Shown: positions 1-64,000 of the stretch, piece after piece | Position numbering within the stretch: the first letter of the stretch is position 1 | Layout of the letters: each line of letters opens with the position of its first letter | Assembly (NCBI GenBank): GCA_036971615.1 | Contig: JAYKKR010000003.1 | Span: 248,001-312,000, forward strand | Source of the DNA: Amyloporia xantha | Taxonomy: Eukaryota > Basidiomycota > Agaricomycetes > Polyporales > Adustoporiaceae | DNA: 64,000 nt | Reading direction: 5' to 3' | Notes under the pieces: model-generated | Database searches by the model: none | What the model saw: only the letters and a program-made list of their open reading frames with translations | What the model was told of the DNA's origin: nothing | Translations under genes and position numbers: made by a program

Positions 1-1210
1 TCTCTTCCATCCATCGCTCAACATTTCGCCCTCACCGCCGAATACCTCGCTATCAAGACAACCGTTGGATTTCACCTCGCCATCGCGAATGCAGACCTCA
101 CCTTTTAGATCCGCCCTGGACCTTTCGCCATCGCAGGTAAACACCCCGTTGCACCGTCCACAGCTTGACCTGGAGGCATCTCCAGAGCGAGTGCACAGCG
201 CCCAGCCTACCTTTGAGTCGCCTGTCCCTCATCGTGCACACCTCGACTTGTCGCCATCACTGTCTCCAGTCCTCCAGCTCCGCGATCAGCTGGATCTCCC
301 GGCCACTCCATCCCCAGGTATGTCCACACTCATGTTTTTAAACCTATTTGCTACTGACACTCCATTCCTCTACTATTGAAGATAGAGGCGCGCCTATGGA
401 TGGCGTCGTGGATGGCGGCGTGGATGGCGGCGTGGATGGCGGCGTGGACGGCGGCGTGGACGGCGGGATGGACGGCGGGATGGACGGCGCACTTGATCAC
501 GACCTTGCGCATAGCCAAGATGGCGATGTTGACATGGCGGATGAGCGCCTCATCCAACTCAATCGCCAGGTATTTTGCCTCGCTTTCTCTTGCCTTTGTG
601 TTTGAATACTCATAGACAGTACCTTGACATTATAAATGAGGTGTTGGACGAGCACAACATACCCCGCGGTCCTCTGGTAAGTGAAAGCCCTCCATCGCCT
701 TCATCGTCATGCTGATACCACTCCAGAACTTGGAGGCACACCGTCAGCGGCTCAGAGACCGTGGCCAGGATCTCCCTCGTACCTTCGCCCTCGCTCCCAT
801 TCTGGATCACGACGAGGACATCATTGACTCAAGTAAGTACAGCGAAATTCACCCTTTCACCATACTTAAATATGCAAAGAATTGGAGAATCCATACTTTG
901 ATGATGGCAGAGGCCACTCCCCCAATAGCGCCATGAACGCCATCGAGATTAAATTCGGTATGACTCTGCGCTCGCAATTTGCCATTCGCTAAAGAAAACA
1001 ATAGAAGGTTTTCCTCGCAGAAGCGAAGAAAACTTGATGTTCCTTCAAGCGCAATCCCTGAGCGAGAGGTTACGACGTATAGAAGAGGACATCGACGTCG
1101 CCAACGCAATCTTGCAGCTGCACCAGCCCATCAAATCCTTGCTCACAGCCAAGCCACCGCAGGACGGGACCACTGGGGTTGAAGCCATGATGTGGAATGG
1201 CGAGATATAA
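1..1210 (+). CDS. terminal accessory protein of KDZ-type element, partial (LDL-repeat plus C-terminal helix)
   Basis: This is the 3' part of a multi-exon gene of unknown function. The reading frame is open from base 1. The first exon (to about 318) has repeated short motifs of the type R-x-x-LDL-S/P-P-S (SALDLSPS, PQLDLEAS, AHLDLSPS, DQLDLPAT). The next exon (from about 382) encodes a VDGG/MDGG run made by tandem GGATGGCGGCGT units. Further small exons lie at about 620-677, 726-831, 882-957 and 1,008-1,210, joined by GT-AG introns. The C-terminal 65 residues form a predicted amphipathic helix (LSERLRRIEEDIDVANAIL) and end MMWNGEI. That helix is clearly homologous to the minus-strand gene at 22,119-23,279 and more weakly to 60,289-61,523. 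The same gene ends all three elements, so it is probably part of the mobile unit rather than cargo. No enzymatic motif is visible. Confidence 0.75.
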
Positions 1211-1379
1211 TTCGTTATACAGTATATACTCCGATGTCGTTGGCATCAAGGACAAAATGTAGTCACAGAATATTGAGTTGCTTTACCAATATACGCGAAC
1301 ACATGACCTGGCGGCGCCGATACCGCGCCATGAAAATACCATCCCAGTGGGCATACCAGGCCCATAAGCGTGGTGCGCC
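1211..1379. other. spacer between the terminal gene and the terminal array of element X
   Basis: Non-coding spacer. I see no gene, splice signal chain or repeat unit here apart from further copies of the ATGGCG/GGCGCC-type word near 1,310-1,350. Confidence 0.5.
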
Positions 1380-1971
1380 ATGATGCTCGATATGAATACC
1401 ACTGCATCCACCATCGGCCGACGCTACTTGAAGGCGATAATATACCACGGAAATATGGCGCACTCGGCCGCGCCGTGTCTAAAGGCTATATTATAGCCCT
1501 CGGCCGACGCTACTGGAAGGCGATAATATACCACGGAAATATGGCGCACTCGGCCGCGCCGTGTCTACAGGCTATATTATACCCTCTCAGCCGACACTAC
1601 TTGAAGGCGATAATATACCACGGAAATATGGCGCACTCGGCCGCGCCGTGTCTAAAGGCTATATTATACCCTCTCGGCCGACACTACTTGCAGGCGAGAA
1701 TATACCACAGAAATATGGCGCACTCGGCCGCGCCGTATCTACAGGCTATATTATACCCTCTCGGCCGACGCTACTTGAAGGCGAGAATATACCAGGGAAA
1801 TATGGCGCACTCGGCCGCGCCATATCTACAGGCTATATTATACCCTCTCGGCCAACCCTGCACTGCAGGCTATAGCGATGGCGTCGGCCGACGTCCGCTC
1901 TCCTTACTAAGTAATAAAAATTTCACCCATATCTCTCCCTATAGAGTAGGCTATAGTGACTGTATGGTGTG
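1380..1971 (+). repeat. terminal tandem array, about 87-bp unit, and terminal repeat of element X
   Basis: About five direct repeats run from about 1,410 to 1,860. Each contains GATAATATACCACGGAAAT, ATGGCGCACTCGGCCGCGCC, then GGCTATATTATA and a GGCCGAC boundary. They are followed by a unique terminal stretch with ACGTCCGCTCTCC and CCCTATAGAGTAGGC. The same unit and terminal stretch appear in both arms of foldback F (30,345-30,840 and 34,370-34,895). Reading frames through the array are incidental: the unit is free of stops in two frames. Confidence 0.85.
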
Positions 1972-1974
1972 ACA

Positions 1975-2389
1975 TGTCCCTTTCCCACGGACTCCGTCCC
2001 GCCTTCCCTTTACGGACATTTACTTAAGCACGATGCCGGCCGACCTCGGGCCCCACCGGGCTCCGCTCATGACATCACTTATGACTCATAGCCTGCTTAC
2101 TCAGGCTGCGCACAGACCACCTGCACACGGACCATGTAGATAGCCTGCCCTGAACTCTCGCAGTATATAAGGTAGCACGCCTCTGCCTGGGGACTTCAGT
2201 TTCGACCTCTTGTCCCTAGGTAAGCCAAGCCCCGCTTGTACTTACTTCCTTGTACTTACTTTCTATTTTAACTTGTCCCTAGCCTCTGATTCGAGCTTCG
2301 CTCATCGTCGCTTCGGTAAGATCTCAGTCGAACGCCCTCAGCCTCGTTAGGTTTGTTTGTCCCCTGTCGCTCGACTCATAGTCGCGACA
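1975..2389 (+). repeat. solo LTR of the gypsy-2 family
   Basis: A 415-bp TG...CA sequence (TGTCCC... to ...TCGCGACA) holds a TATA-like GCAGTATATAAGG near 2,160. It matches, in reverse complement, the LTR fragment at 21,201-21,467 that precedes the gypsy-2 gag gene. No internal retroelement sequence follows on the right: the next base begins a copy of element-B coding sequence. I could not identify matching flanking duplications, so the left and right flanks probably came together by recombination after insertion. Confidence 0.75.
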
Positions 2390-2769
2390 GCAGGTGGTGT
2401 GGGCACCACATGGACCTTGCGTCTGTACGTGTCAATTTGAGGATCGTCCGCTTTGATGCGGCGCAGATCGGGGTGGTTCGGTGACTCTGCGTACTCCTGT
2501 GCGGCGCTGAACAGCAAGGCGGGTACGCAAAGTGATGCCCACACCATCTGGGGCGTGTCGCGAAATACATGCCAGCCCTTTTTCTAGTAACAGAGATGGG
2601 TCAACTATTAAGCAAGGAGATACACAGGCTCACTCACAAACTCTGCATAGAACACCTTCTCAAACACGACATACCCCTCTGTGCCAGGGGACGGCGCGCA
2701 AGAAAGCGCGGCGGCCATGCGCGCGGTCGCGATGTAGATTTGGTTCTGGGTGGAGGCAGCGTCAGACAT
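2390..2769 (-). pseudogene. 5' fragment of the KDZ-B Zn2Cys6/coiled-coil protein gene
   Basis: Exon 1 starts with the ATG at 2,769 (MSDAASTQNQI...) and ends near 2,638. An intron follows, then exon 2 (GWHVFRDTPQM...), which runs into the solo LTR at 2,389. Identity to 59,656-60,035 is very high, with scattered transitions. Only the N-terminal domain remains; the zinc cluster and coiled coil are absent, so no functional protein is expected. Confidence 0.8.
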
Positions 2770-3298
2770 GATCTGTGGAAGGAGCAAGTTTGTACTAAGA
2801 GCAAGAGGAAAGACAGGGTGGTGGAGGAGGAGGAAGAAAGGACTTGGATGCGCGCGACCTTCAAGTGCTGGACGGGTTGCTAGTTATGTCAGCAACGGGT
2901 CATCTTCTTGTCACGTGCACGTGGTGAAGTCGAATCGAGCGCGACCTCCTTGACTTACATCAGGAAAAACACTTTTTCTCTGGGGTAACCTGGGATACTC
3001 TGAGAGATATGAGGTTTTTCAGGTTGTCTCAAAGCATCTCAGGTCATCTCAGAGCATCTCAGGTTATCCCCAATTGCTCTCAGTTATTTTAGAATACTCA
3101 GAGTATCCTCAATTGCTCTCAGAAATTTTAGAATACTTTGAGTACCCTAGACTGGCTCGTGTTTCTTTGGAAAGCTCTAGTACATTCATAATGATACAAT
3201 ATATTATTGCTGAGAGTGTACGGGAAGAGCACAGGTATGTCAAATGCAAGCAGAAAGTGTGGCTTGATACCGCCGGTCACTGAACACTGAACACTCGA

Positions 3299-3577
3299 TC
3301 AACTCCGAGACGGCAGCCTCAACACCATGACGCCTCCAGGCTGCAGCAGCTCACCAACAATATGATCTGGCTCTGCCAAGGAGCGCTCGAGCAAGCATAT
3401 CCAAAGTGGCTTAGGTCGCTCGAGAGACAAAAGGGTGTGAGAAAAGGCGGAACCTGTGATGCCAGTGCCCACGATGAGCACGTCATAGTTGGTGGACCAC
3501 ATGTCCTTTGAAGACTCCATTGCAACTGAGCTTAGTGGCCTTTTGAATGCTGCCGCGAGACTGATCGAGCTGCTCAC
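3299..3577 (-). pseudogene. ERG1: captured N-terminal fragment of squalene monooxygenase
   Basis: The 92-residue frame reads YDVLIVGTGITGSAF, a Rossmann GxGxxG FAD-binding motif, then LLERSLAEPDHIVGELLQPG, the second signature of squalene epoxidases, in the right order and spacing. It then leaves the family and stops. Squalene monooxygenase makes 2,3-oxidosqualene for ergosterol synthesis in the ER membrane. The substrate-binding region and C-terminal membrane segments are missing, so this is a captured 5' exon and not a working gene. Its place inside transposon T, between perfect terminal repeats, indicates transduplication. Origin from the resident genome is inferred. Confidence 0.75.
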
Positions 3578-3595
3578 CCGGGGCTGGTGCTATTC

Positions 3596-3905
3596 CTCGG
3601 GTGCCAGAGATGGCGACGGCGAAGGCGTCGAAAGCGTCAACGGCGAGGGCGAGGGCGAGGGCGAAAGCGTCAATGGCGAGGGCGAGGGCGAGGGCGAACA
3701 CGAATGCGAGGGCAAAGGCAAAGGCAAACCCGTCAAAGCAAGGGCGAGGGCGAGGGCGAACACGTCGAAGCAAGGGCAAGGGCGAACACGTCGAAGGCGT
3801 CGAGGGCAAGGGCAAGGGCAAGGGAAAACGCAAATGCAAACACATCGAAGGGAGGGCGAGGGTGAACGCGAACACGTCAAAGCAAGGGCGAGGGCGACAG
3901 CTGCC
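3596..3905. repeat. hexanucleotide-type low-complexity array (GAGGGC/GCAAGG)
   Basis: Imperfect tandem GAGGGC, GAACAC and GCAAGG units are interspersed with GTCGAAG and GTCAAAG. The array is open in several frames on both strands (Arg/Ala/Gly/Lys-rich on +, Pro/Leu/Ser-rich on -). Periodicity in six explains the frames, so I do not call a gene. Confidence 0.8.
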
Positions 3906-3989
3906 GACGGCAGGGGGATGTCGAACCTCCTGCTTTCACTCGGCCATTGTGCTGGCACGGCTGCAAGACTCAGGTTCCAGAGACGGCAA

Positions 3990-4640
3990 CGGCGAGGCAA
4001 CATGCAGCTGCTCTTGAGCACGTGCGCGGCAGGGAGCGCAGCGGGCGCAGAGACTGGCAGGAACACCAGCGGCAGTGAGTAGGCAACGACAGTGACAACG
4101 GCAAGAGTGAGTGCAATGAGGGTGAGGGTGAGGGCGAGGGTGAGGTCGAGGGTGATGAAGCTGCTGAGGCGAGGGCGACAGAGCCGCCGACGTCGAACAG
4201 CTGGTGCATCGGGAGGCACAGCGTCTGCTCGTATGCTGGAGGACGAAACACGGCGGCTGCTCTTGAGCATGCACACGGCGGGGTGCGGTGCGGGCGCAGA
4301 GACTGGCGGGAGCACCAGCGGCAGCGAGTACATGCCCCCTCCGGCAGTAGAAAATGGCGGGAGGGCTGGCGTCGGGTCAGGCGTCGGGTCAGGCTGAGCA
4401 GCGAGAAACACACTTTTGGGACCCTTCCCTCTCATCCTGCTTCCCCTTCTCCCTCGCCTTCCTCCTTCCTCGAGCTGGGACGAATATTGAGGTTGGGGAG
4501 TCGGATAATGAGCAGTGGGCGGGGCGTTGAAACGGGCAGCTGGGCTTCGGACGGCAAGCGGCGGGGTTTTGAAGCAGACAGCGTGGTATCTGACATGCAG
4601 TTGCTCTTAAGCATGTGCACAGTGGAGAGCGGTGTGACCC
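3990..4640. repeat. three dispersed copies of an approximately 80-bp unit in transposon T
   Basis: Units at about 4,000-4,083, 4,252-4,335 and a shorter one at 4,598-4,630 share GCAGCTGCTCTTGAGCA, GGGCGCAGAGACTGGC and ACCAGCGGCAG. On the minus strand they read as a recurring SLPLVxPPVSAPA...MLKSS peptide. This may be a duplicated captured exon, but I do not recognise the protein. Confidence 0.55.
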
Positions 4641-5930
4641 TCCGAGAGTGGGGAGGAGAGCGGGGTGTCGTGCGCGAGAACAGCGGGGTGTCATGTAGTA
4701 CCGAGAACAGTGGGGCATTGTGTACCGAGAACAGTGGGGCGTCGTGCGCGAGAGAGTCGTTCAATGTGTAGAGGTCGAGACGCTGAGACGAGCAGAGTGG
4801 CAGGGCGAAGAAGTGAGTGCGGGGTGACCACTGACAAGAAAGCCAAGATTAGCAGAGGGGCAGTGTAGCAGCAAGGAGGAATAACTGAAGAGACGTGCAA
4901 ATGTGCACAAGTCCATATTGACCCTAACCCTAGATCAGAGTCAGTCTGTCGCGACAGACTCGCGTCCAGAATTGGGACTGTTCAGCGCTCATTTTTGTTG
5001 TCGCGTCTCTTCTACTACAACACTCACTTGGCTTCATCTTCCTCTCTGCCATTGACTGTTTCTGTCCATTTCTGCTCACTCAGGTATTCTCTTTCTGATC
5101 TATAATACATATCTGGTTTGCTGTTGTCTCTTCCTGAGCAGTCCTGGATCACTGATGTGCTGGCATTTCTGAGTGAAGTGTAGGTGTTTGTCGGTCATTG
5201 TGGCTCAGGTAAGTCAATGTTTTCTTTCTTTTCCTATCTATTCCTATAAAATACTAAGATCAGTTTCTGATTCAAATTCCAATAGTATATAGCACTGAAT
5301 GTTAGCTATGGTCATGAACCGACAATGAAAGGTGAGTCGAATTCAAGTTATCTCTTGAAGATAAACTCTGACGTGTCAACCATATATACTAGATATGACA
5401 TTTACTTGGCATGCAACTGTCCTTCATCTGTCCTTCATGGTGCTTCTGACACTGGGTGCATGCAATCTAGTATGTAAGTCGTGTTTGGACCACAATTTCT
5501 GTATCATTTTTTGACTTTCTTACGCCTTCTTAGATTCTCATTGGCTTGTCTTCTATCCATGTGCCCTCCCCTCTCCCTCTGTCTTGTGCCATCCACTTGA
5601 CTACTGTATCCACATCTTTCTCGAACATTGTGGTAAGCCTGAATTTAATTGATCAATGACTGTATCTGATTGCATCGTCCACCAGCTTGGATATATGTCA
5701 GGTAGCTGGTATGTATGTACCTTTCTTGCCACTGCTTACTTCAATTGCTTGACATGGCAAGTGGTGGAGAATGGAATGTCGGATGCTGGATGTATGATTA
5801 TACTACATGCTAGACAGTGGGCTTTAGTGTAATACATATGAATACATTAAATTTATTTTGCAATACTCTGTCCTTATCTAAGAACATTCTGTGACGATCT
5901 AGGAGCAATAAATATGTCTTTAAGTGTACT
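4640..5930. other. interior of transposon T without a recognisable gene
   Basis: 4,680-4,760 has short direct repeats of CCGAGAACAGTGGGGC. After 4,920 the composition becomes AT-richer. Several GTAAGT and polypyrimidine-CAG combinations look like splice sites but connect no long open frame. I see nothing codable here; an untranslated spliced RNA is possible but unsupported. Confidence 0.4.
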
Positions 5931-6183
5931 GTCAGAGTAACTTAGGTACATGCTGGGAGTACTCTGTGATGCTCTCAGAGATTTGAGCTAGAAGGGGTTA
6001 GTCTGAGGGCGACCTGGGACACTCTGAGCACTCTGGGCACTCTGAGTGCTCTGAGTGCTCTGGGACACTCTACGACAGTCCTAGAGTGTCCTAGTACCAG
6101 ATGCGTTTTTCCTGATGTACCTGCGTTGTTGTGAACATTCTCGAGTACACATCCCTCCGTCACGAACATCAATAGTGCGAGCC

Positions 6184-6565
6184 ATGGATTCAGATGCAGA
6201 AAATTGTAAGTCGTCCATTCAGCGCCGATAACATCACTACTAACCTACCACACCAAGTTCAAGTTGATCGCGAGCGGTCGCCGGTCCTCCTCGATGCACT
6301 GATGTCAGAACCCGATGACTTCGAACATCACGACGGTGAGTGCAGTGATCACGAGTTTCATCTATGAAGCTCATGAAGTCGCGAACAAATTGACTTGCCG
6401 CTCGAAGGCCACGACATGGAGCGGGCGCGGACTCCAGTTGACCTCGATTTATTTGAGTTGGAAACAGGTATGTTCCTATCTTCTTGAAACACTTCCACAT
6501 CAGCAATATATTAAAATCTGCATTAAGAGCCTCTCCTCGAAGGCCACGAATTGGAGCAGGCGCGG
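6184..6565 (+). pseudogene. 5' fragment of the KDZ-B terminal gene
   Basis: The ATG at 6,184 begins MDSDAEN, followed by an intron, then QVDRERSPVLLDALMSEPDD, another intron, and an exon encoding GHDMERARTPVDLDLFELE. The next repeat exon (GHELEQAR) runs into the gypsy-1 5' LTR at 6,566. It matches 60,289-60,668 closely. Gypsy-1 breaks the gene, so the C-terminal helix is lost. Confidence 0.8.
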
Positions 6566-7189
6566 TGTAAGGAATGGGTATGCGCTACCCTATGAACAGA
6601 CGGTAGGGCAGGACGAGACAGCGGAACGGAGGAGATGCGATCACGCGGGACAAGGGAGCTCGGCGGAAGCAAGCATGGCATTCGAACGGAACGACTACAG
6701 GACGGAACACTAATCTACGGTCGACAAGTCGATGGGAGCGTCGGGCCATTCCCCACCGATGTCAGAGAACGAGCGGTGACCAGCTGCTTATGTACCGTTG
6801 ATGCACCAACTAGCGGATAAGCCCCCAGACCCGTTATGCACCAGGCAGGCTATCTGCCTGCACCCTGGTGCAACATTTCCAGGGGCTTTGCCGGACCCTC
6901 CGGGGCCTCCTTGCCCTTGCTGTAGGCTCCCCTCGGCATCACGGCTAGTTACTATATCTGGTAGGTATATAGTACAAAGGCTCTAGCTCATATTTTATGG
7001 TGAAATATATATTTTTGGGTGCCAGATACTCATTTGGGCACCAAAAACGTACAAAAATAGCCAAAAAATTGTTTGTATTTTCAATTTACTAGCTACAGGG
7101 TACAACAATATCATAAGCTATATACAATAGGTATGTCCTGCAAGCATGCAGGCAGGGTATGCAAACAAGTAGCATGGACCAGGACAGGG

Positions 7190-7950
7190 GAAGCGAATAC
7201 TGGCGGGGCAAGCGCGTACAGGTGGGGCGAGCGTCCATGGGCAGAGCGAGCAAGGATGGGCGTAGCGAGCGAGTACGGGCGGCGGAGCGTACATGGGCGG
7301 AGCGAACAAGGACGGGCGGGGCAAGCGAGTATGGGCAGCGGGGCGAGCGCATACGGGCAGCGGGGCAAGCGTGTACGGGCAGCAGGGCGACCGTGCATGA
7401 CTGGCAGGAAACAAGGACGGGCGTGGCAAAACAAGGACGGGCGTGGCGAGCGCATACGGGCGGCGGGGTGAGCACATATGGGCAGCGGGTTGAGCGAGCG
7501 AGCACGAGCAGAACAAGTATGTACGGATAGCGGGGGTAGCGAGTGTGTATAGGCGGAGCGTGCATGGGCGAAGCATGCACGGGCGGTGGGGGCAGTGAGT
7601 ATGTACAGGTGGAGCGTGCAGCGGGGGCAGTGAGTATGTACGGGTGGAGTGTGCACGGGCGGAGCATGCATGGGCGGAGCGAACAAGCACCGGCGGCAGG
7701 GCGAGCAAGCACCGGCGGGGCGAGCGCGTACAAGCAGAGCGAGCAAGCACATACGGGCGTAGCGAGCAAGCACGAGTGGGCAGAGCGAGCGCGTACGGGC
7801 AGAGCGAGCGCGGACGTACGGGCAGAGCGAGCGAGCACAGGCGGGCGGCGCGAATGAGCACGGGAGGGCGGCGCAAGCAGCGGTGCGGGGAGTGTTGGGC
7901 GGCAGCGTGCAGCGTGCAGTGTGCAGTGTGCAGTGTGCAGTGCGCAGTGC
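7190..7950. repeat. irregular GC-rich array of GAGCG/ACGGGCGG words in C1
   Basis: The words GCGAGC, GTACGGGC, GGCGGAGC and AGCGAGCA recur in changing order with about 15-25 bp spacing. Long open frames exist on both strands (up to about 300 residues on -) but consist of shuffled Arg/Ser/Gly or Ala/Pro/Cys peptides, so I reject them as genes. A short perfect repeat of GTGCAGT closes the array near 7,915-7,945. Confidence 0.75.
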
Positions 7951-8877
7951 ACAATGCAGGGCGAACAGGCTGGGCGCTGCGAGGGTGTTGATGAGCGTTG
8001 AGGGTGTTGGCCCTGTGAGGCACAATGCCGGCGGGGCTCACTGACAGTCCTGTCAAGCTACGTAACAAAATGAATTAACAATAAAGAACACAAAAACATA
8101 AAGAAGACTTACTTTATTCAGGCGCTGCTCACAGGCAGCAGCGGGACGTCGTCGACGTCGAGGACAACGTCGAGGAGACGACCAATGCTGACGCGTCGCA
8201 GTTGGCGCACAGCGCGGCAACTGCCGGAATGCCCGATTTGGACATGTGGCTGCAGTCGTGCTTGTGCTGCTCAGCGAGTACGACGGTTCTGAGTAGGTAT
8301 CTTCAGTATATAACATGTAGAGAGTAACTAGAATGTATTTAAAAGTATATAAGTTAGTTATTTCGACAATCCTCAAACTCCTCAGAGAGATATAAACAAA
8401 ACATACCTATTTGGCTTCCAGAATACGCGAAATTCAGCATATTCAAGAGTAATAGTCTATGTAGTAGTAGAATAAAGGAGACTATGTAAAATAGAGCATA
8501 TAAGAGTAGAGTGTATCCAGCTGTGGTTTGAATAAGTAAGTGTTTATGGCCGTGATGTTCGAAACAGCCGTATAGGTAGGCTAGCGAACGTTTCGGGCAT
8601 CGAGTTGCGTCTGGCTGAATGCGCCACCTGATTGGCTGCGCTAGGCCTCGGCCGACTCGGGAAACTCCCTCAACACACAAACTTCATCAAGGGTCCATAA
8701 TATCTGGTGAGTATATTACAGAGCTACTCTACTGCTCTGATACGAATTCTTGAGGAGATTGGGGCACTATTGAGTGCCTCAGCTACTTTAAGACGAATGT
8801 AAGACTGACAAGACGCCTTCCATATTGGGCAGGCCGGCATTTCCCGGCTGCCTGTCGTGACGCGTTGCCCTTGGTGT

Positions 8878-8925
8878 CCGCTCGACAACGACGACGACGA
8901 CGACGGCGTCGTCGTCGTCGTCCCG
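8878..8925. repeat. GAC/GTC trinucleotide palindrome in C1
   Basis: (GAC)n running directly into (GTC)n around GGCGTC gives a near-perfect hairpin-forming palindrome. Shorter versions of the same GTCGTCGACGTC theme occur at 8,147-8,175 and, in C2, at 56,528-56,560 and 57,285-57,310. Confidence 0.7.
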
Positions 8926-10875
8926 CTGCTGCCTGCGAGCAGCGTCAAAAGGTAAATTCTCTTTCTTTTACTGTATTTATATGCCACTAATCTGTACACT
9001 AGGAGCTCTCGTGCTGCTGCACGCCCGCTAGCTGGCCCCGCGGACACCCACTACCGACATCGCTGCGCCGCTCGCACGTCCCATCCCTGCTACTCGCAAG
9101 TCTTACCTCTACCGTGCCACTCGCATGTCCCACCTCCGCCCCGCCGCTCGTCTGCCCCCAGCGCACCGCTCGCACGCCCCCTCCTCACTACTCGTATGTC
9201 CCACTCCCACTACTCGCACGTCCCACCCCTGCCGCGCCGCTCGCATCTCCCACCCCCGCGCCGCTGCTTGTCTGCCCCCAGCGCGCTGAGTCTCGCATGC
9301 CTCCGCCGCGCCGCTCGCACATCCCACTCCGCCGTACGCATGCACGCACCGCCCTGCCAAATGCACGCTCACTCTGTCCTGCCGATCACACGCTTGCTCC
9401 ATCACGCTCGCCCCGCCCCGCTGTGTGCTCGCTCCACCCTGCTGTATTAGTTGCTTTAGCTAGTGAAATAAATATATATTTCATGAATATTTATGAATTT
9501 CTGTGAATTTATTGATACCGAAATGATCATATATACTCAAAAAATACATTTTTGCCATACAATAAATGATGCAGGGCCCTCGGAATACATGCCTACCAGA
9601 TATGGAAATGAGCCGTGATGCCGGGGAGCCCCACGGCGAAGGCTAGGAGGTCCCGGAGGGCCCGGCGAAGGCCCTGCAGATGATGCACCAGGGTGCAGGC
9701 AGATAGCCTGCTGGTGCATAACGGGTCTGGGGGCTTATCCGCTGTTTGGTGCACCAGGTATACATAAGTTGGTGCGGTGACGCGGGGGACAATAAATAGT
9801 CTCCCGGTGGTAACGGAAATCCTCCTCCGCAGGGGTACGGGCCCGCGAGGGACCTCCCTCCCGACGTCCTCCCCTTCCTCCCAGAGCATGAGCGGCGACA
9901 CGGATCAAGTGCTCTAGGTCTTCAAACGCCCGCGGATAGGGACGCATACGGTCCAAAGTGTCCGAGAACTGGCGGGCGATAAGTTCAAGCCGTTCCAAAG
10001 CTTCATCGGTACGTTCCTCGGTGATGCGGGGAGGGGTCCAGAAGGCCTCTTCCGTGTACAACGGGAGGGGAGGCGGGGTGCCAGCTTCGTCCCGCTGCGC
10101 GTTAGAACGGACCTCGTCGGGGCTCCAGGCAATCCCAGGATAAGGGACTGCACCGCGATGGCTCAGGGAGGAGCGGAAGATCGAGTCGATGTAGTGGACG
10201 AGTTCGCGGAGGGTGACGAAGGCAGTGAGCGGAGGGAGCATGAGGTTCCCTGCGGCAATTGCTTGGGCTCGAGCTTCATAAGCAAGACGTTGCGGGACGG
10301 GACGTGAGGGGAAGGAAAGAGAAGTAAAAGAGAAGGTGGACAAACCAGCAGCCAGCACACTCCGTGCGCCCAGGCAAGCCAAGCAGCCGGATCGGAAGGG
10401 CGGAATGAAGGCTGAACAACGCATTCAGCGCGAAGCACATTCACGAGGAGGAGATAGCGGCGGACGTGGAGGGAACCGATGGGGTCGGTGGGTTCGGCAG
10501 GCTCAGACATGGCGAATGAGACGAAGGGAGGGAAGAGCGCGCGGAAGGAGGATAAGTAAGGCAGGGGAAGAGTCGGAGGGGAGGCAGCAGGAGGGAGAGT
10601 GACGTGACAGCGCACGCGGGACGAGGTATATATGAGGAAGGGGGACGAGGCGGAAACTGCGTACTTAGGACTGCGACTGTGACTTGACTGGGATAGCACA
10701 CATAGAGCATCCCCCATATACCTACGAGTCTCTAGCTCAATCAATTCTTTTCTCTCTTGCTCATCCTCCATGCCAGATGCTGCGAACGTCTTCACTCCCC
10801 TTCCCCTTCGACTCTTTGATCTGTTCCTTCCAGGTGTGCTTATCGCACAGCGGGAGGAGCACCAAGCCTTACAAG

Positions 10876-10893
10876 TGGAGCCCACCGCGAGGG
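10876..10893 (+). other. candidate primer-binding site of gypsy-1
   Basis: TGGAGCCCACCGCGAGGG begins two bases after the 5' LTR end and starts with TGG, as expected for pairing to a tRNA 3' CCA end. The priming tRNA was not identified. Confidence 0.6.
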
Positions 10894-11910
10894 GGAATCT
10901 TATAGTTCGAAGACTTCGTTCGCGCACCATCGCCGTGCCGGACCGTACTCTACAGCAAGAACTTCTCTTAGCCCAGAACAGTCCTATCTCCCCCCGACTA
11001 GATCTCGACCTTCCTCACTTTCCCCTCCGACCGGCCGCGTTTGACGACTTGGACTCGGATAACCCTTTCGACGTCAGAATCCCTCCCTTCCGGTCACAAA
11101 GCAACACGCGCTCCGTATCCCTCGAACATCCTTCGCCTCCGCTCCATTCCCCAGTAAACCACGAGCCACCGGCGGAAGGAAGGAGTACCGAAGAAACTTC
11201 TACAATCTCATCAATCACTGAATCTTCCGTGACCCCATCAACCCGCTCATCTCCAGTTCCTCCCGAACGTCCACGCCGACGAATGATTTCGGCACCACCC
11301 TCAGTACAAGTCAAACGCAAGGTCGTCGAGCCTACCATCCTGTCAACATACGTAGATCCCGCGAGCGTACCACTCCCTCCATCACGAGCGAGCTCGCCCC
11401 GTCCCACACCTACCCAATTGACAAGTGCTACAGTACCCGCGCGTGCCATGCCTACTTCATCCATGCCCGTGCGAGGGGCGAAGACGGTGCCGACCTTCGA
11501 TGGGGAACCGCGCAATCTACTGTGATATTTCGAGGATCTAGAGGACCTGTGCGCGGCAGCAGGGATTACGACGGAAGAAGAGAAGATACGGTACGCGCTG
11601 AAGTACCTAACGGTGGAACAAGAGGAACTATGGAAGACGGCGGATGGAGCCGCTGGGCGGGTGTATCTGGTGTTTAAGCGAGGGGTGAAAGCCTTGTACC
11701 CGGGGGCGGATGGAGACAAGAGGTACACCGCGGCAGACCTCGATCACATAGCACAGTCAGCGTGAGACAAGGGGGTGCGGACAAGGGGGGAGGAGGCCGC
11801 ATATTGTCGAGAGTATTCCCCGGTCGCATCCTTCCTGATATCAAAGAGCAAGATAGCGGCGCGGCACAGGGACGAAGTGTACATTAGGCTGCGGTGCGAG
11901 ACGGTAACAA
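10878..11910 (+). pseudogene. gypsy-1 gag remnant with stop codons
   Basis: An open frame from the LTR junction encodes a Pro/Ser-rich N-terminus, then a capsid-like stretch (VPTFDGEPRNLL, YFEDLEDLCAAAG, EEEKIRYALKYL). TGA stops at 11,523-11,525 and 11,763-11,765 each sit where CGA (Arg) would preserve the frame, that is, C-to-T change at CpG. After the second stop the gag motif CREYSPVASFLISKSKI continues to about 11,900 and then changes abruptly to reverse-transcriptase thumb sequence. No zinc knuckle remains. Confidence 0.75.
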
Positions 11911-14147
11911 ATGTGCGAGGATTTTTGGGGACCTGCGGGCTGGTGCGGATGTTCGTAAAGGACTTCCGAAAAATGGCGCGCCCACTCAACGACCTGCTTC
12001 GGAAGGGAGCCAACTTCGTATGGGAGGAGGCGCAGGAGGACGCTATGCGGAAGCTGAAGGACGCAGTAATCAACTCGCCCGCGCTCGTCCCGATTGACTA
12101 CGGGTCCGAATGGGAGGTAATTCTGGCGGTGGATTCATCGTGGATTGGGGTGGGGTTCGTGACCTTACAGAAAGGGGAGGACGGGAAGAGAAGGCCAAAC
12201 CGGTTCGGGTCCATAACGTGGAACGAACACGAATCCCGATACTCGCAAGCCAAGCTGGAGCTGTTTGGGTTGTTCCGGGCACTGCGAGCGTGCCGGATCT
12301 ACATTATCGGAGTGAAGAAGCTGGTCGTCGAAGTCGACGCCAAATATATTAAGGGGATGCTAAATAACCCAGACATCCAACCAAACACCACTATCAACAG
12401 ATGGATCGCTGGGATCCTCCTATTCAACTTCAAGCTGGTACACGTGCCGGGGGAACGGCATGCGGGGGCGGATGGGCTTTCGCGGCGGGGAGCAGCAGAA
12501 GTAGACCCGGAAGAGGAAGATGACTTCAAAGAGTGGATTGACGAGGCCTACGCGTTCACCATGGAGGTCTTGAATACGCCGGGAGGGAAGAGGGATGAGG
12601 AGGGACTCATGGTGTGGTCGCTGGACGCGGGAGAGGGGGTAGAGATCCCAGAGGTCAGCAACGGAGGGGCGCGGGAGAGGGGGTAGAGATCCCAGAGGTC
12701 AGCAACGGAGGGGCGCGGGAGGAAAGGGTGCGGAAGGTAGACAAATTTCTACGAGACCCGAGGCGGCCGGAAGGAATGGACGAAAGGCAGTTCACCTCGT
12801 TTGTCCGTTACGCCAGCAAGTTCTTTGTCAAAGGGGGGAGGCTCTGGAAGAAAGATAAAGGAGGGAAGCACAAGGTGGTGGTGGAGAAAGGGAAGCGGTA
12901 CGGCCTGATGAAAGAGGCGCATGACTCCCTCGGGCACAAAGGGATCTTCATGGTGCGCGCCCGGCTCCTCGAACGATTCTGGTGGGTTAGTCTCGATCAC
13001 AATGTAAAATGGTATGTGGGGAGCTGCCATGAGTGTCAGCTCCGCAAGGCGCACAAGTACCACATCCCACCGACGGTACCTATGCCGGGGGGGCTGTTTT
13101 CGAAGGTGCACATGGACTCGATGCACATGCCAACAGCATACGGGTACACACATATCGTCCAAGCGCGTTGTTCCCTGTCGTCTTACCCAGAATGGCGGAT
13201 GCTGCGGAAGGAGACAGGAGTGACGATTGGAAACTTCATCTACGAGGAGCTGCTGTGTCGGTGGGGAGCGGTGGAGGAGATTGTTACGGATAACGGGACA
13301 CCGTTTGTCGCGGCGTTGGAACACCTGCGGGAACGGTACAAAATCAACCATATTCGAATCTCAGCGTACAACTCACAGGCGAACGGGATCGTGGAGCGGA
13401 GGCACCGGGACGTACGGGAAGCAGCGGTTAAGCTTTGCGGAGGGAACGAGAAGGGGTGGCCTAAGGTGATGCATGCTGTGTTTTGGGCGGAACGGGTGAC
13501 GATTCCAGAAATCGACGGGCACTTCGCCTTTCTTTATCGCGCACGGGATCGAACCAGTTTTCCCTTTCGACCTGGCGGAAGCTACTTACTTGGTGCCGCC
13601 CGACCGGAAGGAGATCAGTGATGTGGACCTACTTGAAATCCGGGGGCGCCAGCTGCTCAAACGGGCGGAGGATTTGCAGGACGTACGGCGGAGGGTGCTA
13701 GCGGCTCGATACGCATCGGTCAAGGATTTTGAGCGGCGGTTCGCACGGACGATCAAGGATTTTGTGTTCGTGGCGGGGGATCTGGTGCTGGTGCGGAACT
13801 CACAGATCGAGACGGAGCATAGCAGGAAGTCAAAACCCCGGTATTTCGGGCCTATGGTTGTCATACGGCGTACAAAAGGAGGAGCCTACATACTCGCGGA
13901 ACTAACAGGAGCGGTGTCGAGACTACGGTACGCGGCGTTCCGTGTGGTACCGTAGCGAAAGGAGGTTGCACTAGACGTGCGCAGGATCGTCGAAGAAGCG
14001 GAAGAAGCGCAAAAGGGGGTATTGGACAAAATGGAAGCGGGGGAGGAAGATGTGGGTCGGGAAAGCGAGCAAAAGAATTATGGGGAGGAAGCGGAAGGGG
14101 AGGGATCGAGCGGGGAGGAAGGATCTGACGATGGGGGGGAAGAGTAG
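11905..14147 (+). pseudogene. gypsy-1 pol remnant: RT thumb, RNase H, integrase
   Basis: Starts inside the RT connection (VRGFLGTCGLVRMFVKDF, LNDLLRKG). RNase H follows (VILAVDSSWIGVG, VVEVDAKYIKGML, HVPGERHAGADGLSRR). Next come an HHCC integrase zinc finger (H and H near 12,920-12,940; CHECQ near 13,025) and the catalytic D-D-E core (HMDSMHMP, VTDNGTPF, NGIVERRH), then a C-terminal region with [10 protein letters not shown] 35-bp repeat near 12,630-12,715 and a frame change near 13,590 disrupt it, and TAG interrupts at 13,953. Protease and the RT palm with its catalytic aspartates are absent, so the element cannot be autonomous. Confidence 0.85.
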
Positions 14148-14877
14148 GGAACAGAAGGAGGGTCGGGGGAAGGGAAGCGGGCTTCCAGGGCGAGGACGCG
14201 GCGGAGAAGGGACTGGATGACGGTGTTGTGGGTAGAGAGGGAGAAGGCGGCTCGATCGAACCCGTGGGCGACCTGGTCTTGGAGGATACGCAAGGCAGAC
14301 GAGGAATCGCGGGCACGTGCGTGGACCTCGGCACGAAGAAGAGATATGGACGTACCCAGCGCGGAAGAAAGGGCCGTGTCTTGGAGAGACAAACGGTGAT
14401 CTACTTCCGCGAGGATCTCAAGGGCCCGGGCAATGACATCAGAGCGCAGCGGGTCCATTTGCACTTGAAGGATCTGAGCGAGAGCGGGTTCGAGTTGGTT
14501 GAGGCACGCTTGGAGTTGGGCGTTTTGGAGTTCTAAGGCGGTTAGGCGGACGGGGACCGGCGGCGGATGCGGGAGGTAGCGCAGGCGGAAGGAGTCCACC
14601 ACAGCGCGGCGGGCAAGGACATCGATCCCGGGAGCGGGCTCCAACGGGGACGAAGGATCATAGTCCTCTGGGAGCGTGGAATGAAGGATGGCCTAGGCGG
14701 GAGTTCCGGGACAAGGAATGGGGGGGACGGAAGGGGAGCACGTACCTCAGCGGTGTCTACGGCGTGGACCCACGCGATGCACGCGGCTGGATCGGAGGGG
14801 ATGGGAGTGTCACAGAGCACTTGCAGGTACCTTTCGCGGGCCTCCTCAGGAGAAAACACCGGGGGCGTCGCGCTCAT
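14078..14877 (-). CDS. antisense gene AS2 of gypsy-1, coiled-coil protein
   Basis: The ATG at 14,877 begins MSATPPVFSPEEARERYLQVL, followed by PSDPAACIAWVHAVD. A 50-bp GT-AG intron near 14,693-14,746 leads to exon 2 with a long amphipathic helix (LTALELQNAQLQA, LNQLEPALAQILQ, RRVLALEARF) and a Ser/Pro tail ending at 14,078. About 230 residues. The RYL...DPxxW/C-x2-W-x2-xV stretch is shared with AS3 in the LTRs and, weakly, with AS1, so the three antisense genes look like duplicates of one ancestral frame. The 3' end overlaps the last codons of pol. Function unknown; a nucleocapsid-like or regulatory role would be a guess. Confidence 0.6.
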
Positions 14878-14892
14878 GGGACTGGGCACGAA

Positions 14893-15206
14893 GATAGAGG
14901 GGGGGCGAGGTGAAGAAACTCAGGGCAATCGGGTATGGGCGGCGGTAGTTATACCTAGGGGTGCAACACGCGCTTGCCGCGAGGCAGCTTCTACGCAGAA
15001 CGCGATGGGGCACGCGGCAGGGGCACCCGGGGCGGAAGGGGGCTGCGGGACGAGTAAACTGACATGCATTGATTTTAGCCGATCAACGGCGGGGGGGAGG
15101 CGCGTACATACAAGATCGACGGCATACAACGGCGGACGGACGACTACGTCAACTACGAGATAAAAGTACATTTCGTACACTACGCGAATCAAGGGGGAGG
15201 CCCGCG
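14893..15206. other. spacer between antisense genes AS1 and AS2
   Basis: GC-rich, with residual minus-strand frame (PSAPGAPAACPIAFC...). This could be a decayed exon, but I cannot connect it to either neighbour by splice sites. Confidence 0.35.
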
Positions 15207-16977
15207 CTACGTCTCGCGCCCTTTCCCTTTGGCTGCCCCGGTGAGGTCTAACATGTCCTCGTCGGGGGGGGGACAGCGGCGGCAGCGTAGGGGAGTCGAG
15301 CTCCGCGGCCAGGAGCTCAGCCATGGCGTCGTCGCTGTCGGGAGCCGGGTTAGGAGCGGGGCCGCTGAAAGACCCTTCGATGAAGTCGGGGGCGGGGCTG
15401 TCGGAGCGAACGGGGGCGGGCGTATGGTCGGGGTAGTCGGGAATTCCGAACTGCTCTGCGTACCCGAGGTCCCGCGCTCGATCGGCCATCTGAAAGAGGA
15501 AGTCGGTGGTCGCCGCTAATCGAGCGACGAGCCACATCTCGAGCTCAGTCTGCGGCTCGCATGGGGGTTCCGCGGCGACATCCAAGAGGTCGAGGTTGCG
15601 GGGGCGACGAATGAGGACGGGGGGAGACCGGAGGGGAAGGGGAGAGAAGGCCGGGAGGAGGCTGGAGGGTTCCCATGGGAAGGCATCCGGGTGCTCGGGC
15701 GTCATGGGTAGGAACAGAGGTTCCTCAGCGGGCCGAGGGGGTGCGGATGGCCTGGGCGAGGGCGTAGCGGGTGCAGGGGCAGGGGACGTGATGGGTGGAC
15801 GGATAGTGGTGGCGCGCGGACGGGGCGGGATGAGGACGACGGGACGGGCGCGGTTGGTGAGCGGGAATTCAGGAGGGTATGGCGGCTCGTCGTCGTCCTC
15901 GTCAGATTGCGGGCCGACGAACTCGATGTGCTCTGGGGAAGTGCGATGAAACGTACCTGCGGGAGGAAGCGCAGGGGAAGGACTTACGATTGGCGGGGGG
16001 ATCGTCGCGGATGGTGCACTTCGCCCGCGCGATCATGCACGACTCGCAAACATGGCGGCGAGTGCCGTCTCCCGCACAGCGATACCCCTTCTTGGTGCAG
16101 TACGCACACAGGGGGTGGTTGAGTATACGATGGGACCTCGCCGATCGCGGTTCGGGCGATCAGCGAGGCTCTTTTTGGCGTTGGCGGCGGTGGCGAGACG
16201 GGGGGGAACATTGATAGAGAGGCGGGGGGCCTTGGGAGGTTTCGGGGCGGCCGTTCTACCTTTCGTCTGCCGCTTGCTCCCACCCACGGTGCGCGGAGGC
16301 GGCGGGGACGGCGGGACAAGGTTGGACGAGGGATCTACTTTGTCCTCCCCCTCGTCTTCCTCCAACTCCACGGTCGACGGCGTTAGCGGCACGCTTCCGC
16401 CTGAAGAGGCGTTGCGACTTACTTCGTCCGTTTCTGACGGGGAGGTGTAGTGGGAGCCCGAGGCGGACGTATCGGCGTCGGTAGGAGGGAATGGAGCCGG
16501 GGGCCAGAGGTTGTGGAGGGTGCGGGCGTGGCAATTCCAGGTAAAATTTTGCGTGCCGGCGAGGAAGGTGGCGTTGTGGGCGGGGGAGAGGCGCTGCAAG
16601 AGGGTGTCGTAGTACCGATCCGCGACAGGAAATTCGTCGCGGTAGGCCATGAGGCGGCCGCGCGTGGTCGCGAGCCAGGTTTGTAGCTCCATAGCGGGGG
16701 CGCTGCGCGGCGTCGTTTCGTGGCTGGCCACCGCATGGGCCGCCGCTAGCGCCACCTAGCAGGGATGTTTACAGTTAGGAAGCGACGGCGCGCAGGGAAT
16801 CGCGAACGGGACACTCACCCAGGCCTGGCCCACCGAGTTCACCCATCGAAGCCACTCCTGGAGGTCCCGCGGGTCGTCGCCGAGCTCTGGTTCTGCGCCC
16901 CATAGCATGTCGAGTTGCTGTTCGATGGTGGGGATGGCGCGGCGGGCGGACGGGGGCGTAGTGAGGTCGACAGGCAT
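15207..16977 (-). CDS. antisense gene AS1 of gypsy-1, Zn2Cys6-type cluster protein
   Basis: The ATG at 16,977 begins MPVDLTTPPSARRAIPTIEQQ, then DDPRDLQEWLRWVNSVGQAW. An intron (about 16,756-16,820) is followed by exon 2 with MELQTWLATTRGRL, acidic and Lys/Arg/Pro-rich linkers, and near 16,010-16,125 a cluster with spacing C-x2-C-x6-C-x9-C-x2-C-x6-C (CAYC, YRC, CESC, AKC). That spacing fits the fungal Zn2Cys6 binuclear cluster used for DNA binding. A GTAAGT intron near 15,960-15,995 leads to a Pro-rich, then helical C-terminal part. One base appears to be missing just before the cluster (near 16,130), and a C7 run near 15,268 shifts the frame again, so this copy may be broken. It is transcribed, if at all, against the retroelement. 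Confidence 0.6.
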
Positions 16978-17278
16978 GGTGGTGGAGGGAGCGAGTGGAG
17001 GTGGGGAAGAGAGCTGGGGAGGAAGTGGGCAAAGTCGGAGGGAAGGAGGGGATGTTGGGAATGAGGACGCGGGTGCCGTGCTCCTCGTTTGGCGACCTCT
17101 GCGGGACGAGCGGGATGCGCGGCAAGGGCGCCTCGAGGTGGGCGCGTGCCCCAGCGCTATCGATCTTAACGCGATCGCGGCCCGATCGCGTGCATCTGCG
17201 ATGATCGGACGACCTGAAGGCTCGGGGATTTGCTCGGGGATTAGGACGGCGGACCGACCGAGGACGGTCGGAATTTAA

Positions 17279-17290
17279 GTGGGTAGGGGG
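17279..17290 (+). other. candidate polypurine tract of gypsy-1
   Basis: GTGGGTAGGGGG lies directly before the 3' LTR TGTAAGG, the expected plus-strand primer position. Confidence 0.6.
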
Positions 17291-18776
17291 TGTAAGGAAT
17301 GGGTACGCGCTACCCTATGAACGGACGGTAGGGCAGGACGAGACAGCGGAACGAAGGAGAGGTGATCACGCGGGACAAGGGAGCTCGGCGGAAGCAAGCA
17401 TCGCATTCAAATAGAACGACTACAAGACGGAGCATGGCATTCGAATGGAACGACTACAGGACTGAACGCTAATCTACGGTCGACAAGTCGATGGGAGCGT
17501 CGGGCCCTTCCCCGCCGACGTCAGAGAACGAGCGGTGGCGCGGGGGACGATAAATAGTCTCCCGGTGGTAACGGAAATCCTCCTCCGCAGGGGTACGGGC
17601 CCGCGAGGGACCTCCCTCCCGACGTCCTCCCCTCCCTCCCAGAGCATGAGCGGCAACATGGATCGAGTGCTCTAGGTCTTCGAACGCCCGCGGATAGGGA
17701 CGCATACGGTCCAAAGTGTCCGAGAACTGGCGGGCGATAAGTTCGAGCCATTCTAAAGCTTCATCGGTACATTCCTCGGCGACGCGGGGAGGGGTCCAGA
17801 AGGCCTCTTCCGTGTACAACGGGAGGGGAGGCGGAGTACCAGCTTCATCCCGGTGCGCATTGGAACGGACCTTGTCGGGGCTCCAGGCGATCCCAGGATA
17901 GGGGACTGCACCACGATGGCTCAGTGAAGAGCAGAAGATCGCGTTGATGTAGTGGACGAGTTCGTGGAGGGTGACGAAGGCAGTGAGCGGAGGGAGCGTG
18001 AGGTTCCCCGCGGCAATGGCTTGGGCTCGAGCCTCATAGGCAAGGCACTGTGGGACTGGATGTTAGGGAAGGGAACGAGGAGTAAAGGGGAGGTGGACGA
18101 ACCAACAGCCAGCGCACTCCGTGCGCCCAGGCAAGCCAAGCAGCCGGATCGGAAGGGCGTAATGAAGGCTCGACAATGTATTCAGCGCAAAGCACATCTA
18201 CAAGGAGGAGGTAGCGGTGGATGTGGAGGGAACCGATGGGGTCGGTAGGTTCTGCAGGCTTGGACATGGCGAACGAGACGAAGGGAAGGAAGAGCGTGGA
18301 AGGGGGAAAAGTAAGGCAGGGGAAGAGCCGGAGGGGAGGCAGCGGGAGGGAGGGTGACGTGGCGGTGCACGCGGGACAAGGTATATATGAGGAAGGGGAA
18401 CGAGGCGGAAGGCGCATCTACCATCTGGTATGAGCTGCGACTGGGATTTCGACTTTCACGCGACCGGGTTTTCTGCTCAGCGGAGCAACACTGCGTTTCA
18501 CTTCTACGAGAGGGCAAGCAAGCAGCTTGGCTCATTTTTACTGCAAACCGGGATATCTACTGCATAGTTAGGACCACGACTGCGACTTGACTGGGATAGC
18601 ACACTTAGAACATCCCCCATATACCTACGGGTCTCTAGCTCAATCAATTCTTTTCTCTCTTGCTCATCCTCCGTGCCAGACGCTGTGAACGTCCTCACTC
18701 CCCTTCCCCTTTGACTCTTTGAACTGTTCCTTCCAGGTGTGCTTATTGCACAGCGGGAGAAGCACCAAGCCTTACA
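17291..18776 (+). repeat. 3' LTR of gypsy-1
   Basis: TGTAAGGAATGGGTA at the start and GCCTTACA at the end pair with the 5' LTR. It carries the uninterrupted antisense gene AS3 and shows the pre-insertion state of the C1 target near 17,532. A segment at about 18,410-18,590 (CGCGACCGGGTTTTCTGC...) is absent from the 5' LTR. Confidence 0.85.
17469..18267 (-). CDS. antisense gene AS3 within the gypsy-1 3' LTR
   Basis: The ATG at 18,267 starts MSKPAEPTDPIGS. Exon 1 carries HRYLLLVDVLCAEY and SDPAAWLAWAHGV. An intron of about 60 bp near 18,060-18,120 leads to a helical exon with EALEWLELIARQFSDTLDRM and ends DLSTVD at 17,469. The reading frame is kept in both LTR copies although the LTRs differ by many substitutions, and several differences are conservative at the protein level. 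It shares RYL and DPxxW-x2-W motifs with AS2 (14,078-14,877). Unknown function. Its location makes it duplicated by every retrotransposition cycle. Confidence 0.6.
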
Positions 18777-19337
18777 ACGCATAGACACTGCATGCTCCAC
18801 CTGGCCAACCCATCGGGCTTGACACGCTACAGGGCACCTATCTAGTTTGAACGAGCCACTCTCCCAATCGATATCAGGATTGTGCCCGCGAAGCCAATCG
18901 GGCCCGACGATAACATCCTCAGGCCCAATATCCGTTACCGTAAATACCATCTTCTCGTTATGGTCTCCTATTTGCATCTGTGGCACCGCTACTTCCGTGA
19001 TGCTTCCGTCTTTATTGAGCGATCCATCGATATTATATAATGGAATGGGGCGCCCCAACTTCCGTGTTCGTACGTTGTTTTCCTTAATGAATCGTTTGTG
19101 AATGAACTTCGTGGTGGCACCGCTGTCCACCATGGCAATTACGTCCTTCTGCCGTCTTTCGCCGATTATTCGTACTGGAATATGAAAGTGTTGCGAACCG
19201 TGATCTATTTCATATACATTTGCAGATTGTAGTACAGAAAATTGATTAGGAGAGGGCCCAGCGCGCGCGGCAGCAAGCATGGACTGAATTAAAAATGCTC
19301 CTCCTTCATTGCGCAATACTGCCCCAGCTCCTCCCAC
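18777..19337 (-). pseudogene. gypsy-2 pol start: retroviral-type aspartic protease, truncated
   Basis: The frame overlaps the end of gag, as in a -1 type gag-pol arrangement. It carries the protease active site VIAMVDSGATTKFI and, later, DVIVGPDWLRGHNPDIDW, the typical flap-proximal and ILG-like region of Ty3/Gypsy proteases. The frame then runs into the gypsy-1 LTR at 18,776, so all downstream enzymes are lost. Confidence 0.8.
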
Positions 19338-20572
19338 ATGGACTTCACCTCATTCGCCAATGCAGACACAGACGCAAGCATGGCCAAGAGATCTCCCAGC
19401 GTCTGCTGCACAACTTGTGCCTGTTCGGGCTGAGCGCTTGGCATTGCTGTGTTTGCAGCAACCGTAGCTCGCACACCCTGGCAAGGAGTGTAGGGTTTGT
19501 CCTTGCAGGTGGGACATTCCTTTTGACGATACCCTTGCTTCCCACAATCGTAGCAGGAGCCATTGAATTTGCCGTCACTGACAGCCGCAATAGTAGAAGA
19601 TGAAGCGGCGGTTTGTCGGCGACCCTGTGACGTGTGAGGCCCACCTCGAGCGAACAGACTAAGATCCGGAGGGCGTGCACGGCTTATGTCCAGGATCTGC
19701 TCGACAGCGAGGACTCGTTTTTCCGCAGTGACCCAGTCGTCGAAGGGTTCGAGCTCGATTTTGCGATATATGCGAGAGGGAATGCCGCTAAGGTACTTGT
19801 CGGGAAGGTCCAACTTTCCATAGCCAGAACGGTCTGCCGGACCCTTGAATTGTGCTGAGAACTCTGGGGCAGTTCTCGAATCACGCAAATTACGAGCGCA
19901 GACTTTGGTTAGCTCGACTTGTGCTGTGGCTTCGTCCTCAAGATTACCGAAGCGAGCGGTGAAGGCGTCGGTAAAGGCTTTGCGGGTGGCGAAGGGAGTT
20001 CGTCCGGCCACATAGTCAGCTAGGAAAGGAGTGCCCCATTCACGGGCTTTTCTGTCAAGAAGACTGATTGCGACCTGGACCTGTAGCTTGACGGTAGCTA
20101 GGTCCATATTGTAGTCGAGATACTCCGAGAGTTGGGCGAGGTACCGCTTACATTCCACAACGCTCTTGCCATCGTAGCGTTGGGGAAGGAGAAGCTTTGC
20201 AATGCCTTTGTCTATAGCCATTACCGGCGCGGTGGTGGTCAAAGTTTGCTGTGAGGGTGGAGGCGGTGGTTGTTGCTGCGAAGTGGTCGTGTTATGCAGG
20301 GTAGGACGGGTGATTTGACGACCACGCGGCGCGGATGACAAGGCGGGGGTGAGGGGTTGAGGTACGACAGGTACTGATGGCTGCGACAGAGGATGGACGG
20401 GCTCAGGCTGCGCGACTCCTTCTTGACTTGTCTCAACACGACGGAAGACCGGAGGAGTCAGGAGAGCAGAGGGCTCTCCTCTTTCTTGATCTGAAGAGGC
20501 GACAGGAGGAGGGATGGAAGTGCCTGGAGTAGCTGGTCGGGATGGTACGGGAGTGACGTGACGGGATCCCAA
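19289..20572 (-). CDS. gypsy-2 Gag polyprotein
   Basis: 427 residues from ATG 20,572. A Pro/Gln-rich N-terminus precedes a capsid-like retrotransposon gag domain (LLLPQRYDGKSVVECKRYL, FLADYVAGRTPFATRKAF, FGNLEDEATAQVEL). A single zinc knuckle follows, with C-x2-C-x4-Y-x4-C spacing (CYDCGKQGYRQKEC). The canonical histidine is replaced by tyrosine, a single C-to-T change from CAT. The C-terminus overlaps the protease frame by about 50 bp. An upstream minus frame (20,573-20,934, EPEDSLFPSAVLNN...) is in another phase and may be a frameshifted gag N-terminus. Gag would form the retroelement particle. Confidence 0.8.
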   Translation of the reverse strand: MGSRHVTPVPSRPATPGTSIPPPVASSDQERGEPSALLTPPVFRRVETSQEGVAQPEPVHPLSQPSVPVVPQPLTPALSSAPRGRQITRPTLHNTTTSQQQPPPPPSQQTLTTTAPVMAIDKGIAKLLLPQRYDGKSVVECKRYLAQLSEYLDYNMDLATVKLQVQVAISLLDRKAREWGTPFLADYVAGRTPFATRKAFTDAFTARFGNLEDEATAQVELTKVCARNLRDSRTAPEFSAQFKGPADRSGYGKLDLPDKYLSGIPSRIYRKIELEPFDDWVTAEKRVLAVEQILDISRARPPDLSLFARGGPHTSQGRRQTAASSSTIAAVSDGKFNGSCYDCGKQGYRQKECPTCKDKPYTPCQGVRATVAANTAMPSAQPEQAQVVQQTLGDLLAMLASVSALANEVKSMWEELGQYCAMKEEHF

Positions 20573-20934
20573 AGCGTACCTGCTACGTGGTTCAAGAGGA
20601 TGTTGTTCAGCACGGCGGATGGGAACAAACTGTCCTCAGGTTCCAGTGGGTTCGGTGATGGATCGAGGGAACCGATTAGGACACGGTTGCTGACGACAGT
20701 CGAACCAACCAGCTTCGTGGAGGGCACAATCGCAATGATCCTCGGTGTCGAAGGCGTGCTCAAGTCCGTGACAAGGGAGGGTTTCTCCGCTCGCCACAAT
20801 GGATGGAGGAAGGGGAGGTGCGCGTACGTAAGAAAGACCGTGGAACTAAAGGGTATAGTATGGCACCCAAGAGATCCCCTAGTGGTTCGCAATTCACGTA
20901 GGACCCAATACAGCTTTTGATTATTATGCTGCAA

Positions 20935-21200
20935 GAATCTGCGCTACGTGTTGGTTGCCCCAACAAGAAACGCCCACTGAAGTGCAGTTTCTGAAAGCTC
21001 GTTCCACTAGTGGTGGCGATGTGTCTACTATCTACTTATGGCTTTCTGGAGATGGTGTCACGAGCACCGGGTCCCCGCCTATTCCACAGTGAAAGTATAC
21101 TACGACGTATAGTAGGGGTGCGCACCACCCAACCTATTGGAAGTGAAAGGGATGTGAGAGTTTTGGTGAACACTGGCAGCAATGGGGAGTTTCGACCTAA
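20935..21200 (-). other. gypsy-2 leader between LTR and gag
   Basis: No open frame of note. This is the untranslated leader of gypsy-2. I could not find a primer-binding site starting TGG directly at the LTR border, so the exact LTR end is less certain than the start. Confidence 0.45.
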
Positions 21201-21467
21201 TGTCGCGACCATGAGTCGAGCAACAGGGGACAAACAAACCTATAAAGGTTGAGGGTGTTCGACTTTAGGATTTTACCGCAGTGCCAATGAGCAAAGCTCG
21301 AATCAGAGGCTAGGGACAAGATACGTAGAGCGTAAGTATAAGTAAGTAAGTACAAGCGGGGCTTGGCTTACCTAGGGACAAGAGGTCAAAACTGGAGTCC
21401 CCTGGCAGAGGCCTGCTACCTTATATACTGCAAGAGTTCAGGGCAGGCTATCTACATGGTCCGTGCG
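21201..21467 (-). repeat. gypsy-2 5' LTR fragment cut by element A
   Basis: The reverse complement aligns with 2,110-2,389 of the solo LTR, including CCATGTAGATAGCCTGCCC and the TATA-like GCAGTATATAAGG. The missing LTR start should lie beyond the far end of element A, outside the window. Confidence 0.75.
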
Positions 21468-21930
21468 CACACCATACAGTCACTATAGCCTACACTATAG
21501 GGAGAGATATGGGTGATATTTTACCTACAGTGTAAGGAGAGCGGACGTCGGCCGACGCCATAATATTGCCTGCGCTGTAGCCTCGGCCAATGGTATAATA
21601 TACTCTGGTGCGATGTGTCGGCCCACCGCGCCCTATTTTACCGCTATATTTTTGCCTGCGCTGTAGCCTCGGCCAATGCTATAATATACTCTGGGGCGAT
21701 GTGTCGGCCCACTGCGCCATATTCTACCGCTATATTTTTGCCTGCGCTGTAGCTTCGGCCAATGCTATAATATACTCTGGGGCGATGTGTCGGCCCACTG
21801 CGCCATATTCTACCGCTATATCATTGCCTGCTCTGTTCGGCTATATTTTACCCCTGGGCGGATGGGTTGGCCATTGCGCCATACATCAGCGCTATAATTC
21901 TCCCTGAACTCTACTGTCGGCTGATGTCTT
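21468..21930. repeat. terminal repeat and tandem array of element A
   Basis: The first 100 bp match the end of element X (ACTATAGCCTAC, GGGAGAGATATGGGTGA, GGAGAGCGGACGTCGGCCGACG). About three direct units of roughly 85 bp follow, with TGCGCTGTAGC, TCGGCCAATG, TATAATATACTCTGG and GATGTGTCGGCCCAC. No gene. Confidence 0.8.
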
Positions 21931-22118
21931 CTACGACATTTCTATACACATAGTGTGTACTGTATGCATTGCAATGACAAATATGCTTGAACACTGCCTG
22001 TTGTTGAGTTTCACATGATGTTTCATTTGTATCACCAATTAGACTACTCAAGCACAGACAGTAATGGGATACATTGACAGTGTGATAACCAATATTTACT
22101 GTCTACATTGTATGGTAC
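21931..22118. other. spacer between A's terminal array and terminal gene
   Basis: AT-rich, without repeat units or open frames of note. It presumably holds the 3' untranslated end of the neighbouring minus-strand gene. Confidence 0.4.
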
Positions 22119-23279
22119 TCAAATACAGCCATCCCACATCATCGATTCCACCTGGCTGACAGCATCGCGAGGGGGCCGAGCAGTGAGCAGAGTTTTGATA
22201 GGCTGGTTGAGCCTGAGGATGGTGTTGGCGACATTGATGTCTTCTTCAATGCGCTTCAGCTTTTCTTGCAAAGCTGCCCCTTGCAAATGCATGATTTGGG
22301 TATCCCTTGTGCTAGGGAAGCCCTCTTCTCTGCTGTTAGCGAATGGCGAAGACATCAGGCGAGAGACATCCCTGGCGCCATCCCCGACGCCATACTCGGC
22401 GCCATACTGCGCCATCCCCGACGCCATACTGGCGCCATCCCTGGCGCCATCCCCAACACCATCCCCGGCGCCATCCCCCGGCGCCACTCATGCTGCCATC
22501 TACACCGCCATCCGGTAGAGCAACGGGTCCTGTATTGAAATGATAGAATGAATGAGTACATCAGACTAATGGAGTGAATGAGACCATACCCGGTGAAGGA
22601 GTGGGCGGCAGGTCGAGCAAATCCCGACGCACAATGTCAGGGGGAGATCTAGACACAGCACGGTTGTGGGTGGATGGCGAACGAGGGCCAGTGGACAAGG
22701 GGATGTTGAAGTTTCCTCCAGGTCTTGGAGTGTGCTGTGGCGATGGCACCAAGTCGAAATAGGGGTCAGCAAAGGAATCCAAGATAGGTGATGTTGGAAT
22801 ATTGAACAGGTCTCGTGATGGCGCAGAGGGCGAGGGCGAGGGCGACCGTGATAAGTCAAAATCAGCCCTCAACCATTGAGGGAAGGGCCGCTGAGGCTCA
22901 GGAGAGATGGGGGTGGGGGAAATCGCGAAGTCGACAGCTCTGTGTGCGGAGGGCCGCGATGGCGCAGGGGATGGTGGGCGTTCCTGGGGTGATAAATTGA
23001 ACGTTGCATTGCGATTGTCAGGAGATACCGGCGTGGGGGACTGGGCGAAGCGGAAACGTTTTGGGGCGGAGGCTTGGATGGCGAGGATGGCAAGTCGAAT
23101 GGCGCTCGGGATGGCGCAGGCGTGGCTGTGGGCGAAGGCGACAAGTCCAAAATGGGACAGGACTGGGGATCGGACTCCTCCTGTGTAGCGTCGAAGTCAA
23201 AAGGGGGCCGGGCTGGAATGAGTCAGTACATTGGCGGCGTCAGGCTAAGGAATATTGCATGCGCACCTGGTTGATGCAT
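22119..23279 (-). CDS. terminal accessory protein of element A (LDL/FDL-repeat, C-terminal helix)
   Basis: The probable start is the ATG at 23,279 (MHQP, intron, then ARPPFDFDATQ). Exons encode repeated motifs of one type: PFDFDA, PILDLSPSP, APFDLPSSP, ADFDLSRSP, PYFDLVPSP, DLLDLPPTPSPG. Then come a Gly/Ala/Met-rich stretch from tandem GGCGCCATCC units and a C-terminal helix (EKLKRIEEDINVANTILRL, then a conserved LNQPIKTLLTARPP) ending MMWDGCI. The tail aligns with element X and, more distantly, with 61,311-61,523 of B. Transcription starts 230 bp from the divergent Zn2Cys6 gene. The regular short hydrophobic-acidic motifs flanked by Ser-Pro look like docking motifs. Function unknown. Confidence 0.7.
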
Positions 23280-23509
23280 GTGGAGGGGCAATGTCAGGGG
23301 AAGTGGAGAAAAGCGCAATCACCCAAGTTTTGCGAGAGGCATGTAATAAAGGCTCGAGGGCGACACGTGTAGTTCCGATCGGTTGGCCGCGGATCTTTCC
23401 GGTAGGCGCCCATCTTCGACTTCCGCGCTGTGCCGTGTGCTTCTGACTTCATCTCCACGACTCTTACCGCCACCACTGTCCACTCTGCTACCCCCATTCC
23501 TCTGCTGTC
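23280..23509. promoter_or_regulatory. shared divergent promoter region, element A
   Basis: 230 bp between the starts of the terminal gene (-) and the Zn2Cys6 gene (+). The + side near 23,455-23,509 is pyrimidine-rich (CCACCACTGTCCACTCTGC...), as is common before fungal start codons. No clear TATA box. The arrangement is conserved in B (60,036-60,288) and B-prime. Confidence 0.5.
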
Positions 23510-26367
23510 ATGTCTGTCGCGTCCATCCAACCCTCCATCCTGCTCACCACCGCACGCATTGAAGAGGCGTTGAAGGTCGCGCCGCCCCGAGGAGATCCCC
23601 GCTATCAAGAGTTTGAATCAGCGCTGTGGAAAGAGGTGGTAAGTGAACGCCATGTGTTTCATTTGACATGCACATCCCATGGACGCGCTGATGCTTTTTC
23701 AGAACAACGTGTTTGTGCCGCTGAAGGCGCTCAGCTCGCGCAATGGACTGCGAGTGCCTCCGCTCCTGGTGAGCGCGATGGCGCAGTTCTCCCTCGCAAC
23801 CGCAACCAACGTCATTACCAATATCGCCGCCATCAAGCCCGACGATCCGCTCATCGAGACGCACCGGCTCTCCAAGTACGTGTGGCGAGGCGATTTCCTC
23901 GTCGAGAACCTGGGGGAAAATCAATGGTGGAAAGGCAAGTGGATGGGGTTCTAGCGCCACGTCATTGCTAACACTTGGAGCACAGGTTTGCGGAAGCGTT
24001 CGAGTGATGTGGCGTTGGGGAAGCGGGAGGATCGACAGGCGGAGGGGAGCAAGGGAAAGGTGGCGAAGCAGGGGAAGCGCGACGATGCGGGCGCCATGTC
24101 CCGGCGTCCTTCCAAAGAGACGACGGCGTCGAGGGAGGATGAAGATGACATCGTCATTGTTCCGGGAAATGCACCGAAGAGTCGGAAGGCTACTGCTGGG
24201 ACGAGCAAGCAAGGTGCGAAGTCGTCGAAGAAGCCGGCGGGCAAGACCCCTCCAGCAAAGCCGCCGGCATCTGAACCTGCGGCCGCCAAGGATGCTAAGG
24301 GCAGCAGGCTGACCGCGAGGAAGTCGCCTACAGACGAGACGCAAACGGAGGCGCGGCGTACCCGTTCCCAGGCGAAGGCGGGCCCATCTAGCAAAAAGAC
24401 GAAGGGAACCGCCGCGAAGGCGAAGACTCCAGTGGACGATGCGGACGCGGAGGGCGAGGACGATGACGAGGTCGTTGAGGTGCTGGACCCCTCGGAGAAG
24501 TATTATGAGTCGGTGAGTGCGCCATCCAGTCATTGCGCTATGCATGCAGTACTGATCCCAGCGAAGGTCATGCCGTGCGGTACCTGCATCCAGTTCGATG
24601 CCAGGTGTGTGATTGTGCCAAGTACGGGACGGTGCACCACCTGCCAGAACAGGAAGAAGAGGTGCTCGATGGCGCCGCGCAACATGAAGGGCAATCCTCT
24701 GAAGGGGCCAAATGGCAGCAAGGTCGCGGCCGAATACCAGAAGGTCCTGAAGAACTGCATTGCGGATGGGCTCAAACCCCCTCCACCCATCTGGGACGAC
24801 GTCAAGAAGAGGATTGTCCAAGATGGCAACTCGGACGACCCGCCTTCATCGCCACCTGCCCCAGTCAAAGGCAAGCGCCCCCAAGCCGCTGTGAAGCCGG
24901 TCGTTAAGAAGGACATGATGGTGGTGGACGGGGACGATGAGGACGAGGAGGATGAGGAGGATGAGGAGGATGAGGAGGACGAGGAGGATGAGGAGGACGA
25001 GCAGAAGGAGGCACTGAAGGATGTCGAGATGAAGGATGGCGCTGTGGACGCGGATGCCGCGGATGACGACGAAGTGGATGGGCAGCTGCGGGTACTGTCA
25101 GCGACGGGGGATGAAGTGATGCAGCGGTCGGAGGAAGACGATCCCGTCGCCGACACCCTGCACAGCCGTGTGAGGCTCAGCAAGATGCGCAAGGCGCGGA
25201 CGACGAGCAAGTCAGGTGCCTGGGTGGGGAAGCCGCCTCCGACAACTTTGAAAGGCAAGGAGCGTGAGGTCACAGCAACGCTAACGGCGGATGGAAGCGT
25301 GCAGGATGGCCAGACAGCCCTTATCCCTAGAGAGGGTGAGGTAGCATGTAAGTTTCTCCTGGCAATGATTGCAACTCGTGACCAACTGACCAAGTTAATG
25401 TGTGGCTGCCAGATGAGCATGGCGCATACCAGCATTTCCGAGGGTTCGCGCGTGATCCAACTGCGGAAGTGGGAGCGAGCAATGAGGGCGGCGGGTCAAG
25501 CAGGACGCCGGCCCTCGACGTTTACTTCGCGGAGCAGCGGAAGGTGCTGGAGGCCAACACGTCCGCCATGCAAAAGTGGCAAGCGCAGTTCGGGGGCATC
25601 GTCAAGACCTTCGAAAGTCCCTCGCCGCCATCACCACGCAGCAGGTGAACATGAGCGCGCGACTCCACACGACGGAGGGGCAGGTCGCTGGACTCCTTGC
25701 GCGGGTCGATGGCGCTGAGAACAAGGTCGAGCAGCTTGAAGCCGCCAACACCGCTGAGCGCATCGAGGACCTGGAGAAGACGGTGCTCATACTCCAGAAC
25801 GAGCTCGTCGCCATCAAGAATGATGTGGCGCTGGAGGACCTCCGGGCAAAGGTGGCGTCGATGGCGGTGCGCATGGATGGGATGGCCGAGCAGGGGCAGA
25901 CGGACAGTGAGACGACCCGGGCGATAGTGGATCAGATCGCTCGGGGTGAGGCGTGGTTCGTGGGGCTCAAGTCGCAGTTCGAGGCCGTGCGGCGCGATGT
26001 ACACTGGCACAACCAAGCGGAGTCGGAGAGGCTGGCGATCCAGGCGCAATCTTCAGCACGGAATCTGGAGTTGGATGAGCAGGTGGCGAACAGGGCGCGG
26101 ACGGCGAAGGCGATCATAGCGCACCCCGACGCGAGTCGGTGGAGCACTCGAGAGCTGGAGGGGGGAAGCGCAACTGCAGGAGAAAGCGAGGGCGGTCATC
26201 ATGACGCCAGCATGGATGGCGGAGAAGGGATTGAGAATGCTGGGGCCCTCGGGGATGGTGACGCTGTCCCACATGGGATGGATGTTGATCAAGTCTATCA
26301 CAGTGAGCAGACAGCGGTAATCACTGCCACGGGTGGGCCATCTGCAGGAGGGTCGATGGCGCCGTAA
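23510..26367 (+). CDS. Zn2Cys6-type cluster and coiled-coil protein of element A
   Basis: Exon 1 starts MSVASIQPSILLTTARIEE. Exon 2 (from 23,702) gives the N-terminal domain NNVFVPLKALSS...QWW and ends in a probable GC-AG intron (23,935). A Lys-rich linker follows. After an intron at 24,513-24,561 comes a C-x2-C-x6-C-x8-C-x2-C-x6-C cluster (CGTC, ARC, CTTC, KRC), which fits a fungal binuclear zinc DNA-binding domain. Then come a run of Asp/Glu (near 24,940-25,000), a conserved DEHGAYQHFRGFARD segment and a long coiled coil (ARVDGAENKVEQLEAANTAERI). The frame slips by one base near 25,605, between GGIVKTF and RKSLAAITTQQ, so the copy may be inactive or the base miscalled. Inferred role: sequence-specific binding to the element's own repeated word. 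Confidence 0.7.
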
Positions 26368-26557
26368 TGGCGCCATCCGTTCCATCTCGCCATCTTCATA
26401 CTTGCTTACTTCGTGTTACGTCGCCATGTATTTCAATTATGTCTCCCAATAATATACGCATGCATCTATAACTTAACTCTGGCCAATGAAGATTGCATGG
26501 CGCAGTACTACTCTGCGCCATCTCATTCTGTAATGACATAGCTACACAGGATATATC
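26368..26557. other. convergent 3' spacer between the Zn2Cys6 and HMG-box-like genes of A
   Basis: 190 bp with at least five ATGGCG/CGCCAT words and nothing else recognisable. Both neighbouring genes end here. Confidence 0.5.
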
Positions 26558-29500
26558 CTAACGGCGACGGCCACGCTTGGCGGGCTTTCGTGCAGGTACC
26601 TTGCCTACCTTACGTGGAGATTTACGAGTGGCAGGTCCAGGAGCTGGCTCTTCCTCCTCGACGCCATCCTCATCGCTGTCATCGACCACTTTCGCTGTGC
26701 GGCGCCCTTTCCCTCGCTTGCCACGACCTTTGGGACTGCTCTGTCCGTCATTCTCATCATCACTCTCATCTATCGCTCGCCCTTTGCGGCTCCCTTTCCC
26801 TGCCTTGCGATGAGCTTTGGGACTCCTCTGGGCGCCATCCTCATGATCGCTATCATTCACGAATCTCGCTGGAAGGGCACCCTTCCTTCGCTTTCCCCGA
26901 CCTTTGGGACTGCTCTCGACGTCATCTTGACTGCTGGAATGCCTTTCGTCATCGCTCACATCCTGTCCCTTCGCGTGACGACCCACTTTCCTCCGTTTTC
27001 CATGACGTTTGGGGGATGGCTCATCCTCACTAGGTTGATGGCCCCGCTTCTGATTCAAGGCCTCCTGCCTGGCTTTGGTCTTCTGCCTTGTGTGTGCGCC
27101 CACTTTCGTAGCATTGAGAGCATTCGTGATTGAGGAAACCAAGGGTGGGGCATTGATGTGGACCTCCTGTGCCTTGCGCGTGGTGTTGCGCGTGACACGC
27201 CGTGGCGGGGCTAAGGCTGGAGAGGGACCGCGATCTACTTCGCCATCCATGGGTTCGCCATCCGCGGGTTCGCCATCCGCGGGTTCGCCATCCGCGAGTT
27301 CGCCATCACCGACTTGGACATGAGATGGCGATGATGAAGGATGTAACTGATAAACATCCTGTTTGTTGGGCGAGGATGAGAAATCCATCACTTGTCTCCT
27401 GATTGGTGTTTGTGACCTCCGAATGTGTGAGCGATCAGGTAATGAATCGCCATCTAAGGATGGCGCGCGCGGTGGAGATGGCGATGGCGGCTGTGGGACC
27501 ATCACCGGGCGTCTGGCCGATGGCGCAAGAATCCTGGAGGGAATGTTCTCCTTGGATGATTTGAGATGGTTTGTGTGCAGTGGCTTCTTGAAGAGGGGAA
27601 TGTGGGGAAGACGGTGCTTGCCACCTGGGAAGCTGTCAGGGATCGGTGAGCTGTACGGTAAATCTGGGCCGTCCGAACTATCTGGCGCTGCTGGACCGTA
27701 GGCATAGACATTGCGGGATGGGCCTGGCTGGGGCGGTGTTCCTGGTGGTGGTGGCCGTCGGGCCAATGCTGCAGGTGCCTGTGGCGTATGGCGCAGTCCT
27801 ACAGCACGTGGCCCTTGTAAGTGGGGTGGCTTTGGGCGAAGTGGGGGAGGCGGTCCTGATGGCAGATTTCGGACAGGTTTATGTGGGGTTACTTTTGTTT
27901 CCCGTATCTGGTTGGAGTCTGCATTTGAACCAGGAATGTTTGCCACTGGCGGCCTTGCTTGCAACGGGAGTGGTGGTCCTCCAATGGGTTTGCGCGTGCC
28001 GTCCACTTGGGCATGAGCAGTTGTCACTGGATTGGTATCTTTACGACCTCCTGTGGCTACCACAGGCTTGGTGAGCTTGATCATGGAGTGCAGTCGTGCG
28101 ATGTGTGGATCTAGCCGCTCCCCGATAACTGTAAAAGGAATCTGACTTGTCGCGACATGGTCGGGTATGTCTAATGGCGGTCCATCTGGATCTCCAAATG
28201 CAAATTGTGCCGCTGTAAGATCTCTGTGTATCATGGCGATGACAAGGAGCACTTGCTCAATGATGGCGACATTGTCCGTAAGCTTTCCGGACTTATTCAG
28301 ATAGGGTTTGGAGTCGAGCCATTCTAACGCAGGGTTGATGCCGTCTGCTTTCCCATGAACCATAAAGGACAGATGCTTGTGCGAGTAATCCCAGGAGCCC
28401 CAGCTGAAACCGTCTGGTGAATGCCTTGTTTCCTTCAGTCCTCTCTATTGTCACACCGGTTAGCGACAGATTTGATTGGTAAATGTGGGCATTACCATAA
28501 GGCGTGGTAGCTCATCCACAATGAGGCGAAAATCCGTGGATGGCGCCGCCATCCGCAGCCATTCCTGATGCCATGTGCGCGATCGCGATGCCCAACTTGG
28601 CACAGCGCCATTAGCACTGTCCATGTCATCATCATCTGTTGTTGTGTCGCCAAATTTGAACACCTCCCCTTCCGACGAGCTGTCCTCATCCATACTACTA
28701 CTGTCATCAGTTGCAGTGGGTTTGGCAACTTTGGCCTTTCCCTTCTTCTTTTGAGCATTTGTCTGCTTCTTCCTCGCCACCGTCTTTCCCTTGCCCACTT
28801 TCGGCTCATTATAGAGTGCAGGAATAAGTTGAGAGTTCTCGTCACCGCGCGTTTTCAGGCACGCCTTAAAGCGAAAGGCGCACTGGCCTTTGTTGGCTTC
28901 TTGGGCGGCTCTCCAATGTCGAAGCACGCCGACTATGTCCCTCCTGACCATGTGCGATGGGTCATCAAACTCAAAGTCGGCGGGCACCATTCCTGAATCG
29001 ATGAATTGTGAACCGCGGACCTTTAGCGCGCGCCATGGGCATTTCTCCCGGTTGTTCCCCGCTGCCCGCTCTAATATGTGCGCCATCAGTCTCGCCATGA
29101 GTGCCATGTGCATTATCACGTACTATAGTGAATGGTGAGAAACTCCCGAATCATGGACTTCATCGCGCCCAATGATGGCGGGTTGTCGCCATCCAATGGC
29201 GGTATCAACGGTAAGCCGCCATCGTCGAGTGGCAGCTCCCGATATGTGTCACCGGATGTTGCCTGTGGCTCATCTACACTACCGTTGACATCAAGCTCAA
29301 ATGCTTGAGTGCTGTACTTTGCCCATTTCACCATGGTGTCGGTGTGCCAGTCGTCCACCTTGCAAAAGGCGCTTCCTCCCTCCATCTCGTCATTGAAGTC
29401 GTGTCTATAAGAGGCTGTTAGCGCAAATGTCAACATGCGTGCGACAAGTTCCCACTCCTGTATCACCACCCTTCCTTTTTCGTTTTTGTAGCTGCTCAGT

Positions 29501-30238
29501 GTGAAGATCCTCACCCCATGGCGCCGGTAGACATCATACGCAAAATCCCTCAAAAACGGAATCAGCTCCTTGTCCGCTTTTCTTGGTCACTGTCAGTCAT
29601 TTCCTAAGAGCGCAAACTGCCAACACTCACTTTGATGATCCCGCCTTCAACTGCTTGGCATTCTCATTGAACAGATCTGCCTTCTCCTGATATTTTGCCT
29701 TGGCCTCATCGCTGAGTTGTCCAAAGAGCTCAGTGACGACGGAGGTGTATATCCCTATGTCTTTGTTCGACACTCCTGCTCCATTTGTCCTTTCATCTGT
29801 CACTTGTCTTATCATCGCACTCTTTTCCGCCTGAAACATCTCCCTCGCCGACCGTTTCTTCTTGGGAGGGCGGGTGGATTTGGCAAGGAAAGTCCGGAAG
29901 TGGTTGCTGAAATAGGTACCCAGTACCTATGGGAAGCTGTGAATCATGATGACCATGCTTCGAGATAACACAAGATTTGACCTTTTTCAGTACAGCCCTA
30001 TCCTCCAGCTCCGAGAAATGTTCCATGAGAATCGTGACGGCGGACTCAAGGATGGGTGCTCTCGCTGTTCCTTGTGCGTGTCGCCATTCCTCTATTTGAT
30101 CTGGGATCTTGTCTAGATATGCCTGAATGATGGATAATCCCATGTCGTAGCCCACAGAATTTCCAGATGTGTTGAGGAAGATGGACACCTCAGCACTGTT
30201 CAGAGGAGGTCGCCAAAGCCATGTCTGTCTCCTTGCAC
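26558..30238 (-). CDS. large HMG-box-like protein of element A
   Basis: The multi-exon gene runs leftward. The N-terminal part reads SAEVSIFLNTSGNS, LSIIQAYLDKIPDQI. Near 29,640-29,900 is an HMG-box-like domain (PKKKRSAREMFQAEKSAMI, YTSVVTELFGQLSDEAKAKY). Exons with DFAYDVYRRHGVRIFTLSSY, LPLIPPLDGDNPPSLGAMK, DPSHMVRRDIVGVLRHWRAAQ, an acidic region, WDYSHKHLSFMVHGKADGI and a long Pro-rich then basic tail ending PARKPAKRGRRR follow. It is homologous throughout to 47,501-53,468 of element B. The exact start is unresolved: the first exon has no in-frame ATG and foldback F lies 85 bp upstream, so the start may have been displaced. The HMG box suggests DNA bending or chromatin binding in the nucleus. 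Confidence 0.65.
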
Positions 30239-30344
30239 TACTTTGCTTCCGTGCTCCGACTCCGCTGATGGCTGTCGCTCAACCTGATCGCGCTCGCTGA
30301 AAGCAGAAATCCCGGGGGAATTCGAGCCCATTCAGTCATTATAG

Positions 30345-30850
30345 CCTACTCTATAGGGAGAGATATGGGTGAAATTCTTATTACTTTGTCAGGAGAGCGG
30401 ACGTCGGCCGACGCCCTCGCTATAGCCTACAGTCAAGGGTCGGCCGAGGGCTATAATATAGCCTGCAGATACAGCGCGGCCGACTGCGCCATATTTCCCT
30501 GGTATATTCTCGCCTTCAGGTAGTGTCGGCCGAGGGCTATAATATAGCCTTTAGACATGGCGCGGCCGAGTGCGCCATATTTCTGTGGTATATTCTCGCC
30601 TTCAAGTAGTGTCGGCCGAGGGCTATAATATAGCCTTTAGACACGGCGCGGCCGACTGCGCCATATTTCCCTGGTATATTCTTGCCTTCAAGTAGTGTCG
30701 GCCGAGGGCTATAATATAGCCTACAAATACGGCGCGGCCGACTGCGCCATATTTCCCTGGTATATTCTCGCCTTCAATGTAGGGATGGCCGAGGTGTATC
30801 ATATAGCCTACAGACAGGGCACAGCTGACTGCGCCATAAACTCTAGCTAT
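30345..30850. repeat. outer 87-bp tandem array, left arm of F
   Basis: About five units with GGCCGAGGGCTATAATATAG, GGCGCGGCCGACTGCGCCAT and TGGTATATTCTCGCCTTCA. They are inverted relative to 34,370-34,800 and match element X's array at 1,410-1,860. Confidence 0.85.
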
Positions 30851-31550
30851 ATTTCAGCATGGCGCAGCTTGATAGAGCATGGCACTTTGTTGGGAATTTA
30901 ATCCTACAGCTCTGCAAACCGCGCAGCTTTTTGGGAATTTGATGGCACAGTTGTCCAAAGCATGGCGCTTTTGACAATCTGATGGCGCAGCTTGGTAGAG
31001 CATGGCGCTTTTTGGGGGAATGTCATGGCACAACTTTGTAAAGCATGGCACATTTTTTTGGGAATTTTATGGCGCTTTTTGACAGTCTCGTGGTGCAGCT
31101 CTCCAAAGCATGGCGCAGCTCTCCCAACCATGGCGCTTTGTTGGGATTCTCATGGTGCAGCTTTATAAAGCATGGCGCATTTTGAGAATCTCATGGCGCA
31201 GCTTTGTAAAGCATGGCGCTTTTTTGGCAAATTTGATGGCGCTTTTTTGACAGTCTCATGGCGCACTTCTCCTAAGCATGGCACAGCTCTCCCAGGCATG
31301 ATGCTTTCTTAGATATCTCATAGTGCAGCTTTGCAGAGCATGGCGCTTTTTGGATTTCTCATGGTGCAGCTCTCCAAAGCATGGCGCAGCTCTCCCAACC
31401 ATGGCGCTTTGTTAGGATTCTCATGGCGCAGCTTTGCAGAGCATGGCGCTTTTGTGCAAATCTCATGGCGCAGCTTTGTCAAGCATGGCGTGTTTTTGAG
31501 AATCTCCTGGCGCAGCTTGTAAAGCTTAGTGCATTTTTGTATGGTGCAGC
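30850..31550. repeat. inner CATGGCGC array, left arm of F
   Basis: Irregular units such as GCATGGCGCAGCT, TTGTAAAGCATGGCGC and TTTTTTGACAGTCTCATGG repeat about every 40-60 bp. The words are orientation-biased: ATGGCGC here and GCGCCAT in the right arm. Confidence 0.85.
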
Positions 31551-31559
31551 TTTATAGGC

Positions 31560-32580
31560 TGTAAAGAGTGATGCCAATTTTGTATCAATCATGCAAAAGA
31601 TACTTGGTTATATGGATGGCTCAGCATTGTAGGTGATGACAGAGCTTTGTAGAGACAGGTGGAGCTTTGATGCAAATAAGAAGAGCACAATTTTTATAAA
31701 TGACGACACTGGTAAGGGCAAGCCTGATGGATTGTGAGACCAGTGGATGAGAAATGTGTTGAATGTCAATCTGGTGAATAGCAAGATTGGTGAAGACAAG
31801 CCAATTGGATGACTAGATGTTTAGTAACAATTTCATTACTGACTACTGCTATGTATTCACAAGTAGTTGATTATACACTTGCCAATACTTGGGCTTATCA
31901 CAGTTTAGCCTGAGACACAGTTCATCTGGAACAAGCAGTTTTGTAATATCCCTAGTACTATACATAGTGAGTGTCTACTATTGTCATATAAGCCTGCTAT
32001 GTATATATGATACCTGTCCTTGCAGAACTACTAGTTATAGAAGCCACAAAACAGTGTGTGTTACGACCTACACTTGAGTGAGCTATATTACAAACAACTG
32101 TCAACAGTGAAGTGGCACAGCTGATCTATGGCATATCTCGATGAAATCTCTATACCACATCATAAGACAGGTTTTGTTTAGCTTGTGCACACATATATTG
32201 TGCTTGCATAGCTGTGCTATGCTCTATAAATATGGTCATGGTTCACCACCTTTAGGGGCATAAGTCAGGCATAAGATGCGCGTAAGATGGGTGTAAGACA
32301 GGCATAAGATGGACATGATATGGGTGTAAGACAGGCCTAAAAGAGCAGAGTTACAATGTTTGTTGGCCAAAATGTTTATTATATGTAATATAATCACATG
32401 GAGCAAATCATTTTACTTAGCAACTTATGCCCCAGGGGTGGTACTTCAAATTATGCATCCATTGGGTTGCAGGATCTCTAGATGCCCATTCCAGATTGCA
32501 TGTTTAGGCAACTGCATAGGAAACAAGCACAAAGATGTGAAGCAAAAGGGTGAATTTGAACCTCGAAAAGCAACCATGAC
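31560..32580. other. central loop of F
   Basis: AT-rich, about 1 kb, without the array words. Short direct repeats of AAGACAGGCATAAGATG occur near 32,260-32,335. No gene is recognised; the small open frames lack any family resemblance. Confidence 0.5.
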
Positions 32581-32589
32581 TAGCCTATG

Positions 32590-34370
32590 TATGATACTAC
32601 AGAGGACCACCATACTTTACAAAGCATTATCATGCAGGGGTGCACCACAAACTTTACACAAATACCCCATACTGTAAAAAGCTGCACCATGACATTCTCA
32701 CAAATGTGCCATGATCTGCAGAGCAGCCTGTGGAATTCCAAAAAAAAGCACTGTGTTATGCCACAAACACACCATGCTTGACAAAGCTGCGCCATGAGAT
32801 TTGCACAAAAGCGCCATGCTCTGCAAAGCTGTGCCATGAGAATCCTAACAAAGCACCATGGTTGGGAGAGCTGCGCCATGCTTTGGAGAGCTGCACCATG
32901 AGAAATCCAAAAAAGCGCCATGCTCTGCAAAGCTGCACTATGAGATATCTAAGAAAGCATCATGCCTGGGAGAGCTGTGCCATGCTTAGGAGAAGTGCGC
33001 CATGAGACTGTCAAAAAAGCGCCATCAAATTTGCCAAAAAAGCGCCATGCTTTACAAAGCTGCGCCATGAGATTCTCAAAAATGCGCCATGCTTTATAAA
33101 GCTGCACCATGAGAATCCCAACAAAGCACCATGCTTTAGAGAGCTACGCCATGAGGCTGTCAAAAAAGCGCCATGCTTTGGAGAGCTGCACCATGAGACT
33201 GTGAAAAAAGCGCCATCAAATTCAAAAAAATGCGCCATGCTCTGCAAAGCTGCGCTATGAGATATCCAAGAAAGCGCCATGCTTGGGAGAGCTGCACCAT
33301 GCTTTGGAGAAGTGCGCCATGAGATATCCAAGAAAGTGCCATGCTCTCAAAGCTGCGCCATGAGACTGTCAAAAAAGCGCCATGAAGTTCGCACAAAAGA
33401 GCCATGCTTTGCAAAGCTGTGCCATAAGATTCCCAAAAAAGCGCCATGCTTGGGAGAGCTGTGCCATGCTTTGGAGAAGTGCGCCATGAGATATCCAAGA
33501 AAGTGCCATGCTCTCAAAGCTGTGCCATGAGACTGTCAAAAAAGCGCCATGAAGTTCACACAAAAGAGCCATGCTTTGCAAAGCTGCGCCATGAGATATC
33601 CAAAAAAGCGCCATGCTTGGGAGAGCTATGCCATGCTTTGGAGAAGTGCACCATGAGACTGTCAAAAAGGCGCCATGAAATTACAAAAAGCGCCAAAAAA
33701 GCGCCATGAAAGTCCCAACAAAGCACTGTGCTTTGCAAAGCTGCACCATGAGATATCCAAAAGCGCCATGCTTGGAAGAGCTATGCCATGCTTTGGAGAA
33801 GTGCACCATGAGACTGTCAAAAAGCGCCATTAAATTTGCAAAAAAAGCGCCATGCTTTACAAAGCTGCGCCATGAGATTCTCAAAAATGTGCCATGCTCT
33901 GCAAAGCGGTGCCATGAAATATCCAAGCAAGCGCCATGCTTTGGAGAAGTGCGCCATGAGACTGTCAAAAAGCGCCATCAAATTTGCAAAAAAGCGCCAT
34001 GCTTTACAAAGCTGCGCCATGAGATTCTCAAAAATGCGCCATGCTTTATAAAGCTGCACCATGAGAATCCCAACAAAGCGCCATGGTTGGGAGAGCTGCG
34101 CCATGCTTTGGAGAGCTGCACCACGAGACTGTCAAAAAAGCGCCATAAAATTCCCAAAAAAATGTGCCATGCTTTACAAAGTTGTGCCATGACATTCCCC
34201 CAAAAAGCGCCATGCTCTACCAAGCTGCGCCATCAGATTGTCAAAAAAAGCGCCATGCTTTGGACAACTGTGCCATCAAATTCCCAAAAAAGCTGCGCGG
34301 TTTGCAGAGCTGTAGGATTAAATTCCCAACAAAGTGCCATGCTCTATCAAGCTGCGCCATGCTGAAATAT
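32590..34370. repeat. inner GCGCCATG array, right arm of F
   Basis: Dozens of units containing AAAAAAGCGCCATGCTTT, ACAAAGCTGCGCCATGAGA, GGGAGAGCTGTGCCATGC and AGAAGTGCGCCATGAGACTG, at near-regular spacing. It is the inverted and expanded counterpart of 30,850-31,550. A higher-order repeat of about 130 bp is visible at 33,290-33,670. Confidence 0.85.
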
Positions 34371-34895
34371 AGCTAGAGTTTATGGCGCAGTCAGCTGTGC
34401 CCTGTCTGTAGGCTATATGATACACCTCGGCCATCCCTACATTGAAGGCGAGAATATACCAGGGAAATATGGCGCAGTCGGCCGCGCCGTATTTGTAGGC
34501 TATATTATAGCCCTCGGCCGACACTACTTGAAGGCAAGAATATACCAGGGAAATATGGCGCAGTCGGCCGCGCCGTGTCTAAAGGCTATATTATAGCCCT
34601 CGGCCGACACTACTTGAAGGCGAGAATATACCACAGAAATATGGCGCACTCGGCCGCGCCATGTCTAAAGGCTATATTATAGCCCTCGGCCGACACTACC
34701 TGAAGGCGAGAATATACCAGGGAAATATGGCGCAGTCGGCCGCGCTGTATCTGCAGGCTATATTATAGCCCTCGGCCGACCCTTGACTGTAGGCTATAGC
34801 GAGGGCGTCGGCCGACGTCCGCTCTCCTGACAAAGTAATAAGAATTTCACCCATATCTCTCCCTATAGAGTAGGCTATAGTGACTGAATGGTGTG
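34370..34895. repeat. outer 87-bp tandem array and right end of F
   Basis: Inverted copy of 30,324-30,850, ending CCCTATAGAGTAGGCTATAG then TGACTGAATGGTGTG. The two arms are nearly identical over at least 450 bp. Confidence 0.85.
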
Positions 34896-34902
34896 GGAAT
34901 TC

Positions 34903-35165
34903 ACCCGCGGCATGCCTACGGCTTGCTTGGGAAGCACGGTGGCAGCTCAGGCGGCATGATGGCGGCATGCTCGGGGATGGCGGTCCGCAGATCAACAATG
35001 GTAGCCGATCACCAGATCACACAATGCCGATCGGCCGCGCGAGATCCTTCAGGCCCTTGCGATCAAGAAGGGAAGCGATCGACAAACATGCGTGCAGTCA
35101 TAACAGCAGTAGACAATGCTGTTGCAGCATGGTCGACAGGCGTTAGGTCCTGCTAGTAATATACA
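34903..35165. promoter_or_regulatory. divergent promoter region between HMG-box-like and TET/JBP genes of A, split by F
   Basis: With 30,239-30,316 this forms the original intergenic region. The right part holds ATGATGGCGGCATGC-type words and two GATC-rich stretches but no clear core promoter. Foldback F sits exactly between the divergent genes. Confidence 0.4.
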
Positions 35166-36540
35166 ATGGGGAGTGCATGGCAAGATACCCTCATATTCCT
35201 TGCCATGATATCACCCAGCGGCCTCGACTTGAGCGACACATTGGCGGCCTGTATGCGAGATATGTTTCAGTATTGGCTGCACAAGCTGCGGGACGATCCA
35301 GGCCCACTGAGGCAACCACAGCCTCCTACTCATGTCCGGGCAGACTTTGTCATAGAATGCAGTGATATCGCTCACCAGCTCGCTCAAGCCTATATCAGAC
35401 CTGGTGCGTCATTGCGAGTGCTAGTGAGCCCTGAGGCATCACACTGACCGTCAAGCTAGTACGCTTGGCATGGGATATTGATCGCTATTCCAACTCCATA
35501 GGGGTGGGCAACACAGGGCAGAATGTGAGACTGGAGGAACAACTGAAGGCGAGGTGGAAGCCTCTAGTTGAAGATAAGACTGTGGTACTCGATGAACCCT
35601 GTGTGTTGGTGGACCAGCACTCAAGAATACTAGCGTGGATCCTTCCTGGACTGCTTCACGCCGATCGTCAGGTGGGCCTGTCCACCCTTCCTCCTTTTGA
35701 GATACTCATTGTGGAATGGCTGCAGAGGGAAATACGCACAGCGACGACCCACCTATCCACGCAGCTCATGCGCAAAGCATGCGGAGGAAATTGGAGAAAC
35801 GACGCCAAATACTTCCGCCGTCCATCAGAGTGCGCCATCCCCCCAGGGACGGTCAATCTGTCTCCAGGATGGCATGCCCTTGGACATACCGTAGGTCGCG
35901 TTGGTTGTGACTGCACTGCGTCGCTGATCGCGGCACATATCGGTAGGGCCCTTGCGATCCTGTGGAACCTTCAACCAGCTTGCGCGGCCGGGATGGCGAG
36001 AGTGGATGGCGGTGGTTGAGCGCCATCCGTGATTCAGCGGCCATCCTCTCTGCTATGATGTCTATCATGAATCCCGACCTTTACGCCGCGGGTCGCACAT
36101 GCATTAGGACGCTGTCGTGTGGCCTGGACCACAAAGATATAGTGAACAAGTGGTCGTCCATATTCAACGGCGTTCAAGTCATAAGCAATCGCGCCACTCC
36201 GCTACATCGCGACAAGAACTCCAGAAAAGAGTGGTTCGATCTGCTGACTACGGTGGGTAATTATGGCCCATTAGAGATGGAGCTCGACGGGCCCAACGTG
36301 ATGATAGACTACAGGCCTGGCAGTGTTGTGGCATTGTGTGGAAAGCTTCTACGGCATGGCGTTCAGCCATGCAATGGTGAGCGCGTATGCTATGCTTACT
36401 TCATGAGAGATTCGGTGCATGCATCGATGAACATAAAGGCACCTCATTGGATGGAGTGGGGTTTTTTTAGAGTTATAAGTGTAACAACAAATACTATCTC
36501 AGTACATATCACCGATCACGCCTCACACTTGGCGAAGTGA
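35166..36540 (+). CDS. TET/JBP-type 2-oxoglutarate/Fe(II) dioxygenase of element A
   Basis: The likely start is 35,166 (MGSAWQDTL...). Four introns interrupt the frame (about 35,405-35,456, 35,672-35,727, 35,890-35,945, plus a possible small upstream one). The catalytic domain lies in the last exon. It has TPLHRDKNSRKEWFDLL, with the iron-binding HxD, then GNYGPLEMELDGP, DYRPGSVVALCGKLLRHGV with the distal histidine, and GERVCYAYFMRDSVH with the arginine expected to hold 2-oxoglutarate. This pattern is that of the TET/JBP family, which oxidises 5-methylcytosine or thymine in DNA. It aligns exon by exon with 45,749-47,021 of B. Its stop overlaps the tail of A's transposase gene (convergent, 25 bp). 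All catalytic residues are present. Confidence 0.8.
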
Positions 36541-37867
36541 GCAGCGGCATGATCCGCCATCCCAGTCCAGAGCGCCACCTGACGGTGCGCGTAGCATACA
36601 TGGCCAGGAGGCCCTATCAGACGCGAGCGCCATTTGTCCGCCTTGTGGTGAAAGCTGGCCACTGTCCACTCCATCTCCGCCTGGACCATAACCAAGTCCT
36701 CGGCCCATCTGTCTTTCCGAGATTTGGCGCGTAACCAGTTCACGCGATGTACTTGTCCGTGTAAATCAGGACACCATGCCAATCAGACGTGGACATGTCA
36801 CTCACACTCTGTCAACCAATTCGATTGCGCAGTATCACCTTCAATGTCCACGGTCCATATCCAAGATAGCGTCTCCTGCCGGGACCCACGAATCGAGTTA
36901 TCTAGCATGGCGGTGATGGCTTTGAGATCCACGTGTTGGATGGCTTGGAACCGTGCCCGGATATGGTCATCGGGATTGAGGGCAAGGATGGCGAGCCTGC
37001 TTTGAGTGTATATGCGTACGTTTTCCAACACGGTTCGTTGTGTCGCTATCACTTCATCCCAAGACCTGAGCTTTTGGCGTTGGCTTTTCGCATGGCGCAC
37101 CGCTGTCCGAAACAGCACTGACTTGTAGCCGATGGCGAGGCGAATCTGATGAAGCGCATCGTTGGCTTGACCCACTCGCAAGCTTAGCTCCTCAGCCGCT
37201 ATGTCCTCCAGGTTAGTGGCCAAGATGACGTCATAGCCAAGCTGTGAAGGCAACGATATAATGGCGTTCTCAGGTTGTATTCCTGATTCCACTTCCCCGG
37301 GAAACATTTCCTCCAACGGATTGACGTCTTCTTCCAGCGCATCCCATTCTGCGCCATCGTAAGTGATTCCAGGAGCGTCGCGGTCATCCTCAAAGAGGAC
37401 TGGTAGATAGGATGTAGCTTTCTCTCTTGTGAAGTCGTTGGCGCCGCTCCTCTAGCGTAAGGCGGTCGACCAGCAGCGGATGGCGCCCCATCTTGCGCTT
37501 GAGCTGGCTAATCCCCAATCTGTCAATGTTCTGTGAGATTCAAGTGAGTATAGCACGCCGTGTAGACTTACTGCAGCTCCTGGATCTTCATTCCAGTAGC
37601 GATCCATGCAGCCACCCCCTGATGGCGCCCTTGTGTAGTCTCCTTTTGGGTCAGCTGGAGTTGGATGGCCATTCGGCTAGGCGCTGTTTATATTGAGTAC
37701 TCATCAACGTTGAGCCAAATGTTATTTCTCACCCTTCTTCATTTTGACGTCAAAAATGTCCATGGCGCTGATGGTCTCTGTGCGCATGGCCAGCGCTTCG
37801 GCTTCTGCATCCCGCCACTCTTGCAGCTGCTCTTCTGTGCTGGACCGCTCCATATACTCCAAAACTT
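36516..37867 (-). pseudogene. C-terminal part of element A KDZ transposase, separated by B
   Basis: From the B insertion leftward: QVLEYMERSSTEEQLQEW, LKRKMGRHPLLVDRL, LEEMFPGEVESG, LSLRVGQANDALHQIRLAIG, QRQKLRSWDEVIATQRTV, LDNSIRGSRQETLSWIW, an intron, then VNWLRAKSRKDRWAEDL, ending FAKCEA at 36,516. This is the long helical C-terminal region of the transposase, about 55% identical by eye to 44,230-45,676 of B. The N-terminal part lies at 62,541-64,000 and beyond. Element B entered an exon at codons for ESA/QVL. Confidence 0.85.
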
Positions 37868-37874
37868 GTGCGCT
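37868..37874. other. left target-site duplication of element B (GTGCGCT)
   Basis: GTGCGCT recurs at 62,534-62,540. Removing one copy and B restores a continuous A transposase reading frame across the junction, which fixes both borders. Confidence 0.9.
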
Positions 37875-37959
37875 GAGCCCATTCAGTCACATTCACCTGA
37901 CTCCTAGGATATATATGCCTGACATTGTCCCCTAAGGCATGGGGCGCCGGACATCGGCC

Positions 37960-39470
37960 GACACCGCAGCTATGGCCCTGCAAAGTGGCCCGGCCGGCCC
38001 ACCATGTGATTTTGCAGGCACATAGGCTGGCGCGAGATACCGTCACTCGACCGCGACTATCCCGCTCATACTCCCTGGTTCGGCCGATATGCCTGTGGTC
38101 TCTGTCTACCAGACTCGTGCCACATCCTCGCGTCAGCCGCGACTGACTCCCTGGCTCAGCCGATATACCTGTCTCTGCCTGTTAGGCTCGCGCGGGATCC
38201 CCGCGACGATGATTCCCCTATTCCATGGCTCGGTCGAAGTGCCCATGTACTATACCTGCTAGACTCGCGCAAGATCCTGGCATCAGCCGCGACTGTTTCG
38301 CTCCTACTCCCTGGCTCGGCCGATATATCTCTGGTGTCTGCCTGCTAGGTTTGCTCGGGATTCCCGCGAGCAGTCCTCTCTGACTTCCTGGCTCGGCCAA
38401 TACATCTATGGTCTCTGCCTGCTAGGCTCGCGCGGGATCCCCCCCACCATACTTCTCCTATTCCATGGCTCGGCCGAAGCGCCTGTGTTCCCTACCTGGT
38501 AGACTCGCGCGTCCTTCCCGCAACTATGTGGCTCTTACTCCCTGGCTCGGCCGATTTAGCTCACCACTCTGCTACCAGGCTCGCGCGAGATGCCCGCGAC
38601 TATACTGCTCTTGCTCCCTGGCTCGGCCGATTCAGCTCACCACTCTGCTACCAGGCTCGCGCGAGATGCCCGCGACTATACTGCTCCTACTCCATGGCTC
38701 GGCCGATTCATTTCAGTACTCTGCTACCAGGCTCGCGCGAGATGCCCGCGACTATACTGCTCCTACTCCATGGATCGGCCGATTCATTTCAGTACTCTGC
38801 TACCAGGCTCGCGCGAGATGCCCGCGACTATACTGCTCCTGCTCCCTGGCTCGGCCGATTCATTTCAGTACTCTGCTACCAGGCTCGCGCGAGATGCCCG
38901 CGACTATACTGCTCTTGCTCCCTGGCTCGGCCGATCTAGCTCACCACTCTCCTGCTAGGCTCGCGCGAGATGCCCGCGACTATACTGCTCCTACTCCATG
39001 GATCGGCCGATTCAGCTGAGTATTTTGTCTACCAGGCTCGCGCGAGATGCCCGCGACTATACTGCTCCTACTCCATGGCTCGGCCGATTCATTTCAGTAC
39101 TCTGCTACCAGGCTCGCGCGAGATGCCCGCGACTATACTGCTCCTACTCCATGGCTCGGCCGATTCATTTCAGTACTCTGCTACCAGGCTCGCGCGAGAT
39201 GCCCGCGACTATACTGCTCCTACTCCATGGCTCGGCCGATTCATTTCAGTACTCTGCTACCAGGCTCGCGCAAGATGCCCGCGACTATACTGCTCCTACT
39301 CCATGGATCGGCCGATCTAGCTCACCACTCTCCTGCTAGGCTCGCGCGAAATGCTCGCGACTATACTGCTCCTACTCCCTGGCTCGGCCGATTCAGCTGA
39401 GTATTTTGTCTACCAGGCTCGCGCGACATGTCCGATGCAGCCGCGACCGTTGCCTTCCTCTCGGTATTTG
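37960..39470. repeat. 76-bp tandem array in B's left terminal region
   Basis: At least ten direct units with a 76-bp period between 38,575 and 39,420 contain CTCGCGCGAGATGCCCGCGA, CTATACTGCTCCTACTCCAT and CTCGGCCGATTCATTTCAG. Looser, older-looking relatives lie at 37,960-38,575. Each unit holds one palindromic CTCGCGCGAG and one CCCGCGAC. Because 76 is not a multiple of three and the unit lacks stops, all three + frames stay open for over 100 codons; these are not genes. Confidence 0.9.
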
Positions 39471-39654
39471 TACAGCCAGTGGGCCACTGTGTGTTACATA
39501 TGGTCATGAGGAGGGCGTTGTAGAACTAGCATGCGCCATGAGGAATACATCACTCATTCAATACTCATCAGGACAAATCATGAATCGGGCAACTGTATCG
39601 CGACGTGCGGATTGACAATCGGCATCAAATAGGACAGAACACGACATCTACAAA

Positions 39655-40411
39655 CTACGCGACGAAAGATCGGGTCGCGGTGGTGGTCGCGGCGCCCGGA
39701 TCCTCCTCCTCAATGGCGTAGAGTACCCGCACGACCCCCCGCTGCTCTGCCTCCTTCATCTCCAACATCCTCCTCGCAATCGTCTCAGCGTGCTGTGAGT
39801 GAAGGTCGGCCCTCCTAAGATGATTCGCCTCCATAGGATCTGTCTCGACGGATTGCTACATGTTGGAACATGAGTGACAACAGAATTGATTAAACATCAA
39901 GTTGCAAGGGCTTACCGTCTTTGGCGAATCCCACCAATCAGGATTGTCATCGTCGCGATCGGGCCATTCCCACCACGTTGTGTCGAGATGCGCATCCGAG
40001 TCCAAGATTTCCTCCGAAGGTGCCGCGACTGGACAGGCAATCGGTACGGAAGCCAGCGCGTGAATGTTAAGATCCCATTCAATGCCGAACCTCATGTGCG
40101 CGATCGTGGCCTGGATGATCTGAGGTAAAACCACCGCTTTTCCGCCGCCCGCGAGAACCATCTCTCCGATATTGCCCAATGTGTCCCGCTTTGCACGGAT
40201 GATCAGCATGGTCCACATCAGAATTGATGAGAATAACAAACCAATTCCTTCGTAACCGCGACCTTCCAGCGGTCATATTGAAGGTCTGTCCGGGGAGGTC
40301 CCCAGATTCCATCCGTTCGTTCAGCCTAACGAGGGCTTGCTGTATCCGCCATGCCCGGTAACGGAACATCTGGGTCGCAACTTTTTCAAGATGGCGTGCA
40401 GAAGAGGACAT
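39655..40411 (-). CDS. small protein of element B, copy 2 (unknown function)
   Basis: ATG at 40,411 (MSSSARHLEKVATQMFRYRAW). Exon 1 contains RIQQALVRLNERM; exon 2 (about 40,202-39,920) KAVVLPQIIQATIAHMRFG, DLNIHALASVPI, TTWWEWPDRDDDNPDWWDSP; exon 3 (to 39,655) ETIARRMLEMKEAEQRGVVRV and a short Ala/Thr tail. About 230 residues. It is a diverged duplicate of 41,077-41,854 with the same intron positions. A conserved Trp-rich acidic segment (WWEW-x-DRD) is its hallmark. I recognise no family. Strong conservation of two copies with different third positions suggests both are or were under selection. Confidence 0.65.
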
Positions 40412-41076
40412 TGTACGGTGACAGGAAATACAATGACACTGAAGCCCTTCCCCGGAAAACCTCGTCTAATATTTAGCATGTCTCAACTCTTCGCCTCGTG
40501 GCAAACGTGTTTCCCGCACACGTGTGCGCCTCATGGTCGCGAAGCACTGGCGGGAAGGCGGTGATGCGTATGATAGGAAGCCATTTATCTTGAGAAATTT
40601 GATTGACAGATCGGCTTATAGCCTTCTATCGTGTCTAGTGAATTGTAGCGCAGTTGTCGCGGCTTGGGCCAAGTAGCATTGCTGTTTGACGAGGTCGCGC
40701 AACGGTCGAGACAAGCGCGACACAAGGAGTTGACTACGTATTCAAAACATCATCAACCAGCGCGCATTCTTAGCCGATCACTTCAGAAGCAGCCAAAGAA
40801 TACGTCAATATAGACACGAAGTCACACCTGACCATTATTACGTATCCGCGACAATTCAAAAAATACTCCATGGAATATCTTAGACTTCCGCGACAGTCGC
40901 ATCAGCGCTGAGCGCGGCAGCGGCACCTCTTGATGTCATAATCGGGCATGTGGCATTCAGCAAGAATTGCCCTCCCTGCACGCACGCGGAGTGATGACAG
41001 ACATTATCAGCGTATTATGATTCTCGCGCTCTCAAGAACACATGTATTTCCTATGCAACGTAAGATGTAATAAAAG
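40412..41076. promoter_or_regulatory. spacer with duplicated promoter for the small gene copy 2
   Basis: 40,467-40,550 (GTCTAATATTTAGCAT ... ACACGTGTGCGCCTCATGG, then TCGCGAAGCA) repeats 41,908-41,995 upstream of copy 1 with few changes. A CACGTG E-box-like core and the B word GTCGCG sit in the conserved block. 40,600-41,040 has several CGCGAC words and nothing else. Confidence 0.6.
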
Positions 41077-41854
41077 CTACGAATCGGATGACTGGGCAGC
41101 AGCGGCGGCGGGAGCGGCATCCTTAACGGCGTCGAGGACGCGGAGGATCCCAAGCTTGTCAGCCTGCCTCATCGCGAGCATCCTCCGCGTGATTATCTCC
41201 AAGTCCCTGGAGAGCTCCTCTGCCTTACTGAGGGCATCAACGTCGAATCTGTCCGCCACTGCATACTCCTGTGTCGTAAACTGTAAGCTAACGTTTGGCT
41301 GCATCCAGTCCAATTCAACATACCCCTGTCGGCGACTGCCACCATGCCGGTTTTGAGGGGTCGCGGTCATCCCACTCCCACCACATAGATCCCAGATGGT
41401 CCTCCGTAGACAGGATGTCATTAGGGGGAGGCGGTAAAGGGTGCGTTATTGGAACCGACGCGAGCGCGTGGATGTCCAGATCCCAATCCGCGCCGAATGT
41501 CGTCTGCTCGATCAGCGCCTCAATAATCTGAGGCAATTTGACCGCCTTCCCGCGACGCGCGAGGACGATCTCCCCCAAACATAGTCGCGTTTCGCGCTGC
41601 ATATAGGGTGGTCAGCAGAGTCAGTGTGGAGTCAGAGAGTGATAACGAACGAATTCGTGGGTAAGGGCCACTTTCCAGCGGTCGTATTGTAGTTGATTTC
41701 GCGGCAGATCTCCGACAGTGAGGCGATGGTTCAATCTTATCAGTGCCTGCTGGATGCGCCACGCGCGATAGCGGAACATGCGCGTCGCGGTACTTTCGAG
41801 TTGCTCCGCGGACACCGGGGCGGAAGCTTGAGGCGGCATGGCAGCGGAAGACAT
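41077..41854 (-). CDS. small protein of element B, copy 1 (unknown function)
   Basis: Start at ATG 41,854 (MSSAAMPPQASAPVSAEQ), chosen because copy 2 starts in the same place. Exon 1 carries MFRYRAWRIQQALIRL, exon 2 (about 41,601-41,340) KAVKLPQIIEALIEQTTFG, DLDIHALASVPI, SMWWEWDDRDPSKPAWWQ, and exon 3 ADRFDVDALSKAEELSRDL and an Ala-rich tail with SSDS. Introns begin GTTCGT or GTTTGT, as in copy 2. The gene is divergent from the transposase, 245 bp away. Unknown family. It could be a transposition cofactor, but only the context suggests that. Confidence 0.65.
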
Positions 41855-42098
41855 TGAAAGTCGATGGGAGGCAATCAACTGCGAGCCCAGCCTTTACATG
41901 TCTAGTCTAATATTTACCATATCTCTCCTGCTCACCTCGTGGCAGCGACAGCTGATGTTCGCAAACACGTGTGCACCTCATGGTCGCGAAGCATAGTGCA
42001 TGAGTCATAAGCAGGGCCGCGCAAGAGCCATTCCTTTATCTCCATCAACATAACAATAGGAGCGTTGTTGAGTCATTCCCATTTTATTCCCTGCAGCT
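41855..42098. promoter_or_regulatory. divergent promoter between small gene copy 1 and B transposase
   Basis: Contains the conserved GTCTAATATTTACCAT and ACACGTGTGCACCTCATGG block. Near the transposase start there is a pyrimidine-rich CCCATTTTATTCCCTGCAG directly before the ATG at 42,099. Confidence 0.5.
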
Positions 42099-45000
42099 AT
42101 GGGATCTCGCCCTCGCGGGACTGTCTTCAAGGTGGGACGTGGTGTTCGATTTGGAACCAGAGTCGAGAAGCGCACCACGCGAGGAGTTGAGTACGTCTTC
42201 AAAGACAATCCTCAAGCGTCGCGCTCTCCTAGCCGATCACCCTCAAAATCTCCCAGTAAACCACGTAATGAAGCCGCGAGCGCGACTACGGCACCTGATG
42301 ATCAGTATGATGCTCCGCCTATCGAAATGCCCCAGCTTCGACACAAGGTGCACGGTAACTGAATTACTATCGAGCGGCATTTGCTCATCGCGTCCCGTTT
42401 CACAGGGCCAGAATGACTTTATGCGGGACTGGCTTCCACACCGCGAGGCTTATCTCGCCTGCCTGCTGGAGCGGGAAGCACCGCCACCTGACAGACAATG
42501 CAGCCAATGCCGTTCCGCGGAGGGTGATTGGCGCTGCCTGGAATGCTACGGATGCCCCGTGACATGTCGAGGATGCTTGCAGCGTTCACACATGGTGATG
42601 CCGCTTCACCGTATAGAGAAGTGGACTGGTGAATTCTTTACCCCCGCGTGGCTCAATGACGCAGGCGTGCGTATATGGCTTGGGCATGAGGGCCGACCAT
42701 GTGCCGGAAACGCAGGCCAAGACGCAGGCTACCGCGACTGTTCAGCAATGGAGGGTCGCGATGAAGAAGAAGCCCCTCTCTCGCCGCCGCCTCTATTCGC
42801 CCCCTCCCTTGGACGCGAAACAGACCTCATAGTTGTGGTAGATGTAACCGGCGTGCATGAGATTGGAGTTGGATGGTGCTCATGCCCTAATGGCGACAGC
42901 ATGGATAAACAGCTGCTCGCGATGGGTCTTTATCCCGCGACAACATTACGGCCAAAAACTGCATTCACTTTCCGAGTGCTCGACGACTTTCTCCTTACAA
43001 ATAAGGAATGCAAGACCTCCGCGATGAGCTATTTTAGCAAGCTGACTCGCGTCACCAACAACGCATTTCCGGACAGCGTACCGGTGCGCTCCCCATGGCT
43101 GGGGACAAGCATGGATGCTAATGCACCTGGCTAGGATCGGTACCGTGAGCTTTTGCGTCTGTCGCGACAGTGGCGCAATCTCAAGTATCGAAAGTGGCAC
43201 GGATACGGGCATACAGTAACGGCGCCAATCCCACCAGGGGGATTAGCCATATTCTGTCCAACATGTCCTCAACCACATATTAATATACCGGAGGATTTTC
43301 GCAATGACCCACAACAGTGAGTGCTGCCCATCGCGACCAGCGCTAACCAGCCTTAAACGCGTCGCGACAGGTGGAAGTATATGCGCTCCATTGTGATGGA
43401 TGGGAACTTCAGTGCGGAGCATCTGCGTATGAGAAATCCTACGGACGATGTGGCTTTGAGTGACGGACACGGATTTATGGTCGAGGAAAAGCGATACAAG
43501 GAACATTTAAAAGTGGCCTTGGAGTTCAAAGAGGTCAGTCGTCCATGGAGTCGCGGTCGCGCATACCTGATACACAGCTTTTTGTTTGGAATATAGAAAT
43601 CAGATTGTCATGACCATCGGGCAGTCAGTCAGGCCAATGCCGATCGTCACAACCTAGAGGCCACAGGCATTGGCGCGGCAGCATGTGCCCGTCATGGGTG
43701 TTTTGTCCCTCATGCGGTGGTTGACTTTCAGAAAGGCGAGCGGTTAGTACACTCGCAACAAGGCCGCGACCGCGACTAATTGTATGTCTCATGCAGGCAA
43801 ATGAATATGGACTATTCCCTGAACAGTGTCCTCGCGACGCTGGGCGGAGTGAAAATACTCCTTGTGATGTATGATATTATGTGCCAGTACAGCAAGAGGT
43901 TGCATCTCAGATTTGAGAAGAATCCATACCTTGAAATGCCACGAGGAGTCAAGATACGTAGTGGGATAGGGCTATTCCATGTGCACGGCCATCAAGATAG
44001 CTGTTTTCCTCGTTACTCACCCAATTTCATTGAAGGCGCGGGTCAGATAGATGGCGAGGTAATTGAAACATTATGGGCTCCACTAAATAACATATCAGGA
44101 AGCACGCGCGGGATGTCCACAGCGCATAGAAGGGAGGTAATCGACGACCACATGAATGACTCCAACTGGAAGAAACTAACGGGGATGGGTATGAACGTTG
44201 TCGAGCACCTTGTCGCGGCACTGACATTACGCCCATATATATAGGTGCTTCACTCGTCCGCAAGTGGAAGAAAGCTAAAAATGGACGGCAGGAGAGCTCG
44301 GAAGTGCTCGCACAAATGGAAGCCACCGCGGCGATGAGCAGCTGGAAGCATGGACTGCACAGGAGGCGCGCGCAATGGGAAACCGCGACCGCGATGTGCA
44401 AGAGATGGATGTTTATGATGTCAAGTTGAAAAAGGGTATGTGCACCATCCATGTGGGTGATCTCGCGACTTAATTCCCATCGCACAGCCCCTGGAAAGAT
44501 TGCCATCCAGTTAGCTCTCACTCGCGAGGAGACCGCGGCCGGCCGTCATCAAGGGGTAGCCCAATGGCTTGCCAATGGACTCAGGATACAGGAAACACAG
44601 TATGTTACCTGCTTCAAATGCATGCTGACAATGTACTACCGTGCCTATTCACAGGCTAAATCTAAGGGCCTTGAAAAAGAAGTTGGGCCGTCATCCCCTC
44701 CTCGCGGATCAGCTTCAACTGGAAGAGAAGCGACAGCGGCTGCAAAAACGCATTGACACATTTCAGGGGCTGACTTCAACATTCCTGCCTGGTCTCGATG
44801 AGCTGGATGCGGACTGTCTCCATTTGCCGTACAATGGTGCGGAGTGGCTGGATCTGGAGGAAGAGATTAACCCACTTGAGGAGATGGTCGAGATTGAGAA
44901 CGAGGCGCGGTTTGAACCGGAGGAGGCAACATTGTGGTTACCATCCGAGCTTGGCAATGACGTGATGAAGCGGCGACACCTTGAGGAGGTCGCGGAGGAG

Positions 45001-45676
45001 GAGTTGCGTCTCAGAGAAGGCCAGGCAAACGACGCGCTGCATCTCATTCGACTCGCTATTGGATTCAGGTCTGTGCTATATCGCACCGGAGTGCGCGCCG
45101 CGACAAGCCAGCGTCTGAAGTTACGCTCATGGGATGAGGTCGCGGTGGTGAACAAGACGGTCAATGAAAACGCGCGAGTATACACACAGGCGCGACTCGC
45201 CATGGAGGGTTTGGGTGCAGGCGTCGCGACTTTGGGGAAGTATCAGAAACTTGTGCGCGACAACCTCCGATCCATCACAGCACTTATGGACAACTCAGTG
45301 CGTGGAAGCCGTAATTCTGCGCTTTCTTGGATCTGGACTGTGGACTTGGGCGGAGATGGTGCACAGTCAGACTGGATGGCTGAACGTAAGATTCGGAATA
45401 CATAAGTGATGTCTGAGCTAATATCGTTCCTCAGTGCACCGGGTCAATTGGCTCAGGGCGCGCGCTCGCCGCGACCGATGGAAGGAGGATTACACTATTC
45501 TTATTGCAGAGATGGGCTGGTCGGAAGTCAGCTTCCGCAAACGGAGTTGCGATTGGCTGTCGCGCGGCAATGTTCCATACATTGGGCGCGGCCACAGGTG
45601 TTATGCTCTGCGACAGGCGGCGATGTATACATCCATGGCAGACGCACTGATCGAGCTTTGTGCTCCCTGCAAATGA
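42099..45676 (+). CDS. KDZ-type transposase of element B
   Basis: About ten exons. Exon 1 is basic (MGSRPRGTVFKVGRG). Exon 2 (from 42,407) has the CxC2 cysteine cluster (CSQCRSAEGDWRCLECYGC, CRGC, SHMVMPLHRIEKW, WLGHEGRPC). The catalytic core follows: LIVVVDVTGVHEI (first Asp), LLVMYDIMCQYS (second Asp), GLFHVHGHQDSCFPRYSPNF and AGQIDGEVIETLWAPLN (Glu), then the helical C-terminus and a last exon ending ELCAPCK. This matches the KDZ family of cut-and-paste DDE transposases. Relative to A, one base is missing near 44,333, which shifts the frame before DEQLEAW and truncates the protein about 350 residues early unless the base is a sequencing error. It is convergent with the TET/JBP gene, 73 bp apart. 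Confidence 0.85.
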
Positions 45677-45748
45677 CAGTCTGCTCCATTGTTTCTCTCC
45701 TTCGATCAAGGCATTACATAAGTCTCATTTCCCGGAGATGTGCCTGCT

Positions 45749-47021
45749 TTAGTCATAATATGTAATGTCCATCCAATGTGGTGCAACTACCCCCATCGCA
45801 GCGTGCACGGCATCGCGCATAAAATATGCGTAACAGACTCGATCTCCATCGCATGGTCCAACAGAGTGACGAAGAACCTTGCCACAAAGGGCAACCACAG
45901 ATCCAGGTGGATAATGGACATGGAGACCCACCCCATCCATCTCAAAGACCAGGTCGCGGTACGATCCGATTGTGGCGAGGAGATCATACCACGGCTTTCG
46001 TGAGTTGTTGTCGCGGTGAGGTGGTGTCTCGCGGTTCGATATGATCTGTACGGCGTTGAATGGGGATCCCCACGCCTTCACATCCTCGCAGAGACCAGGG
46101 ACCTTCTCTAGCTTGAGCATGGTGTCGCGACCAGCCTGGTAAAGTGGGGGGTGAACTACTGCCAGAATCGCAGACAGAATGGCTGAGGTTTCAGCGATGG
46201 CAGACATCCATTGCAGTGCGCTTTCCCTATTGGTCCCCTTCAGACTCGCGGAATGCTCGAGGGCATGACTCGGTCCCTGTGCAACATCATTTTCACATGA
46301 GCTGCCGATGGTGAGTGTCACACTTACAACGTGACCTTGCTGGTACCATGCGGGGGATATATTTACAGTGCCTGGTTGAATTCGACACATTTCAGGGTCG
46401 CGGAAGAGGCTCGACAATTGTCGCCAACTGCGCGTCCCTTCCTGTGATCCGCCACGCAGTCGCGGCCCACACTGCTTGAGTTGCTTGGCTAATAGATCTG
46501 TCGCGGCCAGCATTTCGTTCTGGTGTGGATGTGTTAACACACACCATTCAAGTTAGAATGTTACTTCAGGTGCACCTGCCGTTTTTCAGATAGCAGACCT
46601 GGAAGAAGCCAGGCCAGAACCCGCCCGTGCATATCCGTCAGAATGGACGGTTCCCTCAATGACATCACTTTGTCTGGTAGCAGACGCGGCCACTTAGCGC
46701 GCAATGCATCCTCCAACTTGTGGTTCTGACCACTCGCTTGGACGCCTAGTGCATCTGCATACCTGTCTGCATCCCAAGGGACGCTGACTACTTATCGCAT
46801 CAGCACCCCATGGCATTACACGGATGAATTGTTACTGTACCGCGATGGAGAAATGCATGGGCGAGACGGTCTGCAATGACGCTGCATTCACCAACGAGAT
46901 ATGTACTAATATTCAGGGAGGATGGCTGTAGTGGCGCGGGTCCTATATCCTTTCGAAGGATGTGTAATCTTCTACGAAACATGGCTTGCATGTATGCCGC
47001 CACCTCGTCGGTTAAGTCCAT
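45749..47021 (-). CDS. TET/JBP-type 2-oxoglutarate/Fe(II) dioxygenase of element B
   Basis: ATG 47,021 (MDLTDEVAAYMQAMF). Exon 2 is at about 46,776-46,565 (DADRYADALGV, GRVLAWLLPGLL), exon 3 at 46,510-46,335 (LAKQLKQCGPRL, RIQPGTVNISPAWYQQGH), and the last exon is from about 46,277. The catalytic motifs are TPPHRDNNSRKPWYDLL (HxD), DYLVFEMDGVGLHVHY-like strand region, PPGSVVALCGKVLRHSV (distal His) and GDRVCYAYFMRDAVH (Arg). It ends HWMDITYYD. No N-terminal CXXC or chromodomain is visible, so targeting would need a partner. The predicted reaction is oxidation of 5-methylcytosine in DNA. The gene shares its upstream region with the HMG-box-like gene. Confidence 0.8.
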
Positions 47022-47500
47022 CAGCTGTAAGGTTCAGCAACTTGTCGCGATTCAGGCATAATGGTCACATTGTCGAGATAGCAGCTACCCACAATTTGTG
47101 TGAATGCGAGAGCGATGAAATGTTTGTGGAAGTAGCTCAGAGGCCCGTTTACTACCTGAGTGCCATGTAGTACATGTGTTTCCAGCATGTCTACCTACAT
47201 GTATTCACGCGCCCTCTGGAAGAACATTCAGGCACCCGGCGCGCCTCGCCGGGGCTCAGCTATCTGGCTACCAATGAGAGGACAATGATGTCGGCTTTAA
47301 GGCCTAATTGCATTGTCGCGGTGCCGACGCAGGGCGCCACTTGTCGCGTAATGTGAAACGGTCCACATCGGGCCTGGTCGCGGTTGCAGACGCAATGAGC
47401 GCGGGGTTTCACCGATTTGGACTCGCGATGTGTGCCCTGTTGAATTTTCTTATTCGTACAGCCATTACCTCCCACCAAAAAACCATCCAACCTGCAAAAT
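47022..47500. promoter_or_regulatory. divergent region between TET/JBP and HMG-box-like genes of B
   Basis: 480 bp with GTCGCG words near 47,040, 47,315, 47,340 and 47,378. No other gene is seen. A pyrimidine-rich stretch and ACCATCCAACCTGCAAA precede the ATG at 47,501. Confidence 0.45.
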
Positions 47501-50500
47501 GAGTCTCAAAGGTGCCCACACCAGTTCTTTAAGTGCTGAGCTCGAGCTCTTCAAGAGTGCCGACCGTAATCAAAGAAAATTAATTGTCGACGCGGCGTTA
47601 ATCAAGTTACAAACTGCACACCCCACGCTCGTCGACATGGAAAAAGGGGCCTTACGAAGGGTACGTCTTCTTCTCTGTTTATCGCGACAACGCTGATACC
47701 GGTGCAGCAACTCCTGGAATGGTTCCGTAACAGCAACAGAGGTGATGGGCCGAGAAAAGCAACGAGATGGGGGCGTAAAAGGTCAGGTCCAGAGCAATTT
47801 GCACTCGAGAACAGGGAGCTTGTCAAGGCCATGTCTTTGGAGATCACCAATGGGGACGCGATTGGAAACAAGAATATCGGCGCGTGGCCGTCCGCGCAAG
47901 CTCAACTTTGGAAAGCACTCACTGAGGACGAGCAAACCGCGTATATTGCGAGGGCGAACGCGCCGACAGCCGCGAAAAGGCCGCTCGTCCTGGCTTCGCA
48001 AAAGTTTGTAGTGCCTCTTTGCTGTATCACACCTGTCCCTCATATTTGTGTAGATCCATCCAAAGGAAATTGGTGCAGCAGCTGAAGGCCTTCACGACTC
48101 AGATATACAGCGACTATGGCGTGCGAATGGTCGCGTTCTCCGCCGTTCAGGTTGGACCGGACGAAGTCCTCGTAGAAACGTGAGGTCGCGTTTATCTGTA
48201 AACGCCTCATGCTGACATAGAATACAGACATGACTACAACAAGGACCTAGAAAATGCTCCAGCATTTACGGACATGCCGGATTGGAAAGAGAACACATAC
48301 GAAGAATTAGAAGCACGTACAGTCGCAACGTATTCTTGGATGGAGAGGTAGCGGACGCGACAATGGGTACAGCCGCGAGAAAGGCGCGGATCAGGCAGAT
48401 CATGGACCTCGATGCGGAGGGTCTTCCGTTGATCCCTGATGAGCCTGCGGGTGACGATCGCGAGAAGCTCGACGATTTGAAAGCATTGCTTAGGGAGTTC
48501 TTGAACATGCATTTTAGTGAGCACATTTCCTTTGTCGCGACAGCCGTCTCTGATGACCGGACAGAGGCCGCGACTGGAAGTACAAAGGCGCGAGCCCCTT
48601 GGACGCATATCACGCAAAATCCTTTCCTATACTTTGACCAAGAGATGACTCCTGAAAGGATGGGCCTTTGCGATCCTTCTCACATGACCGACGGGCCGCT
48701 AAGGAGCCTGCTAGCATACTGGCGCGAGCGACAACTCAGCAATGGGGGGGTGTCCCCGTTTCGTTTTAAGGCCTACATGTTAAAACATGACGACGACGGT
48801 AATGCGATCATGGCGCCCGCAGTATACGACCAAGCTGTCGTCGAGCGGCCGAAGAAGCAGACGCGAAAGAACAAAAAGTCCAAGCCGATGGGGAGCAAGA
48901 AAGCCCGTGGCAAACGTCCTGCCCGTCGCGTCCAAGACGAGGATCAGAGTGACGAGTTTGATATGGATGTCGGCGCCGAGAGCGATCATTCCTCTGATGA
49001 TGAGGAGGATGCATCACTCATTCGAATAAAGCCAGCCAGCTGGGCCAAAAACTCGCGCACACGTCGTCATAACTTCCTTGTATCAATAGGCGCGGCGCAG
49101 GCATATTTTGAAGCAGTCGAGTTACTCGATGAACTCATGGTGAGTTCACCGCGACGTTAATATGTTCCGCGACTAATGCATGCAACTCAGCACGGCACCA
49201 AACCACACTTCGCGCCCCTTGAGGGAAATGGCTGGACGTGCTGGGATTATGATGACCGCTACCTTCCCTCGACAATTCACAGTGATCCTGACGGCCTCGT
49301 GGCTGCACTCCGGTGGCTGGGAAGTGCCCCTTATCTCGACAAGACCGCCAGCTTCCCACGAGACAGTCCTGAGAACAACATAATCGTGGAACAATTTTTA
49401 CTCATCATCGGCCTTATCACCCGCGAGGCCGATCTTGTGCAATTTGGGTGGGAGGATGAAGAAGACGCGGTTCAGTCGGGCATCCCAGATCACATTTTGA
49501 ATTCACAGATTGCATTTATTCCGATTGTGGACGACCAAATTCTTCCAATGGTGATGCTTCTTCGCGATGTCATGAAGGAGGCCCAGGGATTGGTAAATGC
49601 GCCCCCTACAAGTTATGCAGGGAGGGGGTCATCTCGGTCCGGCGTTGAAGGCGCTTCAAGTTCTTCCCACCTTATACAGGCTCAAGGGTCTCAGGTCAGC
49701 TCGGTAATAGCTGTCACGCACAGTCCTGAGATGCAGGAGAGCCTCCAGGAGCAGTTTAGCATAGACCGCGACAGGGGCCCCTTGGTATTCGCTGCAGAAC
49801 CCATGGGCAGCAATGACAACGTCGGCGCGGACAATAATGAGAATGTGGACGTTAATCCAGAGACACAAAACTTGAAGGACGCATTGGCAGCGGCACTTCT
49901 CGCCGTCGAAACATTAAAGAAGTCAAGTGAACAACAAGCCGCAGCCGCGACCAGGGAAAGTCAGTTGCGCTTCGAGGAGGCGAGCCAACCGCGACGGGAA
50001 GGAAACACCTCAATGCAGGAGGCCGATACGCATGCTGCAACAAATTCAGATGTCCGCGACAGGCTAAATCCAGCCCAGCTTGAGATGGCGGCTGTCGCGG
50101 CAGCCAAGGAGAACGCACGAATTCAGCAGGAGGCCATCGAAAGGGAAAAAGCGAGGAAGGCAGCGCAAGTCGCAGCGGAGATGGACGACTTGGCTTGGGC
50201 TGAAGGATTGGCGCGAGAGGCAGAGGAGGCTACGAGGGTCGCGGCGCGCGAGGCTAAAGACGCGGAGGAGAAGTTGCGCACAAAACAGAATGCAAGGAAT
50301 AATATTCAACGCCTTGACGCCATGCGTAAGTCGTCCGACGAGAAGGCGGCCGCGGATAAACGAGGGAGAATGGCACGCACGCTAGCTCAGCAGGCTCGCG
50401 CCGGGACTTCACGGCTTCCTCAAGCTGGACCCATGGCAAGCAGAGGCGAAGAGCCCAAGGAGTCTTCACCATCAATAGTGCCTGCAAAGCGCGCTGCTCC

Positions 50501-53468
50501 TGAATCCGTCGAGGAGCAACGGCAGATCTTACTGGAGCGCGTCAGAAGCCGCTTTGGAGGGTCGCCATTAGTTGCGGACCCTATTCCCCAGAATACACAA
50601 ACAGCGCCCCCGGTCCTCGAGGGAGAAATACCATGGCGAAACTCAGCTGCACGTCCACCCGCCGGACGTCCAATGCGTCCAGTTCCCAAAGACAATCTTG
50701 TTGGGGGAAGCAGCAATGTTGCTTCTGGTGCCTCGAGCTCATATGCGGTCCGACCAACTGTGTCGAGTGGAAAGGAGGGCACAGACTCGGATCTCGATGA
50801 GCCTCCTCCTGCCCATGCCTGGACGCGGAACATGGCGCGGAAGGAGAAGGACGACATGCTCCGCGCACCCACCGGTGGATCTGTATCCGATGCTATCGGG
50901 AAACCTCGCCACACTCGAGCAAGTGCAAGAGCGCAGGATAAGGGAGCGGATGTCGCTGAGGGCAGTTCTCAGGGAGGAGTTGGGCCGCGAAAGGATGATA
51001 GGACAGCCGCGCGTGGTCGCGGCAAAGCTCGTGCTACCGGTCGCGGACGAGGTGCTGGACGGGCGCGAGGGGGTCGCGGTGGTCGCGGTGGTCGCGGTCG
51101 ATCCACACTGCCCGTGGTTCAGGAGGACGAAGAGGAGGAAGAGGTTGACGACGACGAAGGGCAGGAGGAAGCAGAACCAGCTGCTTATGTACTAATGATG
51201 CACCAACATGTTGGGTAGGCCCAAACGCGGTTATGCACCAGGCAGTGCATTGGCCTGGCTGTTGGTGCATCAGGTGCTAGGGGCCAAATAGGGCAGGTGT
51301 AGTGTGACAGTAGCTGGTGTCGTATGGCTTACAAAGCAGGCCAAAAGCGGAAATACACATTAATTCTATAACAAATGTGTATAATTCAAACTCAGCCGGT
51401 ATGTAAGCATCCAAATAAGGAAGGTGGGCATGTATGGGCTCATTTGGATGCTTGTAATGGTGGCTATTAGAATCTGTTGCTTGTAATGGATTCTAATGAA
51501 ACATATTACTATTGTATACCATTAGAATGCTTACAAATGGGGCTATTCAAATATTGTAATGAAAATTGTATTGATCTAGGCTGGTAGAAGCTTGTATTGA
51601 ATGCCACTGTTATATACCATTAGAATGCTTACAAATGGAGCTATTCAAATATTGTAATGAAAATTGTATTGGTGCAGGCTAATAAAATTTGTATTGGATG
51701 TATGCTTGTTATATATCAGTAAAAAGCCAAAAAGTGGCAATTCCCACAATGGAATTGACAAGTACATCTGCTTGTAGGTAAATGTTGATTTCATATGTTG
51801 GCTTTGTATGCTTGTATTCCTGGGCCTCTAGGCCTTTCCACTGACCACACAGCCAATATAGAGCAATACAGATGCTGTATAACCATTTTCAGCCAAAATA
51901 ATTTTCATACGCACCCGCGTCCAAAAACATATTTTCTGTTTTTTGGCTCAAGTAAGCAAGCTATGGTGCTCAAACAAATTTTCCCATATCACTGGAGTGA
52001 TGGTCTACGACTTTCATTTATACCATATATGGTAATTTTCACTTTTGACAAACACTCTCCGTGCCCACAGGGTATATAAGTACACAGGACAGACATACAG
52101 AGTGTGTAACAGTCATCGAACTATGTCTAGATAAGTCTGTAACATGTGTCTGACATGAGTCTTACATGAGTCTTACATTGGTCTTACATGAATGTTCATG
52201 TTTCACCACCCTGGTTATGCTAGTGTACGCACTTCAGTCACTCATATCCTAGTATCAATGAACACTCAAACCAGTATATACTCAATGTGTACAAAGTGAT
52301 TGAATGAGCTATGTATGTAGTTGCTGTTGTGAAAGACTGACTGACCACTGTTGAAGTGCACACAGAACAAGAGTGGTGAAACAAACTTGTGTAAGACTCA
52401 TGTAAGACCAATGTAAGACCAATGTAAGACTCATGCCAAACACATATTGCAGACTTATCTAGACATAGTTTGATGACTGTTACACCCTCCATATGTCTGC
52501 TCTATGTATCTATACATCCCCTGGACGTGAGGCAAGATTTCCAAAAGTGAAAATTACCATATATGGTATAAATGAAAGTCATAGACGATCACTCCAGTGA
52601 TATGGGAAAATTTGTTTGAGCACCATAGCTTGCTTACTTGAGCCAAAAAACAGAAAATATGTTTTTGGACGCGGTGCGTATGAAAATTATTTTGGCTGAA
52701 AATGGTTATACAGCATCTGTATTGCTCTATATTGGCTGTGTGGTCAGTGGAAAGGCCTAGAGGCCCAGGAATACAAGCATACAAAGCCAACATATGAAAT
52801 CAACATTTACCTACAAGCAGATGTACTTGTCAATTCCATTGTGGGAATTGCCACTTTTTTGGCTTTTTACTGATATATAACAAGCATACATCCAATACAA
52901 ATTTTATTAGCCTGCACCAATACAATTTTCATTACAATATTTGAATAGCTCCATTTGTAAGCATTCTAATGGTATATAACAGTGGCATTCAATACAAGCT
53001 TCTACCAGCCTAGATCAATACAATTTTCATTACAATATTTGAATAGCCCCATTTGTAAGCATTCTAATGGTATACAATAGTAATATGTTTCATTAGAATC
53101 CATTACAAGCAACAGATTCTAATAGCCACCATTACAAGCATCCAAATGAGCCCATACATGCCCACCTTCCTTATTTGGATGCTTACATACCGGCTGAGTT
53201 TGAATTATACACATTTGTTATAGAATTAATGTGTATTTCCGCTTTTGGCCTGCTTTGTAAGCCATACGACACCAGCTACTGTCACACTACACCTGCCCTA
53301 TTTGGCCCCTAGCACCTGATGCACCAACAGCCAGGCCAATGCACTGCCTGGTGCATAACCGCGTTTGGGCCTACCCAACATGTTGGTGCATCAGGTCTAC
53401 ATAAGTTGGTGGCAGAACCTCCGCGAAAGAAAGTCGCGAGACGGGGGAATGGACAGAAACGCAAGTAG
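47501..53468 (+). CDS. large HMG-box-like protein of element B, 3' end split by D
   Basis: MSLKGAHTSSLSAELELF starts exon 1. Exon 2 (47,708-48,010) has the HMG-box-like region (RSGPEQFALENRELV, WPSAQAQLWKALTEDEQTAY). Later exons hold IYSDYGVRMVAFSAVQV, GLPLIPDEPAGDDREKLDD, DPSHMTDGPLRSLLAYWRER, acidic DDEEDAS, then from 49,176 KPHFAPLEGNGWTCWDYDD, a long Glu/Ala/Arg coiled coil and an RGG-type tail (GRGRGAGRARGGRGGRGG). Transposon D inserted after EEAEP at 51,178; the remaining codons (PRKKVARRGNGQKRK, stop 53,466-53,468) lie beyond D. With D in place the frame ends at 51,218 with a changed tail. It is full-length homologous to 26,558-30,238. Likely chromatin-associated; exact role unknown. 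Confidence 0.7.
51178..53411. mobile_element. palindromic non-autonomous transposon D
   Basis: Left end CAGCTGCTTATGTA, right end complement CACCAACTTATGTAG, 7-bp duplication GCAGAAC (51,171-51,177 and 53,412-53,418). The two arms of roughly 1 kb are almost perfect inverted copies: the same peptide frame (MLALYACIPGPLGLS) occurs on + at 51,795 and on - at 52,793. The centre (about 52,130-52,450) holds short direct repeats of GTCTTACATGA and its complement. AT-rich, unlike B. High arm identity suggests a recent or gene-converted insertion. Same family ends as C1 and C2. Confidence 0.85.
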
Positions 53469-53740
53469 GGAACGTCTTCAAGTCGTCGCGCCGGAGATAC
53501 ATCAGGAATGCATGATCTACGACGATCCCAGTAATTATACTTTATAAGTCAGATACCTAATACACATGCGCTGTTTACGCGCGCGCGCGACTTTGCCTGC
53601 TAGACAGATTCGAAACTTCATTATACTTTTGGGGGAGTTGGTATGCTCCTCCCCCGCGGTCGCGACGGTAGTTTACATGAGAATTAACAACGCCTTGCTA
53701 AAGTAGACTTCATCCCACCCTGCTCCACACACTTGCCTAT
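53469..53740. other. convergent spacer between HMG-box-like and Zn2Cys6 genes of B
   Basis: Non-coding, with GCGCGCGCGCGACTT near 53,580 and GTCGCGACGG near 53,660. Nothing else is recognised. Confidence 0.5.
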
Positions 53741-56700
53741 CTACTGAGTATCGGGCGTTCGCCCAGTCGTCGAAGTGGACGCCTGGCTGTCACTGTTGGC
53801 CTGCGACCCCGACGTGAGACGAGACTGTGAGGTGCTGAAGCTGCCGAAAAGACGCGGCGGGACAAAGGCTCGCTCCCTGGTCAGAACTTGCAGCTGCTGG
53901 CGCATCCCCTCCATCTGGCCAGCGTACCCATCGATCTGTGCGGAAATGGCGTTGAGTGCAGTCTCCACAGTCGAGTTGTCCAGCCTCTGTTGGATCCTCC
54001 TCGTCTCTTCGCGGATGTCCTTGACCGACTGATGGAGCTCCGCAGGCTCGATCGCGATGATACTCGCGGCGAGCTTCTGGATGCGTTGATCCAGCGACTC
54101 GACGACTTTGCCGACCTCCGCATTGTTTTCGCCCACATTCGTCAGTGTCGCGTCCATTCCGTCTTGACGTTCTTCCACTTGCTTGATCCGCGACTGTAGC
54201 TCACGCCCAGTGAGCTCCACAGCGGACATGCGCTCCGTCACCTTGCACAGCTCCGCGTCCGTCGAAGCCATCACTTCGTGGATGTGCTTATCAAACACGG
54301 TCTGGAGATTCACAGACGCGTCGATCACAGAGCCGCGGAACTCTTCCCTCGAGACCATGTCGATGGCCTGGCGCTCGTTGATATCCTCCAGCACCGCGAC
54401 CTTGCGCTCGAGGGCCTTAACTAGCTCCTGGAGCTTGGTGGCCTCCAGAAGGTCTTGATTCGACGGAGCTCCTTTCTGGCTTTCCTCGGCCTCGCTCGCA
54501 TTCCTGCCGTCATTGGAGTCGTCGATCAGTTGGTCGGCTTCCTGCTCGACCTCTTGCATGTGATCGGGCTCTTCATTCGCGACCTGCGGAACTCGCGACC
54601 CATCTTCCGCCGGGGGTGTGGAGGTTGCGTGTCGAGGCGTCGCGACAGTGAGCGGGGACGACACGTCGCGAGAAGGCTCGCGTCTTGGTTTCGACGCACA
54701 CGCCTCTGGAGCTGACTCGCCCAATTTCTTGGCTTCAGCAATGGCGGCGTTCTTGTATTCCTGCCAAAGCTCCTCTTTGTCGCGAACGAAAACGTAGCGG
54801 GGCGGATGGGCTGCGAGCTGAGCAGCGAGCTCGGCTTGCTGCTGTTCTTCTCGCAGTTTCGCTTGACTGGGCCTCGCGACAGCGATGGGTGCGATTTCCT
54901 CCCCGTTAACATCGACGGGAGGTGACGTGCGCTCCAAGCGCGGATTACGCTTCGCCCTCTTCTTTTTGGGCGGGGCACTCGCCTCTGTTGCGCGACCCGC
55001 TGCCGCTGCCTTGTCATTCTTGTAGTCCTCGAATGATTGGCCTCCAGGGAGGACGAGCGCGCCCTCATCGTTCTGATGCAAGAACCCCAGCTCGCGGACG
55101 AACACGCACTCGGTCGGGGGCGCGACCTTGTTCCTCATGCATTCGTCCACGTAATCGTGGAACTTTGTCGCGGCCTCCGTGACGTACTTGTGTCCGGTTA
55201 TCGTCTTGCCGGCGGGTGTACGAGGCGTCAGCGAGCACTTGAGTTTGAGTCGAGCGCAGCCAGCTGCTTCTGTACGGTTGATGCACCAACTAGCGGATAA
55301 GCCCCCAGACCCGTTATGCACCAGGCAGGCTATCTGCCTGCACCCTGGTGCATCATTTGCAGGGTCTTCGCCGGACCCTCCGGGGCCTCCTAGCCTTCGC
55401 CGTAGGGCCCCCGGCATCGCGGCATCTTGCCTAATGTGGCAGGTATCTGTTCCGTGACTTGGCATTATATAACAGAATGGGTATTTTCGGGCATTTATGC
55501 TCAATTAAAACATCAAATTCCACAAAAATATATAATTTATTCCAGTAGCTACAGGGGTACCCAATCACAGACATCTATATACATATGAAAGGTGTACCAG
55601 GCTCGGGAGGGGCACGTGCGGTCGGGGCGGGGCGGTCGGGTGGCACCGCGCGGGCGGTAGGGTGGGCATGTACGAGCCGCGGAGCAGGACATACGAGCCG
55701 CGGGAGCAGCTGGATATACGAGCGGCAGGGGTAGACGAGCAGTGTGGGTGGGAAATACGAGTGGATGCACGAACGGCGCGGCGGGGGCAGACGAGCGGCG
55801 GCGGTAGGACGTGCGAGCGGCAGGGGTGTGTATGTCTTGCCAGGGACGTGCGAGCGGTGGGGCAGGAAATTCGAGCAGTGGGGACATACGAGCCGCCGGG
55901 ACGTACGAGTGGCAGCGGTGGGTCGTACCAGCGACGTGCGAGTGGCGGGGCAGAAAATGCGAGCGGCGGGGACGTACGAGCGGCAGGCGTGCGAGCGGCA
56001 GGAATGGGACGTACAAGCGGTGGGTCAGACGTACGAGCGACAGGTCGGAATGTACGAGCGGCGGGTCTGAATGTACGAGCGCGTGGCGGGACGTATGAGC
56101 GGCGTGGTGGGGGTAGACGAGCAGGGCGGCAGGAGCAGACCAACAGCGGGGGTGGAACGTAGGAGCTGCGGAGAGGGAGCGTCGATCGTTGAGCCGGGAG
56201 CGTCGAGCGTCGAGCGGGGAGCATTGATCGTCCAGCGTCGAGCGGGGGGCGTCCAGCGTCCAGCGTCGAGTGGGAAACGGCGTCGAGCGGGGAGCAGGGA
56301 GCCGGGAGCGGTGAGCGTCGAGTGGAGAGAGCAGGTAGTGGGGGGACCGGGCGCGAGGAGCTTAGCAGCCTCGACGCGCAGAACTGCGTCGAGGGCGTGG
56401 TGTGGTCGTGTCAGTCGGGTCGCTTATAGCGCCGTCAGGCTGGGTAACAAACAGACGATCAGCGGATGAGAAACATAAAAAAAGAAGAGACTTACTTTAC
56501 GACGCTGCTCGCAGGCAGCAGCGGGACGTCGTCGACGTCGAGGACGACGTCGAGGAGACAACCGCTGACGCGTCGCAGTTGGCGCACAACGCGGAAACTG
56601 CCGAAATGCCCGATTTGGACATGTGGCTGAAGTCGTGCTCGCGCTGCTCAGCAAGTACGACGGTTCTGAGCGGGTATCTTCAGTGTATAACATGTAGAGA

Positions 56701-59700
56701 GTAATGAAAATGTATGTGATAGTATAGAAGTTAGTTATCTAGACAGTCCTCAAATTCCTCAGAGAGATATAAACAAAACACACCTATTTGGGTTCCAGAA
56801 TAGTCGAAATTCAGCATATTCTGGTAATATCAGGAACAATAGTCTATGCAATGGTAGAATAAAGGATACTATGTAAAATAGAGCATATAAGAGCAGAATT
56901 AGTTTAGCTGTGGTGTTGATAGGTGAGTGTTTATGGCCGTGATGTTCGAAACAGCCGTATAGGTAGGCTAGCGAATGTTTCGAGCATCGAGTTGCGCCTG
57001 GCTGAGCGCGCCACCTGATTGGCTGCGCTATGCCTCGGCCGACTCGGGACTCTTCCTCACCTCGCAGATCTCGTCCTGTACCTTTCATTCTTGGTAAGCA
57101 AATCCTAATAGTATTCTACTGTGCTAATGTAAATTATGGCGTGGATTGGGGCACTATTGAGAACACAGTAATGTTCTCAATAGTGCCTCAGACGAATGTA
57201 AGATGCTAAGACGCCTTCCTCTTTGGGTAAGTCCGGCACGTGCCGGACTGCCAAAGGTGCCGCGTCACCTTTGGTAGCTGCTCGACGTCGTCGTCGTCGT
57301 CGATGACGTCCCGCTGCTGCCTGTGAGCAGCGTCATAAAGTAAGTATTTTATTCTTCTCTGTTTTTCTTTCACTGACCAAATGTTTCTTACCCAGGTTAA
57401 TGGCGCCGCTAGAAGCAAACCGGCCGACATCCTCGACGCAGTCGAGGCTGCCCAGTCCCTCGCGCCACTCTCCTCAACGCTCCCCATCCCCCGCTCGACG
57501 CTCCTCCCTCGACGCTCTCCCCTCGACGCTCCCGGTTCAACGCCGCTGCCCACTCGGCACTCTACGCTCCTCACAGGACACTCCCTACTCGACGCTGGAC
57601 GCTCCCGGCTCGACACTCGGCGATCGACAGCTCCCGGCTCGACGCTCCCGGCTGCCCGCTCGACGCTCCCCTCTCGACGCTCGACAGTCCCCGTTGCTCG
57701 ACTCCCCCTGCCCGCCTATCCTCCCTCGCCCTGCCCCAGCGCGCTCGCTCGTCCATCCTCGCCCCGCCCACCTGTTCTCCCTCGCCCTGCGCCCGCGCGC
57801 TCGCTCGTCCATCCTCGCCCCGCCCACCCGTCCTCGTTCGCCGCTCGCCCCGCCCGTGCGCGCTCGTCTCGACGATCGACGCTCCCCATTCGACGATTGC
57901 CGCTCCCCCCTCGACGCTACTCAAAGCTCCAGCTTGAGGCCGCTCCCCACTCCCCGCTCAACGCTCCCTGCTCCCCGTTCCTCGACGCTCGACGCTCCCG
58001 CTCAACTCCCCTCTCTACTCGACGCTCCCCCCTGTCCCCACCCCACCGCTTGTTCGACCCCATCCCGCCGCTCGTATGTTCGACCCGCCGCTCGTACGAC
58101 CCAGCCCTGCCGCTCGTATGACCCAGCCCCGCCGCTCGTACGACCCAGCCCCGTCGCTCGTACGTCCGACCCGCCACTCGTACGACCCCACCCCGCCACT
58201 CGTCTGTCTCCGCCCCGCCACTCGTCTGTCTCCGCCCCGCCGCTTGTACGACCCCGCCCCGCCGATCGCCGTAATTTCGCCCTGCCTCAGTTCGGTCCTC
58301 ACCGTACTCACATATGCTCTGCCTGCCGAACATTTGCTTGGCCCCGCCGTACGTACGCACACGCCGCCCTGCTGTATTATTTGCTTTAGCTAGTGAAATA
58401 AATATACATTTCATGAATGTTTATGAATTTCTGTGAATTTATTGATACCAAAATGATCATATATACTCAAAAAATACATTTTGCCATGCAATAAATAACA
58501 CAGGACCCTCGGAATACATGCTTACCAAATGTAGTAACTAGCCGTGGTGCCGAGGGGGCCCTACGGCGAAGGCTAGGAGGCCCCGGAGGGTCCGGCGAAG
58601 CCCCTGGAAATGATGCACCAGAGTGCAGGCAGATAGCCTGCCTGGTGCATAACGGGTCTGGGGGCTTATCCGCTGTTTGGTGCACCAGGTATACATAAGT
58701 TGGTGGCGCAGCGCATGCACCGCCCGAAGTACGCAGGCGAGACTTCGCATATCGTCTTGTTAGCGATACACTGACCGCAGGGCACCACCTGTGGAATACA
58801 AATGTGAGTGTAGAACTGATCCAAGGAGGCTCGCACTTACTGAGGCTTTGGCGCACGCGGTCGCGGCTGCGATTTTCGCGGCTTCGAGTTCCGCCTTTGT
58901 GCTGACCTCCTTCTCTTTCTCCTTGTCGGCTCCCGCTTTCGCTCGTGTCGTCCTGCGCGTGCTAGTCTTGCCTGGGGCCTTCTTCTCACCCCGTCGCGAC
59001 TGGGCTCCCTCATCCTCGTTCTCACCATCTTCACCCTCGTCGTCCTCATCCTCGTCGTCCTCATCCTCGTTTTCGTCATCCACACCCTCCTCATTGTTCG
59101 CTTCCGGCTCCTCCATGTCATCTCGCATCCGCTTCTTCCCTCCCGTGGCTGCCTTTGTCCCTCCCGATGCCCCCGTCCTGCTTGGTGCCATGACGTAGAC
59201 CTTGCGCGTTGGGGCCTTAACTCTCCATTCGTCGCCTGAGTTGTTCACCGCCTTCGCTGTCGAGGATGGCTTCGCTGGGGGCTGCACTTTGGAGCGCAAA
59301 GCGCGCTTTGGCGGACCTATACGCAGCGGCGTCAATGGGCTTGCCGCGGAGGGTGGCGCTGCGACAGTGGGTTGACGCAAACGGGATTGGCTGGAGGCGT
59401 CGGCTTGACGAGAGGGCTTGACGGATTTGGCGGGAGCGGCTTCCCTGTCGCGCTCCACAGACGACTTGCGCTTCGTCCCTGCGCGTTTGGATGTAGACGG
59501 TTCAGGCGTCGGGACCCGTCGCGTCGTTTTACCTGCAGCGGCAGCAGGAGCCACTTGTGCTGGAAATACAAAGGTCAGTCAGTGTGCTCGACAAGTCGGA
59601 ACGCAGTACTCACCTGTCGCGGCCCACCACTGCTCCTCACCCAGTCCAACCTGTGCAGGTGGTGCGGGCACCACATGGACCTTGCGTCTGTACGCGTCGA

Positions 59701-60035
59701 TTTGAGGATCGTCCGCCCTGATGCGGCGCAGATCGGGGTGGTTCGGCGACTCTGCGTACTCCCGCGCGGCGCTGAACAGCAAGGCGGGTACGCAAAGTGA
59801 TGCCCGCACCATCTGGGGCGCGTCGCGAAATACATGCCAGCCCTTTTTCTAGTAACAGAGAATGGGTCAACCATTAAGCAAGGAGATACACAGGCTCACT
59901 CACAAACTCTGCATAGAACGCCTTCTCAAACACGACATACCCCTCTGTGCCAGGGGACGGCGCGCAAGAAAGCGCGGCGGCCATGCGCGCGGTCGCGATG
60001 TAGATTTGGTTCTGGGTGGAGGCGGCGTCAGACAT
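53741..60035 (-). CDS. Zn2Cys6-type cluster and coiled-coil protein of element B, split by C2
   Basis: ATG 60,035 (MSDAASTQNQIYIATARM). Exon 2 gives GWHVFRDAPQMVRASL...EEQWWA, exon 3 a Lys/Arg/Ser linker and acidic EDEDDEDEDDEGED. The next exon holds the cluster C-x2-C-x6-C-x9-C-x2-C-x6-C (PCGQC, TIC, GRCMRC, KLKCS), a Zn2Cys6-type pattern. Transposon C2 (55,261-58,705) cuts between CMRC and ARLKLKC, inside the zinc cluster. Downstream follow a basic nuclear-localisation-like KKKRAKRNPR and a 200-residue coiled coil (KALERKVAVLEDI, SLDQRIQKLAASI), ending GRTPDTQ. Same architecture as 23,510-26,367. The C2 insertion almost certainly abolishes DNA binding of this copy. Confidence 0.75.
55261..58705. 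mobile_element. non-autonomous transposon C2
   Basis: Left end CAGCTGCTTCTGTA, right end complement CACCAACTTATGTATACC, 7-bp duplication GCGCAGC (55,254-55,260 and 58,706-58,712). Subterminal inverted repeats of about 200 bp match C1. Left interior: GTACGAGCGGC words; right interior: CTCGACGCTCCC and CCGCTCGTACG words, inverted. A short frame (DVVDVEDDVEETTADASQLAH...MPDLDMWL) near 56,470-56,700 recurs inverted and decayed at 57,206-57,360. No transposase is recognised. Confidence 0.85.
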
Positions 60036-60288
60036 GATCTGTGGAAGGAGCAAGTTTGTACTAAGAGCAAGAGGAAAGAAAGGGTGGTGGAGGAGGAGGA
60101 AGAAAGGACTTGGATGCGCGCGACCTTCAAGTGCTGGACGGGTTGCTAGTTATGTCAGCAACGGGTCATCTTCTTGTCACGTGCACGTGGTGAAGTCGAA
60201 TCGAGCGCGACCTCCTTGACGTACCTGCGTTGTTGTGAACATTCTCGAGTACACATCCCTCCGTCCACGAACATCAATAGCGCGAGCC
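60036..60288. promoter_or_regulatory. divergent promoter between Zn2Cys6 and terminal genes of B
   Basis: 253 bp. CATCTTCTTGTCACGTGCACGTGGTG (E-box-like CACGTG twice) lies near 60,165-60,190. The same region in B-prime is the landing site of transposon T. Confidence 0.55.
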
Positions 60289-61523
60289 ATGGATTCAGAC
60301 GCGGAAAATTGTAAGTCGTCCATTCAGCGCCGATAACATCACTACTAACCTACCACACCAAGTTCAAGTTGATCGCGAGCGGTCGCCGGTCCTCCTCGAT
60401 GCGCTGATGTCGGAACCCGATGACTTCGAACATCACGACGGTGAGTGCAGTGATCACGAAGTTTCATCTATGAAGCTCATGAAGTCGCGAACAAATTGAC
60501 TTGCCGCTCGAAGGCCACGACGTGGAGCGGGCGCGGACTCCAGTTGACCTCGATTTATTTGAGTTGGAAACAGGTATGTTCCTATCTTCTTGAAACACTT
60601 CCACATCAGCAATATATTAAAATCTGCATTAAGAGCCTCTCCTCGAAGGCCACGAATTGGAGCGGGCGCGGACTCCAATTGACCTCGATTTATTTGAGTT
60701 GGAAACTGGTATGTTCCCATCTTCTTGTAACACTTCAACATCAGCAAGATTTGAAAATCTGCATTAAGAGTCTCGCCGTGGACGGAGCCCAATAGATCTC
60801 GGCCTCATCAACTCAGACGAAGACATCACCGTGTCTCGCGACCGATCTCCAATTGACCTCACAGCATTGGGAGAGGACAGCGACAATGACCACGGTCAAG
60901 GTGAGTGTACTCCAATCAACGTGATCTGTGGCGGACTAATCATGCGAAACATAACCGCGTGTTTCTATCGACATCAAATTTCTGATCCGGGTCGAGCCAG
61001 GAGATCAAATTCAGTTCTCCACTAGCAGCAAGGATAAAGGCAGGGACAGGGGAAATGACAATAACTCTAGCGAACGCAGCATTATTGACATCTCCTCTGA
61101 GGATGACTTCCCAATAGACCCCGCGATCAAGTACATGGCTGCAGGGCCTGCGCGCAACTTAGACGCGGTCGCGACTGCAGGTGTGATGGCGCCTCTTCCG
61201 CCTCCTTCTCATCATTCCCGACTTGCCTACATTAAGGAAAAAGTTACCCTTGGTACGTAAGAATCATCATATTCTGGACTGGTTCTGATTCCTTCATAGG
61301 GTTTCCTTCTGTGAGGGAGGCCACATTTCTCCGCGACGAGCGCCGCCACGCGCGCGAGCAGCTTATCGCGGTGAACCGCGACATCGAAGCGCTGACCGAT
61401 ATGCTTGTCTTGCAGCAGGCAATCCAGGGGGAAGTTCGCAAGAGAACCATAGGAGGGAGGATGAGAGAGATGGAGCGAATGTTGTGGGAGAAGGAGATTG
61501 GCTCTGGCGATGAAGACAAGTAG
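60289..61523 (+). CDS. terminal accessory protein of element B (tandem duplicated LDL exons)
   Basis: ATG 60,289 (MDSDAEN), an intron, then VDRERSPVLLDALMSEPDD. Two nearly identical exon-intron units follow (exons at about 60,514-60,574 and 60,650-60,709), each encoding GHxxERARTPxDLDLFELE. The next exon repeats the theme (SRDRSPIDLTALGEDS), and another has RSIIDISSEDDFPID. The last exon (from 61,304) is a helix (LRDERRHAREQLIAVNRDI) ending GSGDEDK. The acidic-hydrophobic motif after R-S/T-P occurs at least five times. It is positionally equivalent to 22,119-23,279 of A and to the gene at the left window edge. No known domain. The repeats look like docking or SUMO-interaction-like motifs, but that is a guess. 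Confidence 0.7.
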
Positions 61524-61679
61524 CACGGCCCTTCACAGTAGCGTAACGACATGCATCGTTAAAAGTCATTAGTTCTCGCTGGTAATGCGAATACAATTTT
61601 AAAATTGGCACGGGCCTAGATCAGAGTAAATGACCATGAACACCACTGGCAGCGGGCATACCATAAACCGCAAGTTTAG
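61524..61679. other. 3' spacer after B's terminal gene
   Basis: AT-richer stretch, likely the 3' end of the terminal-gene transcript. No further features seen. Confidence 0.35.
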
Positions 61680-62533
61680 TGTGTGTCGCGTCCGCGACAA
61701 AGTGGAGAGAATTCGCTGAAAGTGATACCTGCTAGAGGTGAGTTGTACAAGTACACGCCCGGAGAGAGTAGAGAGCTTCATAATTATTTGTCACTACAGA
61801 GACCCCTTAATCAGTTAGGGAATGCGAACGTACATATCAACGGAGCCTACTGCAAAAAGGTTGCAGCGCCCGAGCCTTGAGTAGGAACCGCGACGCGAGA
61901 TCGTCCCTCTGAGGTAGTCGCGGCCGGTCCTACATGTCAGGACAAAAGCTTGGGAGCGGTTGCGGCTACAGAAAAGAAAACTCAGAAGAATAATCTCGAC
62001 CGAGCCTACTGCCAGAATGTCGAATAGGGCATCGGCCGAGCCTTGACTGGAAACCGCGACGCGAGATCGTCCCTCTGAGGTACTCGCGGCCGGTCCTAAA
62101 TGTCAGGACACAGGCTTGGGAGCGGTCGCGGCTACGGAGGAGGAAACTCAGAGGAACAATACCGACCGAGCCTACTGCCAGAATGTCAAATAGGGCATCG
62201 GCCGAGCCTTGAGTAGGAATCGCGACGCGAGATCGTCCCATTGAGTTCCTCGCGGCCGGTCCTGCACGCGAAGGAATCAGTTTAGGAGCGGCCGCGCCTA
62301 CACTATATACACTATAAAGACGGACATGGTCGCGATGTCGGCCGGGGCTAGATCCAGGTGATGGAATGACGCATCGGCCGGGCCATACTTCAGGTGATCA
62401 CAACACACGGCGGCCGGGCCAGTCTCATAGGCCACTGCTAGGGCGTCGGGCGACGTCCGGCGCCCCATGCCTTAGGGGACAATGTCAGGCATATATATCC
62501 TAGGAGTCAGGGGTACAGTGACTGAAAGGTGTG
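61680..62533. repeat. right terminal region of element B with about 155-bp tandem units
   Basis: Three units between about 61,850 and 62,290 share GAGCCTACTGC, CGCGACGCGAGATCGTCCC, CGCGGCCGGTCCTA and GGGCATCGGCCGAGCC. They are followed by the terminal stretch GGCGCCCCATGCCTTAGGGG that pairs with the left end at about 37,920-37,955. The array differs completely from the left array, so only the outermost part is a true inverted repeat. Confidence 0.8.
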
Positions 62534-62540
62534 GTGCGCT
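62534..62540. other. right target-site duplication of element B (GTGCGCT)
   Basis: Pairs with 37,868-37,874 and lies within the codons of A's transposase. Confidence 0.9.
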
Positions 62541-64000
62541 CTCAGTAGCCCCAGTTTTGGCCTTGCGCCACTTTCTAACATGTGTGGCCGCTGTTGGATG
62601 GCGATGAATGTCTCCACATTTACCTATCGCGATGACCACCTACCAATACCTGTGAGCTTCTTCCAGTTGGAATCATTCATGTGATCGTCGATGACTTCCT
62701 TTCGATGTGCCGTGGTCATGCCGCGTGTGCTACCCGAAATGAGATTCAACGGCGCCCAAAGGGTTTCAATCACTTCGCCATCAATCTGACCAGCACCAGG
62801 AATGAAGTTGGGTGAGTAGTGAGGAAAGCATGTGTCTTGATGGCCGTGGACATGAAACAGGCCTATTCCGCGCTGTATCTCCACGTTCGGCGGCATGTGC
62901 AAATACTCACTCTCCCCAAACCGCTTCATGAGATTGATGCCGTATTGACACATGATGTCGTACATCACCAGCAGCACCTGGATACCCGCCATGGTGGCGA
63001 GCACCTCGCTCAACGCGTAATCCATGTTCATCTGTCTAATGGCGGGTGTAAGTGAACAAAGGAAATAGCAAACCACTTACCTCTCGCCTTTCTGAAATCA
63101 ACCACCGCATGCGGCATGAAAAACCCATGGCGCGCACAGGCCGCGGCGCCAATCCCCGTGGCTTCAAGGTTATGGCGATCTGCATTCGCCTGGTTGACGG
63201 CGCGATGATCGTGACAGAAGGATTTCTACATAGGCTATGAGCGTCCAACGGTTCATCCACTAGGAGTCGATCGCGGACCTCTTTATGCTCGATGGCGACA
63301 GCGAGATGCTTCTTGTAGGTGTCGTCGCCCACCATGAAAGCGTCGCCATTGCTGAGAATGACGTCATCCTCTGGGCGACGCATCTTGAGATGCTCCGCGC
63401 TAAAGTTGCCGTCCATTACGATGCTCCTCATGTACTTCCATCTGCTGTCGCGTTACACATGGCGCTCAACGAAAGTCTTACATGGCTTACTGTACAGGGT
63501 CATCACGCCATCCTGCGGCGAGATTAACGCCAGGCTTGGGACATGCTGGGCACCCCAAAGCGAGGCCACCGGCGGGTATGGCGTTGGTGGCGCCATGGCC
63601 ATATCCATGCCATTTGCAATATTTGAGGTTTCGCCACTGGCGCGACACTCGCAGGAGTTCCCTGTAGCGATCCTATGCCCTTGTGAACGCAAACACACAA
63701 TGATATGACAATGGCGACCTACCTGAACTGAATGCGGGAACGCAGAGTTGGTAACGCGCCGAAGCTTGCTGTAGTAATTCATCCCCGAGGTTTTGCATTC
63801 CTTGTTGGTGAGCAAAAAGTCATCCAACACCCGAAATGTGAACGCAGTGCGCGGTCGCTTGGTACTTCCAGGATACAGCGCCATGTCCAGTAGCTGTACA
63901 TCAGGGGTAGCCCGATTCTCGCACTGACACCACACAACATCAAGTTTATGGATGCCGGTTACATCGACTATGGTCATCGTGTCATTGCTGTAGTAGCTAG
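62541..64000 (-). pseudogene. N-terminal and catalytic part of element A KDZ transposase, interrupted by B
   Basis: Reading leftward from the window edge: TIVDVTGIHKLDVVWCQCEN (first catalytic Asp), TAFTFRVLDDFLLTNKECKT, DRYRELLRVSRQWRNL, WKYMRSIVMDGNFSAEH, MNMDYALSEVLATMAG, LLVMYDIMCQYG (second Asp), GLFHVHGHQDTCFPHYSPNF, AGQIDGEVIETLWAPLN (Glu), NDSNWKKLTGI, an intron, then THVRKWRKAKTG up to the insertion point. The CxC2 cluster lies beyond the window. All catalytic residues are intact, so only the insertion of B, 24.7 kb inside an exon, disables it. Confidence 0.85.

Follow-up and report, generated by a model that had tools for sequence, protein, structure and literature searches.

A private six- to seven-base word as a possible address code along TET-bearing KDZ transposons of Amyloporia xantha

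Why is a fungal transposon filled from end to end, open frames included, with one short CpG-containing word? The question is raised by a 64,000-nucleotide stretch of the Amyloporia xantha genome (contig JAYKKR010000003.1, positions 248,001 to 312,000; here called the window), in which related elements carrying TET/JBP genes lie side by side and nested within each other. The first of them, element B, is organized as follows.

37868..37874: GTGCGCT, left target-site duplication of B, 7 bp
37875..62533 (+): element B, a KDZ transposon with TET, CGCGAC class, split by inserts D and C2
37875..39450: left terminal array, units of about 76 bp, mostly with one CCGCGAC and one palindromic TCGGCCGA each
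42004..43134 (+): transposase frame with CxC2 cysteine cluster (PF18803, E 4.5e-26), 5 CGCGAC
43780..44244 (+): KDZ transposase domain (PF18758, E 3.3e-32, 112.4 bits, cut-off 26.6)
44629..45405 (+): transposase C-terminal frame, identified by its F counterpart, without Pfam match
45749..46552 (-): TET/JBP dioxygenase (PF12851, E 1.7e-21), 7 CGCGAC
47570..51170 (+): ORF2, three open frames, 19 CGCGAC across the three
51177..53412: insert D, a foldback element from a different group, I2/I3 inverted repeats, 87-88% to L075/L077
53741..55260 (-): ORF3, Zn2Cys6 protein, cluster exon interrupted by C2
55261..58705: insert C2, another group of element, bounds from the uninterrupted B copy L082/L083
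61863..62360: right terminal array, 166-bp units with CCGCGAC and TCGGCCGA
62534..62540: GTGCGCT, right target-site duplication of B, 7 bp

A preliminary description of this DNA had expected such elements to encode a KDZ transposase, a TET/JBP enzyme and a Zn2Cys6 protein, and all three are found in B. The same sequence as its left end occurs at 8 places genome-wide at 99-100% identity, and inverted matches of this end (query 5-122, 85-87%) lie at the right end of B and, elsewhere, at a distance of about 18-24 kb from further left ends. The TET/JBP protein is related to CcTET (PDB 8jkk/7vpn), and its HRD...H residues align in agreement with the HxD...H pattern. With its KDZ transposase domain, CcTET-related TET/JBP domain and 7-bp target-site duplication, B resembles the TET-bearing KDZ elements (Kyakuja) of Agaricomycetes, for which the consulted parts of the source describe neither a dispersed word nor a Zn2Cys6 gene (PMC12730594). 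According to the same parts, two Kyakuja families of L. bicolor have CA..TG ends and are TIR-less, whereas B starts with GAGCCC, ends with GGTGTG and has inverted ends.

CGCGAC/GTCGCG occurs 136 times in the 18,978 bp of B's own sequence (exact borders), i.e. 94 times in 37875-51176 (7.1/kb), 18 times in 53413-55260 (9.7/kb) and 24 times in 58706-62533 (6.3/kb). The left terminal array contains 17 CGCGAC and 33 GGCCGA. When most of the terminal arrays are set aside, the B body has 113 occurrences where a second-order Markov background predicts 24.6, so that the excess suspected by eye stands up to a k-mer count; about 12 words had been counted visually in 53,741-55,260, and the recount gives 13. 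As had been proposed, coding and noncoding parts are both occupied, with 6.5/kb in open frames and 7.6/kb in the rest (open frames taken as exons; 58706-60810, with 11 words in 2,105 bp, left out of the rest). The enrichment ends at the borders of the element. The left flank (27875-37874) holds 5 words in 10 kb and the right flank 2 in 1,467 bp, and the predicted stop at insertion borders is seen within B, since inserts D (2,236 bp) and C2 (3,445 bp) hold none. C2 had rightly been regarded as a word-free insert, but its extent had been misjudged: C2 spans 55261-58705 and B resumes at 58706, so the region assigned to it held B sequence. The B copy L082/L083 is continuous across this site, aligning in two pieces with a 7-bp overlap, and four open frames of C2 have no Pfam match.

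The neighbours of B mirror its word use, with ATGGCG as their word.

23955..25718 (+): ORF3 of the F-type element, Zn2Cys6 protein, 8 ATGGCG
24576..24665 (+): Zn2Cys6 cluster of F-type ORF3, CGTCIQFDARCVIVPSTGRCTTCQNRKKRC
26558..28444 (-): F-type ORF2 frame, 17 ATGGCG
30324..34895: element X, 7-bp target-site duplication GGAATTC, termini as in B
34895..37874 (+): TET-containing part of the F-type element, ATGGCG class, 98% to L068, carrying the B insertion at its right end
35947..36540 (+): F-type TET/JBP domain (PF12851, E 3.1e-16)
62541..64000 (-): F-type element continued, KDZ end (KDZ match C23:310666-311067)

The F-type part at 34895..37874 contains 18 ATGGCG and 3 CGCGAC, 14 ATGGCG follow to the right of B (62534-64000), and the estimate of about 17 in 26,558-28,363 is matched exactly by the recount. 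Element X holds 72 ATGGCG (70 of them ATGGCGC) in arrays and none in its central 1.1 kb (31519-32656); its single open frame of at least 150 aa (33679-34365) has no Pfam match. The idea of one private word per family has to be modified: there are two word classes, each comprising several families, with B and B2 using CGCGAC, and the F-type, the L016-type and X using ATGGCG. Nor is a dispersed CGAGCG-type word in C1 and C2, as had been supposed, supported by the counts: such words belong for the most part to tandem arrays. Once these are masked, the six top 6-mers and 7-mers of the C1 region include no CGAGCG-type word, and CGTCGAG in the C2 region drops from 24 to 9.

Codon usage does not explain the words, as synonymous shuffling (400 shuffles of the open frames per class) fails to reproduce their counts. 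In B frames, CGCGAC is found 53 times against 12.2 (sd 3.1), and ATGGCG 11 times against 7.7; in F-type frames, ATGGCG is found 47 times against 12.2 (sd 2.9), and CGCGAC 7 times against 6.7. None of the 400 shuffles reaches the observed number of the own word in either class, which bears out the suspicion that codon choice is bent to keep the word in exons. The words occupy all six combinations of frame and orientation. For the heptamers, the counts are 48 against 3.9 (CCGCGAC) and 55 against 5.7 (GATGGCG), and genome-wide, paired words exceed reversed patterns (332 vs 65 and 492 vs 7).

Outside the window, the words accompany TET genes. The genome contains 79 TETs over the cut-off, and the 30 best-scoring TET/JBP loci were analyzed for words: all 30 carry one word class and lack the other. 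Neither word is present in the 16 fetched KDZ loci without TET or in 10 loci with divergent, sub-cut-off TETs. The expectation that other KDZ elements of this genome would show words is therefore borne out, among sampled loci, only for TET-bearing ones. When the top word of each locus was compared with 60 Markov simulations, 8 of 8 TET-bearing representatives lay above all of them (L073 narrowly, 5.5 vs 5.4), as did 1 of 12 TET-less KDZ representatives, drawn from the 16 (L015, CGGCAG), 1 of 6 loci with a chance CGCGAC pair (L005, CTCCTC; L006 and L008 left out) and 2 of 10 divergent-TET loci, both with AT-rich words (L072, AATAAG; L074, ACAAAC). At L074, 10 of the 16 ACAAAC fall within the first 1,045 bases, so this may be a terminal array. 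The 30 TET loci form four sequence clusters and the TET-less KDZ elements may belong to another lineage; thus, the link with TET may reflect ancestry. CpG depletion was uninformative as a marker of TET effects: seven TET-bearing loci range from 0.83 to 1.06, and 10 of 12 TET-less KDZ loci from 0.89 to 1.15 (L014 0.51, L023 0.17). A large protein database yielded 142 TET homologues, nearly all unnamed or ‘hypothetical’ among the 120 matches listed, where one bears a species name, Sparassis crispa. A scan of viral contigs with TET found no relative.

Homologous DNA of the two classes differs in its word. In transposase DNA shared by B and L016 (64% identical), CGCGAC occurs 13 times in B and 0 times in L016, ATGGCG 2 and 13 times. 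Likewise, the B frame 44629..45405 is 55% identical to the F frame 36798-37451, with CGCGAC 7 vs 1 and ATGGCG 1 vs 6. Within the CGCGAC class, between B and B2 (72% identical), 13 of 19 words are kept compared with 34 of 108 hexamers of the same composition (Fisher p 0.003), and degenerate codons are identical in 23 of 26 cases inside words against 200 of 419 outside (p 3e-5; 12.0 of 26 expected when codon-matched). It is well supported that selection acts on B's word. The comparison of F with L061 gave no clear synonymous conservation (15/23 in-word vs 171/372, p 0.057; 13.2 expected codon-matched), and two near-identical B copies (the window's B and L069) gave no signal of selection, with 58 of 68 words and 317 of 361 controls kept.

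The likeliest reader of the word would be the element's own Zn2Cys6 protein, ORF3, which is present within 25 kb at 75 of the 79 TETs over the cut-off. The pattern CX2CX6CX(5-12)CX2CX6C is found in all six ORF3 stretches read, from both word classes (B, the F type, the L016 type, and two B2 paralogues, of which one was read in two elements); the complete B cluster is readable in the copy L083. The cluster domain is 54% identical between B and B2 and 27-33% between classes. Three of five ORF3 clusters match Pfam Zn_clus partly (11.3-14.6 bits, below the cut-off of 21), two not at all, and a model of the zinc-cluster fold is poor (pLDDT 50.7). In the large protein database, none of the 7,996 scored candidates was a homologue of ORF3 at E 0.001. 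For ORF3 and two other B frames, blastp of B against F gave no match; two of the three B ORF2 frames are 33-46% identical to F frames.

We consider it somewhat probable that the words are recognition sites read by ORF3, kept by selection along entire TET-bearing KDZ elements, coding frames too, and that ORF3 brings in TET for a self-addressed anti-silencing. In B and B2, ORF3 would bind YCGCGAC, in the second class (G)ATGGCG, and it would coat the element together with apparently gene-less relatives such as X. It would direct the element-encoded TET/JBP oxidase, and perhaps also the transposase, to element DNA instead of host DNA, and CpG methylation would then be undone over the full element length. 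ORF3 as reader, recruitment of TET and anti-silencing as the outcome are all inferred here from sequence. The stronger formulation, a transposon-wide address code in which a private 6-7-base word, present in coding frames too and kept there through fixed synonymous codons, guides the element's own zinc-cluster protein and TET along it, is a serious possibility that we hold more tentatively.

It is rather unlikely that the words are instead sites of the transposase, bound by its CxC2 cluster, extending past the ends and holding the element in a transposition complex, with TET unrelated. Such a cluster is present in B, and CCGCGAC and TCGGCCGA occur together in the terminal arrays of B, as do ATGGCGC and TCGGCCGA in those of X. 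However, B and X share termini and TCGGCCGA and differ in their words, so that the ends seem to be recognized independently of the word; besides, the words are found in open frames all along an element of 18 kb and are absent from sampled TET-less KDZ loci. With a similarly low probability, ORF3 could be a conventional transcription activator that has a great many sites and drives the element's genes without steering TET. Zn2Cys6 proteins are mostly transcription factors and ORF3 accompanies the words, but promoter control requires no even density in coding sequence, and the presence of words at all 30 sampled TET loci speaks against it as well. Less probable again is a mechanism that needs no separate reader, in which the CpG is what counts and the word serves as the favoured substrate for the element's TET or a host methyltransferase. 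Both words contain CpG, CGCGAC even two, and TET occurs in the sampled word-bearing families; yet ATGGCG is a six-base word around a single CpG, variants at core positions, CpG-keeping ones included, are enriched at most about threefold, whereas the words reach about twelvefold and about tenfold, and the TETs of B and F are still 53% identical (174 residues) while their words are unrelated. That base composition, codon bias or spreading tandem arrays produced the words as a side effect is very improbable, despite the tandem units of the terminal arrays and X and the largely array-borne words of C1/C2, because shuffles and Markov controls are exceeded, words lie in all frames and outside arrays, and in-word codons are conserved between B and B2; for B, composition and codon bias are also contradicted by the core-variant counts.

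ORF3-guided anti-silencing would have partial precedents. In maize, the Spm/En-encoded TnpA binds a repeated short subterminal motif and is linked to methylation loss; element protein, repeated short motif and (here proposed) methylation loss recur, whereas the Spm/En motif is subterminal only and no TET is involved. The DNA uptake sequences of Neisseria and Haemophilus are short words saturating DNA, coding regions included, as a protein-read self label, but they belong to entire bacterial genomes and serve DNA uptake, with no transposon involved. Among the closest systems are also the VANDAL elements of Arabidopsis: related transposons each have different short private motifs, read by an element-encoded protein (demonstrated for VANC, presumed here), with anti-silencing as proposed use. 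The motifs of VANC are reported to lie in tandem repeats of noncoding DNA, and coding-region probes were bound much less well (PMC5735166, PMC10398659), while here the word is about as dense in open frames as elsewhere, with codons bent to it. Further differences from VANDAL and its MuDR-type transposase are the KDZ transposase, the fungal host and the TET/JBP oxidase brought by the element itself.

For fungal transposon-borne TET/JBP enzymes, function is called unproven in the consulted parts of PMC12730594, where AG-type TETs are speculated to act without target specificity, a view that counts against steering of TET by a word. A private, selected word marking TET-bearing elements would give Agaricomycete TETs a target. 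If true, the elements would demethylate DNA by a self-addressed system whose code can be swapped, with two code classes adjacent and nested within one fungal genome. It would carry sequence-specific anti-silencing from plants into fungi, and into coding sequence, and would supply natural reader/word pairs for steering TET enzymes.

The TET-bearing KDZ transposons sampled from the 46.8-Mb Amyloporia xantha genome carry a short word that is dispersed through the element, strongly enriched, sharply defined, and bounded by the element borders. Two word classes are distinguished: CGCGAC (element B and the related family B2) and ATGGCG (the F-type element, elements of the L016 type, and element X). 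Two word-bearing elements in the window (C23:248001-312000) are:

37875-62533, element B, TET-bearing KDZ transposon flanked by two GTGCGCT copies
30324-34895, element X, array element sharing its end sequences with B and flanked by a separate 7-bp duplication, GGAATTC

Genome-wide, the leftmost 601 bases of B have full-length matches at eight places including B itself (99-100%). Its genes are arranged in the order KDZ transposase with a CxC2 cluster, TET/JBP oxygenase, ORF2, and ORF3, with TET/JBP and ORF3 on the strand opposite to the other genes; "exon" denotes open frames throughout. In an alignment, the HRD...H residues of the B TET line up with the solved CcTET. B is nested within a second TET-bearing KDZ element, the F-type; judging by its frames in the window, this element has its genes arranged as in B (KDZ, TET, ORF2, ORF3). 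This host is a mosaic, with a left part (34895-37874) 98% identical to L068 and ~71% to L016, and a right part (62537-63984) 90% identical to L016; halves may have been exchanged among ATGGCG families. X consists of ATGGCGC and TCGGCCGA arrays around a central 1.1 kb devoid of ATGGCG, and its single open frame of at least 150 aa has no Pfam match. The palindrome TCGGCCGA adjoins the private word in terminal arrays of both classes (37875-39450, 30324-30941, 34279-34895).

B is interrupted by D (51177-53412) and C2, inserts of another group. The limits of C2 were moved to 55261-58705, since a B copy (L082/L083) runs through the site uninterrupted; the insert splits the zinc-cluster exon of B's ORF3 gene (55258-55261), which is intact in another B copy. 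Ends of the form CAGCTGCTT(A/C)TGTAC..TGATGCACCA are common to C1 (6781-9774), D, C2, and the divergent-TET locus L075, and D shows strong CpG depletion (0.26). B fragments (97-98%) lie at 2390-2958 and 6113-6565, inside the C1 region of the preliminary description. A probable retrotransposon is marked by direct repeats at 9774-10874 and 17532-18777 (7.76-7.9 kb apart, 89-96%) with an aspartyl protease frame close by (18504-19349).

CGCGAC/GTCGCG occurs 136 times in B's own 18,978 bp, and is absent from both D (0 in 2,236 bp) and C2 (0 in 3,445 bp), so that the reported stop of the word at the insertion borders holds; outside B, five copies are found in the left 10 kb and two in the right 1,467 bp. 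The body of B contains 113 CGCGAC compared with 24.6 expected under a second-order Markov model. Open frames (53 in 8,148 bp) and the remainder (49 in 6,468 bp) both carry the word, a count that omits 58706-60810, earlier assigned to C2 (11 in 2,105 bp). The strands are evenly used (35 vs 42 in 39451-51170). C or T precedes CGCGAC in 81 of 102 cases: CCGCGAC itself is twelvefold enriched (48 vs 3.9 expected), the form with T at the first base sixfold, and single-change variants at the six core positions reach at most about threefold (0-11 seen vs 1.0-4.5 expected).

Codon bias as the source of the words was ruled out by shuffling synonymous codons within each frame (400 shuffles), which keeps protein and codon usage. 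The eight B frames contain 53 CGCGAC (shuffle mean 12.2, maximum 20) and 11 ATGGCG (7.7 under shuffling). Eight F-type frames, two pairs of which overlap slightly, hold 47 ATGGCG (mean 12.2, maximum 22) and 7 CGCGAC (6.7). Every reading frame and both gene orientations are used by the words in these frames.

The word is moreover conserved at synonymous sites between B and B2. Over 3,064 aligned bases of B and the B2 locus L070 (71.6% identity), 13 of 19 B words are intact in B2 and 13 of 17 in the reverse direction, compared with 34 of 108 same-composition hexamers and 15.6% of all hexamers. Degenerate codons of conserved amino acids are identical in 23/26 cases within words vs 200/419 outside (p 3e-5), the codon-matched expectation being 12.0/26. 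Words of the ATGGCG class are likewise kept above controls (8/18 vs 41/224; 9/15 vs 40/201), and the codon test in this class is not significant (15/23 vs 171/372, p 0.057; 13.2 expected). Two B copies that are 97% identical show no excess retention (58/68 vs 317/361). Between the classes, words are swapped: the transposase DNA of B and L016 (64% identical) contains 13 vs 0 CGCGAC and 2 vs 13 ATGGCG, and the TET frames of B and F contain 7 vs 2 and 0 vs 5, respectively.

The genome yielded 174 KDZ and 114 TET_JBP matches, 79 of the latter above cut-off. Among the 30 best-scoring TET loci, which form four sequence clusters and are thus not independent, 20 carry CGCGAC at 2.5/kb or more with little ATGGCG and 10 show the reverse; none has both words or neither. 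The 30 best-scoring KDZ loci comprise 13 ATGGCG-rich ones, one with both (L033, a B copy beside an ATGGCG element), and 16 word-less ones (twelve clusters). The nearest TET match to the word-less loci lies at 11 kb (L015, with an ORF3 match 7.4 kb away) and 17 kb (L022), for the others at least 36 kb off or on other contigs; TET-less KDZ elements may represent a different lineage. Among 12 further TET loci, L070 belongs to the CGCGAC and L073 to the ATGGCG class, and the remaining ten, with divergent TETs below cut-off, have 0-0.7/kb of either word. From this distribution, the words go with KDZ-borne TETs among the loci sampled. Two divergent-TET loci outside the KDZ families show AT-rich words of their own (L072, AATAAG, 17 vs 3.3; L074, ACAAAC, 16 vs 2.6), perhaps further codes or subterminal repeats. 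Pairs of CCGCGAC at most 30 bp apart number 332 genome-wide (65 for the reversed pattern), those of GATGGCG 492 (7). Of the first 100 places listed for each, 67 CCGCGAC pairs fall in the 2.9% of the genome that is no more than 20 kb from a B/B2 ORF3 and 33 fall elsewhere, and 85 GATGGCG pairs are near an F-type ORF3 or TET (6.1%) and 15 are not.

ORF3, a Zn2Cys6 protein, is the candidate reader. Grouped by hand from the matches listed (112 with the B query, 106 with the F query), its relatives occupy 45 places according to the B query and another 65 according to the F query, and an ORF3 is found within 25 kb of 75 of the 79 over-cut-off TETs. In B2 elements ORF3 seems to be present twice: on C22 the two genes, at L084 (C22:169300-169850) and L085 (C22:184900-185500), have diverged and differ in their zinc clusters. 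Each of the six ORF3 stretches read (one from B, three from two B2 paralogues, and one each from F and the L016 type) contains CX2CX6CX(8-9)CX2CX6C, whose second half is CAR.K.KC for the CGCGAC class and C..RK..C for the ATGGCG class. These clusters score below the cut-off of the Pfam zinc-cluster model, and the fold model is poor. The cluster domain of B shares 54% identity with that of B2 and 27-33% with those of the ATGGCG class, compared with B-F identities of 75% for KDZ and 53% for TET. In blastp, the B ORF3 frame has no match among the F frames; two other B frames likewise lack one, in one case owing to a counterpart located beyond the window. The diverging cluster might fit a reader of changing specificity, without being proof of one.

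In Arabidopsis, VANC proteins of VANDAL elements are reported to bind short motifs within noncoding tandem repeats and to evolve together with them (PMC5735166, PMC10398659). A 2025 survey of fungal TET-bearing transposons cites VANDAL as background and proposes non-targeted oxidation; the accessible portion of its text holds no description of a dispersed word (PMC12730594). In the available text on oxidised methylcytosine in Laccaria and Coprinopsis, "KDZ", "sequence-specific", and "zinc" do not occur (PMC8889193), and among the matches listed in a literature search (titles and abstract starts), no paper describes such words in KDZ elements.

In the proposed mechanism, the separate site TCGGCCGA, located in the terminal arrays of both classes, would suit the transposase. 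ORF3 would bind the word and work together with TET, with the outcome that CpG methylation would be lost across the whole element, and members without own genes, e.g. X, would be served in trans.
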